NCBI GenBank assembly: GCA_002792635.1
Contig: PFOR01000024.1
Span: 1 to 50,647 of the forward strand
DNA length: 50,647 nucleotides
Source of the DNA: Candidatus Pacearchaeota archaeon CG_4_10_14_0_2_um_filter_35_33
GTDB taxonomy: Archaea; Nanobdellota; Nanobdellia; Pacearchaeales; GW2011-AR1
Direction of reading: 5' to 3'
Of this stretch, positions 1-50,647 are shown piece by piece (within the stretch, counting starts at the first letter, position 1; each line of letters opens with the position of its first letter). A program made the translations under genes and the position numbers. The notes beneath the pieces were generated by a model. The model did no database searches. It was not told the origin of the DNA and saw only the letters and a list, made by a program, of their open reading frames with translations.

Positions 1-93
1 GTAAAAATGCTTATGGGTTTGAAGAAGTGAAATAATTTCTTTAATTTTTCAAGGACTTTTAAACAGGAACTATTTATTAAACAAGGCTGGAAT

Positions 94-192
94 ATGGTTA
101 CTACTTATGCTCCTGAGACTATTATTTCTGATGTTGAGATAAGAGTGAGTGTAGAAAAATTAATCAAACTTCTTTCTGAGTTGGAAATTTAG
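94..192 (+). CDS. Possible 32-residue small protein
   Basis: An ATG opens a 32-codon frame ending in TAG; the product begins MVTTYAPETII and has a short amphipathic C-terminal helix. An AT-rich TATA-like stretch lies about 18-24 bp upstream, slightly too close for the 25-26 bp spacing typical of this window. No family is recognised. The rest of positions 1-221 shows nothing certain; bases 1-30 read as VKMLMGLKK plus stop and could be the tail of a gene outside the window. The call is weak because an ORF this short can arise by chance. Confidence 0.22.
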   Translation: MVTTYAPETIISDVEIRVSVEKLIKLLSELEI

Positions 193-221
193 CTAAACTC
201 TTCTAAAACTTCACCAATGTT

Positions 222-556
222 TTATTTTTTATTTACAGATAGATGGAAATGAAAGATATTTCTATCAAGGTATTCTCCGACGATATAGATTTTTGATTTT
301 CCTTTTTCTATATTGAAGAAAATTGCAACACCCAGTTTTACATACATGCTAGTGCCTTCTTTATCGGTTATCAATATGAAAATATCTGAGTTTCTAACGC
401 CTTCTATGTCACGAATTGAGACTTTTTGTGACGCTTCTTTATTCTTTCCATATCGTTTTATGCTAATGTCCTTTGTCCAGTCAGCAGTTATTTCATGCCC
501 TTTTTCTTTTAGACTTGTTCTGCTCGTGCTGTTCTTGATGCTATGTAGAATTTTAT
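222..556 (-). pseudogene. Decayed nucleoside 2-deoxyribosyltransferase-like gene
   Basis: Two adjacent frames together read as one deoxyribosyltransferase-fold protein. The N-terminal piece is KFYIASRTARAEQV followed by a stop. The second frame continues with KEKGHEITADW, a D-I-E-G-V-R-N-SDIFIL segment, a GVAIFF segment and an IYIVGEY strand. Three lesions are visible. The start codon, expected to overlap the stop of the upstream OB-fold gene as ATGA, is ATA. A short deletion after EQV shifts the frame. The catalytic Glu expected in the motif Y-V-E-L-G-V-A-I is Lys (YVKLGVAI). It lies directly downstream of the RPA-like gene with the former overlap still visible. Family assignment is by motif; loss of function is inferred. 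Confidence 0.72.
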
Positions 557-1167
557 CCTAGATATCTTAACTTACCCGGTCTTGGTTCGTAGACAAGACC
601 TTCTTCTAAGAGTTTTTTGATTTCTTGGTTGATTGTTTGAGGTGTTTCTTTTAAATCTGTTATCATTTGTTCTATGTCTGCTCCGCCTTCGCTTTCTTTG
701 TTCTTTAAAGTCTCAAGAATCTTGGCTCGAAGTTCTGTTGCCTGAGCTTTATTAAGAGTTTTTGGTTTTTCTAAATCCGTTTCAAGCTTTCTTAGCATTA
801 GATATTCTGGCGTTCTTGGCTTAACTATTTCCGGGAGGATGTAGAGTTCGTTGTTCCAGCTTCTTAATACTCCTATTACCTGTATTGTGTCCCCTTGAGA
901 TAGTTTATCTAGTTTTTGAATCTCTTCACCAAAGTTTTTTAATTTTATTTGGCCTGACGCATCATCTAGAGTTACAGAGGCGAATTTTTTTTCGTCGTCT
1001 TGGACATATTTTTCTATTACATTAGCAATAATGTTTACTCTGACTATGTGTTTATCTCCTAATTCTAGAAGTCTGAATTTATCGGCATCTAAGACTGGTT
1101 TTCCAGATAATATGTCCCCAATTCTTAGCTTATAAGCTATATTTCTTTTGAATTGTTCTTCCGGCAT
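553..1167 (-). CDS. RPA-like single-stranded DNA-binding protein (OB fold plus C-terminal winged helix)
   Basis: 204 residues. Residues about 35-120 have the beta-strand pattern of an OB fold (VRVNIIANVIEKY, FASVTLDDASGQIKLKNF, GDTIQVIGVLRSW, LYILPEIVKP). Residues about 140-204 are helical and end in a winged-helix-like unit (TINQEIKKLLEEGLVYEPRPGKLRYLG split over the end). This order matches the RPA32/archaeal RPA-associated type that binds single-stranded DNA in replication and repair. A TATA-like TTAAATAA about 30 nt upstream suggests its own promoter although it follows the small gene at 1192-1470. The MCM gene is close by on the same strand. The stop overlaps the mutated start of the deoxyribosyltransferase remnant. 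Confidence 0.75.
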   Translation of the reverse strand: MPEEQFKRNIAYKLRIGDILSGKPVLDADKFRLLELGDKHIVRVNIIANVIEKYVQDDEKKFASVTLDDASGQIKLKNFGEEIQKLDKLSQGDTIQVIGVLRSWNNELYILPEIVKPRTPEYLMLRKLETDLEKPKTLNKAQATELRAKILETLKNKESEGGADIEQMITDLKETPQTINQEIKKLLEEGLVYEPRPGKLRYLG

Positions 1168-1191
1168 TTTTGTTAAAATAATTGGTGTTAT

Positions 1192-1470
1192 TTAAGGATT
1201 GTTATGGTTAAAGTAATTAGGAAGGAAGGGCGTGTAAGAATTACCTGGTATTTGGAGATATGGCGGTCTGCCTTCTCCATTTGAAAAAATTTGAGCGAAT
1301 GACTTTTCTCCTGCATTTGGTTCTTCAATTATCCTTATCCGTATTCCTTTTGGTTCTGCGAAAGGATTTTTTGAAGTTTCTTCACTTACAGGAGTTCGAG
1401 GGCGATGTTTTCTTGCTACAATTGATTCCTTTCTTCTTGCTATTCTTAGAGCCTCATTGATAGTTTGCAT
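1192..1470 (-). CDS. Small basic, proline-rich hypothetical protein
   Basis: 92 residues starting MQTINEALRIARRK. The N-terminal third is a basic helix, the remainder is rich in Pro, Asn and Arg and probably disordered (IRIRIIEEPNAG, PYLQIPGNSYTPF). No family is recognised. A TATA-like CTTATAAAA about 30 bp upstream of the ATG supports leaderless transcription and the chosen start. The RPA-like gene follows 24 nt after its stop, so co-transcription is possible. A plus-strand reading of the same DNA was rejected because it lacks a promoter and has a shadow-like composition. Confidence 0.5.
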   Translation of the reverse strand: MQTINEALRIARRKESIVARKHRPRTPVSEETSKNPFAEPKGIRIRIIEEPNAGEKSFAQIFSNGEGRPPYLQIPGNSYTPFLPNYFNHNNP

Positions 1471-1486
1471 AATTAAATAGGGGGGA

Positions 1487-1501
1487 AAGGTTTTATAAGG
1501 A
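1487..1501. promoter_or_regulatory. Shared divergent TATA-like promoter
   Basis: The GGTTTTATAAGG block is centred 26 bp upstream of the CYTH gene start at 1521, and on the other strand its reverse (CTTATAAAAC) is about 25 bp from the start at 1470. One near-symmetrical TATA-like box may serve both divergent genes. Spacing implies leaderless mRNAs in both directions. Inferred from spacing only. Confidence 0.45.
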
Positions 1502-1520
1502 TTTTTTTGATTGAAATGGG

Positions 1521-2084
1521 ATGAATGAGGAAGTTGAAATTAAGGTTGAGCTCAAGAATCCTGAAGAAGTTGATAAAAAACTCAGGGAAATTGCGAAATT
1601 TGTGAAGGCCAAGGATCAAAAGGATGACTATTATACTCCAGCCCATAAGGATTTTTTTGATAAGAAAGTACCGGATGAATACTTAAGAGTTCGATATGAA
1701 GACGGGAGGAGTGAATTATGTTATCATTATCTTCATTTGGCTGCTGATGAGGCCGTTACCCTGTATAAAACTGATGAATATGAAGTAAAAATTGAGGATG
1801 CGGAGATGATGAAGACCATTTTAGAGAAATTGGACATGGTTCATAAAGTGACTGTTAACAAGCATAGAAAGACCTTTGATTATAAGGAATTTGAAGTTGT
1901 TTTGGATTATATTGAGGAACTCGGAAATTATATCGAAGTTGAGTTGAAAAAAGTTGAAGGAAGTTTTGAGGATATGTTGCAGAAGTGTTATGGCGTTTTA
2001 GATGAGGTTGGTGCTGAATGGGAAAAAATACCTGCTGAACTTAGGGGATATCCTATCATGATTTTGGCTAAGAAAAGTTTATAG
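1521..2084 (+). CDS. CYTH domain protein (triphosphate tunnel metalloenzyme / CyaB-like)
   Basis: 187 residues. The N-terminal ExExK signature (EVEIKVEL, residues 4-8) defines the CYTH superfamily. Downstream, charged strands expected to line the tunnel follow: YLRVRYEDG, VTLYKTDEYEVKIED, VNKHRKTFDYKEFEVVLDYIEELGNYIEVE. CYTH proteins act on triphosphate substrates (adenylate cyclase IV, thiamine triphosphatase, inorganic triphosphatase); the exact substrate cannot be read from sequence. Archaeal CyaB-like members are usually of this length. A TATA-like box 26 bp upstream supports the ATG at 1521. The C-terminus overlaps the convergent MCM gene by 6 nt. Confidence 0.82.
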   Translation: MNEEVEIKVELKNPEEVDKKLREIAKFVKAKDQKDDYYTPAHKDFFDKKVPDEYLRVRYEDGRSELCYHYLHLAADEAVTLYKTDEYEVKIEDAEMMKTILEKLDMVHKVTVNKHRKTFDYKEFEVVLDYIEELGNYIEVELKKVEGSFEDMLQKCYGVLDEVGAEWEKIPAELRGYPIMILAKKSL

Positions 2085-4088
2085 TTTTTGAATGAACCCT
2101 TTCTTTGGCTTGAAGATGTCTCCGGATTTGGAAAGCTGAGTAATGGCTTCTTCCAGCTCAGTTTCTGTCATTGAATCTTGGAGCTCTTTTTGTAATTCTT
2201 CTAATGGGATTAGTTTGCCCAATCTTGATTCTAACTGAGAGATTGTTTCTTTTACATGAATTATTTTGCCTCTTTTTGAAGATGAGATTCCTGTTGTGAT
2301 TCTGTCGATATCGAATGTTTGGGTTTCTTCATCATAGCCGACTTGACTTAGTGAGAATTTTAGTAAATCTATTGCTCTTTTGGCATCTTCCCCGCCTACT
2401 GTTTCAGATAATCTGATACGAGCGCATGATTCTGATAAACGAATGATAGCTTCTAATTGTCTAGCCGTGATTGGGATTGGTTTTATGTCCGTGTCAGTTC
2501 TACCTGATTGGTTTCTTAAAGTTATATAGAAATCCTTGATTTCTTCTACGGCTGTGTCTGTCAATTTTGGAGAAAGTCTTTTTGCGTATGCTATATATTT
2601 TCTTAATAAATTTGGTTCGATGACATCTCTAATTACTTCTTGCTGATGTTCTTCCAATACATGGGACGCGATTGCTTCATCTTGGGCTTTGTTCGGTAAA
2701 TCTCTTAAGACAAATGTGATGTCGAATCTGGATAATAATGCAGGAGAAATATCTATTTGTTGTGGGATTGGAGAATAGGGCTCGAAGCGTCCGAATTTTG
2801 GATTTCCGGCTGCCAGGACAGATGTTTCCGCTCTTAATGTTGCTTGAATATTAGCTTTGGAAATTGTGACTGTTTGTTGTTCCATTGCTTCGTGCATTGT
2901 TGATCTGTCATGTTCGTTCATTTTTTCAATTTCGTCTATGCATACCAGGCCTTTGTTTGACAACACCATTGCACCAGCTTCTAAGCTCCAACCACGAAGA
3001 AATTCATCTTTCACAACTGCTGCTGTTAACCCGGCCGCGGTTGCTGCTTTTCCAGAAACATAACGGCCTTTTGGCGCTATATTGGAAACGAATTTTAGAG
3101 TTACAGATTTTGCTACTCCAGGATCTCCTACTAATAGGATATGTATGTCTCCCCTTGTTTTGCCGCCATCAGATTTTACTTTTTTTACTCCTGAGAATAG
3201 CTGGAGAAGAATGGCTTCTTTGATTTTGTCGTATCCATAAACACTTGGTGATATGCTTTGAGTCAATCTTTTGTATACATGAGGGTCTGCTGCTAGTTCA
3301 AGAATTTGTTTCTCTTCTTCTTCAGAAATTTCTAGATCTGCATAAGTTTCTTCCAGTGGTGTGATAAAATTGGCTTCTACGGCTAAGTCAAACAATGTAG
3401 AAATGGAGCCAGCCTGTAGTGGGCGGGGAACTTCTTTTAGAATTCCGAGAACTTTTACTTTGCTTCCAGGGGTTGTTCTTTCTTCCATTTTGGGGTCAAC
3501 AAGATCTTCCTTCAAGAATACGTTGATTCTTCTTGGTTGTTCTCCCCCTTCTAGCATATCAGGAGATTCTTCTATCACTAATCTTTGGGCATCTACCATT
3601 TCTTTTGAGAGGAGTTTGAACTGTCCTTTCCTTCCGCAAGAGCATCTTGCTGGTTCTCTAAATTTTTTGTCTATTTGTAAAACGGAAAGGATTGCCCCAC
3701 ATGTAGGACATTCAAATCGGGCATTAACTACTTGTGGAAGAACATCAGAAGCTTGCTTTACGATACCTTCCACCTGAATGAATTTATCTAAATGCTTGGC
3801 CCTGATTTCCCTGATTTTGACATCTACTGATGGTGGAACCCCTTTCAGTCTTAATCTTGGGTTAGAAACGAGTCCTGCTTCATCTATAGCCATCTCTAAA
3901 TGGGCAAGAGTTTCTTCAGGATTTTCAAGGAGTTTTTCTGATAAGGCGGGAGAGTATTCTGTTATGTAGTGGAATGGGAGATAGATGATTCTTTCTCCTT
4001 CCCGGAATGAACGGCCAAGTTCTTTTTTGTAAGATTCCAAGAAATTTTTAGCTTCTTGAATAATATCCTCTGTTTTTTTTAACTCCAT
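2079..4088 (-). CDS. mcm: Replicative DNA helicase MCM
   Basis: 669 residues, the usual length of archaeal MCM. The N-terminal domain carries a zinc-binding set of cysteines near residues 127, 130, 149 and 151 (CPTCG, CSCGRKG). The AAA+ core has Walker A GDPGVAKS (about 321-328), Walker B VCIDEIEKM (about 381-389), sensor region VLAAGNPKFG and the arginine-finger motif LLSRFD. The C-terminus is a winged helix. The protein forms hexamers and unwinds DNA at the replication fork. There is no intein. The gene lies among replication and translation genes, with aRF1 upstream on the same strand after a 45-nt gap. Confidence 0.97.
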   Translation of the reverse strand: MELKKTEDIIQEAKNFLESYKKELGRSFREGERIIYLPFHYITEYSPALSEKLLENPEETLAHLEMAIDEAGLVSNPRLRLKGVPPSVDVKIREIRAKHLDKFIQVEGIVKQASDVLPQVVNARFECPTCGAILSVLQIDKKFREPARCSCGRKGQFKLLSKEMVDAQRLVIEESPDMLEGGEQPRRINVFLKEDLVDPKMEERTTPGSKVKVLGILKEVPRPLQAGSISTLFDLAVEANFITPLEETYADLEISEEEEKQILELAADPHVYKRLTQSISPSVYGYDKIKEAILLQLFSGVKKVKSDGGKTRGDIHILLVGDPGVAKSVTLKFVSNIAPKGRYVSGKAATAAGLTAAVVKDEFLRGWSLEAGAMVLSNKGLVCIDEIEKMNEHDRSTMHEAMEQQTVTISKANIQATLRAETSVLAAGNPKFGRFEPYSPIPQQIDISPALLSRFDITFVLRDLPNKAQDEAIASHVLEEHQQEVIRDVIEPNLLRKYIAYAKRLSPKLTDTAVEEIKDFYITLRNQSGRTDTDIKPIPITARQLEAIIRLSESCARIRLSETVGGEDAKRAIDLLKFSLSQVGYDEETQTFDIDRITTGISSSKRGKIIHVKETISQLESRLGKLIPLEELQKELQDSMTETELEEAITQLSKSGDIFKPKKGFIQKL

Positions 4089-4133
4089 AGAAATTGAATG
4101 CCTGAGGGATTTATATGGTTTGTTATGCTATGA

Positions 4134-5228
4134 CTATTCTATTGGGAACCTTAGGATGGCACCTATGCCTTTTGTGATGTTAAGGAACTGCTCTCCTTCT
4201 TTGGTTTCCAATGATACTATAATAATATGAGAACCTATATTCTCTGCTTTTTTCTCAAATTCGGCTTGTTTTTCTTTATCCAAGAATTTGGATAATAATA
4301 AGGTGTCCACAGCCCCTCTTTTCATTGCCAGGTTAGTTTTTTCTTCCCCGTATGTAGCATGGGATCTGTGTTTCCCAAGAGTTTCGAAGAACTTTTCTAC
4401 AGCATTTTTTTCTTTTATCAATTCTTGTTCTTGGATATCATTTTGAGAATCTTCTACTAATAGTTCTAAGCCATGTTCATCTACATATCCTATGTCTTTT
4501 ACGGAAATGACTTTTTCCTTCAATTTTGTTGCTAACTGTCCTTCTTCTAGGAACTCCTCCTTGGTGGGTATTGGTCCTCCGACAAGAATTCCTTTTAATC
4601 TTGGCATTTCAAAGAATAATTTTTTCATTTCTTCTGCTACTCTTCTGAAGAATTCTTTAGCTAAGCCTTCTGTGATTCTATGGAATCTTTGTGCTGATTG
4701 TCCCCCAGCTCTAATCTTTCCCGGAACTCCTGATGAAAGCTTAGTAAGGACTTTTATTTCTCGGCCTTCTAGCAGGCCAATTGTAGCGTCTTTCCTGTCT
4801 ATAACTAAAAGGCCATAAACTTCGTCTGTTTGTGCCATCTCTTTTAATGGGTCTAGGATAAATATTTGATCACAACGATACATTCGAGTATTAAGGGGTT
4901 TTGGAGGGTCTATCTGCCATATCTGGACATCAGAGGAACCTTCATCTTCGGCAACATTTCCTGCAAATACGGCCAACCCATTTGGAGGAGTTTGTTTGTA
5001 ATCTTTTAGGTTTCTTATAATCATGTCTAATGCGTCAATAACGTTTTTTCTTGTTGTTTTGGACTTTATATTGGCCGCAGTGGATTTTTCTGCTTCTAAT
5101 TGGCGAACAACTTGACTGATATTGAAACCTGCCGGTATCATAACCGTTACAAATTGGGTGTGACGGCCACGTTTATCTTCAAGTTCTGTTATTATTTCTT
5201 CTAATTCAAGTTTTTCTTTCTCGTCCAT
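4134..5228 (-). CDS. prf1: Archaeal peptide chain release factor aRF1
   Basis: 364 residues. Domain 1 carries NIKS (residues 53-56) and the YxCxxxF element (YRCDQIF, about 118-124) that read stop codons; domain 2 carries GGQ (about 175-177, within GKIRAGGQSAQRF) for peptidyl-tRNA hydrolysis; the C-terminal eRF1 domain 3 ends ITKGIGAILRFPIE. The protein is about 50 residues shorter than typical archaeal aRF1. The shortening falls in domain 3, where the usual mini-domain between the VDTLLLS strand and the IIIVSLET strand is reduced to a short helix. All catalytic and recognition elements remain. Confidence 0.95.
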   Translation of the reverse strand: MDEKEKLELEEIITELEDKRGRHTQFVTVMIPAGFNISQVVRQLEAEKSTAANIKSKTTRKNVIDALDMIIRNLKDYKQTPPNGLAVFAGNVAEDEGSSDVQIWQIDPPKPLNTRMYRCDQIFILDPLKEMAQTDEVYGLLVIDRKDATIGLLEGREIKVLTKLSSGVPGKIRAGGQSAQRFHRITEGLAKEFFRRVAEEMKKLFFEMPRLKGILVGGPIPTKEEFLEEGQLATKLKEKVISVKDIGYVDEHGLELLVEDSQNDIQEQELIKEKNAVEKFFETLGKHRSHATYGEEKTNLAMKRGAVDTLLLSKFLDKEKQAEFEKKAENIGSHIIIVSLETKEGEQFLNITKGIGAILRFPIE

Positions 5229-5275
5229 GATAATGTGAGAAAAGTTTCGGTTATAAATGTTGGTTTTTTAATGAG

Positions 5276-5284
5276 ATTTATAAA
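5276..5284 (+). promoter_or_regulatory. TATA box of the interrupted gene at 5306
   Basis: GATTTATAAAT is centred 26 bp upstream of the ATG at 5306, the same spacing seen for many intact genes in this window. It supports 5306 as the original start of the interrupted gene rather than the internal TTG at 5522. Confidence 0.55.
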
Positions 5285-5305
5285 TGACTATTTGGATTTT
5301 TTTAA

Positions 5306-5782
5306 ATGATTTATTCAGTTAATCATAATATAAGGCAGAACGATTCTATTTTAGCGATAGCTTATAGTTATTTATTTTTGCCTGAAACCTATATTGCAGA
5401 TACTAATCAGGATTTCGTTAAACATAAGAGTTTGATTGTTCCCGCAAATAGAAAATTTTGACCGGCAAGAGCATATAATGGGCAGGCTATTGTTAAGCTA
5501 CAGTCTCAGTAAATTTTTGATTTGGTTAGTGTTGGTGAGTGTAGAGGGGAAATGACATATCTTTCTGGACATACCCTTGATGTTGGATTCAATACTGTTA
5601 GTGAGAGTCTAAGAGATTTTATTGGAGGGCATGCTAGGATTAGTGATGTTATGATTAGTTATGTTCCATCTACTGAAGATATTCAGCTTTTAGCGTTCTA
5701 TACAAGGAGGGATTTAGATTTGGATGACGAGCCTGTTAAGAATAGAATTTTAGGTTTATTTAGAGCTCCTCAGTTTTCTTAA
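5306..5782 (+). pseudogene. Unknown gene interrupted by two in-frame stop codons
   Basis: One frame runs from ATG 5306 to TAA 5780-5782, broken by TGA at 5459-5461 (after VPANRKF) and TAA at 5510-5512 (after KLQSQ). Segments before, between and after the stops have coding character in the same frame: MIYSVNHNIRQND, then PARAYNGQAIVKL, then GEMTYLSGHTLDVGF and STEDIQLLAFYTRRDL. The promoter box is intact and correctly spaced. No family is recognised; the ancestral product was about 157 residues. A shorter product starting at TTG 5522 (86 residues) is possible but has no promoter or ribosome site. The end overlaps the convergent valS by 4 nt. Confidence 0.6.
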
Positions 5783-8082
5783 ATAAATTCAACTTTGAAT
5801 TTGCCTGTTTTGATTTCTTTTGCGGAGGCGACTGTTTGTAAATCTTGTAGGCAGTTCTTTAGAATGGATTTATCTTTTGCAGGAATTGTTAACATGATTT
5901 CTGCTTTCATTGATTTCTTAGCTTTTGATTTTGCCTGTCTTACTTTGGCAATTGTGTTTAATAGAAGATTCCAGGTTTTGTCGTCTGTCTTTTTTGAAGT
6001 TGATTTTGGCCACTCAGTTATATGGATGGATGCCGTTTTCTCGTTTTTCTTAAAGTGTTGTTGGTAAATTTCTTCTGTGATAAAAGGGGTTATAGGAGCC
6101 ATCAACTTTAGGAGTGTTAGGAGTGATTGGTATAAAGTGTAAAAGGCAGAGGCTTGTTCCTTTTTGTTGCCATTGTAAACCCTGTATTTTACAATTTCAA
6201 GATAGTTGTCTGTGAAGTTTTGCCAGAAGAATTTTTCTGTTAATTGCTTGGCTTTCATGTAATTATATTGTTCAAATGCTTTGGTCACTTTCTGGATTAA
6301 AGAATTTAGCTGTTCTAGGAACAGTTTATCCACTTTTTCGAGAGTTGGCTGTTTTTTTTGGTAAACTAAATTCAGAAAAACGAAATTGGTTGCATTTAGT
6401 ATTTTGGTTATGAATTTCTTTCCGGTAATGAGGTCTTTTTCTTGATAGTCCAGATCTTCTCCTAATTTAGAACTTGCTGCCCAAAACCTTAATGCGTCAG
6501 CACCATATTCACCCATTATTTTTTGTGGCCTGATTGCGTTTCCCTTTGATTTTGACATCTTCTCTCCCTTTCTGGTTACGAATCCAGAAATTGCTATCTC
6601 TTTCCAGGGTATGGAATTATTATGATAGAGTGCTCTAACAATTGTGTAGAATGCCCATGTTCTTATTATGTCATGTGCCTGAGGCCTTAGGGAATAGGGG
6701 ATGTTGACTTTCGTTCTGGATGCTGCCAGTTGTGGGGTTAGAGATGATGTGGCCCAGGTGTCAAGAACTTTTGTTTCTGGTTCTAGTTTTGAGTTACATT
6801 TTTTGCATTTCTTTTTTACTTGAACAGGGTCTATGGGGAGTTCTTTTGATTCTGCAACTACAATTGATTTACAGGTTCTACAATGCCATGCCGGAATTGG
6901 GACGCCGAAGTGTCTTTCTCTTGATATAGACCAGTCCCACTCTAATCCTTCAATCCAGGATTTGTATCTCTTATACATAAATGAGGGATACCACTTTATT
7001 TTCTTTCCTTGTTCGATTAGCTTTTTCTTTTCAGGAAGCTTAATGAACCATTGTTCTGTTGGAAGGAATTCTATTTCTTTTTGAGATTTTTCGTATACAT
7101 TCACAGAATGAGTTATCTTTTTCTGTTCGATTATTAATCCAGATTTTTCTAAATCCTCAAGGATTTTTTTTCTTGCTTCTGTTGATGGAAGTCCTTTGTA
7201 TTTTGTAATATTTAGCTTTCCGTCTTTAGTTAAGATTATTTTTGGATTTAGCTTGTATTTTTTTACTGCTTCGACATCATATTTGTCTCCGTAAGAACAA
7301 ACCATTAAGATTCCGGTGCCTTTATCTATTTTGGCTGATTCATCCGCAATAATTGGGACTTCTTGGTTGAACAATGGAACCTTTGCTTTTTTTCCTATTA
7401 AGGATTTATATCTTTTGTCTTTTGGATTTACGAAAACTGCTAAACAAGCGGGAAGTAATTCTGGGCGAGTGGTTGCTATAGGTAACGTTTTTCCAGACGA
7501 TGTGAATTTTATTGTTGTAAAGAGGGATTTTTTTTCTAAATCTTCTAATTCTGCTTGTGCGACAGGTGTTTGAAATTCTGTATCCCAGATTGTTGGGAAT
7601 TCGTCGAGGTATACTAGATTTTTTTTGTACAAGTCTATGAAATATTGTTGAGATAATTTTCTGGATTTGTCATCTATAGTGGAGTAATAGATGTTGTAAT
7701 CGCATGAAATTGCGAGGTCTTTCCAGTCTTGGATGAATTTAGGGGTAATTTCTTTTATAGTTTTTAGACAAAGATTTATGAAATCATCCCGGTCCATTTT
7801 GGAGCTTTTTACCCCTTTTAGTTTTTGTATTAATTTTTCTGTTGGCAGTCCATTATCGTCTGTTCCAAAAGGGTAGAAGACATTGAATCCAGACATTCTC
7901 TTAAATCTAGCAATGAAGTCTTGTTGAGAATATGAGAATGCGTGTCCTATGTGCATTTCTCCTGAAACGGTTGGGGGGGGAGTGTCTATAGAAAATATTG
8001 GTTTTTCGGATGTTGAGAATTGATAGACTTTATTGTCTTCCCAGTATTTCTTCCATTTTTCTTCTAGGGCTTTGATATCCAT
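5779..8082 (-). CDS. valS: Valyl-tRNA synthetase
   Basis: 767 residues. Class I aminoacyl-tRNA synthetase that charges tRNA-Val in the cytoplasm. The HIGH motif is at about 44-47 (GEMHIGHAFSY) and KMSKS at about 507-511 (GEKMSKSKGN). The large editing insertion (CP1) lies between them and contains TTRPELLPACLAVFVNP. A zinc-binding Cys set is seen in CRTCKSIV and CKKCNSKL. The anticodon-binding helical domain follows KMSKS and the protein ends with a short basic tail; a long C-terminal coiled coil like that of bacterial ValRS is not evident. An isolated gene with endonuclease III divergent upstream. Confidence 0.95.
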   Translation of the reverse strand: MDIKALEEKWKKYWEDNKVYQFSTSEKPIFSIDTPPPTVSGEMHIGHAFSYSQQDFIARFKRMSGFNVFYPFGTDDNGLPTEKLIQKLKGVKSSKMDRDDFINLCLKTIKEITPKFIQDWKDLAISCDYNIYYSTIDDKSRKLSQQYFIDLYKKNLVYLDEFPTIWDTEFQTPVAQAELEDLEKKSLFTTIKFTSSGKTLPIATTRPELLPACLAVFVNPKDKRYKSLIGKKAKVPLFNQEVPIIADESAKIDKGTGILMVCSYGDKYDVEAVKKYKLNPKIILTKDGKLNITKYKGLPSTEARKKILEDLEKSGLIIEQKKITHSVNVYEKSQKEIEFLPTEQWFIKLPEKKKLIEQGKKIKWYPSFMYKRYKSWIEGLEWDWSISRERHFGVPIPAWHCRTCKSIVVAESKELPIDPVQVKKKCKKCNSKLEPETKVLDTWATSSLTPQLAASRTKVNIPYSLRPQAHDIIRTWAFYTIVRALYHNNSIPWKEIAISGFVTRKGEKMSKSKGNAIRPQKIMGEYGADALRFWAASSKLGEDLDYQEKDLITGKKFITKILNATNFVFLNLVYQKKQPTLEKVDKLFLEQLNSLIQKVTKAFEQYNYMKAKQLTEKFFWQNFTDNYLEIVKYRVYNGNKKEQASAFYTLYQSLLTLLKLMAPITPFITEEIYQQHFKKNEKTASIHITEWPKSTSKKTDDKTWNLLLNTIAKVRQAKSKAKKSMKAEIMLTIPAKDKSILKNCLQDLQTVASAKEIKTGKFKVEFI

Positions 8083-8132
8083 GTATTAGAGTAAGGAGAA
8101 AGGTATTTTAAAGATTATTACTGGTGATTTAC

Positions 8133-8744
8133 ATGGACAAAGACAGAGCAGTAAGGCAGTTGAAGAGATTGGAAAAGCTTGGGGGTGAGATGAGACTGGC
8201 TGCTGAAGGTTGGAATTCTGAATGGAAAATCTTAGTTACTACAATAATGTCAGCACAAACAAAAGATGAAACCACAATTCCTGTTGCACAAGGCCTGTTT
8301 AAGAGATATGGGAGTGTTAGGAAATTGGCTCGTGCTAAGGTTTCGGATGTGGAGAAGTTGATTAGAGGAGTTAATTATTATAAGACAAAGGCGAGAAATG
8401 TTGTTAGTTGTTGTAAGGTGCTTGTTGACAGGTATAATGGGAAAGTGCCTAGTGATTTGGATTTGTTGGTCAAGTTGCCCGGGGTCGGGAGGAAGACGGG
8501 TAATGTTTTCTTATCCAGTTTAGGAAAGGATGCTATTGGAGTAGATACACATGTTCATTATTGCTCAAATTATCTTGGTTGGGTCAAGAGTAAATATCCT
8601 GAGAAGAGTGAGGTGCAATTGATGGATTTGTTTCCAAAGAGATATTGGAGCAGAATTAATGATGCCCTTGTGAGGTTTGGGAAGAACTATACTTCTAAGA
8701 AGGAAAAAAACAGGATTCTTGATGAAGTTAGGGCGATTAGATAA
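8133..8744 (+). CDS. nth: Endonuclease III (HhH-GPD DNA glycosylase/AP lyase) without Fe-S cluster motif
   Basis: 203 residues from the ATG at 8133, chosen over GTG 8124 because a TATA-like TATTTTAAA is centred 25 bp upstream. The helix-hairpin-helix is LPGVGRKTGNVF (about 115-126) with the lyase Lys near 121; the catalytic Asp is in GVDTHVHY (Asp138). The enzyme removes oxidised pyrimidines and cleaves the abasic site in base excision repair. The four C-terminal cysteines that normally ligate a [4Fe-4S] cluster are absent; the chain ends KNRILDEVRAIR right after the last core helix. Cluster-less Nth variants exist in other lineages, so activity is plausible. Confidence 0.9.
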   Translation: MDKDRAVRQLKRLEKLGGEMRLAAEGWNSEWKILVTTIMSAQTKDETTIPVAQGLFKRYGSVRKLARAKVSDVEKLIRGVNYYKTKARNVVSCCKVLVDRYNGKVPSDLDLLVKLPGVGRKTGNVFLSSLGKDAIGVDTHVHYCSNYLGWVKSKYPEKSEVQLMDLFPKRYWSRINDALVRFGKNYTSKKEKNRILDEVRAIR

Positions 8745-8775
8745 GTTTAAAAATCAGAGGGTTTAGATTTTTTTG

Positions 8776-9203
8776 ATGAATGATTTGAGAAAGGGATATG
8801 AGATGTTTGAGTATGATGGTGGTAGTCTGAGTATAGGGGTAGAACGGATCAATGATGGTAGAGTGTATTATCTTGCAAAACTTAAGGGTCCTCTTAATAA
8901 TTCAAGGAGGGGGTGTTTGATTGATATAATTAATGATAGGATAGATGATGATTTTCCTGTTATCTTAGATATCGGAGAGGTTAAGGGCTTTGATACAAGC
9001 GGACTTGTGCAGCATTTTTCGCTATTGCAAGGAGAAGGAAAGATAAGACAGTTTATGTAATAAATCCTTCAGAGAGGGCTCTAGCATTTATGAACATTTA
9101 TCTGAGGAATTGTGAAGAATATAGGAATCACGTTCGCGTTATATCTAGTATGAACGAGGTTCAACAAACATTGGTGCATAAGCGGTTGGTAATTTTGTTA
9201 TGA
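8776..9203 (+). pseudogene. STAS domain protein, frameshifted and cut by an IS element
   Basis: The first frame (ATG 8776) carries the STAS core FPVILDIGEVKGFDTSGL, including the D-T-S-G-L phosphorylation-loop pattern of anti-anti-sigma-like proteins, and stops at 9058-9060. The other frame continues seamlessly with KDKTVYVINPSERALAF and VRVISSMNEVQQ, the expected last strand and helix. One missing A in GGAAAGATAAG near 9039 accounts for the shift. Reading then enters the left inverted repeat of the IS at 9172 and ends at TGA 9201-9203, so the C-terminus is also replaced. STAS proteins mediate regulatory protein contacts. Whether the 1-nt deletion is real or a sequencing error cannot be told. 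Confidence 0.6.
9172..9196. repeat. IS left terminal inverted repeat
   Basis: TGGTGCATAAGCGGTTGGTA followed by ATTTT; the reverse complement of 10419-10443 matches at 24 of 25 positions (G versus A at position 11). Confidence 0.85.
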
Positions 9204-9204
9204 T

Positions 9205-9798
9205 TTATCCATTTGCCATTTTTATCAACTCCAGCCATTTATTTTCAGAATAAAGTTTCAATTCTGGAATAGCCAATTCATAAGGGTATCTTTTGATTGA
9301 CTGATGTTTTCTTATGAAATTATAGAAGATTTCATAACCTTTCATTATTGCATTTGCGCTTTCAACAGAGCCATGAAAACCTCTGAAAGTTTTAGTCCTC
9401 TCACGAATTGAATTATGCAACCTTTTAATCATAATACTAAAGCCCTCGCCTTTTGAAGCATTAACTTGATTATGAAAAACATTGAGTTTGTGAGTTTTAT
9501 TTGAAAATCCATAAACTTTTTTGATAGCATTTGGATAAGCAAGAAGTCCGTCAGAAGTAACCACTTTAACTTGCTCTCCTGTTTTTTCTTCTGCTTTTGA
9601 TAACACAAATTTAAGTTCTTTTTGTTCTCTTGCTTTAACATATTTGGAAGAAATCATAAATCTTGTTTTGCTGTCAATACAATCAATAAACCAATTTTTA
9701 TCAACACCCTTTAATATTACCGAACCTTTATTTAATAAACTATGCTCTGAAAGATTTAGATCAGCAGTGCTCTTAGTAGGGGATAGATATGCTAGCAA
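9205..9798 (-). pseudogene. N-terminally truncated DDE transposase (IS6/IS240-like)
   Basis: The readable product contains WFIDCIDSKTRFMISSKY, the second Asp region VVTSDGLLAYPNAI, and the C-terminal RTKTFRGFHGSVESANAIM plus FYNFIRKHQSIK, typical of IS6-like DDE-fold transposases of archaea. The N-terminal zinc-finger/HTH part is missing, and the first catalytic Asp, expected just before the strand SVILKGVDKNW, cannot be identified. The first ~20 codons of the open frame (from 9798) are antisense to the neighbouring foreign ORF and are not transposase-like, so the true junction is around 9735-9775. The protein should be inactive. Confidence 0.75.
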
Positions 9799-10267
9799 TG
9801 TCCAATGTTACAAGGTAGGAGATATTCAGAATACATCTCCTAGTAGATTAGCTATACTCACTAATGCTTTTTTTGATTCGAAATATTACATGCAAGTTCC
9901 TTCAGGTGATTTTTCTCCAGAACCCTCAGTGAATGGAACTTTATTAGCATTGATACCTTCAAAAAAAAGAAATTTAAGTTTTAAAGACTACGTATTCAGA
10001 AACATATGGGATCAAAGAACAAGACCTCTGAAGTATTCTATTTCAAATGGAATTGAAAATTATCTGTCATTAGAAGGAAATATTTGTTATATGGATAGCG
10101 ACAGAATTATGGGAATTATATCTTTACCCGACGATTTAGTTGAGGAGAGAGGGAGTGATCTTGGAAATTCAGACTTCTTAAAAATATATATTTGTCTTTC
10201 AGATAAAAAGAATAAAAAAAGGATTTATAAAACTAATAAGAACCTTAGTGAGAGATATAGAAATTAG
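9770..10267 (+). pseudogene. Unknown ORF fragment carried inside the IS
   Basis: The frame is open from within the transposase remnant; the part with coding character begins near 9770 (VGDRYASNVQCYKVGDIQN) and runs to TAG 10265-10267, ending in the first copy of the 84-bp duplication. Internal segments such as SKYYMQVPSGDFSPEP, KRNLSFKDYVFRNIW and YMDSDRIMGIISLPDDL look like a soluble domain. No start codon or promoter is evident at the junction, so it is probably the 3-prime part of a gene whose 5-prime part was lost, captured between the IS ends. It uses more ATA and AGA codons than neighbours by eye. No family is recognised. Confidence 0.4.
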
Positions 10268-10396
10268 TTTTCATGCAACTTTCTTAATAATTGTATTCTC
10301 TGCGGTCATTATAAAACTAATAAGAACCTTAGTGAGAGATATAGAAATTAGTTTTCATGCAACTTTCTTAATAATTGTATTCTCTGCGGTCATTAT
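10225..10396. repeat. 84-bp tandem duplication
   Basis: Two consecutive identical copies with period 84 bp (10225-10308 and 10309-10392, plus 4 extra bases). It lies inside the IS, 22 bp before the right inverted repeat. As 84 is a multiple of 3, reading frames pass through in phase, which explains a spurious repetitive ORF here. Likely a recent slippage or recombination event. Confidence 0.9.
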
Positions 10397-10418
10397 GCAT
10401 GTAATCATACAAACTATT

Positions 10419-10443
10419 AAAATTACCAACCGTTTATGCACCA
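10419..10443. repeat. IS right terminal inverted repeat
   Basis: Reverse complement begins TGGTGCATAAACGGTTGGTA; partner of 9172-9196 with one mismatch. Confidence 0.85.
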
Positions 10444-10491
10444 GCGAAGGTCCAACAATAACTTTTTATACTAGTCTTTTGAATATTAGTT

Positions 10492-10659
10492 ATGGCAGAC
10501 AATAAGATACAGATGCCCGGTGTTTTTGGCGGGTTGATGAGGTATGATGAAGAATATTCAAGTAAATTCATGTTAAGGCCTTCAACTGTCGTGGGTTTTG
10601 CTGTGGCGATAATTGTTTTAGTTGTTGCTTTAAAGATATTTTTTCCTGTTGGTGTTTAA
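10492..10659 (+). CDS. secG: Preprotein translocase subunit SecG / Sec61-beta
   Basis: 55 residues, the standard size of archaeal Sec61-beta. The N-terminal cytoplasmic part has the family pattern GVFGGLMRYDEEYSSKFMLR followed by a single transmembrane helix (TVVGFAVAIIVLVVALKIFF). It is the small non-catalytic subunit of the SecYEG membrane channel. A TATA-like TTTTTATA is centred 26 bp upstream of the ATG, giving a leaderless transcript; the IS right end stops 20 bp before that box, so the promoter is spared. Hairpin element A1 starts 15 bp after the stop. Confidence 0.9.
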   Translation: MADNKIQMPGVFGGLMRYDEEYSSKFMLRPSTVVGFAVAIIVLVVALKIFFPVGV

Positions 10660-10673
10660 ATAGAGAGTAAAGA

Positions 10674-10794
10674 TTTAAGACTCCTAGAATCCTTTGACTG
10701 CTTCCATTTGCTTTAGCTCGGTGTGTGCAATTGGTTCTCGGCAGTGCTCAAGAACCAGACAGGTCATACACTAAAGTGTATGGTTCTCAACATA
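10674..10794 (+). repeat. Bipartite hairpin element A1
   Basis: Plus-oriented copy of the structured repeat family. Stem 1 pairs CCTAGAATCC with GGTTCTCGG around a 37-nt loop; a linker GCAGTGCTCA follows; stem 2 pairs AGAACC with GGTTCT and encloses the terminal hairpin CATACACTAAAGTGTATG; the copy ends AACATA. It shares the order of parts and long similar stretches with 33989-34110 and 46729-46924. The 3-prime end faces the dead deoxyribosyltransferase-like gene and supplies its last codons and stop. Confidence 0.7.
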
Positions 10795-11154
10795 ATCCAT
10801 TTCTATAGGGTTATTATAAAGAAATATTTTTTGATTCAAGACAAGGATGAAAACCATTTCGAGAACGGTGTGTGCACCAATATAGTTTTTAATTCTATTT
10901 TTGTCTAAATTTAAAACCAAAATAACTTTTCCTTTTTTCATTGTATGCTAATAGTTTCTTATAGCATCTATATTATTTTTTTGATGGAGTTTCATTTTTT
11001 CTTTTTCTTCATTAGTTTTTCCGGTCATTGGAGCCGCGAAAGACGCCATGTAAGCTTCAAGCCCTAATTTTTTTAGTTCTTCTACGATTCCTATTTGTTC
11101 TTCAGCAAATTGTATGCTTCCATAAATAGTTATGTCAAGGTTGCATTCAGCCAT
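10771..11154 (-). pseudogene. Decayed nucleoside 2-deoxyribosyltransferase-like gene between two hairpin elements
   Basis: One frame reads ITIYGSIQFAEEQIGIVEEL at the start, then an in-frame TAG (10948-10950) after AIRNY, then KGKVILVLNLDKNRIKNYIG, HTVLEM and a KIFLYNNPIEM strand in the same frame, ending VENHTL. This matches the deoxyribosyltransferase-like family (GS-x-F-A near the N-terminus, ILVLN, N-Y-I-G, L-E-M with the catalytic-type Glu kept). The TAG replaces a residue that is usually aromatic. The start codon region overlaps element B1 and the last seven codons come from element A1, so both gene ends were remade by the repeats. A readthrough role for TAG (pyrrolysine) has no support here. 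Confidence 0.65.
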
Positions 11155-11228
11155 GCACTAAAGTGCCTGGTTTCCTGTATCTGCAACCTTAAGCATCCAA
11201 AAGTTCAAACACGCAAGAACTTTTTGAT
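11130..11228 (-). repeat. Bipartite hairpin element B1
   Basis: Minus-oriented copy. On its own strand: stem 1 AAAAGTTC/GAACTTTT with a short loop, linker GGATGCTTAAG, stem 2 AAGGTTGCA/TGCAACCTT enclosing the terminal hairpin GCACTTTAGTGC, then end TTGACATAA. The layout equals that of the A copies while stem sequences differ and still pair. Its 3-prime end faces A1 across the dead gene. Confidence 0.7.
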
Positions 11229-11284
11229 ATTTATGTTTTTCTGGAGATGGAAAACTATAAATAAGCTTGTATTTTTGGTGAGTT

Positions 11285-11611
11285 ATGATACCAGGACTAG
11301 GTGGTATGAATCCTAAGAAGATGCAAGGCTTGATGAAGCAGATGGGCATCAATCAAGATGAAATTGAGGCTGATAGAGTTGTGATTGAGAAAGGAGATGG
11401 AAACATTGTTATTGAAAATCCGAAGGTTATGAAAATTACAATGCAAGGCCAGGAATCCTTTCAAGTTACAGGAGATATTAAGGAGGAGGAAGGATTCAAT
11501 GAAGGAGATGTTAAGATGATAATGGAAAAAACTGGCAAATCAGAAGATGAAGCTAAGAAGGCATTGGAGGAAACAAGTGATATTGCTGAGGCAATTGTCA
11601 AGTTAAGTTAA
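11285..11611 (+). CDS. nac: Nascent polypeptide-associated complex protein (NAC alpha type)
   Basis: 108 residues. N-terminal MIPGLGGMNPKKMQGLMKQM is the typical archaeal NAC start; residues about 30-72 form the NAC beta-barrel (VIEKGDGNIVIENPKVMKI, ESFQVTGD), and residues 75-108 a UBA domain (DVKMIMEKTGKSEDEAKKAL). It binds emerging chains at the ribosome exit as a homodimer. A TATA-like CTATAAATA is centred 26 bp upstream, giving a leaderless message. The aminopeptidase gene follows after 1 nt, which fits co-expression of nascent-chain and peptide-processing functions. Confidence 0.95.
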   Translation: MIPGLGGMNPKKMQGLMKQMGINQDEIEADRVVIEKGDGNIVIENPKVMKITMQGQESFQVTGDIKEEEGFNEGDVKMIMEKTGKSEDEAKKALEETSDIAEAIVKLS

Positions 11612-11612
11612 G

Positions 11613-12812
11613 ATGTATGTTCCTGATGAAACAATTTTGAATAGATATGCAGACGTTTTGATTAATTTTGCTCTGAATTCTGGAGAAGGCATTAAGCCTG
11701 GAGAAACAGTTTATCTGCAGGTTCCAGAGAATGCGAAACCTTTATTGATTGCTTTGAGGAAAGCTGTTTGGAAATCAAAAGGGCATATGATTGTTGATTA
11801 TTTACCAGATAACGTTGCCAGAGATTTTTATGAAGTTGCTGATGATTCACAGTTGGATTTTTTTCCGGGAAAGTATTTGAAAGGGATTGTTGATGAGATG
11901 GATCATGCGGTTATGATAATTGCCGATACGGATAAGAAAGAATTGGAGGGTATAAAACCTGAGAGAATTATGAGGAAGAGCAAGGCTTTCAAGCCTTACA
12001 AGGATTGGAGAAGAGATAAGGAGAATAGGGGAGAATTTACATGGACTTTGGCTTTGTATGGTACTGAGGCAAGTGCTAAAGAAGCCGGATTGTCTTTGGA
12101 AGAGTATTGGAATGAGATTATTAAAGCCTGTTTTTTGGATGAGGATGATCCTGTTGGCAAATGGAAATCAGTTTATGATGAAGTTGAGAGGATTAGACAT
12201 GCTTTGACAAATTTGGCTATTGAGAAATTGAAAGTTAGGGGACAAGGGATTGATTTAATAGTTGGATTAGGAGAGAATAGGTGTTGGTTGGGGGGAAGTG
12301 GAAGGAATATCCCTAGTTTCGAGGTATTTATTAGTCCAGATGCTAGAATTACGGAGGGAAAGGTTAGATTTAACCAGCCTTTGTACCGATATGGGAATAT
12401 CGTCAAAGGGATTAGATTAGAGTTTAAAGATGGGAAAGTTGTAAAGGCGGAGGCAGATTCAGGCCTGGAAGTTTTGGAAGAGATGATAAAAGTTGAAGGA
12501 GCTAACAAAATAGGAGAATTTTCCTTGACTGATGCAAGATTGTCAAGAATTACTAAGTTTATGGCTGAAACTTTGTTCGATGAAAATATTGGGGGAGAAT
12601 TTGGGAATATGCATATTGCCTTAGGAGAAGCATATAAAGATTCATATCCAGGAGACGCCTCAAAAGTTAGCAAGGAACAATGGAACGAAATGGGGTATAA
12701 CGAGAGTGTTGTGCATACAGACATGGTTTCTACAGAGGATAAAGAGGTTATTGCTGTTTTGAAAGATGGGAGCGAAAAGGTGATTTATAAGTCTGGAAAG
12801 TTCTTAATTTGA
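11613..12812 (+). CDS. M29 family metal-dependent aminopeptidase
   Basis: 399 residues, as in AmpS/AmpT-like M29 enzymes. Metal-ligand and catalytic landmarks of the family are present: GRNIPSFEVFISPD (Glu), GNMHIALGEAY (His), and VVHTDMVS (His-x-Asp) near the C-terminus. The N-terminal half contains the opening YADVLINFALNSGEGIKPGE typical of these proteins. It removes N-terminal residues from peptides in the cytoplasm. It sits 1 nt after NAC and is probably in the same transcript. Confidence 0.88.
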   Translation: MYVPDETILNRYADVLINFALNSGEGIKPGETVYLQVPENAKPLLIALRKAVWKSKGHMIVDYLPDNVARDFYEVADDSQLDFFPGKYLKGIVDEMDHAVMIIADTDKKELEGIKPERIMRKSKAFKPYKDWRRDKENRGEFTWTLALYGTEASAKEAGLSLEEYWNEIIKACFLDEDDPVGKWKSVYDEVERIRHALTNLAIEKLKVRGQGIDLIVGLGENRCWLGGSGRNIPSFEVFISPDARITEGKVRFNQPLYRYGNIVKGIRLEFKDGKVVKAEADSGLEVLEEMIKVEGANKIGEFSLTDARLSRITKFMAETLFDENIGGEFGNMHIALGEAYKDSYPGDASKVSKEQWNEMGYNESVVHTDMVSTEDKEVIAVLKDGSEKVIYKSGKFLI

Positions 12813-12908
12813 TTAGAATCTCTTGAAAAGTGATAACGGTAAATTTAGAAAGGTATAAATAGTAAATTTTCTTGATGTTTAGTGCTTCTGTAAGGGGTAA
12901 GTTTGGTG

Positions 12909-13334
12909 ATGGATGACGTAATTAAGGAAAAAATTAGTGCAGACCACTTATTATACGTTAGCCTGAAGTATACAAAAACTTGCGATGTTATAATTAATTT
13001 GCTTCTTAGATGGAAAGTTATGGTTGAAAAGGCAATGGATGTTTTAATCGACAAGGCAAAAAAGAAGAAGAAATGGAAGCCCGTTCCTGATGCTCCGAGG
13101 GCAAAGGTAGTACAATTGAAGAAAATTTATGCTAAAGAAAAATTAGTTATCGAGGTTTTAGAGTTATATGAGATGTTTAGGGATTTAAATAAGCTTGAAA
13201 AAATCAGAGAAAGTGAATTTAGAAAAGGCGTCAACTTAAAAGTTAAATACAAAAATGATTTTGTTAATGTAAATCTTGATAAATTGAAAGAGTATGCTGA
13301 TTTGTTAGAAAGGTTTATAAGCTATCTCAGATAA
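12909..13334 (+). CDS. Conserved helical DPANN protein of unknown function
   Basis: About 141 residues from ATG 12909; TTG 12903 and GTG 12906 are alternatives. All-helical, highly charged, with DHLLYVSLKYTKTCDVI near the start, a lysine cluster (DKAKKKKKW), VPDAP, and a C-terminal helix ending DLLERFISYLR. I recall similar uncharacterised proteins in Woesearchaeota-type genomes, but no function is established; a HEPN-like helical fold is a guess. A TATA-like GGTATAAATA near 12852 would give a leader of about 27 nt. It precedes minD by 34 nt in the same direction. Confidence 0.7.
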   Translation: MDDVIKEKISADHLLYVSLKYTKTCDVIINLLLRWKVMVEKAMDVLIDKAKKKKKWKPVPDAPRAKVVQLKKIYAKEKLVIEVLELYEMFRDLNKLEKIRESEFRKGVNLKVKYKNDFVNVNLDKLKEYADLLERFISYLR

Positions 13335-13368
13335 TTCTCTTTTACTTACCTTCGTAAGTTTAGTAAAA

Positions 13369-14121
13369 ATGGCGAGATTAATTGCAGTAATTTCAGGTAA
13401 AGGCGGAGTCGGGAAGACAACAACCACTATAAATCTAGGTGCTGCTTTAAATGAATTTGGAAGAGATGTCATAATTGCGGATGCTAATTTAACCACACCT
13501 AATTTGGGCTTACATATAGGCGTTCCTATTGTTCCTGTGAGCTTGAATCATGTTTTATCTGGAAAGGCAAAGATAGGAGATGCTATTTATGAGCACGACT
13601 CTGGAACAAAAATAATGCCTGGCTCTTTATCAGTTAAAGAATTGAAGAAGATAGATCATTTTAAACTAAAGGAAGTAGGGAAGAAATTGAGGAAAATGGT
13701 TGATGACTTTGTTATTTATGATGGTGCTTCAGGGTTAGGGGATGAGGCATTAGGAAGCATAGAGGCTGCTGATGATATAATTGTTGTTACGAATCCTGAG
13801 ATTCCTGCCGTTACAGATGCTTTAAAGACAATAAAATTTGTTGAGGAGCTTGGAAAAGAGGTTAAGGGTGTTATAATTACGAGAACGAGGGGAAATAAGA
13901 GCGAGATGAGTGTTGCGAATATTTATGATATTTTAGAAACTCCTATCCTGGGTGTTATTCCTGAAGACAGGAATATGCAGGGTGCTTTGTCAAAAAAGGA
14001 TGCTTTGATTCATTTACATCCTAATTCAAGAGCAGCAATAGCTTACAAGAAGATTGCTGCTAAAATGGCTGGTGTTAAATATCATGAACCAGGTTTATTG
14101 GCGAGGATGTTTAGTCATTAA
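13369..14121 (+). CDS. minD: MinD/ParA-type P-loop ATPase
   Basis: 250 residues. Deviant Walker A KGGVGKT at residues 11-17, switch region DANLTTPNLGLHIG, Walker B-like DDFVIYDGASGLGDEAL, and the base-recognition-like stretch VVTNPEIPAVTDALK. Members dimerise on ATP binding and position or load partners at membranes or on DNA. A C-terminal region GLLARMFSH is short and weakly amphipathic, consistent with a small membrane-targeting tip. No MinC/MinE is adjacent, as usual in archaea. It overlaps the convergent gene at 14118 by 4 nt. Confidence 0.9.
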   Translation: MARLIAVISGKGGVGKTTTTINLGAALNEFGRDVIIADANLTTPNLGLHIGVPIVPVSLNHVLSGKAKIGDAIYEHDSGTKIMPGSLSVKELKKIDHFKLKEVGKKLRKMVDDFVIYDGASGLGDEALGSIEAADDIIVVTNPEIPAVTDALKTIKFVEELGKEVKGVIITRTRGNKSEMSVANIYDILETPILGVIPEDRNMQGALSKKDALIHLHPNSRAAIAYKKIAAKMAGVKYHEPGLLARMFSH

Positions 14122-14447
14122 CTAATTTTGCTTCCTTCAGGCATAGGTTTTTCAGGTTGAAGGATTACTACTTTGTCTTCATTGGATGCTGCCAGAATCA
14201 TGCCCTGACTTTCTATTCCTCTAAGTGTTACAGGCGCTAAATTAGTTATGAAGATTGCTTGCTTACCTTGAAGTTCTTCTTTAGTGTAGTGTTGTTTTAA
14301 GCCTGCTACAATTGTTCTGGTCTCATTTCCTAGATTGATTGTTAGGACATAGAGTCTGTCTGCGTCTGGATGGTCTTCTACTTTTTCTATTGTACCAACT
14401 TTCATTTCCAGTTTTTGGAAGTCTTTGAAGGGTATCTGTTCTGTCAT
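14118..14447 (-). CDS. tRNA-binding domain protein (MetRS beta / EMAPII-like OB fold)
   Basis: 109 residues. The OB fold carries the family pattern LEMKVGTIEKVEDHPDADRL, then TIVAGLKQHYTKEELQGKQ and LRGIESQGMILAA. In many archaea this domain is separate from or fused to the C-terminus of methionyl-tRNA synthetase and raises tRNA affinity. Here it is a stand-alone gene downstream of metG; an SDR remnant lies between, and the ATGA overlap with that remnant is still present. Probably translated from the metG transcript. Confidence 0.9.
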   Translation of the reverse strand: MTEQIPFKDFQKLEMKVGTIEKVEDHPDADRLYVLTINLGNETRTIVAGLKQHYTKEELQGKQAIFITNLAPVTLRGIESQGMILAASNEDKVVILQPEKPMPEGSKIS

Positions 14448-14620
14448 TCTACGTTTTCTTCCCCATCTACAAGAATAGTAGACCCATTGATGAATTCGTT
14501 TTCAGTTAAAAATATTGCTGTGTTGGCTGTTTACTTCTAAGTTTCTTTTATTAGGGAGCTTATTTTTTCTTCCTTTAGGGTTAATTTTTTGAACTCTTCA
14601 AATTTGTGTTAAAGATTCAT
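14444..14620 (-). pseudogene. Remnant of a short-chain dehydrogenase gene between metG and the tRNA-binding gene
   Basis: The last 27 codons read ANTAIFLTENEFINGSTILV then DGEENVE, the classic C-terminus of SDR oxidoreductases (FL-x-x-x-x-F-I-N-G-x-x-I-x-V-D-G). The same frame upstream reads FEEFKKLTLKEEKISSLIKE but carries TAG and TAA just before ANTAIF and a further TAA near its start. The catalytic YxxxK and Rossmann parts are gone. The remnant still starts with an ATG overlapping the metG stop (ATGA) and ends with a TGA overlapping the next ATG, so operon geometry outlived the gene. Confidence 0.6.
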
Positions 14621-16068
14621 TTTATCTTTTGAAAGAGTATTGGGGATTTTTTAATTTTTATGGTCTTTAGGGGTTTTTCTAACTCATCAAGGGAGATTTT
14701 GAATCCGAATGTTTTAGCTATTCTTTCTGATGTTTCCGGTATGAATGGGAAGAGGAGAATTGTAGTGGCTTTGATATTGTTTGTAGCTTCGTACAATACT
14801 CTTTTGTCTTTTGTTTCCCATGGTTTTTTGTCTTGTAAGAATTGATTTGTGTTGTCTATATATGCAAATATTGAATTTAGCGCTTTGTCTAGCTCATAAT
14901 TTTCCATATATCTCTTAACCTCAGCATAGGTTTGTTTTATACAATGGAAATCCATGTCTGATTTTTCAATTCCATATTTTTCTGCTAATGCTGAAACTCT
15001 GCTGACTAAGTTGCCGAGCTTGTTTGCTAATTCATTATTATGACGCTGTATTAATGATTTCTCTGAGAAGTTTCCGTCTTCTCCTGATGCGAATGGAAAT
15101 TGTCTCAACGAAAAATATCTTATTGTATCTGCACCATATTTATCTACCAACTGCTGTACTGAGATTGCGTTTCCTAAAGATTTTGATATTTTTTTTCCGT
15201 TGAATGAGAGAAAACCATGATTGAATGTTGTCCTTGGTAATTTAAGTCCTGCCGATTTTAGCATTGCAGGCCAATAGACCGTGTGAAACCACGTATTGTC
15301 TTTTCCCAAAACATGGAGGTCCGCAGGCCAGTATTTTTGTTTTCCTTGTTGTTTTGTTGCAGTGTAATAATTGATGAGGGCGTCAAACCAGACATAAATT
15401 ACATGATTATTATCTAGTGGAAACGGGATGCCCCAGTCAAAAGAGGTTCTTGTGATACTAAAATCCTTTAATTCTTTTTTTACTTTACTTATAACTTCAT
15501 TTCTTCTTTGTTTAGGCAGTATGAATTCAGGGTGATTTTTGTATAAGTTGAGCAAATATTTCTGGTATTTTGAGAGTTTGAAGAAATAAGATTCTTCTTT
15601 TAGTTTTTCAAGAGGTCTTTGATGGACTGGACATACTAAATCAAAAGCGTCTTTTTCAGTATAGTAAGCTTCACAACCTGTGCAGTAGTATCCTTCATAT
15701 TCACCTTTGTATATGTCACCGGATTTATCACATTTTTTTATGAATTCTTCTACTACTTTTTTATGGTCTTCATCTGTTGTTCTGATGAATCTATCGTATT
15801 TAATGTTTAGAGATTTCCATGCTTCTTTGAATTTTTTTGATATCTCGTCCACAAACGCTTTTGGTTTTTTTTCTGCCTTTTCTGCAGATTCTGCAACTTT
15901 TTTTCCATGTTCATCTGTTCCAGTAATAAAAAAGACGTCAACACCTAGTAACTTATTCCATCTTGCTAGGGTGTCAGCTACAATTTTCTGATATGCATGG
16001 CCTATATGGGGTTCTGCATTGACATAATCTATTGCAGTAGTGATGTAAAATTTCTTTGCCATATCCAA
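14617..16068 (-). CDS. metG: Methionyl-tRNA synthetase (catalytic subunit)
   Basis: 483 residues. HIGH motif at about 21-24 (AEPHIGHAY), a zinc knuckle region YYCTGCEAYY and CPVHQRP, WFDALINYYTAT, WFHTVYWPAML, and the KMSKS motif as KKISKSLGN near residues 293-297. The chain ends after the anticodon-binding helical bundle and lacks the fused C-terminal tRNA-binding domain, which is supplied by the gene at 14118-14447. Starts MDMAKKFYITTAIDYVNAEP; the Met at position 3 is an alternative start. Confidence 0.95.
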   Translation of the reverse strand: MDMAKKFYITTAIDYVNAEPHIGHAYQKIVADTLARWNKLLGVDVFFITGTDEHGKKVAESAEKAEKKPKAFVDEISKKFKEAWKSLNIKYDRFIRTTDEDHKKVVEEFIKKCDKSGDIYKGEYEGYYCTGCEAYYTEKDAFDLVCPVHQRPLEKLKEESYFFKLSKYQKYLLNLYKNHPEFILPKQRRNEVISKVKKELKDFSITRTSFDWGIPFPLDNNHVIYVWFDALINYYTATKQQGKQKYWPADLHVLGKDNTWFHTVYWPAMLKSAGLKLPRTTFNHGFLSFNGKKISKSLGNAISVQQLVDKYGADTIRYFSLRQFPFASGEDGNFSEKSLIQRHNNELANKLGNLVSRVSALAEKYGIEKSDMDFHCIKQTYAEVKRYMENYELDKALNSIFAYIDNTNQFLQDKKPWETKDKRVLYEATNNIKATTILLFPFIPETSERIAKTFGFKISLDELEKPLKTIKIKKSPILFQKIK

Positions 16069-16102
16069 TAAAAAAATAGAGAATATATAAGGTTAACTGA
16101 TT

Positions 16103-16459
16103 CTAGAAAGTCATTTGTTCAATATGGCTGTCTATATAATCTGCGAGGCCATCCCTTTTTTGTCTATCACGTAATTCTCTTGTTTTCTTTATTTTTTTTG
16201 ATTTGTCATAGACATCTCTCCAGTTGATTAAACCGGGTTTAACATGGCTTGTCATTCTGAAGGCTTCATATCTTGTTCCGGCGACATTCCCCTGGGTAAT
16301 TGTTGATGGGCCTTCTGAAACCATATCTAATTGTGTTTGGAGTCTTTGCTTAATGTCTCCTATCATCTGGTTGTCTCCGATTACTAGAAATAGGTATTCA
16401 TGATTCTCTGGATAATTTCTGGATTTGACGTTCCATCTTATTCCTCTTGGGTTTTCCAT
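16103..16459 (-). CDS. Hypothetical protein, 118 residues
   Basis: Begins MENPRGIRWNVKSRNYPENH, has a short hydrophobic strand EYLFLVIGD, then an Arg/Lys-rich helical C-terminal half (SKKIKKTRELRDRQKRDGL). No family is recognised. It ends 35 nt upstream of metG on the same strand. The divergent gene at 16536 lies across an AT-rich gap with TATA-like boxes. Composition matches neighbours. Confidence 0.5.
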   Translation of the reverse strand: MENPRGIRWNVKSRNYPENHEYLFLVIGDNQMIGDIKQRLQTQLDMVSEGPSTITQGNVAGTRYEAFRMTSHVKPGLINWRDVYDKSKKIKKTRELRDRQKRDGLADYIDSHIEQMTF

Positions 16460-16535
16460 TATAAAAATTCTGATATTTTTTCGTATTTAAGCATTTTGAT
16501 GGTATGGAAAATTATTTAAAACGTTTAATCGAGCC

Positions 16536-17054
16536 ATGTATATGGAAGATAAATCCAAGGTTTCCAAGCAAGAGGCGCTTGATTCTTCTGATAAAAGTAA
16601 GTTGTATGGGCTGGCTTTGGATGAGATTAATATGCAGTTGTCAACTTTAGAGAAAGGGATTATTGTTCCGCGGATGTCTACAGTTCTCGCTGTCTTGAGG
16701 AAATTTATGCCTCATTACATCTGGCAAGGATTTTATTTTGCAGAAGAGAAGGAAATGGTTATAGGGCCTTATCAAGGAGAGGTAACTTGTCCTAATATTC
16801 CTTATACAGGTGTTTGTGGAACTTGTGCAAGAAAGAAGGAAAGTTTGATTATTCCTAACGTAGGCGATTTTCCAGGCCATATTGTTTGCGATAAAAGAGC
16901 AAAGTCGGAGATTGCAGTTCCAATAGTTGATAAGGCTGGAAGAGTTATTGCAGTTTATGCAACGAGTTCAGATAGATTGAATGCGTTTGACGATGTTGAT
17001 AGGAAATATCTTGAGAATTTGATGCCTATTTTATTGGATGGAGAATTACAGTAA
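16536..17054 (+). CDS. Free methionine-(R)-sulfoxide reductase (GAF domain, fRMsr type)
   Basis: 172 residues. The GAF domain has the fRMsr signatures IWQGFYF, MVIGPYQGEVTC, TGVCGTC and FPGHIVCDKRAKSEIAVPI. The three cysteines used in catalysis and disulfide relay (near 85, 94 and 118) are present, which separates it from signalling GAF domains; a further Cys near 97 is extra. The enzyme reduces free Met-R-sulfoxide with thioredoxin-like donors, protecting the cytoplasm from oxidation. Start ATG 16536 or 16542; both fit the upstream TATTTAAAA. Confidence 0.88.
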   Translation: MYMEDKSKVSKQEALDSSDKSKLYGLALDEINMQLSTLEKGIIVPRMSTVLAVLRKFMPHYIWQGFYFAEEKEMVIGPYQGEVTCPNIPYTGVCGTCARKKESLIIPNVGDFPGHIVCDKRAKSEIAVPIVDKAGRVIAVYATSSDRLNAFDDVDRKYLENLMPILLDGELQ

Positions 17055-17087
17055 TTTTTATTAAGTTGTTTTCTGAATCTTTTTAAT

Positions 17088-17159
17088 GCGCCGGTAGTCT
17101 ATCGGTTAGGATGCGAGCTTCCCAAGCTCGTGGGCCGGGTTCGATTCCCGGTCGGCGCA
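17088..17159 (+). tRNA. tRNA-Gly (anticodon CCC)
   Basis: 72 nt clover leaf: acceptor GCGCCGG with TCGGCGC (one G-T pair), anticodon stem CGAGC/GCTCG with loop TTCCCAA, T arm GGGTTCGATTCC, discriminator A, no encoded CCA, no intron. A TATA-like TTTTTATTA is centred about 29 bp upstream, so the transcript would start almost at the mature 5-prime end. A T6 run directly after the gene is a likely terminator. Confidence 0.95.
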
Positions 17160-17218
17160 CTTTTTTAAATTCATAACACTTATAATATTTGTTTTCTTGA
17201 TAAATGTACTAAATAAAA

Positions 17219-17225
17219 GGAGGTG
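17219..17225 (+). promoter_or_regulatory. Strong Shine-Dalgarno site before the basic protein gene
   Basis: GGAGGTG lies 5 nt before the ATG at 17231. With the TATA-like TATAATATT at 17181-17189 the transcript would have a leader of about 20 nt. Such a ribosome site is rare among the mostly leaderless genes of this window. Confidence 0.7.
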
Positions 17226-17230
17226 TAACA

Positions 17231-17410
17231 ATGGCAAGAGCTAAAACTTCGAAGCAGATTGGAGCAAAGATAAAGTCTCTTAAGAAGCAAGTGACAAAAC
17301 TTGAGAGGCAGAAGAAGAAAAGGATGGAGGCCGAGAAGAAATCTGGAAGTAGAACCAGAAGAAGGAGATCTGGAAGTTCTTCGAGAAGAACAACAAGAAG
17401 AAGGAGGTAA
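17231..17410 (+). CDS. Small highly basic Arg/Lys-rich protein
   Basis: 59 residues: MARAKTSKQIGAKIKSLKKQ, then a Lys/Glu helix with coiled-coil character, then an Arg/Ser tail ending RRTTRRRR. About half the residues are Lys, Arg or Ser. Likely a nucleic-acid-binding, chromatin- or ribosome-associated protein, judged from charge only. It is preceded by a strong Shine-Dalgarno site, suggesting high expression. Its tail resembles in style, though not in sequence, the basic tails of pilus-locus proteins at 24773-30178. Confidence 0.75.
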   Translation: MARAKTSKQIGAKIKSLKKQVTKLERQKKKRMEAEKKSGSRTRRRRSGSSSRRTTRRRR

Positions 17411-17453
17411 TCCTTCTAATTTTTATTTTTTTAACAATATTTAATTGTATTAA

Positions 17454-17666
17454 ATGGTCTATTATATATACTCGGAGAGGGAAGCAGCTAGAATACTTGC
17501 TGGTGTTTTAGTTTCGGATGGTTTAGTTGATAGAGTCAGTGCAGAGGTTCTTGGGAAAGAATATGTTCCTGTTGAAAAAAGAACAGATGATGCGATAATG
17601 GATCATGCTATTAGGAGAGCTGAATTAGAGAGCGTTAGAGTTAAGATTGGTAATAATGTTTATTAA
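17454..17666 (+). CDS. Hypothetical protein, 70 residues
   Basis: Begins MVYYIYSEREAARILAGVLV and continues with an acidic helical region ending ESVRVKIGNNVY. No family is recognised. The ATG lies 43 nt after the basic-protein stop; a TTAATTGTATTAAA stretch just upstream may be a promoter. The MFS transporter start follows 24 nt after its stop. Confidence 0.5.
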   Translation: MVYYIYSEREAARILAGVLVSDGLVDRVSAEVLGKEYVPVEKRTDDAIMDHAIRRAELESVRVKIGNNVY

Positions 17667-17690
17667 TTGATTTTTCTTTGTTGGGATGGT

Positions 17691-19070
17691 ATGAGAAAAA
17701 AAGAGATTGTGATTGAAGAAAGCCCGTATGTTGTGCATTCTAAACAGCATGCAATGAAACTTAGTGTTGCAGAGGGAGCGACGTTTACTGCTAGCACAAA
17801 TGTGGCTAGTTCTTATATTACCCCTTTTGCTCTTGCAATAGGAGCCAATAGTTTTCAGATTGGTTTGATGAGTGCACTACATGGACTGATGAGCCCACTT
17901 GGACAGATTAAGGGAAGCAGACTAATGGAAAAATATTCCAGAAAGAGTATTTTAATGAATGTTAAGTTATTCCATGCTTTGCTTTGGCTGTTAATTATCG
18001 GCCTTGTATATTTATATTGGAAAGGAATCGGTTTGTTATATTTACCTTATGCATTGATATTAGTCTGGGCAGTAGTCATGCAATTTATTTGGGGGATTGG
18101 ACATGTTAGTTGGTTTTCTTGGATGGGTGATTTAGTTCCTGCGAAAATAAGAGGGAGGTATTTTGCACGAAGAAATAGGATTGTTGGTTTTGTGGGATTA
18201 GTAGCATTTATTGTAGCAGGTTTCTTTCTTGATTATTTTAAGACTGGGGGAATTGTACTGCTTGGATTTGCCATACTTTTCGGAGTTAGTCTTGTTTTGA
18301 GATTAGTTTCCAGAACCATATTAGGAAAACAGTTTAATCCCCAATTCAGGGTTAAGAAAGGTTATTATTTTAGTTTCTGGCAGTTTTTAAAAAATTATGG
18401 TAATTATTCTAAGTTTGCTTGGTTCCAGGCAACATTTTATTTTTCAGTTATGGTTTCCTCTCCATTTTTTGCCGTTTATATGCTTGAATATTTGAATTTC
18501 AGTTATGTTACATTTACTCTTGTTGCTGTGAGTTCTACCTTTTTCTTTTTGGTTTTCTCTCCTCTTGTAGGAAAGTTCTCAGATAGATATGGAAATCTGA
18601 AGTTATTGTATTTAGCAGCCTTTTTGTTTCCTTTTGTTCCCCTCCTCTGGGTATTTATCAAGAATCCGGTTTGGTTAATTTTTGCTCCTGGATTGATTTC
18701 AGGGATAGCAAACTCTGCATATATTTTAGGGACTACTAATTTTACTTACGAAATTACAGGCCCCCAGAAGAGGGGACTTTATGTGGCTTATACAGCAGTT
18801 CTTATAGGTATCGGGACTTTTCTTGGAGGGCTTTTAGGAGGAGCAATAATACAGTATGTTCCGATAACCTTTATGAGTCCAATTTTGTTTACGTTTGCCT
18901 TATCTGTGTTGTTGATGGTCATGACTTCTTTGTTTTTCTTGCCCCAAATAAAAGACTCGGGAATTCATGATAAAATGAAGGGATTCAGTACAGATTGGCA
19001 CCATCCTTTTAAGATGATGGATTCTGATGTAATATGGTTTAAGAATTTTATACATAAAGGAAATTCATAA
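17691..19070 (+). CDS. Major facilitator superfamily transporter
   Basis: 459 residues from ATG 17691; an upstream TTG at 17667 would add 8 residues without membrane or promoter support. About 12 hydrophobic helices are visible in two halves separated by a basic cytoplasmic loop near residues 225-245. The loop between helices 2 and 3 carries KGSRLMEKYSRKSIL and the equivalent loop in the second half is SPLVGKFSDRYGNLKLL, the G-x-x-x-D-R/K-x-G signature of MFS. Helices contain WFSWMGDLVPAKIRGRYFAR, a pattern seen in a prokaryotic MFS branch of unknown substrate. Confidence 0.85.
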   Translation: MRKKEIVIEESPYVVHSKQHAMKLSVAEGATFTASTNVASSYITPFALAIGANSFQIGLMSALHGLMSPLGQIKGSRLMEKYSRKSILMNVKLFHALLWLLIIGLVYLYWKGIGLLYLPYALILVWAVVMQFIWGIGHVSWFSWMGDLVPAKIRGRYFARRNRIVGFVGLVAFIVAGFFLDYFKTGGIVLLGFAILFGVSLVLRLVSRTILGKQFNPQFRVKKGYYFSFWQFLKNYGNYSKFAWFQATFYFSVMVSSPFFAVYMLEYLNFSYVTFTLVAVSSTFFFLVFSPLVGKFSDRYGNLKLLYLAAFLFPFVPLLWVFIKNPVWLIFAPGLISGIANSAYILGTTNFTYEITGPQKRGLYVAYTAVLIGIGTFLGGLLGGAIIQYVPITFMSPILFTFALSVLLMVMTSLFFLPQIKDSGIHDKMKGFSTDWHHPFKMMDSDVIWFKNFIHKGNS

Positions 19071-19101
19071 AATTTAAAAGCCTTGATGGATAGGGGAGAA
19101 C

Positions 19102-19725
19102 ATGTTTGGCAAAGAAAAGTGTCCTAGATGTAAGATGAAAATGAAAGATAGTTATAGCTTTTGTCCTAGTTGTGGGAAGGATTTAAGGAATCCAAAAAAG
19201 GATGAAAGGGATTTTGGGATATTGGGAAAGAACAATGTTGAGGAGTATCCAATGATTGGTGGAGGCGGATTAGGGATTAGCGATAAGATTATTGAGAAGC
19301 TCTTAAACGGGTTGATGAAGAATATGCCTGATATGGTGAAAGGTTTTGAAGACCAGTTTAATAATACAAATTCTAAAGTGGAGCAGACTCCAAATGGGAT
19401 TAGGATTCAGTTTGGCAAGAAACCTGAAAAGAAGGTTTCCAAGAAGAAAGGAATTACTTCTGAGCAGGTTGAGAAAATGAAGGGAAAACCTAGGGTAGAG
19501 GCTAAATCTAATGTTAGGAGATTGGCCGACAGAGTTGTATATGAGTTGAAAGCTTCAGGAATCGATGATGTTAATGACGTTTTTGTCAGTAAGTTGGAAT
19601 CAGGATATGAAGTTAAGGCAATAGGAAAGAACAAGGTTTATGTTAATATTATTCCTGTTAATCTGCCTCTTAAAGGGTATAAGATTGATGGTGCGGGTTT
19701 ATCAGTCGAGTTTGGCTTAAAATGA
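19102..19725 (+). CDS. Zinc-ribbon protein with C-terminal Hsp20-like domain
   Basis: 207 residues. N-terminal zinc ribbon CPRCKMKMKDSYSFCPSCGK (residues 7-26), then a Gly-rich linker and helix IIEKLLNGLMKNMPDMV, a Lys-rich linker, and residues about 135-207 forming short beta strands (ADRVVYELKASGI, VFVSKLESGYEVKAIG, VYVNIIPVNLPLKGYKI) that resemble the alpha-crystallin/Hsp20-like fold. A fusion of zinc ribbon and chaperone-like domain is seen in DPANN genomes; partner and function are unknown. Overlaps the convergent small membrane protein by 9 nt. Confidence 0.65.
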   Translation: MFGKEKCPRCKMKMKDSYSFCPSCGKDLRNPKKDERDFGILGKNNVEEYPMIGGGGLGISDKIIEKLLNGLMKNMPDMVKGFEDQFNNTNSKVEQTPNGIRIQFGKKPEKKVSKKKGITSEQVEKMKGKPRVEAKSNVRRLADRVVYELKASGIDDVNDVFVSKLESGYEVKAIGKNKVYVNIIPVNLPLKGYKIDGAGLSVEFGLK

Positions 19726-19908
19726 TTTTTTGTCTCTTAAATGGCCTATCATGAATCCAATTATTATTGCTGGAAGGATGAAATAAATTAAAGAAGTTAT
19801 TAACCAGCTCGTTAAATCAATTATCTCATTTCCGATATACGAAGAGCCGTAGGCAATAGCTATTCCGATTACTAGACCAACAACAGCACCAATGTATTTC
19901 TTTTTCAT
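19717..19908 (-). CDS. Small membrane protein with two transmembrane helices
   Basis: 63 residues from the ATG at 19908, preferred over the start at 19956 because a TATA-like TTTAAAAA (19930-19937) is centred 25 bp upstream. Sequence: KKKYIGAVVGLVIGIAIAYG, then a second helix LITSLIYFILPAIIIGFMIG and a charged tail. No family is recognised. Confidence 0.6.
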   Translation of the reverse strand: MKKKYIGAVVGLVIGIAIAYGSSYIGNEIIDLTSWLITSLIYFILPAIIIGFMIGHLRDKKSF

Positions 19909-19970
19909 AGGTATAGAAGGGATTAGTTGTTTAAAAAGATTGATATGAAAAAACAATTCTCGGATTTGGC

Positions 19971-20070
19971 TGTTTTTAGCTATGATCGCGCTGGGATTCG
20001 AACCCAGGACCTCCGCGTTATCAGCACGGCGCTCTAACCTAGCTGAGCTACGCGATCATAGCTAAAAACA
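19971..20070. repeat. Perfect 20-bp inverted repeat enclosing tRNA-Ile
   Basis: TGTTTTTAGCTATGATCGCG (19971-19990) and its exact reverse complement (20051-20070). The inner 7-8 bp are the tRNA acceptor stem; the outer 12 bp extend it without a mismatch. This far exceeds what an acceptor stem needs. Confidence 0.9.
19983..20057 (-). tRNA. tRNA-Ile (anticodon GAT)
   Basis: 75 nt on the minus strand: acceptor GATCGCG/CGCGATC, D arm AGCTCAGCTAGGTTAGAGC, anticodon stem CCGTG/CGCGG with loop CTGATAA, T arm CTGGGTTCGAATCCCAG, discriminator A, no encoded CCA, no intron. A TATA box (20081-20088) is centred about 27 bp from the 5-prime end, so transcription would begin at or within one base of the mature end. 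The unusual flanking inverted repeat is listed separately. Confidence 0.95.
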
Positions 20071-20080
20071 GGTTTATGCG

Positions 20081-20088
20081 TTTATAAA
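20081..20088 (-). promoter_or_regulatory. TATA box of tRNA-Ile
   Basis: Symmetrical TTTATAAA centred about 27 bp upstream of the tRNA 5-prime end, consistent with a leaderless tRNA transcript. Confidence 0.6.
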
Positions 20089-20150
20089 GTTAGCCCTGGC
20101 TGGATGATAAAAAAAATAAAATAGAAAAAAATAGAAATAAAAAATGAAAT

Positions 20151-20741
20151 TTACTGTGAAGGACCTCGCACGTTTCCTTGTGAAATTTGCTGTAGCGTTT
20201 GCTGTAGCGATGAACTACTCTTTTTGTATCTCATTGTGATATCACCTCTAATCGCGTCTCCTGCAGCCCATGATCCTGCATCACATTTTGCGATTATTGT
20301 TGTCTGAGAACCACTGACCCAATCTTCACCTGAGTCGCCCTCTCCTCCTGCATATATTATGTTAACACCCCCTGAGTCACTTACTACATCGTCCGTTATT
20401 GGACATGCTGTTCCGTCTGGAAGTATAAACGCAAATCCATCTGTTGTAGGAGTGCTACCATCAGTACTAGTGGCTGATAATTTTATGGATTCACCTAGAT
20501 TTTGCGTAACCACCATCGTAACATTATCAAAGTTTGTTCCACTGACGATGTTAAAATCATCAAGGTTGAACGGAGGACTAATGATTCCGGCTGGACCAGC
20601 TAATCTACTTGGACTGAAAACACCAAAGTAGGCTAGAACACCGATGGCAATGATTGCTGCTAGGATAGCCCAACCATAGGTCATAAGAAACTCCATAGCT
20701 GCTTGTCCTTTAACTCGTCGCCCTTTTATTATTGATCTCAT
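20151..20741 (-). CDS. Major type IV pilin candidate with class III signal peptide
   Basis: 196 residues. The N-terminus KGQAAMEFLMTYGWAIL is the class III signal/pilin motif common in DPANN: a basic leader (MRSIIKGRRVKG), the processing site G-Q, then a hydrophobic helix of about 20 residues for membrane storage and filament packing. The remainder is a Gly/Ser/Thr/Asp-rich beta domain with two spaced cysteines (TACPI, AKCDAG). A Shine-Dalgarno site and a 5-prime leader suggest strong expression, fitting the major filament subunit. It is last in the minus-strand pilus cluster with its own promoter (TTTATAAA near 20796-20803). Confidence 0.88.
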   Translation of the reverse strand: MRSIIKGRRVKGQAAMEFLMTYGWAILAAIIAIGVLAYFGVFSPSRLAGPAGIISPPFNLDDFNIVSGTNFDNVTMVVTQNLGESIKLSATSTDGSTPTTDGFAFILPDGTACPITDDVVSDSGGVNIIYAGGEGDSGEDWVSGSQTTIIAKCDAGSWAAGDAIRGDITMRYKKSSSSLQQTLQQISQGNVRGPSQ

Positions 20742-20746
20742 TCTTT

Positions 20747-20753
20747 ACCTCCT
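20747..20753 (-). promoter_or_regulatory. Strong Shine-Dalgarno site of the pilin gene
   Basis: AGGAGGT lies 5 nt upstream of the ATG at 20741 on the minus strand. The TATA-like TTTATAAA near 20796-20803 would start the message near 20773, giving a leader of about 32 nt. Confidence 0.7.
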
Positions 20754-20817
20754 TTTTAACTATGTGTTATGTATAATATATATTAATAGACGAGCTTTAT
20801 AAATATTCTGATTTAAT

Positions 20818-21705
20818 CTAAATGCAGTAGTCTGTGTGGTCTCCATCGATTTTTGCCCAAGAAATGTCATCTACTGTGCATGATATAGGTGGATTCTGAT
20901 TTGAGAAATAATAGTGGTCTACAATTGTTTTGTCTAAGACATTTACACCTGCGTCAGATAAACTTTCTAAATTTACTAAAGATTCAACTCCATAAATGCT
21001 TGGTGCTAAATCTCCTGTTAGCCGACCTATAAAAGAGGGAGCATCCGTATTATTCCAGTATTTAGAATAGTTTCCTTCAACATCAACAAATTCCAATAAT
21101 GTTGAACTTTGGTTGAATTTGTTTGCGTATTTTCCGTTTGTCCCTATTAGATATAAGGGATCTTCAAATCCATTTATTGGCACGAATCCTACGTAAGTTT
21201 CCGTTTTGTTCCAAGAGGCTAGTTGATTTTTATCTACTAAAACCAAGTCTGTTGTTAGTTCAATCCTGAGATTCCAGGGATCACTTTGAGTTATTGTTAG
21301 GTTTGGTGAGGTTATATTTATGTAGACATTGACTTTGTCTGCTTTTTCCTGGGTTTTCTGTTGCAAATCAGGGAATGTAGCACCAGACATTAAATCAAGG
21401 TTTTCTACTCCCTCCATTGTTCCGTTGAAAAAGTTTTCTTTGAATAATCTGTCGAAGTCTGCCGGAAGTATGTAATTACCTGTCTCAATAATTCTTTTTT
21501 CCATTCTGAATATTGTTCTGAATCCCGAGATGTATAGCTGTCTTGGTATGTCATCTTCTATTGATTTTAGGAAACTGTTCATTGTTTGAACTCTTTTTTG
21601 CACAGATGTTCTTTCTTGCACGTCAGAATATAAGCTGAAGGATATGACAAATAAAGTTAGAATTAATATTGCTAATGTTGTGAAAAATATACCTTTATTA
21701 TTCAT
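20818..21705 (-). CDS. Pilin-like secreted or membrane-anchored protein
   Basis: 295 residues. N-terminal NNKGIFFTTLAILILTLFVI is a pilin-like hydrophobic helix preceded by the K-G site, followed by a helical stalk (VQERTSVQKRVQTMNSFLKS) and a beta-rich domain with several N-glycosylation-type sequons (NIT, NLT, NKT, NQS, NYS, NNT). It begins 1 nt after the stop of the vWA-like protein and lies in the pilus operon. Likely a minor pilin or pseudopilin of the filament; no named family is recognised. Confidence 0.65.
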   Translation of the reverse strand: MNNKGIFFTTLAILILTLFVISFSLYSDVQERTSVQKRVQTMNSFLKSIEDDIPRQLYISGFRTIFRMEKRIIETGNYILPADFDRLFKENFFNGTMEGVENLDLMSGATFPDLQQKTQEKADKVNVYINITSPNLTITQSDPWNLRIELTTDLVLVDKNQLASWNKTETYVGFVPINGFEDPLYLIGTNGKYANKFNQSSTLLEFVDVEGNYSKYWNNTDAPSFIGRLTGDLAPSIYGVESLVNLESLSDAGVNVLDKTIVDHYYFSNQNPPISCTVDDISWAKIDGDHTDYCI

Positions 21706-21706
21706 T

Positions 21707-24274
21707 TTATCTCCAGACTCTTACCTGAACTTCAGTTTGCCATTCAAATGGGATTCCAATTAATTCGTTTGCCGCAATTTTTAGGCTTTGTTCTGTGAAT
21801 CTGACATCTATTTTATTATCATTATTTAGGTCTAATTGTCTCAACAAATTTCGTACTGCAATTTGGTATGCATCATTTTCATTTTGTACCTGTCCCCCTC
21901 CCATATGGGCAGTGTCATAAAAGCATTCATTACTTCCTGAATAACTGTCCGGAATGTTTTCTCCTTCTAATGGATTTCCACTTTCGAATTCTACTGTCCA
22001 CAAGCATCCTTCTGCCTTTGTTAGGATGGATGAATAGGCCGTTACGTTTCTGGATATTGTGTAAATTATTTTGTTATAAATAGAACCCTCGCTCGTGTTC
22101 ACAGGGCTCGAGCCTGTTGTCAAGTATACAGGGTTAGATATCTCTCCAGATATTACTTTTTCTTTTGGAAGGATTAATGCATAAGGGTCTCCGAGAATTA
22201 TATAATCATTTCCATATGAAGTTATATTGAATATATTCTCATTATTTAGGTAGAGTTCTTTTGTCCATCTCGCTCCAGAATATGAAATTGCTTGGGCTTC
22301 TATAAGAGTTGAATTTAATGGAATTTCGAATGTTCCACTATATGAGTCATCAAATTGTTTTTCAGTTGAAATTAATAACCCGTATTCCTGATTGGGAATG
22401 GTGTAATTAAATTCAATATAAGAATCAGGGTAGAGTCTTGTGTAAACTTCAGGAGAGGATTGGGCCGTTTGTTCTCTATAATTTGCTATGATGTTGTCTA
22501 TGATTTTTTGGTATAGTTCTACTAGTTCAGATATGTCTGAATAATAATACTGGCCGTCTGCACAATCTGCTATTGCCATTAGCGTTAATTCATCTACTTC
22601 GCTTCCATACCCAATTGTGTATATATTATCTACTACTCCTGCATTGTATAAATCACATGCAGCTTTTACAGAGTCATCTCCTGCATCTCCAAAGATTCCA
22701 TCACCATTTAAGTCATCGCTAGTTAATCCACACCCCAAATTTGAGAATCCTGCACTTTGCACTATTCCCACTTTTTTTGCATCAGGGTCTGAATTCTGGA
22801 TGAATTCATCACCCATAGATAAGATGCCGTTACACATCTTATGTCCTCCACTTGTGTATGTGGAATCCCAGTTGGTCACTCCTTTTTGTGAATCATATAA
22901 AAGGTAGTCTTTGTCTTTTGTTAGAGGGAGTTTATTTGCGGTTGCTACAGATGAATGGAAACCATAGATGCTGACATTTGTATTATCATATTTTAGAATT
23001 TCTTCTATTAAGAGAGTGTTTGAGTCTCTTGACATGTTTAATGGAAGCAACCAGGCCCCAGGAGGATTACAGCCCTCGCATTGTCCTTTGTTGCTTTGGC
23101 ATCCGCCTAGTTGGTCACATTGCATATTTGTTGATTTATCTGTTAATGATACTATATCCAAACTTACATTTACAACATAAGTTCCGTTTTCTAAACCGAG
23201 TCTTATAGGGATTGTTTTATTGCTTAGCTCATCTAGATTTCCTAATATATTTCCTATTTGGGTAGGCGATAAATAAATTGTTTCCTCGTCGTTTGTTGTG
23301 TCGTTATATACAGTGACATTTCCAATAGTCATTATCGTGTTTATTTGGGAGCTATTCATATGTAATTTTACAGAGATTTCTTCTAGAGTGTTTGGAACAT
23401 AGAATCCATCGTATAGATTTATTAAACCTTCAATTCCAGGGAAATTGTATCTTATTGGAGTGGCGTACTCTATTTCAGCATCATAAGTTACCTTAACGAA
23501 TCCTCCTGCGATGAAGAGGTTGGTACCTATTATTTCTATGGTGTTTTCTCCGGATGTGAATGTAGACGTGTCTAACTGGTATGTTTTAGGAGTGAATTTG
23601 TCGATTGCTCCTTGCCAGGGGCTGTTGGGTTGTTCAACACCGTTTACTTTTACTGTAAATGTGTCGCTAATTACCCCTTCGATTTTTGCAGAAGTTATTG
23701 AGCCGTTATATTCTACTATTCTTGAAATATTTCCATCTCCAACATATCCTCCGAAGTAGTAATATTTGTCTCTTAGACTACTGGTTAAAAATGCTCTGGC
23801 AGAATATCCTGTTACATTTCCTCCTGCTTGAACTCCACTTATTATTTGTCTCGCAGTGTCTATGTATGTGGCATCGTTTAAGTCGGAGTAAGTTGAGTTG
23901 GTAGACCATAATAATGTTGTTCCATACCATAGCCCAACATTTTCTGTGGTTTCTATATCTATTAAGACAGTTTTGGCTAGTTCGGCTGCTTGAGATTCGT
24001 TTGATGCATATATTATTCCTATTGTTTCCAGGACTGATTTTTGATAGTCTGTTATTCCTGCTGCGACTACTATCGGCTCTACGGCAGGATTTCCAGTTAT
24101 AGCTTCCTGAATGGTTAATGTTGAGAGTGTTGCTAAGAGGTCTTCGTGTATTTGTGATTGTTGCCCTCTAGATTGGCTTATAGGATATGCGACTATTATT
24201 ATCATGAAAATTATTGCTAATGCAACTAATGCATCTATGCTGAAAAATATTCCCCTTTTTTTTAGTCTTCCCAT
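21707..24274 (-). CDS. Large pilin-like protein with von Willebrand A-like region
   Basis: 855 residues. The start KKRGIFFSIDALVALAIIFM is a pilin-type helix after a basic leader. Residues about 110-400 hold beta-rich sequence with many N-x-S/T sequons. A central segment (about 400-600) resembles a vWA domain with an inserted EF-hand-like loop (DLNGDGIFGDAGDD) and ends VDNIYTIGYGSEVDELTLMA, ADCADGQYYYSDISEL, which are typical vWA last strands. Two Cys pairs (CDQLGGC, CEGC) precede it. A vWA at the tip of a pilus usually binds ligands. Its start overlaps the preceding gene by 13 nt, so co-translation is likely. Confidence 0.7.
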   Translation of the reverse strand: MGRLKKRGIFFSIDALVALAIIFMIIIVAYPISQSRGQQSQIHEDLLATLSTLTIQEAITGNPAVEPIVVAAGITDYQKSVLETIGIIYASNESQAAELAKTVLIDIETTENVGLWYGTTLLWSTNSTYSDLNDATYIDTARQIISGVQAGGNVTGYSARAFLTSSLRDKYYYFGGYVGDGNISRIVEYNGSITSAKIEGVISDTFTVKVNGVEQPNSPWQGAIDKFTPKTYQLDTSTFTSGENTIEIIGTNLFIAGGFVKVTYDAEIEYATPIRYNFPGIEGLINLYDGFYVPNTLEEISVKLHMNSSQINTIMTIGNVTVYNDTTNDEETIYLSPTQIGNILGNLDELSNKTIPIRLGLENGTYVVNVSLDIVSLTDKSTNMQCDQLGGCQSNKGQCEGCNPPGAWLLPLNMSRDSNTLLIEEILKYDNTNVSIYGFHSSVATANKLPLTKDKDYLLYDSQKGVTNWDSTYTSGGHKMCNGILSMGDEFIQNSDPDAKKVGIVQSAGFSNLGCGLTSDDLNGDGIFGDAGDDSVKAACDLYNAGVVDNIYTIGYGSEVDELTLMAIADCADGQYYYSDISELVELYQKIIDNIIANYREQTAQSSPEVYTRLYPDSYIEFNYTIPNQEYGLLISTEKQFDDSYSGTFEIPLNSTLIEAQAISYSGARWTKELYLNNENIFNITSYGNDYIILGDPYALILPKEKVISGEISNPVYLTTGSSPVNTSEGSIYNKIIYTISRNVTAYSSILTKAEGCLWTVEFESGNPLEGENIPDSYSGSNECFYDTAHMGGGQVQNENDAYQIAVRNLLRQLDLNNDNKIDVRFTEQSLKIAANELIGIPFEWQTEVQVRVWR

Positions 24275-24735
24275 ATGTGTATATTAAGCACGGTAGATTT
24301 ATTTTTATATGCTACTATTCGGCTTACCTTAATTATGCTTTGAGTTTCTGCAGACCTAAGTCCTATAAATTGTATTTCGTTTTCATCGATTATAATTGGC
24401 TCTGAGAAGTTGATGAAATAGTCATACCTTGTATTAAACAGATATTTTGTATTGGTGTAATCTAGTTGGTTGAACATTTCTAGCTTTGTTTGGTTTATTT
24501 CTTCATTGGAAAGTATTCCTATTTTGACTACGTTTGTTGTATTCCATCCAGGAGGATAACCTTCTGAAAGGAGATCATTTGCTATTCTATTTCCCTGATA
24601 AAATAAGGCGTTTAGATTTTCCTGAGTTTCGGTAGGGTAGTTTAATGAATACAGGAAGAAGATTATTATTCCTGTTATGAATATCACTGAAGCAACCATT
24701 AAATCGAAGCCCCATGCTTGACCTCTTTTTTTCAT
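24262..24735 (-). CDS. Minor pilin-like protein
   Basis: 157 residues. MKKRGQAWGFDLMVASVIFI is a pilin-type start (basic leader, R-G-Q, hydrophobic helix of about 20 residues). The remaining 120 residues form a small beta domain with sequons (NTT, NQT, NFS, NKS). Overlap of 13 nt with the next gene and position directly downstream of the KaiC-like ATPase support a role in the same filament system. Confidence 0.7.
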   Translation of the reverse strand: MKKRGQAWGFDLMVASVIFITGIIIFFLYSLNYPTETQENLNALFYQGNRIANDLLSEGYPPGWNTTNVVKIGILSNEEINQTKLEMFNQLDYTNTKYLFNTRYDYFINFSEPIIIDENEIQFIGLRSAETQSIIKVSRIVAYKNKSTVLNIHIWED

Positions 24736-24772
24736 GTTTGTATTAAAAAATTAAGGTATATAATAGTGTTGT

Positions 24773-25675
24773 TTATCCTAATGGAGGGTTAGATTTTGGA
24801 CTGGTTGATATTTTTATTCCCTTTCCTTTTAGAATTTGAAAATGATAAATTTTTCTAGAATGGTCTGTGCCTTTCATTTTATAAATTTCTATGTATCTGT
24901 CCCTTTTTCCCCTATACCGAGGGTAGTAAAATAAGATGATGGAATCTGATTCGAATTCCATAGCAATTGAAGTTGATTGTTTTTCTTTTCCTGGACTTCC
25001 CTCATAGGTTAATAGAGTTGTACAGTTCCATTTACTAAGCATCGAGAATAATTCTAGTGCTGCTTCTCTTCTTTCTAATTCGTCATCGAATAGAAGTGCG
25101 AAAGAGGTTATGCTGTCAATAACTATTCGGCTTATTTTTTTCTTTATAATTAAACTTTCAATTGCTCCTCCTCCTTCTTCAAGCATTGTTTTAACTTTGC
25201 TAGGAGTGTATTCCAAGAATGTAAAGAGGTCTTTTTTTTCATATTCTTTTAGGTTCCATCCAAATGTTTGTGCAATTGTGTAGAATTCATCCTTTTGTCC
25301 TTCGAATGTTACATATAGGCATTTTTCTCCACTCATCATTCCCCCCACTAAAAATTGGGTGGCAAATACGGTTTTCCCACACCCCGAGCCTCCAACTATC
25401 ATGTTTGTTGAATTTTTCTCAAATCCTCCTTCGGTTAATCTGTCAAAATTAGGGATGTTTGAAGGGACTCTTATTATTCCTTTTACTTTTTTTAGAGTCT
25501 TCTTTTGGAATTTTTTGTGAGTTCTGGATACTTTTTCCTGGGTTTTTTTCGTGGTTCTTTTAGAAGCCTTTCTTTTAGGCTTTTTATGAGCAGTCTTTTT
25601 CATAGACTTTCGAACGACTTTTCTCACAGATTTCTTTGTTTTTCTAGAGGTTTTTCTTTTAGGTTTCTTTTTCAT
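24773..25675 (-). CDS. KaiC/ArlH-like RecA-fold ATPase with basic N-terminal tail
   Basis: 300 residues. Residues 1-65 are almost only Lys, Arg, Thr and Ser (for example RKTKKSVRKVVRKSMKK). The RecA-fold domain follows: Walker A GGSGCGKT (about 95-102), FEGQKDEFYTIAQTFGW, and Walker B region ISRIVIDSITSFALLF. In archaella ArlH is a KaiC-like ATPase that partners the motor ATPase ArlI and platform ArlJ; the same trio is present here. The gene has its own TATA-like TTTAAATATA. The basic tail is not part of known ArlH proteins and could bind nucleic acid or acidic membrane lipids. Confidence 0.8.
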   Translation of the reverse strand: MKKKPKRKTSRKTKKSVRKVVRKSMKKTAHKKPKRKASKRTTKKTQEKVSRTHKKFQKKTLKKVKGIIRVPSNIPNFDRLTEGGFEKNSTNMIVGGSGCGKTVFATQFLVGGMMSGEKCLYVTFEGQKDEFYTIAQTFGWNLKEYEKKDLFTFLEYTPSKVKTMLEEGGGAIESLIIKKKISRIVIDSITSFALLFDDELERREAALELFSMLSKWNCTTLLTYEGSPGKEKQSTSIAMEFESDSIILFYYPRYRGKRDRYIEIYKMKGTDHSRKIYHFQILKGKGIKISTSPKSNPPLG

Positions 25676-25710
25676 TTTTGTTTAAGTTATTTCTTATATT
25701 TAAAAGTTCT

Positions 25711-26649
25711 CTAAGCAAGGAAGTCTATGAAATATCTTCCGAGTAGGTTTTTGACTAAAAGGAAAATTATCAGGCTACTTGCGACTAATGGGAGGATATA
25801 CTTCAGTCCTTCTCTTTCTTCTCCCTTACTTACGAGTCCTAGAACCAATGCGGCTAAGATATCTGTCACTGTCATAAATATCAATGCGAAGTAAAATATG
25901 AATGTGGATGAGACACTTACCTTTGTTAAGGTGAAAGGCACATTTAGGTTTGCGTTCACTTCAGGAACGTTTGCAAGAAGACTGGTTAAGACCTCTACTA
26001 ATACAGTGGAGAGTCCAAAAAGTAGTGGGGCGCCGAATGCTACTGCGATGAATATGAAAATTACATACATTAAGACGTTAGATGCGGCCCTTTTTTCTAC
26101 AAACTCTTTTTCTCTTAGGTTTGCAGATGTTTTTTCTAGGAGCACTGCGAGATTTCCTCCAGAACGGATACCGGATGTTACTAATTTTACAGTTTTTGTT
26201 ATTTTATCTGATTTTATCCTTTCTGCCATGTTGTTTAATGCGACAGTTATCTCTTTTCCTGTGATTATGTCTTTTCCCAGGATGGTTATTTCAGAATCCA
26301 AGGGGGCAAATTCTTTTCTGGAGCTCATTATCATTGCCCGGTCTATAGTCATTCCAGCCCTTAAATTGGAAGCCATTAGCTGAATGAAGTCTGGAAACGC
26401 CTTTTCCATCTTTTTTATTTTGTTTACTTCTTTCAGTTTTGCTCTTATTATCGTATAAAGGTAACTTACAATTAGAAAGGCAAAAAATGAGATTATGAAA
26501 CCTGTAAAACTCCAGTAAATCAGACCGATTGTTGCGGAAATTAGGATGGCTATTATAGGTGGGAGAATTATTGGAAGTCTTTTTGGCTTTTCTCCTTTTC
26601 TCCTTTTTCTGAACTTTAATTTTGTAAGGTATTTCTTTAAGTTTATCAT
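25711..26649 (-). CDS. Type II/IV pilus platform protein, GspF/TadC-like
   Basis: 312 residues. Basic N-terminus (LKFRKRRKGEKPKRL), two N-terminal helices, a cytoplasmic GspF domain (ADLRAGMT-like ASNLRAGMTIDRAMIMSSRK and IRSGGNLAVLLEKTSANLRE), and three to four C-terminal helices (VLMYVIFIFIAVAFGAPLLF). Forms the inner-membrane platform that couples the ATPase to pilin assembly. It starts 1 nt after the stop of a second GspF gene, giving a Tad-like two-gene platform. Confidence 0.85.
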   Translation of the reverse strand: MINLKKYLTKLKFRKRRKGEKPKRLPIILPPIIAILISATIGLIYWSFTGFIISFFAFLIVSYLYTIIRAKLKEVNKIKKMEKAFPDFIQLMASNLRAGMTIDRAMIMSSRKEFAPLDSEITILGKDIITGKEITVALNNMAERIKSDKITKTVKLVTSGIRSGGNLAVLLEKTSANLREKEFVEKRAASNVLMYVIFIFIAVAFGAPLLFGLSTVLVEVLTSLLANVPEVNANLNVPFTLTKVSVSSTFIFYFALIFMTVTDILAALVLGLVSKGEEREGLKYILPLVASSLIIFLLVKNLLGRYFIDFLA

Positions 26650-26650
26650 T

Positions 26651-27544
26651 TTATAGTAGGCTAGGTCTTGTGGACCTTATTGTTCCTAGGAACATTATTT
26701 GGATTATCACCACAAAAACGAATAGGGCTATGAAGAACATTATAGTCATGAAAGTTGGAAGGTTAATCATAGAGGAAATTATTGTTAGGAAAGTTATTGC
26801 AAGAGCAGGGATTATTACGGAAGTAAGCATGTAAAACATTATTAAGGGATTTAGTTTGTTACCGTAGTTCTGAATTTGTATGAGTTGCTCGTCTGTTAAT
26901 GTCTGAATCGATTCGTTAATAACAATAGATATGTCACTTCCAGCCCTCATTCCGTTGCTTATTTGCCATAGTGTTCTCCTGAAAAATAGAGAGCTGTTTC
27001 TTTCACCCATTTCTTCAATTACATCCATTTGAGGTATTCCGGCATTAATTCTTCTTACTGCTTTTTTGAATTCCAGGCTGAGGAACCCATAATCAGAAGC
27101 TGAAATGTTAACCATGATACTAAACAATGGGATTCCGGAAGAAAGCTGTACTAACATATCTTCAAGAGCAGGGATTAAGTTTCTTTCTATATTTCTCTGT
27201 TTTCTTGAAGAGAATATTTTTGGATAAATTGATTGGCTGAAGAAAATAAACCCTCCAAAAAGTATTGCAAGGGGTAATGCAAGAAGAAATGACCTAGACA
27301 AGCCAATTAGAAAGAAGATAGTGCTTGAAATCACATATATTCTGATGAACCAAAAGATAGCGTTTCTTAAACAAATCCCTAAGTATTCCTCTCTGGTCAT
27401 GTCGGTGTCAGATTCATCCAGATATTTTTGTATTTTTGATTTTATCTTATGTTTGAATATTTTTTGAAAGAATTTGGACTTTTTTCTATTTCTGTCTAAG
27501 CTACCTATGGTAAAGGGTATTTTGAAATGAGGGGAGTTTTTCAT
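26651..27544 (-). CDS. Type II/IV pilus platform protein, GspF/TadB-like
   Basis: 297 residues from the ATG at 27544; a TTG at 27553 would overlap the ATPase stop by 8 nt and is less likely. The protein has a basic N-terminal segment, a hydrophobic pair (IFFLIGLSRSFLLALPLAIL), the GspF signature LVQLSSGIPLFSIMVNIS and NGMRAGSDISIVINES, and C-terminal helices VIIPALAITFLTII and FIALFVFVVIIQIMFLG. Acts with the 25711 protein as the platform. Together with the ATPase upstream it forms the secretion motor operon. Confidence 0.85.
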   Translation of the reverse strand: MKNSPHFKIPFTIGSLDRNRKKSKFFQKIFKHKIKSKIQKYLDESDTDMTREEYLGICLRNAIFWFIRIYVISSTIFFLIGLSRSFLLALPLAILFGGFIFFSQSIYPKIFSSRKQRNIERNLIPALEDMLVQLSSGIPLFSIMVNISASDYGFLSLEFKKAVRRINAGIPQMDVIEEMGERNSSLFFRRTLWQISNGMRAGSDISIVINESIQTLTDEQLIQIQNYGNKLNPLIMFYMLTSVIIPALAITFLTIISSMINLPTFMTIMFFIALFVFVVIIQIMFLGTIRSTRPSLL

Positions 27545-27545
27545 C

Positions 27546-29414
27546 TTATGCAAGAATAGCTTTCTTGTTATTCTTGTTTATGTATTTAATTAGCGTTTCT
27601 CTGTTTTTATAATAGAGATTCATGACTTTTCCGAAATCTTGAATGCTTCTTATGTGATTCTTTGCAAGATACTGCAATATCTTTTTCTTTTCATCCAAAT
27701 TTCTTTTTATTTCTGCATTTGACATTCCAGTATGTCTGCTTAAATCCTCGTAGAATCTTGCGCTTTCACTGTGCTTCACGATTCTGTCCTCTTCTGGAGA
27801 CCATCTGTAAATTATATTAGATTTGGCTCTGTCTTTTTCTGCCTCAAATTCGGCGAGTTGCAGAACTTTTCTTATTCCTTTTCTTCTGTCTCGGTACATA
27901 ACCACGTTTAAGTTTACAGATCTTAGTAGATTATGAGGCACACTTATAGGAGGATTTGTTAATCGCGAGATTGTTTCTGTTGCAGAGTCTGCGTGTACTG
28001 TTGCGTAAACAGAGTGACCGGTATGCATAGCTTCGAATAAAACCATCGCCTCTTCGTGTTTTCTCATCTCTCCCAAGATTATCCTGTCAGGTCTCATTCT
28101 TAATGAGTTGATTAATAAGTGAAGCATGCTGACTTCTCCTTTTCCTTCGGGATTTGGAGTTCTTGTTACTAATGGAGACCAATATAGGAATTCTGGCAAC
28201 ATTAGCTCACGAGTGTCTTCAATACTTAGAATTCTCTGGTTTGGAGGGATAAATGGAAGACAGGCATTTAGGAATGATGTTTTACCCGATGCAGTTCCGC
28301 CAGATATAAGGACGTTCATTTCATACTCTATGGCTATCCATAGAAGTGCAGACATATCAAAGTCGCAAGTTTTGTTAGTTATCATATCAATTATTGTGAA
28401 TGGGTCTCTTGCGAATTTTCTGATTGTGATTGTATTCCCTTTTGTGTTAACAGGATATAGAACTGCGTTAACTCTGTCTCCAGTTATTAAATGTGCGTCT
28501 AACAAAGGGTTTAGGATATTTATTTGTCTTCCAACTCTTCTTGCAATTATGTTTGCATAGTTGATGATGTCTTCTTCTTTTGGAATTATGATATTTGTGT
28601 TTAACCACCCATATTTTTTACTGTATACCCTGATTGGTTCTTTTGACGAGACTATAACTATTTCTTCAAGTGTCGGATCTCCGATTAGGAACTCTATATT
28701 TCCTAATCCAACCATGTCCAGGATTAATTTTCCTATCAAGAAGTTTTCTGTATTGGGTGCAATTCTTGGAAGCTTTTCTTTAAGGAGTCTTCTTGCATCA
28801 TCTGCGAATCTTTTCTTTATTACCTTGTATGCATTTGGGTCTGTTAATTCTTTCATACTAATTGTTGTCGCAGTAATAAGTTCCTCCCTTAAATCATTTA
28901 GAAGCGCTGTTGTTGCAATATCGATTTCAGGAATAAATAAGTTATATTGTGTTCCTAGTGCAGACTTTCTTATCTGTACCTGAGAGGTTGCATTGTCTAT
29001 TGTTATCTTATATTTTTCTATTAGCTTTGAATTTTTAAGTGTTTTTTTAGGCATTCTTGCAATGTCATTAAATCTCACCTCGGGAATTGTGTTTTCTTTC
29101 TTTTCCTTGGAATCTTTAGGGGTTTCTTTTATTTTTATTTCCTCTTTAACTTTTTCCGGTTTTACTTCAATCTTTTCTTTCTTTGGCTTTTCTTTCTTAA
29201 TTTTTTCATGGAATTTTTGCTTTGGAATACTGGGGAATTTCTTTTTTCTTTTTATTTCTGGTTTGTTAATTTTTGGTTTTGGAGAAGTGTGGTCAATGTT
29301 TTTTACAGGAGGAAGTTTACTTTTTGTATTACCTTTATTGAAAAAACTTTTTTCAGCAATCATCTCCTGCGCTGTTTTTGTTCTACCTTTAGAGTTTTTT
29401 GATTTTTTTGCCAT
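27546..29414 (-). CDS. Secretion/pilus motor ATPase (GspE/TadA/ArlI family) with Lys-rich N-terminus
   Basis: 622 residues. Residues 1-125 are Lys/Pro/Glu-rich and disordered (KKEKIEVKPEKVKEEIKIKE). The N-domain follows with the archaeal pattern IPEIDIATTALLNDLREEL and FLIGDPTLEEIVIVS. The C-domain has Walker A ISGGTASGKTSFL (Lys about 378), the Asp box, RILSIEDTRELMLPE, the His box region HTGHSVYATVHADSATE, and Walker B RPDRIILGEMRKHEE. Hexameric ATPase driving pilin polymerisation. The N-terminal extension is unusually long and charged. Confidence 0.93.
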   Translation of the reverse strand: MAKKSKNSKGRTKTAQEMIAEKSFFNKGNTKSKLPPVKNIDHTSPKPKINKPEIKRKKKFPSIPKQKFHEKIKKEKPKKEKIEVKPEKVKEEIKIKETPKDSKEKKENTIPEVRFNDIARMPKKTLKNSKLIEKYKITIDNATSQVQIRKSALGTQYNLFIPEIDIATTALLNDLREELITATTISMKELTDPNAYKVIKKRFADDARRLLKEKLPRIAPNTENFLIGKLILDMVGLGNIEFLIGDPTLEEIVIVSSKEPIRVYSKKYGWLNTNIIIPKEEDIINYANIIARRVGRQINILNPLLDAHLITGDRVNAVLYPVNTKGNTITIRKFARDPFTIIDMITNKTCDFDMSALLWIAIEYEMNVLISGGTASGKTSFLNACLPFIPPNQRILSIEDTRELMLPEFLYWSPLVTRTPNPEGKGEVSMLHLLINSLRMRPDRIILGEMRKHEEAMVLFEAMHTGHSVYATVHADSATETISRLTNPPISVPHNLLRSVNLNVVMYRDRRKGIRKVLQLAEFEAEKDRAKSNIIYRWSPEEDRIVKHSESARFYEDLSRHTGMSNAEIKRNLDEKKKILQYLAKNHIRSIQDFGKVMNLYYKNRETLIKYINKNNKKAILA

Positions 29415-29431
29415 TTTTCTCTTTTTTTATT

Positions 29432-30178
29432 TTATTTTTTCTTCTTCCTTGTTTTCTTTTTTGAACTTTTTTTGGTTGGTTTGTGTTTTCTTCTTTTTTT
29501 CAATGTTATTTTTTTATGCTTTGTCATTTTTGTAGGCTTCTTGGATTTCTTTTCCATTTTTTTTGCATCTTCTTTTTCTTTCCTGCCTTTTTCTTTCGCG
29601 TCTTTTTTCTTTATTCCAGGTTCTTCTTCATTTGTACCTGCAAGAGATAATTTCGCACTTCCGACTAAGGGGTATTTTATTATGGCTAGGTTGTTATCTT
29701 CTAGTATGTTAGACCATCCAAATGCTGTCGAGTTACTAACTCCAAATGTTTCTGCAATTGTAGATATTCTGATTGTTTTCTTTTCGTTTAATAATCTTAG
29801 AAGCACATCAATGTCTGTTTCCAGGCCTTTCTTTTTGTATTTTATTGTTGCGATTTTTTTAATGGATTCCTTGCCTTTCGTGTCTTTTGTAAGGCTTACC
29901 CTTCCTTTTATCAAAACATATAATATTAGCAAAATCACTATTAGCCATTCGCCTAAAACCACATATTTTGATATGTTCTCGGATCTTTGAAAAGATTGTA
30001 TGCTTTCTATTGGATTAACGACATCCCCTGTTACAGCTCTCCCTGAAATTCCTGTTTCACCTAGATAAGGTATTCCCGTTCCGAAATATATGAAGTGTAC
30101 TGTTAAATGGATTACTAGGATAACTACAAGAACTATTAGAATTATTTCCGCCTTACCTTTTTCTCCTCTTTTTTCCAT
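29432..30178 (-). CDS. Membrane protein with winged-helix domain and Lys-rich C-terminal tail
   Basis: 248 residues from ATG 30178. An N-terminal transmembrane helix (AEIILIVLVVILVIHLTVHF), an outside loop, a second helix (VVLGEWLIVILLILYVLI), then a cytoplasmic winged-helix-like domain (IDVLLRLLNEKKTIRISTIAE, FGVSNSTAFGWSNILEDNNL) and a C-terminal tail of about 65 residues dominated by Lys (KKITLKKRRKHKPTKKSSK). First gene of the minus-strand pilus operon, 17 nt before the ATPase. The layout suggests a membrane-tethered DNA-binding sensor or a DNA-contact element of the machine; neither is proven. Confidence 0.7.
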   Translation of the reverse strand: MEKRGEKGKAEIILIVLVVILVIHLTVHFIYFGTGIPYLGETGISGRAVTGDVVNPIESIQSFQRSENISKYVVLGEWLIVILLILYVLIKGRVSLTKDTKGKESIKKIATIKYKKKGLETDIDVLLRLLNEKKTIRISTIAETFGVSNSTAFGWSNILEDNNLAIIKYPLVGSAKLSLAGTNEEEPGIKKKDAKEKGRKEKEDAKKMEKKSKKPTKMTKHKKITLKKRRKHKPTKKSSKKKTRKKKK

Positions 30179-30244
30179 TTGCAATTATTTAAATAGGGTG
30201 TCTCTTTTTATATAGAGATAACATTTTATAAACCTTTCAGGAAG
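30179..30244. promoter_or_regulatory. Divergent promoter region of the pilus locus
   Basis: This 66-bp gap separates the minus-strand pilus operon from the plus-strand pilin operon. TTTTTATATAG near 30206-30214 has its centre about 35 bp before the plus-strand ATG at 30245 and about 32 bp before the minus-strand ATG at 30178; TTATTTAAATA (30186-30194) and TTTTATAAA (30224-30232) are further AT boxes. A single intergenic control region probably sets both operons. Confidence 0.45.
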
Positions 30245-30670
30245 ATGAAAAGAGGACAGATAAGCGTTGAATACTTGATTGTCGTAGGATTTGTGATTTT
30301 TTTAGTCTTAAGCGTGTTGGGAGTTGCTTTTTATTATTCTTCGGCTCTTAGGGATAGCATCAAGTTTTACCAACTTAAAGGGTATGCTAACAAGGCGATT
30401 AGTAGTGCTGAGAGTGTTTTCTTTGCAGGAGAACCCTCAAAGTCTACATTTACGGCTTATTTGCCTGATGGAGTTTCTCAGGTATATGCTTATGAGGAGA
30501 ATGATGATTACAGCCTTGTTTTTGTTATTAGTTCTTCAGGAGGAGACAATGTTATCTCTTATCCTAGCGATGTTAGACTGATGACAGAGGGTTTGACTAT
30601 TACTCAAGGAGTTAAGAGGATAGAGGCCATCGCTTATCCTGATTATGCACTTCTTAGGGAGGCAAATTGA
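30245..30670 (+). CDS. Class III signal peptide pilin
   Basis: 141 residues. MKRGQISVEYLIVVGFVIF is a canonical class III leader: basic start, G-Q processing site, then xxSxEYLI hydrophobic helix. The rest is a small beta domain (SVFFAGEPSKSTFTAYLPDG, VFVISSSGGDNVISYPSDV). It overlaps the next pilin start by 4 nt (TTGA) and heads a three-gene operon. Probable minor or alternative pilin of the filament. Confidence 0.82.
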   Translation: MKRGQISVEYLIVVGFVIFLVLSVLGVAFYYSSALRDSIKFYQLKGYANKAISSAESVFFAGEPSKSTFTAYLPDGVSQVYAYEENDDYSLVFVISSSGGDNVISYPSDVRLMTEGLTITQGVKRIEAIAYPDYALLREAN

Positions 30671-31059
30671 GAGATAAGGGGCAATCAGCCTTAGAATTTG
30701 CGATTCTTATTGGAGCAGTTATTTTTCTTTTTGTTTTGTTTGTTTTTGGAATAAGTAGCAATATAACTGGTAAGGCTATTGAGAGAAGGAATATAATTGT
30801 AGAGGATATAGCTGGTTCTGTGAGGGATGAAATAAATCTAGCTTCTGTTTCTAGCGATGGGTATTATAGAGAATTCACTTTGCCAGGGAAGGCACTTAAT
30901 CAGGAATATGATATGATGATAGATGGGTCTGTGTTATATATTGAGTTGCCTGATGGAGGCTATGGTTTGTCAATTCCTGTCTCAAATGTTATTGGTCAGC
31001 CTGCCCCTGGAACGAATATTATTAAAAAGATTGATGGTGTTGTATACTTGAACGAATGA
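30667..31059 (+). CDS. Class III signal peptide pilin paralogue
   Basis: 130 residues, TTG start overlapping the preceding stop. The leader KGQSALEFAILIGAVIF and the following domain are paralogous to the first 130 residues of the next gene; two nucleotide blocks (41 and 68 bp) are identical between them while flanks differ. The domain carries DEINLASVSSDGYYREFTLP. The simple form lacks the adhesin extension. Overlaps the next ATG by 4 nt. Confidence 0.8.
   Translation: MRDKGQSALEFAILIGAVIFLFVLFVFGISSNITGKAIERRNIIVEDIAGSVRDEINLASVSSDGYYREFTLPGKALNQEYDMMIDGSVLYIELPDGGYGLSIPVSNVIGQPAPGTNIIKKIDGVVYLNE
30825..30892 (+). repeat. 68-bp block identical to 31232-31299
   Basis: Begins GGATGAAATAAATCTAGC and ends CCAGGGAAGG; identical in both neighbouring pilin genes. 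A second 41-bp identical block lies at 30679-30719 and 31086-31126. The sequence between blocks has diverged at the protein level, which suggests gene conversion. Confidence 0.9.
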
Positions 31060-32999
31060 TGAAAAGGATATATGAAATTAAAAGAGGGCAATCAGCCTTA
31101 GAATTTGCGATTCTTATTGGAGCAGTCCTTTTTTTCGTTGCTGGATTTATATTTGCTGTTCAGAACAATATCTCTGATAGAAATAGGGAGAGAAGACAGA
31201 TTCTTATTGAGGAAATTGCTTCTTTAATACAGGATGAAATAAATCTAGCTTCTGTTTCTAGCGATGGGTATTATAGAGAATTCACTTTGCCAGGGAAGGT
31301 TTTAGGACTCGATTATATTGCAACTCTTGATTCCAGAACTGTTTATGTTCATACTGTCAATGAACTTTATACAACTGTGTTGCCAATTCAATCAGTTGTG
31401 GGAGATATTGAAGTCGGTGGAGTGAATATGGTTTCTAAAGTGGAAGATAATATATGTTTGAATTCTGAGATTGTTGTTTGTTCGAGTTGTGGGAATGGAA
31501 ATTTAGAAAGTTTTGAGGTTTGTGATGGAGAACTTTTCGATAAAGAATATACTTGTGGAGAGTCGGGAGAAAGTGAATTATTTAATTTTGGGGAAGTTAC
31601 TTGTGGAAACAATTGTGAGTTAGATACTGCCTTGTGTTCTTATTGCGGGAATGGAAAGACAGAGGGATTGGAAGTTTGTGATGGAGATGTTGGTGTTTTA
31701 TGTGAAGGGGGGGGAGCAATTCCATTATTTAAGGATTGTCTATCTACCTGTGATGGATGGGGGACGTGTAATCCATTCCATAATGGTCCGCCTCTGCCTG
31801 CTTGTGATAATGGAATTGATGATGACGGAGATGGTTTTGTTGATTGGGACGGGGTGAATGGAGTTTATGAGTTGCCTTATGATCCTTATAGCGATGATGA
31901 TAAGGAATGTGAGGATGCTGATGATGATAATGAAATGGAAGGAAGAGATCCATTCATTTATGTATGTAATGACGGGTATAATAATGACGGAGACCCATAC
32001 ATTGATTTTATAGGGGGACCACAAGGAGAGGACCCGGATCCTGAATGTGCTTATCCATATGATTTAACAGGCGAGAGTATTGAGGGAACGCCATATTCAT
32101 ATGATTGTAGCAATGGAATTGATGATGATGGAGATGGATTTATAGATTGGGGGGAAGACCCACAATGCATTAGTTATTATGATTTGAGCGAACATTCAGG
32201 AACATTCCCTGAAGATTTCCAGTGTATGGATGGAGTTGACAATGATGGTGATAATTTGATTGATTGGCCTGCAGATCCTGAATGTGCTTATAGGTATGAT
32301 GATGAAAGTTCAGGAATTGGGTATGAAACAGGATTGGGTGGGGGTTTGGTGGCACATTATCTGTTTGACGGAACAAGTTTAAATGAGAAGCTGGCAGATG
32401 AGTCTGGAGAAAATAATGAGAGTATTGTAGGAAGTGCTGATTGTAATCAAACAGGAATTTCAGGAACTGCTTGTGGGTTTTTAGGTGTTGGTAATTATGT
32501 CAATGTTCCAAATAATAATGAGTTCAATCTGCCTAATAATTATGGAGAGGGTCTATCTGTAACCATATGGATTAAAACAAGTGCTAATGTTGTTAATGGG
32601 CTTGTTGATAAATCAGAAGGAAATGAGAGATATGGTATATGGTTATCAAAGGCTGATGATAAATGTGGGGTTTCTATTAAGGACGCAGAAGGGGATGAAT
32701 TGACATATTCAGGAGGAGGAGATGTTGTTGATGGTACCTGGCACATGTGTGCATTTACGGCGGTTAGAAGCAATCCGGCAAATCCTGATGAACTTTATGT
32801 TAAATTATATTCTGATGGGCAAATGGTTCAAGATTATCTAGTTACCAATATTGGAGATATTTCTCCCAATGGTGATTTCAAGATGGGCGTTTTGCTTGGA
32901 GGAGCAGGAACAGCAAATATTATTGATGAAGTTAGGGTTTATGGCAAGGCAGTCTCTAATCAGGATATTTTGGATATTTATGATTCTTTGACAGGATAA
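31056..32999 (+). CDS. Pilin-adhesin fusion with Cys-rich, DxDGDG and LamG-like domains
   Basis: 647 residues. Residues 9-35 are a class III pilin helix (KRGQSALEFAILIGAVLFF); to about 130 it matches the preceding pilin. Residues about 138-225 are Cys-rich, DUF4215-like (CGNGNLESFEVCDG, CGNGKTEGLEVCDG). Then four repeats of the type C-x-N/D-G-x-D-D-D-G-D-G-x-x-D (for example CDNGIDDDGDGFVDW, CSNGIDDDGDGFIDWGEDP), a calcium-binding pattern. Residues about 425-640 form a concanavalin/LamG-like lectin domain (GLVAHYLFDGTSLNE, GTWHMCAFTAV, IIDEVRVYGKAVS). Likely displayed at a filament tip or cell surface to bind glycans or partner cells. Confidence 0.82.
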   Translation: MMKRIYEIKRGQSALEFAILIGAVLFFVAGFIFAVQNNISDRNRERRQILIEEIASLIQDEINLASVSSDGYYREFTLPGKVLGLDYIATLDSRTVYVHTVNELYTTVLPIQSVVGDIEVGGVNMVSKVEDNICLNSEIVVCSSCGNGNLESFEVCDGELFDKEYTCGESGESELFNFGEVTCGNNCELDTALCSYCGNGKTEGLEVCDGDVGVLCEGGGAIPLFKDCLSTCDGWGTCNPFHNGPPLPACDNGIDDDGDGFVDWDGVNGVYELPYDPYSDDDKECEDADDDNEMEGRDPFIYVCNDGYNNDGDPYIDFIGGPQGEDPDPECAYPYDLTGESIEGTPYSYDCSNGIDDDGDGFIDWGEDPQCISYYDLSEHSGTFPEDFQCMDGVDNDGDNLIDWPADPECAYRYDDESSGIGYETGLGGGLVAHYLFDGTSLNEKLADESGENNESIVGSADCNQTGISGTACGFLGVGNYVNVPNNNEFNLPNNYGEGLSVTIWIKTSANVVNGLVDKSEGNERYGIWLSKADDKCGVSIKDAEGDELTYSGGGDVVDGTWHMCAFTAVRSNPANPDELYVKLYSDGQMVQDYLVTNIGDISPNGDFKMGVLLGGAGTANIIDEVRVYGKAVSNQDILDIYDSLTG

Positions 33000-33044
33000 C
33001 TGAAAAACAGCAACGTTTAAAAACTCATTTTTGGAATTGATAGC

Positions 33045-33611
33045 ATGGTTAAGGGAATAACACATTATCTTAGACAAGCTTGGAAGAAGCCCGATAAGGA
33101 AGCAATGCATTCTAGGTTGATAGGGTGGAGGAAAGGGAAGACTATAGAGAAAGTTGAGAAGCCTTTGAGAATTGATAGAGCAAGAGCCTTAGGGTATAAG
33201 GCTAAGAAAGGATTTGTGATTGCTAGAGTTAAGATTGGAAGAGGGGGAAGGAAGAGGGTCAGAAAAGGAGTTAAAGGGAGAAAGACTAGGAAACAGACCA
33301 ATAGGAAGACATTAAAGATGAATTATAAATGGGTTGCTGAAACTAGGGCCGGAAGGAAATTCAGGAATCTTGAGGTATTGAATAGTTATTGGATTGGACA
33401 GGATGGAAAATATTATTTTTATGAAGTTATTCTTGTAGACCCTGATAGACCAGAGATAAAGAACGATAGGACGATGAACTGGGTTAAGAAAGGGAAGAGA
33501 GCTCAGAGAGGGAAGACAAGTGCAGCTAGAAAATCAAGAGGGTTGAGAGGAAAGAGCCCAAAGAAGAAAGTTAGACCTTCATTAAGAGCGAGGATGAGAC
33601 AAGGAAAATGA
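33045..33611 (+). CDS. rpl15e: Ribosomal protein L15e
   Basis: 188 residues, standard size. Opens MVKGITHYLRQAWKKPDKEA, the universal archaeal/eukaryal eL15 start, followed by RARALGYKAKKGFVIARVKI and the long basic internal and C-terminal extensions. Component of the large ribosomal subunit. A TATA-like GTTTAAAAA lies about 27 bp upstream. Its stop overlaps the next ATG (ATGA). Confidence 0.97.
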   Translation: MVKGITHYLRQAWKKPDKEAMHSRLIGWRKGKTIEKVEKPLRIDRARALGYKAKKGFVIARVKIGRGGRKRVRKGVKGRKTRKQTNRKTLKMNYKWVAETRAGRKFRNLEVLNSYWIGQDGKYYFYEVILVDPDRPEIKNDRTMNWVKKGKRAQRGKTSAARKSRGLRGKSPKKKVRPSLRARMRQGK

Positions 33612-33841
33612 TGCCCGGATTTTTTCTTCCAGTTGGAGATATCAGCTCAAGGGATTTGGGAAGTGGCTATAAGCTAACCAATAACTCTGATATGAAGAGT
33701 TCAAGTTATACTGATGTTCGTGAACAAGAAAGTTATGCAGATGTAGGGGAATCTTATGTTAAATCGGTAAGGTTTGATTCTCCTATTGATAAGGATGTTT
33801 TATACGGCAGTTCAAGAGATAGTTATAGGATGGCTACTTAG
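33608..33841 (+). CDS. Hypothetical protein, 77 residues
   Basis: Starts MMPGFFLPVGDISSRDLGSG and continues as a polar Ser/Tyr/Asp-rich chain (SSYTDVREQESYADVGESY) ending YGSSRDSYRMAT; likely disordered. The ATG overlaps the L15e stop by 4 nt, which suggests translational coupling and supports the call. No family is recognised. Confidence 0.5.
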   Translation: MMPGFFLPVGDISSRDLGSGYKLTNNSDMKSSSYTDVREQESYADVGESYVKSVRFDSPIDKDVLYGSSRDSYRMAT

Positions 33842-33875
33842 AAAATTATTTAAACCAAGTTTTATTCTTTTGAGC

Positions 33876-34067
33876 GTGAATTTTGTCAAGACGTTTCCGT
33901 TCTTGTTCTTTTTATTGGTTGGTATTGGGATGGTTGTCGCGATTAGTGTTGATGAAGGGGATAATAAAGCTAAGACAGATTATAGTAAATTAAGACTCCG
34001 AGAACCCTTTGACTTTACCCCTCCTGCTTTAGTTAGGTGTGTGCGATTTGTTCTCGGTAGTGCTTAA
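33876..34067 (+). CDS. Small single-pass membrane protein ending inside hairpin element A2
   Basis: 63 residues from GTG 33876. A TATA-like TTATTTAAA is centred 26 bp upstream, fitting a leaderless message and this start. One transmembrane helix (FPFLFFLLVGIGMVVAISV) is followed by a charged segment (DEGDNKAKTDYSKL). From about residue 39 the codons come from element A2, so the last ~25 residues (LREPFDFTPPALVR and following) are repeat-derived and the original C-terminus was probably different. No family is recognised. Confidence 0.5.
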   Translation: MNFVKTFPFLFFLLVGIGMVVAISVDEGDNKAKTDYSKLRLREPFDFTPPALVRCVRFVLGSA

Positions 34068-34110
34068 GAACAAGATACCTCATATACTTTAGTGTATGGT
34101 TCTTGACATA
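33989..34110 (+). repeat. Bipartite hairpin element A2
   Basis: Plus-oriented copy. Stem 1 CCGAGAAC/GTTCTCGG is perfect; the loop holds TTTACCCCTCCTGCTTTAGT; linker TAGTGCTTAAG; stem 2 TTAAGAAC/GTTCTTGA encloses the terminal hairpin CATATACTTTAGTGTATG; end TTGACATA. It differs from A3 at about 3 of 63 compared central positions. It faces element B2 across the glycosyltransferase gene. Confidence 0.75.
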
Positions 34111-34167
34111 CAATCCAGGCGTGAGGGACTATTCTGAAAGTAGTCTAAGAGGCATTTATAGTTTTGA

Positions 34168-35334
34168 TTAGGTTTTTATGAGTTTTCTTTCTTCCTTCAC
34201 ATATTGTTTAGCAACATTAGGCCATCTCATTTGTTCTGTGAATGGAGCCATGTTAGCTTTCATTTGTTCTAATTTTTTCGGGTTATCTAGAACATCCAAT
34301 AAGGTATCAGTTATTGCGTCGGAATTATCTAATTCTGGGAGAATAATACCTCTTCCATCGGCTAGAACTTCTTGAGCGTAGAGGAAGGGAGTGGAAATTA
34401 CAGGAACACCTAGACCAAGATAATAACTCAAGACTCCTGATGAGATTTGACCTACATTTGAATAAGGTGTAATGCCTAAATCTGATGCCCTAATGTTCCT
34501 TAATAGACTGTTTAATGGAAGGTAATGATTTGTGAATCTTATATTATCTTCAAGACCTAATCTTCTCGTTTCTTCTTGAAGCATTTTTCTGTAAGGGTCA
34601 TTTCCATTAATAAGTTCTTTGGGATGTGTTTTACCTGCTATATGGTATAACATGTGTGGATGTTTTTTTACTACATCAGGTAATGCGTGAATAACTTTTT
34701 CCATTCCTCTTTTGGGTCTTACCAAACCAACTGTGGAAATAACAAATCTGTCTTCAAGATTCCCTATTATTTTTTTGGCTTCATCGCGTGATTCGCTGAA
34801 ATCATGCGTTCCATGATATATTTTGCTTATTTTTTCTGGTTTTATCTTATATTCAGTCTGTAGTATATTTGTGGCTGTCTGTGAAATTGCCATGATGCTT
34901 GTTACTCTCGGAAGAATTCTGCTTAGTACTTCTCTTCTTTCTCTTGACTTTCTGTCTGTTTCTTGTTGTCTTGGAACTGTGTGACAAGTTAAAAGAGATG
35001 GTTTTTTAAGTCTGTCTAAAAATTCTATTAAATAGTCCCCTTGGTTTCCTCCAAAGATTCCAAATTCGTGCTGGATGCTCACTAAATCTGTGCCTTCATC
35101 GCTATTAAGAAATTCTGCAGCGTCAATGTAATCCTCTATTCTTTCTTTTTCTATGCAGAAATCTACAAAATCTGGATATTCTTCAGGTCTTCTGGAAACA
35201 TTCATTGCTACAACTCTGTTTATTAAATAAGGATCTTCATGAATTGAATAATCTATTACGTCTTGTGTCCACGAGGCAATACCACATTCTTCAGGTTTGA
35301 ATGTGCTAACATGAACTACTTTCTTTTGATTCAT
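34168..35334 (-). CDS. GT4-type glycosyltransferase between hairpin elements A2 and B2
   Basis: 388 residues with a GT-B fold. N-terminal half: VVHVSTFKPEECGIASWTQD and VSIQHEFGIFGG; C-terminal half: STVGLVRPKRGMEKVIHAL, YHIAGKTHPKELI, and the donor-binding region LGLGVPVISTPFLYAQEVL in place of the usual E-x(7)-E core. Likely transfers a sugar from an activated donor during glycan or glycolipid synthesis; acceptor unknown. A TATA-like box (35355-35362) is centred 25 bp upstream of the ATG. It is the only gene between facing elements A2 and B2. Confidence 0.85.
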   Translation of the reverse strand: MNQKKVVHVSTFKPEECGIASWTQDVIDYSIHEDPYLINRVVAMNVSRRPEEYPDFVDFCIEKERIEDYIDAAEFLNSDEGTDLVSIQHEFGIFGGNQGDYLIEFLDRLKKPSLLTCHTVPRQQETDRKSRERREVLSRILPRVTSIMAISQTATNILQTEYKIKPEKISKIYHGTHDFSESRDEAKKIIGNLEDRFVISTVGLVRPKRGMEKVIHALPDVVKKHPHMLYHIAGKTHPKELINGNDPYRKMLQEETRRLGLEDNIRFTNHYLPLNSLLRNIRASDLGITPYSNVGQISSGVLSYYLGLGVPVISTPFLYAQEVLADGRGIILPELDNSDAITDTLLDVLDNPKKLEQMKANMAPFTEQMRWPNVAKQYVKEERKLIKT

Positions 35335-35371
35335 TAGTTTGTTTTTAAGAGAGAGTATATAAGTTTTCTTG

Positions 35372-35451
35372 TTATGTCAAGGTTGCTTGAGCATCCAAAA
35401 GTTCAAACAAACCTCACACTTTAATGGGGTAAAACACAAGAACTTTTTGAT
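35372..35451 (-). repeat. Bipartite hairpin element B2
   Basis: Minus-oriented copy, identical to B3 at 79 of 80 positions. On its own strand: stem 1 AAAAGTTC/GAACTTTT with inner pairing of ACCCC and GAGGT, linker GGATGC, short stem TCAAG/CTTGA, end ACATAA. The terminal CACTTTAGTG hairpin seen in B1 is absent. It lies upstream of the glycosyltransferase promoter, so it is not in that leaderless mRNA. Confidence 0.75.
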
Positions 35452-35478
35452 TTAACCAATATTTTGATTTAACCAATA
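35445..35478. repeat. 17-bp tandem duplication at the outer edge of B2
   Basis: TTTTGATTTAACCAATA occurs twice in a row (35445-35461, 35462-35478). The first copy includes the last bases of B2. Could be a footprint of element insertion or simple slippage. Confidence 0.8.
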
Positions 35479-35491
35479 AAGTAGTAAAAAT

Positions 35492-37705
35492 TTAGTTTAA
35501 TTTTTTATTTTTCTCTTGTTTTTCTTTCCAATGAGGGTCGAATGGGAATTCCCATGGTCTTTTGCCTTTTTTTAAAGATATTAGGATTGGCAAACCTTCA
35601 TCATTGACTTTATCTGTTTTTTTGATGAATCCTCCTGGCGGGAGAGAGTAGGTGGATTTACATTCTGGATAATTATCACATGCAACGAATTGCCTCTTGA
35701 ATTTCTTTGAATATTTAATTGCTAAATGGCCTTTTTTACAGACATGACAAGCCATCAATGTGTTGTTTTCTTTTTCTTGTTCCCTTAATTCTTCTGTTCC
35801 TTTTAACAAATCCTGGCCAATTTTTGATTCATTTGCCTTAAATTCTTTTGATATATCTGAAATCAATCTTTCAACGTTCTTTATAATTTCGTCATGTTTT
35901 TCTTTGAATTTTGATTTGGCTTCTTGTATGCCCTGCATTCTCTTTTCTAGGTCTTGGGTTAGATTTTCATCTATTATGATTGGAGAGTATTTTTCTAATG
36001 TTTCAATTAATTTTATTCCCAAGGGTGTTGCTTGGATACTTTTACCATCTAGATAACCTCTGTCGAATAAAGTGTCTACAATCATGCTTCTTGTGGTTTT
36101 TGTTCCCAAATTTTTCTTTTCTAAAAGAGATACAAGAGATGTCGGAGTATATCTTTTTGGAGGCTGAGTCATTTTATCATCAAATCTTATTTTTTCAATT
36201 TTTATTTTTCCATTTAAATCCGGAAGATTGGATTCTTTCATCTCCATAGGATAAACTTCTAGCCATCCTCTTTTTTCTACTTGTAATCCAGAAGCTGTAA
36301 AAAGTTTATCTTTGGCAGTAATTTTTATTCTTTTGTTGTTTGTTATTGCATCTTCACAGAAGCAAGAAATGAATCTTTTTACTATCAATTCATAGAGTTT
36401 CTTTTCATTTTCTTCTAACTGCTGAAAATCTCCTGTTGGGTATATAGATGGGTGAGCAAGGTCGGATTTCTTTCCTTCAATTGGTTTATCTCGAGTAGCT
36501 AAAGAGGCCTGGGGAAATTTTTTGGCTAGTTTTTTAAGGATTTTTTTTGGTTCTATTTGTTCAGGTATTTTTTGAGATGATGTTCTAGGATATGATATGA
36601 GTCCTGATAAATATAAAGATTGTGCTAATTGGAGTGTTTTAGATGGTGTGAATTTGTGTAATCTGTATGCTTCTCTTTGTAATGTTGTAAGGTCAAATGG
36701 GCTAGGTGGCTGAACAGATTCCTGAGATTTTTTAGTTTCTGCCTGGCCTTCTGTGATTCCTTCAAATTCAGATAGCAGTGCTTTATCAAAGATGTCTTTT
36801 GGATGTTTGAATTCATTATTATGGGTAATTGCGAAAACTTGCCAATATGGTTCTGGTTTAAATTTAGAGATTTCACGTTCTTTGTCTACAATTATTTTTA
36901 GTGCGGGGCCTTGGACTCTTCCTATCGAAAGAAGTTTAAATGAGCCAGTAGTTTTAATGGCAGACATTAATGCTCTTGATAAATTAATTCCATAAAGCCA
37001 ATCTGCTTCATGACGAGTTTCTCCTGCATACGCTTGCCCCCAATCTAATGTTTTTAATGGTTTTTCGTAAGATTTTATTAGTTCATCTTTTGTTAAAGTT
37101 GAATATTTCATTCTTTTTGCGTCTTTTTCTTTGAAAATAAAACGAAGAACATTCCAGCCGATAACTTCTCCTTCTACATCGTAGTCAGTTGCGACAATAA
37201 CTTGTTTTGCTCTTCCTGTGAGTTTTTTTAATAAATTGTAATAGTTTTTTGTGAAGGATGCTTTTTTTTGATGTGATGGAATCCATTCTATTTCGAATAT
37301 AGGCCATCCCGTTTGTCCCTTTTTGTAATTCAAGTTGAATATATGTCCGACAGCAGTTGCAACAATTATCTTTTCTCCTTTATGAAATAATTCGTAGAAT
37401 GGGACTCTGTTTTCTGAATATTTTCTTGGTGTTTTGTCTGCTAAGGCTGAGGCAATTTTTAGAGCTGCCTGCGGTTTCTCTGTTATTATGACTATCGCGT
37501 CTTTTTTCGCAGTTATTGTTGTTTTTGAGGTTGTTGGTTTTTTTCGTTTTCTGGTTCTCTTTGGTTTTGTTTCCAAGTTGGTTGTGGGTACGGGTCTTCC
37601 AGGCCTCTCCAGAGTGGTTAATTCTGATAGCTTTGGCTTTTCTTTCACGAGTTTTACGACTGTGAGTTTCGCATCATCTGCCGCAGGATATGATTGTTGA
37701 GGCAT
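35492..37705 (-). CDS. topA: DNA topoisomerase I (type IA)
   Basis: 737 residues. An N-terminal extension of about 70 residues, Lys/Thr/Pro-rich, precedes the Toprim domain (IVIITEKPQAA with Glu near 76; VIVATDYDVEGEVIGW as the D-x-D-x-E site). The catalytic tyrosine is in SGLISYPRTSSQ. A zinc-finger C-terminus is visible (CHVCKKGHLAIKY, FVACDNYPECKSTYSLPPGG). The enzyme relaxes negative supercoils through a 5-prime phosphotyrosine link. A single zinc finger follows the core, fewer than in bacterial TopA. Confidence 0.95.
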   Translation of the reverse strand: MPQQSYPAADDAKLTVVKLVKEKPKLSELTTLERPGRPVPTTNLETKPKRTRKRKKPTTSKTTITAKKDAIVIITEKPQAALKIASALADKTPRKYSENRVPFYELFHKGEKIIVATAVGHIFNLNYKKGQTGWPIFEIEWIPSHQKKASFTKNYYNLLKKLTGRAKQVIVATDYDVEGEVIGWNVLRFIFKEKDAKRMKYSTLTKDELIKSYEKPLKTLDWGQAYAGETRHEADWLYGINLSRALMSAIKTTGSFKLLSIGRVQGPALKIIVDKEREISKFKPEPYWQVFAITHNNEFKHPKDIFDKALLSEFEGITEGQAETKKSQESVQPPSPFDLTTLQREAYRLHKFTPSKTLQLAQSLYLSGLISYPRTSSQKIPEQIEPKKILKKLAKKFPQASLATRDKPIEGKKSDLAHPSIYPTGDFQQLEENEKKLYELIVKRFISCFCEDAITNNKRIKITAKDKLFTASGLQVEKRGWLEVYPMEMKESNLPDLNGKIKIEKIRFDDKMTQPPKRYTPTSLVSLLEKKNLGTKTTRSMIVDTLFDRGYLDGKSIQATPLGIKLIETLEKYSPIIIDENLTQDLEKRMQGIQEAKSKFKEKHDEIIKNVERLISDISKEFKANESKIGQDLLKGTEELREQEKENNTLMACHVCKKGHLAIKYSKKFKRQFVACDNYPECKSTYSLPPGGFIKKTDKVNDEGLPILISLKKGKRPWEFPFDPHWKEKQEKNKKLN

Positions 37706-37744
37706 TTTAATTTCACATATTAATGGTATTTAAAGTATATAGTT

Positions 37745-38278
37745 TTATATTTTCTCGTAGAATTTCTTGGCTGTTGTGAAATGTGGAAGATTGTATTGTT
37801 TTGCGATTTTTCTTGCTTCTTTTCTATATCCATAAATTGCTATTGGTTCTATTTTGATTGATTTGTGGAAAACGGACTCATTATATTGGATTAGTTTGTA
37901 TTTCTGTCTTTCTAGTTTTTTAAATCCAGCCCTTTTTCTGAACTTATTCACGGCTTTCCAAGTTTTTTCTGGTGAAGAGAAGTATTTGAACATTCTTTCT
38001 GGACTTTTGAATATGAATTTTTCAAATCCAGAGATTAATTGATGATTATAGTATAAGTGCAGATTGTCTTGAATTTTATAATATTGGGCTATTATTTTCT
38101 TTGTCTTTGTTAGCAATACTAGGTCAAATGGAGCTATATAATCTGGCTTTTGTTTAGTTTGAAATATCAACCTCTGGGCTCTGTAGGTTTTTGTGTAATG
38201 TTTATTTAGGACTGTGCAGACGAGTCTTTGTTCTCTTCCAAAGCTTTTAGTGTTTGGTTTGATAATGAAGGTTTTCAA
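37745..38278 (-). CDS. Conserved hypothetical basic protein, 177 residues
   Basis: Starts MKTFIIKPNTKSFGREQRLV and is strongly basic and aromatic (HYTKTYRAQRLIFQTKQKP, FRKRAGFKKLERQKYKLIQY). No catalytic motif is recognised. It precedes topA on the same strand by about 40 nt. Similar uncharacterised proteins occur in DPANN genomes as far as I recall; an RNA- or DNA-binding role is a guess from charge. Confidence 0.6.
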   Translation of the reverse strand: MKTFIIKPNTKSFGREQRLVCTVLNKHYTKTYRAQRLIFQTKQKPDYIAPFDLVLLTKTKKIIAQYYKIQDNLHLYYNHQLISGFEKFIFKSPERMFKYFSSPEKTWKAVNKFRKRAGFKKLERQKYKLIQYNESVFHKSIKIEPIAIYGYRKEARKIAKQYNLPHFTTAKKFYEKI

Positions 38279-38443
38279 GATATTATGAATTGATTGGAAG
38301 GGTACCTTTTCTTTCCTTTTAATGTTTTAAGGAAGAAATCTTCTTCAAATGATTTTACATAAAAGGTTTCTATATTGTTATAATGGGTTTGGATTTATAG
38401 GTTTTTTAGGAAACCTTAAAACCTCCACTTATTTAGGTTTTTC

Positions 38444-39409
38444 ATGGCTAAATACAAATATGAGATGAAGCCTCTTTTTGAGGAAAGGATGAGAAAACTA
38501 TTGAAAGATGGGGATGATTTTGATGCTTTTTCAAAGATTTCGCATACAAAATCAAGGAAGTGGATTAGGGCAAATGAGTTGAAAATTGATTCTGATAAAT
38601 TATTCCAGAGATTGAATAAGAAGTGGAAGGTTGTTAGGCCCTTTCCGAAGTATAAGGAGATAATGTTGATTGAGTCGGAATTAGAACCGGGCGAGTTAGG
38701 GAATTCCATCGAGCATTTGCTTGGGTATTATTATGTTCAGGAAATTTCAAGTATGATGTCTGTTTTAGCTTTGGACCCTAGACCGGGGGAATTTGTTTTG
38801 GATGTGGCTGCTTCGCCTGGAAGTAAAACTACGCAAATTGCAGCGAGGATGGAAAATACCGGGACAATAATTGCTAATGATGTTGCCTTAGAAAGAGTGA
38901 AGATATTGAATACCAATTTGGAAAGATGTGGTGTTAGTAATTGTGTAATTACTAGGAATGACGGGGTTGGGTTATGCAATAGATTAAGTAAGAAAGGATG
39001 GAAATTTGACAAAATATTGTTAGATGCTCCGTGTTCTGGAGAAGGAACATTGAGGGATAGTCCAAAGACATTTAAGATGTGGAATATTAAGGTTGTGAAT
39101 AACCTGGGAAGGATGCAGAAAAAGATGATTGCTTCAGCTTTTAAGTGTTTAAAGAAAGACGGGATTTTAGTTTATTCAACTTGTACACACGCCCCCGAGG
39201 AGAATGAGTCAGTGGTTAGTTTTGCTTTAGAGAATTTTCCTGTTGAGTTAATTAAGTTAAATCTTCCACTTAAGTGTAGGGAAGGTATAAAAAACTGGCA
39301 AGACGATATTTATGATAACAATGTAAGTAAATCGTGCAGGATTTATCCTCACGATAATGATAGCGAGGGATTTTTTGTTGCTAAGTTAAGATTGAAGGAG
39401 GAGATATGA
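38444..39409 (+). CDS. RNA (cytosine-5) methyltransferase, NSUN/NOP2/RsmB family
   Basis: 321 residues. N-terminal PUA-like/FDF portion, then the SAM-dependent core: VLDVAASPGSKTTQIAARM (SAM loop), IIANDVALERVKIL, ITRNDGV, KILLDAPCSGEGTLRDSPK (first catalytic Cys region) and LVYSTCTHAPEENESVV (second Cys, nucleophile). Methylates C5 of cytosine in tRNA or rRNA. TATA-like CCTTAAAACC is centred 26 bp upstream. First gene of a six-gene operon with 4-nt or longer overlaps; the last gene encodes a PUA-like domain like that found fused to bacterial RsmF. Confidence 0.92.
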   Translation: MAKYKYEMKPLFEERMRKLLKDGDDFDAFSKISHTKSRKWIRANELKIDSDKLFQRLNKKWKVVRPFPKYKEIMLIESELEPGELGNSIEHLLGYYYVQEISSMMSVLALDPRPGEFVLDVAASPGSKTTQIAARMENTGTIIANDVALERVKILNTNLERCGVSNCVITRNDGVGLCNRLSKKGWKFDKILLDAPCSGEGTLRDSPKTFKMWNIKVVNNLGRMQKKMIASAFKCLKKDGILVYSTCTHAPEENESVVSFALENFPVELIKLNLPLKCREGIKNWQDDIYDNNVSKSCRIYPHDNDSEGFFVAKLRLKEEI

Positions 39410-39831
39410 ACATTGTAAAGTATGTTATGAAGTTTTCAGGAGTAAGAACCGCTACTGCAGGGATAATTGAGAAAAATGGAAAAGTATTGCTAACAAAGAG
39501 AAGCAAGATGATTGCAGAAGGAGGGAAGTGGTGTTTACCAGGAGGACATGTCAAGAAGTGGGAAACTGCAGAGGATTGTGTTAAAAGGGAATTGAAAGAG
39601 GAGGTTGGATTGGATGTAGAAAAGGCTAAACTGTTATTTGTACATGAAGAATTCAAAAAAGATTTGAATTTGCATGCTGTTGTTTTCGTTTATTCTTTAA
39701 AGACAAAGGGAAAAATTAAAAATAATTTTGAAGTTAAGGAAAGTAGATGGTTTACTAAAAAAGAAGTTGAGAAGTTGGATATGGCATTTACGCACAATCA
39801 GATGTTAAAGAGGTATTGGAATGGTAAATAA
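39406..39831 (+). CDS. Nudix hydrolase
   Basis: 141 residues. The Nudix box G-x5-E-x7-R-E-x-x-E-E-x-G is complete: GGHVKKWETAEDCVKREL followed by KEEVGLDV. N-terminal TATAGIIEKNGKVLLTKR is the usual first strand pair. Hydrolyses a nucleoside diphosphate linked to X; candidates include oxidised nucleotides or sugar nucleotides. Overlaps the methyltransferase by 4 nt and the kinase-like gene by 11 nt. Confidence 0.92.
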   Translation: MNIVKYVMKFSGVRTATAGIIEKNGKVLLTKRSKMIAEGGKWCLPGGHVKKWETAEDCVKRELKEEVGLDVEKAKLLFVHEEFKKDLNLHAVVFVYSLKTKGKIKNNFEVKESRWFTKKEVEKLDMAFTHNQMLKRYWNGK

Positions 39832-40753
39832 ACTGTCTAAAAAAGAGATAAATGCTGTTTTGTCTAGATACAATTTAGGAAAGTTGAAGGATATAAGGTA
39901 TCACGAAGGAGGCATGATTAGCTATATATTTGAATTTAAAACTGATAAAGGGAATTTTATTGTCAGAAAATTAGGATATCAGTTTAATTGGTATCATAGG
40001 ACTCAGCATAAAATGGAATTTACTGTTTTGGAACATTTACATGGCAAGGATTTCCCTTATGAAACCCCAATGTTTTTAAAAAATAAGAATGGAAATTATG
40101 TTTCTAGGATTAATGGGATTTTATTTGAGGTTTATGAGAAATTAGAAGGTGAACATATAGAAAAGTTGGATGAGGGTAATGTTAAGGAAGTTGCCAAGGC
40201 TCTAGCAATTTACCATAAATATATGTCTAATTATAAGCCAGACAAGGGGACTTTTAAAGTTAGGAGATATAATTGGATGCTTGACAGGTATTGTAAAATG
40301 CGAAAGATTGAAGAGAAGGGTGAATTAAACATGCGGGTACTGGAAAATGTGGATTTCTTTGAGAATTTGTTGAAGAGATTATTGAGGAAAGACTTAGGGA
40401 TAGATATGTTAGTCATACATTCTGATTTTTCTCCGGATAATTTTCTTTTTAGGGATAATAAACTAACAGGAATATTAGATTTTGAGAATCTTTCACTTTA
40501 TGCCAAGGCTTACGATGTCGCATATGTTTTGAGGAGAAAGTTTGGACTAAAAGATATTTTTCTTAAAGAGTATAGGAATCATATGAGATTTTCCAAGGAA
40601 GAGGAGAAGAACCTTGTTTCGTTCATTTTGTTGAATTTGTGTAACCATTTCTGGTGGACTTACTTAGGTATGAAAAAGAGGCCTGATTTAAAATTGCGTT
40701 CTATGAAAAAAACTATAAAACAAGTAAATGAATTTTATAAAATGTGGAAATGA
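39821..40753 (+). CDS. APH-like phosphotransferase (aminoglycoside/homoserine kinase type)
   Basis: 310 residues. Protein-kinase-like fold: N-lobe YIFEFKTDKGNFIVRKLGYQ with the ATP-binding Lys, C-lobe catalytic loop IHSDFSPDNFLF (H-x-D-x4-N type), and metal-binding LTGILDFENLSLYAKAYDVA. Members phosphorylate small molecules (homoserine, choline, sugars, aminoglycosides). The closest visible relation is to the homoserine kinase type II/ThrB2-like branch, but the substrate is open. Sits in the operon between Nudix and HAD genes. Confidence 0.85.
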   Translation: MVNKLSKKEINAVLSRYNLGKLKDIRYHEGGMISYIFEFKTDKGNFIVRKLGYQFNWYHRTQHKMEFTVLEHLHGKDFPYETPMFLKNKNGNYVSRINGILFEVYEKLEGEHIEKLDEGNVKEVAKALAIYHKYMSNYKPDKGTFKVRRYNWMLDRYCKMRKIEEKGELNMRVLENVDFFENLLKRLLRKDLGIDMLVIHSDFSPDNFLFRDNKLTGILDFENLSLYAKAYDVAYVLRRKFGLKDIFLKEYRNHMRFSKEEEKNLVSFILLNLCNHFWWTYLGMKKRPDLKLRSMKKTIKQVNEFYKMWK

Positions 40754-41382
40754 AAAAGAAAAAAATAAAAGCAATCATATTTGATGTGAATGGCGTTCTT
40801 GCTATGGATAAGGATAAGAAGAGTAGCGTGCATGAAAGCGTGCATGAAAGTATGGCAAAAGTTTTGGATGTGCATTTAGACACATGGTTTGATGCTATTG
40901 ATACAACATATGCTAAATCGATTGAAGGGAAAGGTACAAAAGAGGGTGTTATTAAGAGAATTGCAGATAATTTGGATGTTAGAACAGAGAAATTGCAGAA
41001 GTTGTTAGTTAAACATTATAGAAGAGGGTTTAGGAGGAATTGGCATTTATACAAGATTGCATGGAAATTGAAAAGGAGAGGATATAAAATTGCTATTTTA
41101 AGTGATCAATGGCATGTTTCCAAAGATGTTTTTATTAGGGAGAAAGATGAAAGGAAATTTGATGTTTCTGTTATAAGTTGCGATGTTGGAATGAGAAAGC
41201 CGAATCCTAAAATTTATAGATTGACTTTGAAAAAACTGAAAGTGAAACCATCGGAAGCCGTGTTTATTGATAATAGGGATTGGAATACAAAACCAGCTAA
41301 GAAGCTTGGAATTAAAACGATACTTTTCGAGAACAATAATCAATGTTTAAAAGAGCTTAGAAAGATGGGTGTTAGGATATGA
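40750..41382 (+). CDS. HAD-superfamily hydrolase
   Basis: 210 residues from ATG 40750, chosen because it forms an ATGA overlap with the previous stop. Motif I is IIFDVNGVLAM: the nucleophile Asp is present but the usual general acid two residues later is Asn. Motif II IAILSDQWHVS, motif III Lys in GMRKPNPKIYRL, motif IV VFIDNRDWNTKPAKKLGI. Cap domain between residues 20 and 90 is helical. A short in-frame duplication (SVHESVHES) lies after motif I. Phosphatase activity is possible but the D-x-N motif leaves dehalogenase-like or reduced activity open. Confidence 0.82.
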   Translation: MKKKKIKAIIFDVNGVLAMDKDKKSSVHESVHESMAKVLDVHLDTWFDAIDTTYAKSIEGKGTKEGVIKRIADNLDVRTEKLQKLLVKHYRRGFRRNWHLYKIAWKLKRRGYKIAILSDQWHVSKDVFIREKDERKFDVSVISCDVGMRKPNPKIYRLTLKKLKVKPSEAVFIDNRDWNTKPAKKLGIKTILFENNNQCLKELRKMGVRI

Positions 41383-41990
41383 GATTGATAATTGTTAGGC
41401 ATGCGCAGACGACACTTAACAGGGATGGGATTATACAGGGAGTTAGCAGTGGCGATTTAACTGATAAAGGGAAGAAACAGGCAGAGTTGTTGGCGAAAAG
41501 ATTGATGAAAGAGAAGGTAGATGTGGTTTATTCTTCAGATTATAAAAGATGCAAGGATACTCTCAACCCCTTTTTAAAGATGAAGAAGGTTCCTGTTCAT
41601 TTTGTCGAGGAATTGAGAGAGAGGAACTATGGAATCATGGATGGGAAATCCGGAGAAGAATATGACAAATGGAAACAGGATAAAGATTGGACTAACTTTG
41701 ATTTTAGGATGTCCGGAGGAGAGTCGTATAATGATGTTTTAAAGAGAGTCAAGAAATTTTTAGATGTTCTTTTAAAGAAAGAAAATGGGAAAACTGTCTT
41801 GATTATGGCTCATGGAGGAACTAAAAGGGCGATATTAATGAATTTGTTTGAAGAGAAAAATAGAGATTATTATAAGAAAACATCCGGGCAGATATCCAAA
41901 AATACGGCGATGACTATTATCGGTTTAGAAAAAAAAGGGGGATGGAAAGCAGATTCTTGGTATTCTGTTGAACATTTGGAGGACTTATGA
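41379..41990 (+). CDS. Histidine phosphatase (phosphoglycerate mutase-like)
   Basis: 203 residues. Catalytic LIIVRHAQTTLNRDG with the phospho-accepting His (about residue 8), the second Arg in VVYSSDYKRCKDTL, acid LRERNYGIMDGKSGEEY and the second His in VLIMAHGGTKRAIL. Hydrolyses a phosphomonoester, e.g. sugar phosphate or nucleotide; cofactor-dependent mutase function is less likely given the context of a kinase, a HAD and a Nudix. Overlaps both neighbours by 4 nt. Confidence 0.9.
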   Translation: MRLIIVRHAQTTLNRDGIIQGVSSGDLTDKGKKQAELLAKRLMKEKVDVVYSSDYKRCKDTLNPFLKMKKVPVHFVEELRERNYGIMDGKSGEEYDKWKQDKDWTNFDFRMSGGESYNDVLKRVKKFLDVLLKKENGKTVLIMAHGGTKRAILMNLFEEKNRDYYKKTSGQISKNTAMTIIGLEKKGGWKADSWYSVEHLEDL

Positions 41991-42421
41991 AATTTGTCAG
42001 AAATAGCGAGAAAAAAAAGTTGTTGAAAGACATGGAAATGTATGGAATAAAGAAGTTGCCATATCTTTTGTTGGAAGCAGGCAAGGAAAAAGTTAGGGGG
42101 TTTAGTGGGACTATGAATAAGGAAGAGTTTGCTGAACTAGAGGAAATTGCAAGAGTTGAGATTGTTGGCCTTTATTTGATTAGGAAAGAGAAAGGCGGAT
42201 TAAGGTTAGGATTGGATGGAAGTATGATGTTAAAACCATCAAGAAATGTGATTGAAATTGATGCAATTAATGAATGGATGAAAGGTCATGATTTAGAGGT
42301 TAAAGGAAATAATGGGCTTTATGCTGTTAAACATAGGGGTGATTTTTTAGGATGTGGCGCTTTGAAAGATGGGAAACTAATTAATTATATTCCAAAAGAA
42401 AGAAGGATTAGGCTGAACTAG
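41987..42421 (+). CDS. PUA-like protein related to NOL1/NOP2/Sun C-terminal domain
   Basis: 144 residues. The C-terminal part DFLGCGALKDGKLINYIPKE with RRIRLN matches the PUA-type domain associated with NOL1/NOP2/Fmu methyltransferases (G-D-x-L-G-x-G...N-x-x-P-K-x-x-R). N-terminal region about 1-60 is helical. Last gene of the operon that starts with an NSUN methyltransferase; may guide RNA binding in trans for it. Ends 14 nt inside the convergent gene at 42408. Confidence 0.7.
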   Translation: MKFVRNSEKKKLLKDMEMYGIKKLPYLLLEAGKEKVRGFSGTMNKEEFAELEEIARVEIVGLYLIRKEKGGLRLGLDGSMMLKPSRNVIEIDAINEWMKGHDLEVKGNNGLYAVKHRGDFLGCGALKDGKLINYIPKERRIRLN

Positions 42422-42623
42422 GTCTGTCATAGTCCATGTCATCGTCGTTCATTAATTCTTTGAATGTTAGTGGTCCTAAAGGGCCATGGGCATCTGGGGT
42501 GGGTCTTATTTGTGGTTGTGATAGGTTTTCGGAAACTTCTTGGTTGTTTAAATAAGAGTTTTCGAAGGGTGTAGGGAATACAGGATTTCCAATTTCTTCG
42601 TTGAGGTAATATTCTATTTCCAT
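42408..42623 (-). CDS. Small acidic hypothetical protein, 71 residues
   Basis: Begins MEIEYYLNEEIGNPVFPTPF and ends with a Pro/Asp-rich tail (FKELMNDDDMDYDRPSSA); likely disordered. It starts 1 nt after the stop of the upstream gene at 42625 and its 3-prime end overlaps the PUA gene by 14 nt. No family is recognised. Confidence 0.45.
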   Translation of the reverse strand: MEIEYYLNEEIGNPVFPTPFENSYLNNQEVSENLSQPQIRPTPDAHGPLGPLTFKELMNDDDMDYDRPSSA

Positions 42624-42624
42624 T

Positions 42625-42861
42625 TTATTTCATATCTTTGAAGATGTTATTCTCATTTAATATTTCTTCTGTTAGTTTATCTGCTATTTGCTCGACAGTA
42701 TCCTTCACATATTGAGGTAATTCATAACCCTTTTCTTCAAATCTGTAAGCTTGAGCCATGTAGGAAGAGCCAGGAAAGTTTCCTGATTCTAACATTTCTG
42801 TTCTTTCCGCCCAGAATCTGTCAACTTCTTCCTGGGCCATCCTTTTTTCTTCATATACCAT
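42625..42861 (-). CDS. Small acidic helical hypothetical protein, 78 residues
   Basis: Begins MVYEEKRMAQEEVDRFWAER and is rich in Glu; ends in a helix KLTEEILNENNIFKDMK. Divergent from map with AT boxes in the 50-bp gap. Paired with 42408-42623 as a two-gene unit. No family is recognised. Confidence 0.5.
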   Translation of the reverse strand: MVYEEKRMAQEEVDRFWAERTEMLESGNFPGSSYMAQAYRFEEKGYELPQYVKDTVEQIADKLTEEILNENNIFKDMK

Positions 42862-42911
42862 ACAACTTCTTTCCGAAAAAGGTTTTTAAAGGTTTGTTTT
42901 TAGTAAATTAA

Positions 42912-43787
42912 ATGAATGAGGAGAAAATCATTAAGGCTGGAAAAATAGCGAAGGAAGTCGTGGATTATGCTAAGTCTATTATTGAGCCTGGTATGAAGTT
43001 GATAGATATTGCTAATAAGATTGATGATAAGATATTAGAATTAGGGGGGAAACCAGCGTTTCCTGTTAATTTGTCTATAAATGAGGTTGCAGCTCACTCA
43101 ACGCCGGCTCATGATTCAGATGAAATTGCTAAGGGATTGCTAAAAGTAGATATTGGAGTGCATGTAGATGGGTGGTGCGCGGATACTGCATTTTCATTAG
43201 ATTTAGATGATGATTCAGAAAATAAAGAGTTAATTAAGAGTGCAGAGGCTGCTTTGAAGAAAGCCTTGGATTTTATTGAGAAAGGAGTTGAAGCCAGAGA
43301 GATTGGGGCGATTATAGGTGATGAATTGAGAGCAAGAAAAGTTGGACCAGTTATTAATCTTTCAGGACATTCAATAGATAGATATGACTTACATTCTGGA
43401 ATAACAATTCCTAATGTTGATAATGGAAATGATGCTGTCCTTGATTCTGGATTGTATGCGATAGAACCTTTCGCAACTAATGGATTAGGGAAAGTAAGAG
43501 ATGGAAAACCTTCTGGAATATATCAATTACAAGGAGAAGGAAATGTCAGAGATATTTTTTCTCGGGAAGTGTTGAAATTTATTAAAGAAGAGTATCAGAC
43601 ATTGCCTTTTTGTTCTCGCTGGATTCATAAGAAGTTTGGATCTAGAGGGTTGTTAGCATTAAGAATGATTAAGCAAGCTGGATTGTTGCATGAATATGCT
43701 CAGCTAATTGAGTCTGGAAATGGAAAAGTAGCACAAGCAGAACATAGTATCTTGATTGGAAAGGATGTAATCGTGACTACAGAATAA
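42912..43787 (+). CDS. map: Methionine aminopeptidase, type II
   Basis: 291 residues, the usual length for archaeal type 2. Metal-binding residues are visible: Asp in VDIGVHVDGWCADTAFSLDL, His in LSGHSIDRYDLHSG, Glu in LYAIEPFATNG and the final Glu in QAEHSILIGKDVIVTTE. The His/thr pocket VNLSINEVAAHSTPA is present. Removes the initiator Met cotranslationally. TATA-like TTTTTAAAGG is centred about 25 bp upstream of the ATG. Confidence 0.95.
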   Translation: MNEEKIIKAGKIAKEVVDYAKSIIEPGMKLIDIANKIDDKILELGGKPAFPVNLSINEVAAHSTPAHDSDEIAKGLLKVDIGVHVDGWCADTAFSLDLDDDSENKELIKSAEAALKKALDFIEKGVEAREIGAIIGDELRARKVGPVINLSGHSIDRYDLHSGITIPNVDNGNDAVLDSGLYAIEPFATNGLGKVRDGKPSGIYQLQGEGNVRDIFSREVLKFIKEEYQTLPFCSRWIHKKFGSRGLLALRMIKQAGLLHEYAQLIESGNGKVAQAEHSILIGKDVIVTTE

Positions 43788-43816
43788 TTTTTAAAGTATG
43801 TTTTATTGCTTTAAGA

Positions 43817-46678
43817 GTGGAAAAGAGGAATGTTTTTATTGCGATTGTTCTTGCGTTAATTATTTTAGTTGGTCTTTCAATGGTGTTCGTGTTCATCTCG
43901 AGTTATATTTCATTTAAGTCCGATAATCAGGAGAATACAGAGGAAGATGAGAGAGTTACAATTGCAGAGTTATGTGGTAGTTTGGAATTGGAGCCTTTTT
44001 CATGTTTTATTGATGATGGAAGCGTGGAAGTGTCAACAACTCGGAAAATTGGAGAGGATTTGAAAGGCGTGGAATTTAAATTTACTTCCTTAGGAAATGA
44101 AGACAAGGTTTTAACAGATAAAGATGCATCCAAAAATTTTCTTTCGGGGAATGTTATCATTAATATGCTTGGGTTTATTTTTAAGCCAGTTTTGTTTATT
44201 ATTAATCTTTTAATTCCAGGTAATTTATATTTCAGTCCACCTGCTCAAAGTTTTGATTTCACTGGAAATGCTATTGCAGACATAGGAGAAGGAGATAGTG
44301 TAGATGTTGCAGGAATTGTTGATGGTGGAGCTTGTGATTATTCTGGGAAAAGCGTTGAATGTGTTTTAAGAGAAGAGCCAAATGGAGGAAATGGTGGCGG
44401 TGGAGGTGGAGGCGGTGGAGGAGGCGGTGGAGGTGGAGGCGGTGGAGGAGGCGGGGGAGGAGAAGACGGAGGTGGAGGCGGTGGAGGAGGTGATGGAGGA
44501 GGAAGTGGAGGAGAAGAGTGTGGAAATGGAATTTTAGAAAGTGGTGAGCAGTGTGATGATGGTAATTTAATTAACGGAGATGGTTGTAATAGTGTTTGTG
44601 AAATAGAAATCGTTTCACAGGCAAATGAGTGTAATGATGGAGAAGATAATGATGGAGATGGCTTAATTGATTTTGAAGATGATGGTGGAAGTGCAGGAGT
44701 CTTTATGGGTTGCTATGGTCCTAACGGACAGGAAAGTCTTGTAGATTATGGCTGGACTATGCTTGATGCTTCTAGTGATTCTAAAATAATCTATGTTTCA
44801 TCTTCTTCTGGAGATGATAGTTGGAGCGGTTTGTCAGGTGAGTGGAATGGAACAGATGGTCCTGTAAAGACAATTGCTCATGGTTATAGTAACTTAAGTG
44901 AAAATAGCCCTGATTGGCTTTTGTTGAAGAGGGGAGATGTTTGGAATGATGAAAGGATTGAAAGGGAAAAGCCTCTTCCTTATAGTCCTTCTAGACCTGA
45001 TAAGAGTGGCAGAGGGTATGATGAGCCATTAGTTATTTCTTCTTATGGAGATTCACCCTATAGACCTTTAATTACTAATTATTCTGGGAGTGTTTTTAGT
45101 GTTAGGGATATTAACAAGAATATCGACTTTGTTGTTTTGAAGGGTTTGGAAGTTTATAACTCCAAAAAAGACCCCAATTCTAACGATTTTAATGCAGGAG
45201 GGGGGATGTTTATAGATAGGCTTAGCCCAGGAAAGATGTTTTTAGTGGAGGATTGCAAGTCTATTTATGCGGGGAATCAAATAAGTGCTGGAGTGGTGAA
45301 GAATTTTACCCTTAGAAGGTCCATAATTGAGAAATCATATAGTGCAGATGAAGGGCATGCACAGGGTATTTTTATAGATGATGCAAGGGGGGTTTTGTTA
45401 GAAGAGAATGTGTTTGACCATAATGGATGGAATGAAGAGTTTGAATATCTGCTTTATGTTGTGCAGAATGATTCTGCTGCCTGGGGAACAGTAAAGGATG
45501 GACAATTTAGGATTTGGATTAATGGTGATTATTCCGAGGTTGATGGATTAGATTTTACTTCTGTTAGTAGTATGAATGATGTTGCCCAGGTTATTGAAGA
45601 TTCTTTAGATGCTTTGTTTCCAAATAATAATATTAATGTTGGTTGGCATTTTGGTGTAATGAAGTTTAGTTCTGATTTTAATACTCATCCGAAAGTTATT
45701 GATATAAAAGATTTACAGACTAGTCAAGTTGGAGGGGGCACAGATATCAGCACTGATGCTTGGTTGGATGGAAGTAGTGGTATATCACCCGATGCTACAC
45801 AATTTAATCACAATGTCTATATTACATCTGACACAAGGGATGTTGTTGCGAGAGGAAATATTATTGCTAGACCTTCTGCTTCTGGAATACAAGCAAGACC
45901 TGGAGGAATTATAGAGGATAACTTTATTTTTCAGGCAATAAGCAATCATGTTGGGAGAACCTCTAGTACGCCTGTTCCAGGAGGGATTAATGGCACATGG
46001 AAGAATAATGTTGTTTTGAATGCTACTTTTACTTCTGGAACAGATTCAAGAGGTGGAATTGGTCTTGAAACTGCCCATACTAACAATTTTGTTGTTGAAG
46101 GAAATATAGTTGCAAATTCTGAAGTTAAGGATATAGGGCTTGAGTTAAGCGGACCACATGATGGACATAAAAATACTACTGTGAGAAATAACATAGTCTA
46201 TGGGGCAGGTATTCCTCTTGGCACATGTTGTTATGAGGCAGATTATAATTATACTGATAAAACTGTTTTTGTGCATGATAATGTGTTTGAACGAAGATAT
46301 CTTGATGCAACCAACGACAAGAATAGAGTTGTTCAGATGAAACATAGTACTGATGATTACTCAGCACACTTTGTGTTTAGGGATAATAGGTATTGGGATG
46401 TGTTTCCTGATGCGTGGTTTTATATTGGGAAATTTAATAAGGCAATGACTTTTGATGACTGGTTAGCTCACGTTGACGATGTAGGGAGTGTTAATGAAAC
46501 TACTTCTTTTGTAGACCCGGATAGGGGTATAGAGAGCTATCATGTTTTCCTTGGAGAGGATGCAAGTAGTGACTCTTTCTTTGCCATAGCTAAAGAACAA
46601 TCTGCTTTCAATTGGAATTCTAATTATACTGCACATGAAATTAATGAGTATATCAGAGAAGGATTCCAGAAAGCTTAG
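43817..46678 (+). CDS. Large surface protein with polyglycine stalk and beta-helix
   Basis: 953 residues from GTG 43817, supported by TTTTTAAAG centred 25 bp upstream. Residues 7-30 are a membrane anchor (VFIAIVLALIILVGLSMVFV); a second hydrophobic stretch lies near 115-135. Residues about 188-235 are almost pure Gly. Then DUF4215 (CGNGILESGEQCDDGN) and a calcium-binding CNDGEDNDGDGLIDF repeat like those of the 31056 adhesin. From about 330 a right-handed beta-helix begins (IIYVSSSSGDDSWSGL), with rungs such as VEDCKSIYAGNQ and VEGNIVANSEV. A separate domain (about 550-655, FRIWINGDYSEVDGLDF) interrupts it. Likely glycan-binding or -processing at the cell surface. Confidence 0.85.
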   Translation: MEKRNVFIAIVLALIILVGLSMVFVFISSYISFKSDNQENTEEDERVTIAELCGSLELEPFSCFIDDGSVEVSTTRKIGEDLKGVEFKFTSLGNEDKVLTDKDASKNFLSGNVIINMLGFIFKPVLFIINLLIPGNLYFSPPAQSFDFTGNAIADIGEGDSVDVAGIVDGGACDYSGKSVECVLREEPNGGNGGGGGGGGGGGGGGGGGGGGGGGEDGGGGGGGGDGGGSGGEECGNGILESGEQCDDGNLINGDGCNSVCEIEIVSQANECNDGEDNDGDGLIDFEDDGGSAGVFMGCYGPNGQESLVDYGWTMLDASSDSKIIYVSSSSGDDSWSGLSGEWNGTDGPVKTIAHGYSNLSENSPDWLLLKRGDVWNDERIEREKPLPYSPSRPDKSGRGYDEPLVISSYGDSPYRPLITNYSGSVFSVRDINKNIDFVVLKGLEVYNSKKDPNSNDFNAGGGMFIDRLSPGKMFLVEDCKSIYAGNQISAGVVKNFTLRRSIIEKSYSADEGHAQGIFIDDARGVLLEENVFDHNGWNEEFEYLLYVVQNDSAAWGTVKDGQFRIWINGDYSEVDGLDFTSVSSMNDVAQVIEDSLDALFPNNNINVGWHFGVMKFSSDFNTHPKVIDIKDLQTSQVGGGTDISTDAWLDGSSGISPDATQFNHNVYITSDTRDVVARGNIIARPSASGIQARPGGIIEDNFIFQAISNHVGRTSSTPVPGGINGTWKNNVVLNATFTSGTDSRGGIGLETAHTNNFVVEGNIVANSEVKDIGLELSGPHDGHKNTTVRNNIVYGAGIPLGTCCYEADYNYTDKTVFVHDNVFERRYLDATNDKNRVVQMKHSTDDYSAHFVFRDNRYWDVFPDAWFYIGKFNKAMTFDDWLAHVDDVGSVNETTSFVDPDRGIESYHVFLGEDASSDSFFAIAKEQSAFNWNSNYTAHEINEYIREGFQKA
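44380..44512 (+). repeat. G-rich GGN repeat tract
   Basis: About 130 bp of GGN codons (GGTGGAGGCGGTGGAGGAGG style) encoding the polyglycine stalk, in an otherwise AT-rich region. The plus strand contains many runs of two to five G and may form G-quadruplexes; length is likely to vary between strains by slippage. Confidence 0.9.
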
Positions 46679-46728
46679 ACCCCCTGAAAAATCCTTTTTT
46701 AGTTGATATAGAAGCCCTCCTCTAAGGA

Positions 46729-46924
46729 ATTAAGAATCAGAGAATCCTTTAACCTTACCCCTCCTACTTTAGTTAGGTGTGTGCGATTTGTTCTCGGCAG
46801 TGCTTAAGAACCAGATATGCCATACACATTATTATGTCAAGGTTGCTTGAGCATCCAAAAGTTCAAACAAACCCCACACTTTAATGGGGTAAAACACAAG
46901 AACTTTTTGATATGGCTCTTGACA
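46729..46924 (+). repeat. Bipartite hairpin element A3, interrupted by B3
   Basis: Plus-oriented copy. Stem 1 AGAATC/GTTCTC region, linker CAGTGCTTAAG, stem 2 5-prime half TTAAGAACC; the terminal hairpin starts CATACAC, then B3 (46832-46911) intervenes, then ATGGCTCTTGACA restores the 3-prime half of stem 2. Lies in the 314-bp gap between the convergent surface-protein gene and cdc48; nothing else was found in that gap. Confidence 0.7.
46832..46911 (-). repeat. Bipartite hairpin element B3, nested in A3
   Basis: Minus-oriented 80-bp copy with one base different from B2 (C for T in the inner stem, making CCCC/GGGG fully paired). Sits exactly in the terminal hairpin loop of A3. No gene lies between A3 and B3. 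Confidence 0.75.
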
Positions 46925-46992
46925 AACTAAAGTTTTTTGCTCATATCCATAATTTCATGAAAAGAGGTGGTTTCATCTTATGATGAGCATGA

Positions 46993-49266
46993 TTAACCTG
47001 TGTATATTGGTCCAACAATTCCTTGTTTTGCTTTTTGCAAGTACTGGTCTTCCATCTTCTTGTATCTTTGTGCTGTGTTATCCGATACAGATGGTTTGAC
47101 TCTCTTTAATGCTTCATCAAAATCTTTCATGGATACAGTTTTAGCATCCATATTTCTTCTTAATGCTGTCATTGCCGCCTCTCTTGCAAGACTTTCTATG
47201 TCTGCCCCTACAAATCCCTCTGTTTTCTTTAATAAGATATCCATTTTAACAGATTTATCTAATGGAATGTTCTTTGTGTGAATTTCTAATATTTTCTTTC
47301 TGGATTCTTTGTCTGGGATATCTACTAAAAGGATTCTGTCAAATCTTCCCGGTCTTAATAGTGCTGAATCAAGAAGGTCTGGACGATTTGTTGCAGCTAC
47401 AACTATTACACCCTTCATGTCTTCTATTCCATCCATTTCTGCCAACATTTGATTCAAGACTCTTTCAGTAACCTTTGTTCCTGATTCTTGGCCTCTTTTT
47501 CCAGCTAATGCATCAATTTCATCAAAGAATATTATACAAGGAGCCACTTGTCTTGCCCTTTCGAATACTTTTCTGACTCCTTCTTCGGATTTTCCGACCC
47601 ACATAGATAATAGAGAAGGACCTTTAACCTGGATGAAATTGGCTTCGGACTCTTTAGCAACTGCTTTAGCCAGTAATGTCTTGCCCGTTCCAGGAGAGCC
47701 ATACAATAAGATTCCTTTTGGTGGTTTGATTCCGAGTCTTTCAAAACTTTCTGTGTATTTTATTGGCCATTCCACTGCTTCCTTAAGGTCTTGTTTTATT
47801 TTTTCTAATCCGCCTATATCATTCCAACCGATATTTGGTGTTTCTACTAGAATCTCTCTCATTGCAGATGGTCTGACAATTCTAAGGGCAGATTCAAAAT
47901 CTTCTATACCAATTACCATTTTATCTAATAGGTCTTGAGATATTTCTTCTTCCTGGTCCATTTTTATGTCTGGAAGTAATTTTCTTAGAACATTCATTGC
48001 AGCTTCTTTTGCCAATGCCGATATGTCTGCTCCAACGAAGCCGTGTGTTTTTGCCGCTAATTTTTCTAATTTAACATTTTTTCTTAATGGCATGTTTCTC
48101 GTATGGATTTTTAGAATATTTAGTCGACCTGCTTTGTCTGGAACTGAGATTTCTAATTCCCTATCAAATCTTCCTGGTCTTCTTAATGCAGGGTCTATGG
48201 AATTGACTCTGTTTGTTGCTCCTATGACTATTACTCTTCCTCTTGATTGCAGTCCGTCCATCATAGTTAATAGTTGTGAGACCACACGTCTTTCAACTTC
48301 TCCTTGCACGTCTTCTCTTTTCGGTGCAATTGCATCTATTTCGTCGATGAAGATTATAGATGGGGCAGACTTTTCTGCATCTTCAAATATTTCTCTGACT
48401 TTCTTTTCTGACTCTCCATAGAATTTACTCATAATTTCTGGACCATTTAATAGAATGAAGTTTGCTTCTGATTCATTTGCAACCGCCTTAGCCAGTAATG
48501 TCTTGCCCGTTCCAGGAGGTCCATGTAATAGAACTCCTTTTGGCGGTTCTACTCCTAGTTTATCAAATACTTCTGGATGTTTTAATGGCAATTCAACCAT
48601 TTCTCTAATTTTCTTTATTTCTTCTGTTAACCCACCAATGTCTTCATATGTTACATCCGGGATTGCTTCATCTGAAATTTCAACAGCTTTTGGACTAACA
48701 ATAACATTAGTATTTTCTGTTATTACAACGGGTTGTGATGGTACTGTTGATATGACCATGAATTTTATTTGTTGAAATCCCGAAAATCTACCAATGTTGC
48801 CAAATAATTCATTTAAGTCTCCGAAGATGTCTGGCATGTCTTCTCCCATTAAATCTCTTCTTCTTTGCACTCCTCCAAGAGATAAGATATCTCCTTTTGT
48901 AGCTGCTCTTCCTAATAAGCCATTTTTGAACATTTCTGGTTCACCTTGTACCATAACTCCCTTTTGAGCAGGTGCAATTGTGACTTTCTTTGCAGGTTTT
49001 ACTTTTGCTTTTGAAACAGAGACTTGTTCACCTATAGATGTTCTTGCGTTTCTTCTAATTAACCCGTCAATTCTGATTATTCCTTCTCCTACATCTGCAG
49101 GATAAGATCGATCAATAATAGCGACTGTTTCTCTTTCACCTTTTATAGAAATAATATCCCCTCTTCTTAATCCAAGGGCTTGCATAATTTCTGTGTCTAT
49201 TCTAGCAATGCCTTTGTATGCATCTTCCTGGAGTGCTTCCATTACTTTGAGTTTTATTCCTTCCAT
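46993..49266 (-). CDS. cdc48: Cdc48/VAT two-domain AAA+ ATPase
   Basis: 757 residues. N-terminal double-psi barrel and lobe ([32 protein letters not shown]) to about residue 190. D1: Walker [10 protein letters not shown], Walker [18 protein letters not shown]2: Walker [10 protein letters not shown], Walker [17 protein letters not shown]; both with Arg fingers ([17 protein letters not shown]). Hexameric unfoldase that extracts and unfolds proteins for degradation. The start overlaps the AbrB-like gene by 13 nt, so both form one operon. Confidence 0.97.
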
Positions 49267-49610
49267 CTTTTTCTGTCTCCAAATCTTAATGTAATCCTTT
49301 TCATATCATCAAAACAAAGTCTTACCATATCATCCATCATCTTTCCCTGTTCTTGAATGAACGAAATAATTTCTTTTGGTATGCTGATGGCATGGCTGTT
49401 TCCTACTACTCTCAACTTGACATTATAAGTCTTTCCCTTTAATGAGTTGAATTGTTTGTACTTTTCTAAATCAGTTGGATGGTAAATGATAGATTTACAG
49501 GTTTCACATTTCATTGCCCTTAATGCAGCACCAGGTTTGTCGACTATTTTCCTTATCATTGGTTTGTTGCATTTTTCGCATAAAATCTTTGCGTCAAATA
49601 TATCTTTCAT
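49254..49610 (-). CDS. Zinc-ribbon protein with AbrB/SpoVT-like DNA-binding domain
   Basis: 118 residues. N-terminal zinc ribbon with CEKCNKPM and CETCKSII (Cys pairs about 25 residues apart). C-terminal VVGNSHAISIPKEIISFIQEQ is the swapped-hairpin AbrB/SpoVT pattern (G-N-S-x-x-I-x-I-P-K). Probable transcription factor. It shares an operon with cdc48 (13-nt overlap), and a perfect palindrome sits at its own start site, so autoregulation of this operon is likely. Confidence 0.75.
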   Translation of the reverse strand: MKDIFDAKILCEKCNKPMIRKIVDKPGAALRAMKCETCKSIIYHPTDLEKYKQFNSLKGKTYNVKLRVVGNSHAISIPKEIISFIQEQGKMMDDMVRLCFDDMKRITLRFGDRKRWKE

Positions 49611-49636
49611 AGTTATTGTTTTCTGTATGTTTATTT

Positions 49637-49660
49637 AGTATATACTGAATGGTATATACT
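49637..49660. promoter_or_regulatory. Perfect palindromic operator between TATA box and start site
   Basis: AGTATATAC, 6-bp spacer TGAATG, GTATATACT: exact 9-bp inverted halves. The TATA-like TATTTAAATA at 49665-49674 puts transcription start near 49643, inside the palindrome. A dimeric repressor bound here would block initiation of the AbrB-like/cdc48 operon; the AbrB-like protein is the obvious candidate. Confidence 0.65.
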
Positions 49661-49724
49661 GGACTATTTAAATATTTCGGTGATTTTTGGTAAAGATTTA
49701 AAAACGAATTTTTCTAGATAAAAT

Positions 49725-49982
49725 ATGGCAGATAATAGATTCAATGTAGATACAGATAGACCTTATGAGACTTTTCATAATGGGGGGATTTTTCCTGTTG
49801 ATTGGGAAGATAAAGGTGTTGACTATAGGGGAATTGGTTTTGTAATTGACGGGAAAGTGGAATGTGTTCAGCAGATACATCCTAATTTAGATGGTTTGGA
49901 GCCAGGCGTTGCTGCTAAGATGCCCCATTATAGAATCGATGTCATGAATAATTTTGCTAGACGAGGATTTATTATTTCTTAA
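49725..49982 (+). CDS. Hypothetical protein, 85 residues
   Basis: Begins MADNRFNVDTDRPYETFHNG; soluble, with FPVDWEDKGVDYRGIGFVID and a C-terminal helix MNNFARRGFIIS. A TATA-like GATTTAAAAA lies about 26 bp upstream of the ATG, so the gene is probably real. No family is recognised. Confidence 0.6.
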   Translation: MADNRFNVDTDRPYETFHNGGIFPVDWEDKGVDYRGIGFVIDGKVECVQQIHPNLDGLEPGVAAKMPHYRIDVMNNFARRGFIIS

Positions 49983-50023
49983 TCATTCCTAAGTTTTAAA
50001 TAAGGTATTTTCTATTTGTTCGA

Positions 50024-50596
50024 ATGAATGTCAAAGAATCTTGGAAGAAGTTTTGGAAGTTTTTGAATGAGGACAGCTGGCAGTCTTGGTTGATAAGTTT
50101 GATTCTTGCGTTTGTTATAATTAAGTTTGTGTTTTTTCCTGTTCTGAGTTTGATTACGGGAAGCGGATTGCCTTTAGTTGTTGTTGAAAGTTGTAGCATG
50201 TATCATGGAAGTAATTTTGATAGTTGGTGGCAGGAAAAGAAATTATGGTATGAAGATAATGATATCGAGAAAGGAGATTTTGAGGAATTTCCGTTTAATA
50301 GTGGTTTGAACAAAGGAGATATTATTCTGATATGGGATAGGGGAATTGTTGAAGAAGGGGATATTATCGTGTTTAATGCTAATTATAGAAATCCCTTAAT
50401 TCATAGGGTTGTTGAGTTTGATGGGAATTATTCTACTAAAGGAGATCATAATCCTACGCAGTTAGATGTGGAAAGGGAGATTAATCCGAATAATCTGATA
50501 GGAAGGGCTGTTTTGAGGGTTCCAGCATTGGGATGGGCTAAGCTGATATTTTTTGAGGGAAGCAGACCTGCTGAACAAAGAGGTTTTTGCAGGTAG
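50024..50596 (+). CDS. Signal peptidase I, S26B type
   Basis: 190 residues. N-terminal cytoplasmic segment, one transmembrane helix (WLISLILAFVIIKFVFFPVL), catalytic Ser in VVESCSMYHG (about 58), the His of the archaeal/ER type in NPLIHRVVEF (about 128) and Asp in STKGDHNPTQLD. These S-H-D residues set it apart from bacterial Ser-Lys enzymes. Cleaves Sec signal peptides outside the membrane. A 60-residue insertion after the Ser contains many Trp and acidic residues. TATA-like TTTTAAATA is centred 26 bp upstream. The last ~50 bp of the window are AT-rich and end in ATG, possibly the next start. Confidence 0.9.
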   Translation: MNVKESWKKFWKFLNEDSWQSWLISLILAFVIIKFVFFPVLSLITGSGLPLVVVESCSMYHGSNFDSWWQEKKLWYEDNDIEKGDFEEFPFNSGLNKGDIILIWDRGIVEEGDIIVFNANYRNPLIHRVVEFDGNYSTKGDHNPTQLDVEREINPNNLIGRAVLRVPALGWAKLIFFEGSRPAEQRGFCR

Positions 50597-50647
50597 CGAA
50601 ACATTAATAAACTTGTTTCCATAGTAAAAACGAATAATTTTAAGATG

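Follow-up and report, generated by a model that had tools for sequence, protein, structure and literature searches.

What are the six bipartite hairpin elements that lie at three loci of a contig from a Pacearchaeota archaeon (PFOR01000024.1; "the window" means all of its 50,647 nucleotides), and by which route did they spread? The earlier note on this DNA had placed them in one family with covarying stems and had named REP/BIME elements and their HUH-type enzymes as the nearest analogy.

Two families with a shared layout

All six elements are present in the sequence, far beyond chance expectation. They share the bipartite layout, but the single family dissolves into two different families, A and B, and the third locus is a nested pair, A3 and B3 (Table 1). 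In the 777-kb genome that contains the window, copies were counted from BLASTN matches and fetched stretches, which gave 5 copies of family A and about 31 sharp-ended copies of family B. Most B copies within this genome share about 90-98% identity with B2.

Table 1. Positions of the elements, their target tetranucleotides, and a transposase fragment in the window. Strands refer to the functional orientation.
Feature	Position	Strand	Remarks
A1 element	10674..10791	-	second family, bipartite layout as in B; followed by ATAA at 10792-10795, which is TTAT on the other strand
TTAT target of B1	11130..11133	+	host sequence, retained in the left flank
B1 element, 95 bp	11134..11228	+	left end GTCAAGG..., right end ...CTTTTTGAT; no right-end inner hairpin; the left-end stem has its inner hairpin, inverted compared with other copies
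A2 element	33990..34107	-	flanking tetranucleotide GTAT on the minus strand
TTAT target of B2	35372..35375	+	
B2 element, 76 bp	35376..35451	+	right-end inner hairpin present, left-end one absent
A3 element	46730..46923	-	split by B3 into 46730-46835 and 46912-46923
TTAT target of B3	46832..46835	+	
B3 element, 76 bp	46836..46911	+	type as B2; sits within the terminal hairpin of A3
DDE_Tnp_IS240-type fragment	9205..9798		

Family B falls into four annotated length classes of 55, 80-82, 99, and 124-126 bp, the ATAA tetranucleotide included; the element proper measures 51-122 bp. The length class is set by which inner hairpins are present. The inner hairpins, one of which the earlier note had listed in the shared order, are optional; copies that lack one are probably deletion derivatives. 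The check that had been proposed, a covariance-model search of related genomes, was run with a model built from family B: of 200 genomes in the order, 51 contained matches, and these represent 31 genera. A further genome (G024) contains 22 copies, most of them identical at about 116 of 118 positions.

We discarded two readings of the arrangement around A2 and B2. The first was a gene cassette in which A and B converge on a cargo, here the glycosyltransferase at 34168-35334 and elsewhere other genes; these cargoes show no relationship to one another, and an IS200-type element needs both of its ends on one strand, which A and B, being on opposite strands, do not offer. The second was a TnpB gene with its omega-RNA; the open reading frame between A2 and B2 encodes the glycosyltransferase.

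A conserved and covarying fold

The claim that the fold is selected was borne out by the comparison of family B across genomes. Double changes were observed in 31 of the 37 pairs, and 96.2% of the cells were paired. None of 500 shuffles reached the observed level, and sliding the pairing by one to three columns left only 28-46% of the cells paired. The covariation across genomes is thus very strong; the differences between the stems of A and B, from which it had been read, are not in themselves compensatory. Full-length copies have subterminal hairpins at both ends, as judged from folds and covariation, which shortened copies do not. The loops of the two hairpins are mostly of the CTTTAG type. 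Both end hairpins are enclosed by long covarying outer stems, which are joined via a conserved six-nucleotide linker, GCATCC, and this linker is complementary to both cleavage junctions.

Strong covariation together with a conserved linker and conserved loops would also be expected of a structured RNA (a regulatory element or a small RNA) in which selection acts on the fold of the RNA and which spread through recombination. We consider this very unlikely. The Rfam covariance models of known RNA families gave no match, and on the modelled strand G·T mismatches (19 of 1176) are as infrequent as A·C mismatches (21 of 1176), so they provide no pointer to an RNA. In addition, copies within genes occur in both orientations, and insertion takes place precisely beside TTAT.

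Ends and target site

When the elements are read as the reverse complement of the original description, the B element lies directly 3' of TTAT, and no target duplication is found. In the original orientation the tetranucleotide appears as a terminal ATAA, which follows the element in all 29 copies examined from the window genome, in 22 of 22 copies in G024, and in 27 of the 35 copies taken from other genomes. Joining the flanks without the element restores the coding frames of interrupted genes. Keeping the ATA of the terminal ATAA in these joins increased the Pfam scores for TrpD (254 to 261.8 bits), NUDIX (28.3 to 32.6 bits), Exo_endo_phos (22.8 to 24.6 bits), and LMWPc (28.0 to 28.4 bits), and the TrpD join made without ATA had a one-residue gap at the junction. 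Because of the interrupted genes, TrpD and NUDIX among them, the terminal ATAA is assigned to the target sequence and not to the element. A first estimate from joined reading frames had placed the boundary at CATA^A; the frame cannot distinguish this position from one three bases earlier, and the protein comparison moved it to GAC^ATAA. The short tag at the end of family A, TTGACATA, is indeed conserved, as the earlier note had stated, but its last four bases, ATAA, are target site. The exact boundaries of family A are less certain than those of family B. GC skew around the G024 copies revealed no clear strand preference.

The B element ends in GTCAAGG and TTTTTGAT and has no prominent terminal inverted repeats. 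An ordinary MITE of a DDE transposon would likewise be small, non-coding, and present in many copies, and the window does contain a fragment of a DDE transposase (Table 1). Such a MITE is nevertheless the least probable of the explanations that we weighed, since the element shows no DDE-like pair of terminal inverted repeats and the empty-site reconstructions contradict a target duplication.

Relationship to IS200/IS605 elements and their derivatives

At the left end, the IS200 elements of related genomes read GCAAGAAATCC-hairpin-GGATGAATTGC, and the element reads GCAGAAAACC-hairpin-GGATGAATGC. The left-end hairpin and its flanks thus resemble IS200 left ends, whereas at the right end the match is confined to code and loop. 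By this homology the functional orientation is opposite to that first described.

For IS608, insertion 3' of a tetranucleotide and a guide/cleavage rule are documented (PMC5934647). The B element follows the IS608 code with the pairs AAAA/TTAT and CAAA/TGAT, three of three positions agreeing at each end. Over 12 distinct pairs the rule gave 33 of 36 matches, and none of 100,000 re-pairings did as well; here the register of the guide was chosen by eye, taking the four bases ahead of the hairpin foot, the automatic choice of the longest stem shifting the register in many copies. Many copies, B1-B3 included, are without one canonical inner hairpin and hence without a guide, yet they end precisely. 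The fit of family A to the code is not clean.

Judged by their ends and fold, the B elements are probably non-autonomous IS200/IS605 elements similar to the PATEs of Haloquadratum walsbyi, which a Y1 HUH TnpA would mobilise in trans; for the A elements the same identification is less certain. The element is non-coding, contains neither tnpA nor tnpB, and does not encode the TnpA by which an IS200/IS605 element is defined; at 51-122 bp it is therefore non-autonomous and not an IS. With IS608 and ISDra2 (PMC5934647) it shares insertion 3' of a tetranucleotide without duplication, subterminal hairpins, and guide/cleavage pairing at both ends; it differs from them in the missing genes, in its own address (TTAT/TGAT), and in its outer stems and linker. 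PATEs, palindrome-associated transposable elements as short as 52 bp (PMC3119063), have no terminal inverted repeats, cause no target duplication, and are too short for a transposase, as is the case here; their near-terminal palindromes are related to IS605-type ends, as are those of our elements. In PATEs, however, there is no counterpart to the conserved six-nucleotide linker and the long covarying stems around both end hairpins. Furthermore, the hosts here are DPANN archaea, and no core-deleted parent with matching TTAT/TGAT ends was found among the IS200 elements sampled. The B element is best treated as a new family, in which each end hairpin is enclosed in a long covarying stem.

The small mobile repeats SMR-A of Haloquadratum (PMC3119063), about 110 bp long, enter near-terminal palindromes of PATEs or IS605-type elements preferentially, by an unknown mechanism. 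They agree with our elements in size, copy number, and the absence of target duplication; B3 lies within the terminal palindrome of A3, and in another genome (G153) short A-like elements are located in the inner hairpins of two copies. We regard membership in this class as improbable: the prominent terminal inverted repeats of SMR-A are missing, most B copies are located in ordinary genes or spacers, and the ends carry an IS200-type code.

The analogy to REP/BIME elements and HUH enzymes was correct regarding the enzyme superfamily, the guide/cleavage code at both ends being of the HUH-Y1 (IS200/IS605) type. An archaeal REP/BIME (REPIN) system, in which a domesticated RAYT-type Y1 protein encoded in single copy (TnpA_REP; PMC6006769) moves the palindromes and IS200 transposons do not, would also account for the dispersal of the palindromes, for the short motifs conserved at the hairpin feet, and for a layout resembling a REP doublet. 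Slightly better placed than SMR-A, it is still unlikely. The feet read AAAA and CAAA, with no GTAG or GTGG tag (GT[AG]G); there are about 30 copies instead of hundreds; the target is a fixed tetranucleotide; and the left-end hairpin matches IS200 elements. Apart from matches that derive from the element or arise by chance, an all-against-all comparison of 845 open reading frames around copies in many genomes revealed no recurring family, and thus no REPtron-like gene. No RAYT gene recurs near the copies in these incomplete MAGs, where only IS200-type TnpA was inspected, and in the survey of PMC6006769 Archaea have only IS200-type TnpA of subclass 1.1. The haloarchaeal ends-only IS605-type elements are closer relatives than REP. 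As for the TnpA or RAYT gene anticipated in the genome, no RAYT-like gene was associated with the copies, and the sole TnpA found in the window genome carries an in-frame stop. Across the 200 genomes, PF01797 is weakly associated with the element (27 of 51 carriers compared to 52 of 149 non-carriers). Outside the window genome, TnpA occurs in G024 (C44:19797-20150) and in two further genomes, G198 and G135.

Under the PATE-like reading, IS200 elements would provide in trans the Y1 HUH TnpA that excises and inserts the element as single-stranded DNA. The target address would then be carried by the guide within the element, not by the protein, so that it can differ between the element (TTAT) and the IS200 elements (TTAA, TTAG). 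The outer stems probably keep both end hairpins within a single compact fold, and we speculate that GCATCC keeps these hairpins closed until TnpA binds. A bolder version, which we put forward tentatively and consider doubtful, describes a long-lived archaeal parasite whose stems and GCATCC act as a built-in lock, whose own AAAA/TTAT address permits use of the TnpA of TTAA/TTAG IS200 elements, and which is an independent archaeal counterpart of REPINs.

DPANN archaea thus have a covarying, dispersed hairpin element that occupies the place which REP/REPIN sequences take in bacteria. In natural archaeal sequences, cleavage and target sites can be predicted with the IS608 guide/target code, which also covers a gene-less element that appears to own its address while borrowing an enzyme. 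The elements interrupt genes, for example trpD in G024, and would be usable as genome markers. As with Rickettsia palindromic elements (mentioned in PMC3733652), some copies sit within open reading frames without disturbing the frame, which reads through them; most copies, however, break the frame, and their mechanism and ends are IS200-like.

Copies and boundaries of the elements

All six of the bipartite hairpin elements reported in the earlier note (A1-A3 and B1-B3) were present in the window sequence. In the 777-kb window genome (27 contigs, 89% complete), BLASTN recovered five A-type and about 31 B-type copies. The two families have a common layout. The ends of the B copies are sharp, and their annotated lengths fall into four classes (55, 80-82, 99, and 124-126 nt), because each of the two outer stems has or lacks an inner hairpin. 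The inner hairpin of B1 is inverted relative to the other copies; B1-B3 each lack one canonical inner hairpin and may be immobile. The third locus is an element within an element: excising 46836-46911 (B3) leaves the terminal region of A3 uninterrupted. Rfam contained no family matching the elements.

A B copy lies no more than about 1.3 kb from four of the five A copies, the two converging in the orientation of the earlier note, with an unrelated gene or nothing in between. For a 777-kb genome holding about 31 B copies, this proximity looks non-random.

Excising the element from interrupted genes closed the reading frames. The reading frame alone does not distinguish a CATA^A from a C^ATAA boundary; protein comparison separates them. 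In comparison genome G024, a recent copy splits trpD, the anthranilate phosphoribosyltransferase gene (stretch L266, around 8035). Joining TrpD without ATA left a one-residue gap at the join; its Pfam score was 261.8 bits with ATA kept, against 254 without. Keeping ATA also raised the scores of three window-genome genes: NUDIX (28.3 to 32.6), Exo_endo_phos (22.8 to 24.6), and, by a small difference, LMWPc (28.0 to 28.4). Because the Pfam scores and the TrpD join favor keeping ATA, the terminal ATAA is host sequence and not part of the element. ATAA was present in 29/29 window-genome copies examined, 22/22 in G024, and 27/35 from other genomes; insertion sites show no target duplication. Certain copies, their length divisible by three, are traversed by longer ORFs without a stop codon, recalling the Rickettsia palindromic elements.

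Occurrence across genomes and stem covariation

A covariance model, R1, was derived from five window-genome copies and three relatives. Of 200 genomes in the order, 51 matched it, representing 31 of 104 genera and almost all belonging to one family; the further copies for which the earlier note had suggested searching related DPANN genomes thus exist. Nanoarchaeota MAG E14_metabat.bin.43 is one named carrier. G002, a congener of the window genome, had no R1 match. The stretches fetched from G024 contained 22 copies, most with ~116/118 identical positions. In another genome, G153, B-type copies harbor A-like bipartite elements of ~51 nt within their inner hairpin, a nested insertion into palindromes.

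Stem covariation, proposed in the earlier note from window copies, was assessed across genomes. In an alignment of 33 sequences (mostly one per genome), fitted to the covariance model and hence biased towards structure, 96.2% of cells were paired, 31 of 37 pairs had changed on both sides in places, and double-change cells numbered 269, versus 77 in shuffles and 22-47 with the partner slid. The effect size and the slide controls make the covariation safe despite the model-fitted alignment. Across genomes, G·T and A·C mismatches were equally rare (19 and 21 of 1176), so nothing indicates that selection acts on a single RNA strand. G·T was commoner than A·C among the window-genome copies (38 versus 16), but these share ancestry.

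Ends and proposed mobilization

In the functional orientation (the reverse complement of that in the earlier note), the full-length element reads TTAT^GTC..., with an outer stem around GCAGAAAACC-hairpin-GGATGAATGC; the linker GCATCC follows, then an outer stem around a CAAACC-hairpin, and the end ...TGAT^. The left ends of the relatives' IS200-type tnpA elements, GCAAGAAATCC-hairpin (CTTTAG loop)-GGATGAATTGC, have the same order and loop as the element, and similar flanks. Insertion of IS608 occurs exactly 3' of TTAC. The guide at each hairpin's 5' foot base-pairs with a cleavage site (AAAG with TTAC, GAAT with TCAA), A16 with T-3 and A17 with T-4 (PMC5934647). We scored this rule as guide position 1 with site position 2, 2 with 1, and 4 with 4. 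The IS200 ends of relatives obey it (e.g., GAAG/TCAC, GATA/TCAT, GAAA/TCAT, AAAT/TTAA, and AACC/TTAG; most right ends were read from a single copy each), as do both element ends (AAAA/TTAT and CAAA/TGAT). The guide register was placed by eye at the four bases preceding the hairpin foot; choosing the longest stem automatically shifts this register in many copies. With the register placed by eye, 12 distinct guide/site pairs gave 33/36 matches, and 0 of 100,000 re-pairings did as well. The tetranucleotides flanking A copies (TTAT, GTAT, ACAT, ATTT, and GTTT) and their guides gave no clean fit to this code.

The best reading is that of a non-autonomous element that resembles the palindrome-associated transposable elements (PATEs) and would be transferred as single-stranded DNA by the Y1 TnpA (HUH transposase) of IS200 elements acting in trans. 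Since IS608 carries in its own DNA the guide that determines its target, and the target can be altered by changing that guide (PMC5934647), an element with a guide of its own could borrow an enzyme whose own IS targets TTAA or TTAG. The IS200 elements sampled included no parent with TTAT/TGAT ends. The only match to the TnpA family PF01797 in the window genome, an 89% complete assembly, is IS200-type with one in-frame stop. Across the 200 genomes, PF01797 tnpA was present in 27/51 carriers versus 52/149 non-carriers; this association is weak, and its weakness is probably due in part to IS copies collapsing at contig ends: G153 has IS200 left ends at contig edges, yet no tnpA was found in it. 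The linker is complementary to both cleavage junctions, and the 33-sequence alignment shows almost no variation in the three pairs involved; this would fit a role of outer stems and linker as either lock or scaffold and by itself proves neither.

The PATEs of Haloquadratum are the closest described kind (PMC3119063), and SMR-A is similar in size and in position inside palindromes. The REP/BIME (RAYT) elements, previously proposed as the nearest analogy, are more distant than PATEs, and REP/RAYT membership was rejected on tag, gene, and target. In a survey of Y1 proteins, Archaea had only subclass 1.1 IS200-type TnpA (PMC6006769). Among the papers searched on DPANN and IS200, none, judged by title and abstract, describes these elements.

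Other repeats in the window

A DDE_Tnp_IS240-type fragment and an ORF resembling an rRNA adenine dimethylase lie between the arms of a 25-nt inverted repeat (9172-9196 and 10419-10443; 96%); the bracketed unit contains an exact 84-nt tandem duplication (10225-10392). A glycine-rich GGN tract lies within the window's 953-aa ORF.

Coordinates of features in the window and in stretches (L) of the window genome (G000) and its relatives
Feature	Location	Remarks
A-B neighbor loci	window 10674-11228, 33990-35451, 46730-46923; L022 7951-9251	
Read-through copies	L031 11420-11543; L033 4936-5059; L029 5504-5627; L151 1501-1615; L168 1501-1612	
A-like insertions in B-type copies	L211 1484-1661, L212 1260-1428 (G153)	CTTCAG...TGAGAGTGCTCAAG...CTTGACA
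Y1 TnpA, interrupted	L044 3200-3630 (G000, contig C22)	stop precedes tyrosine-bearing segment; only one found in genome
Direct repeat	window 30679-31299	214 nt (79%)
GGN tract	window 44375-44543	
Direct repeat	window 47618-48642	203 nt (72%)
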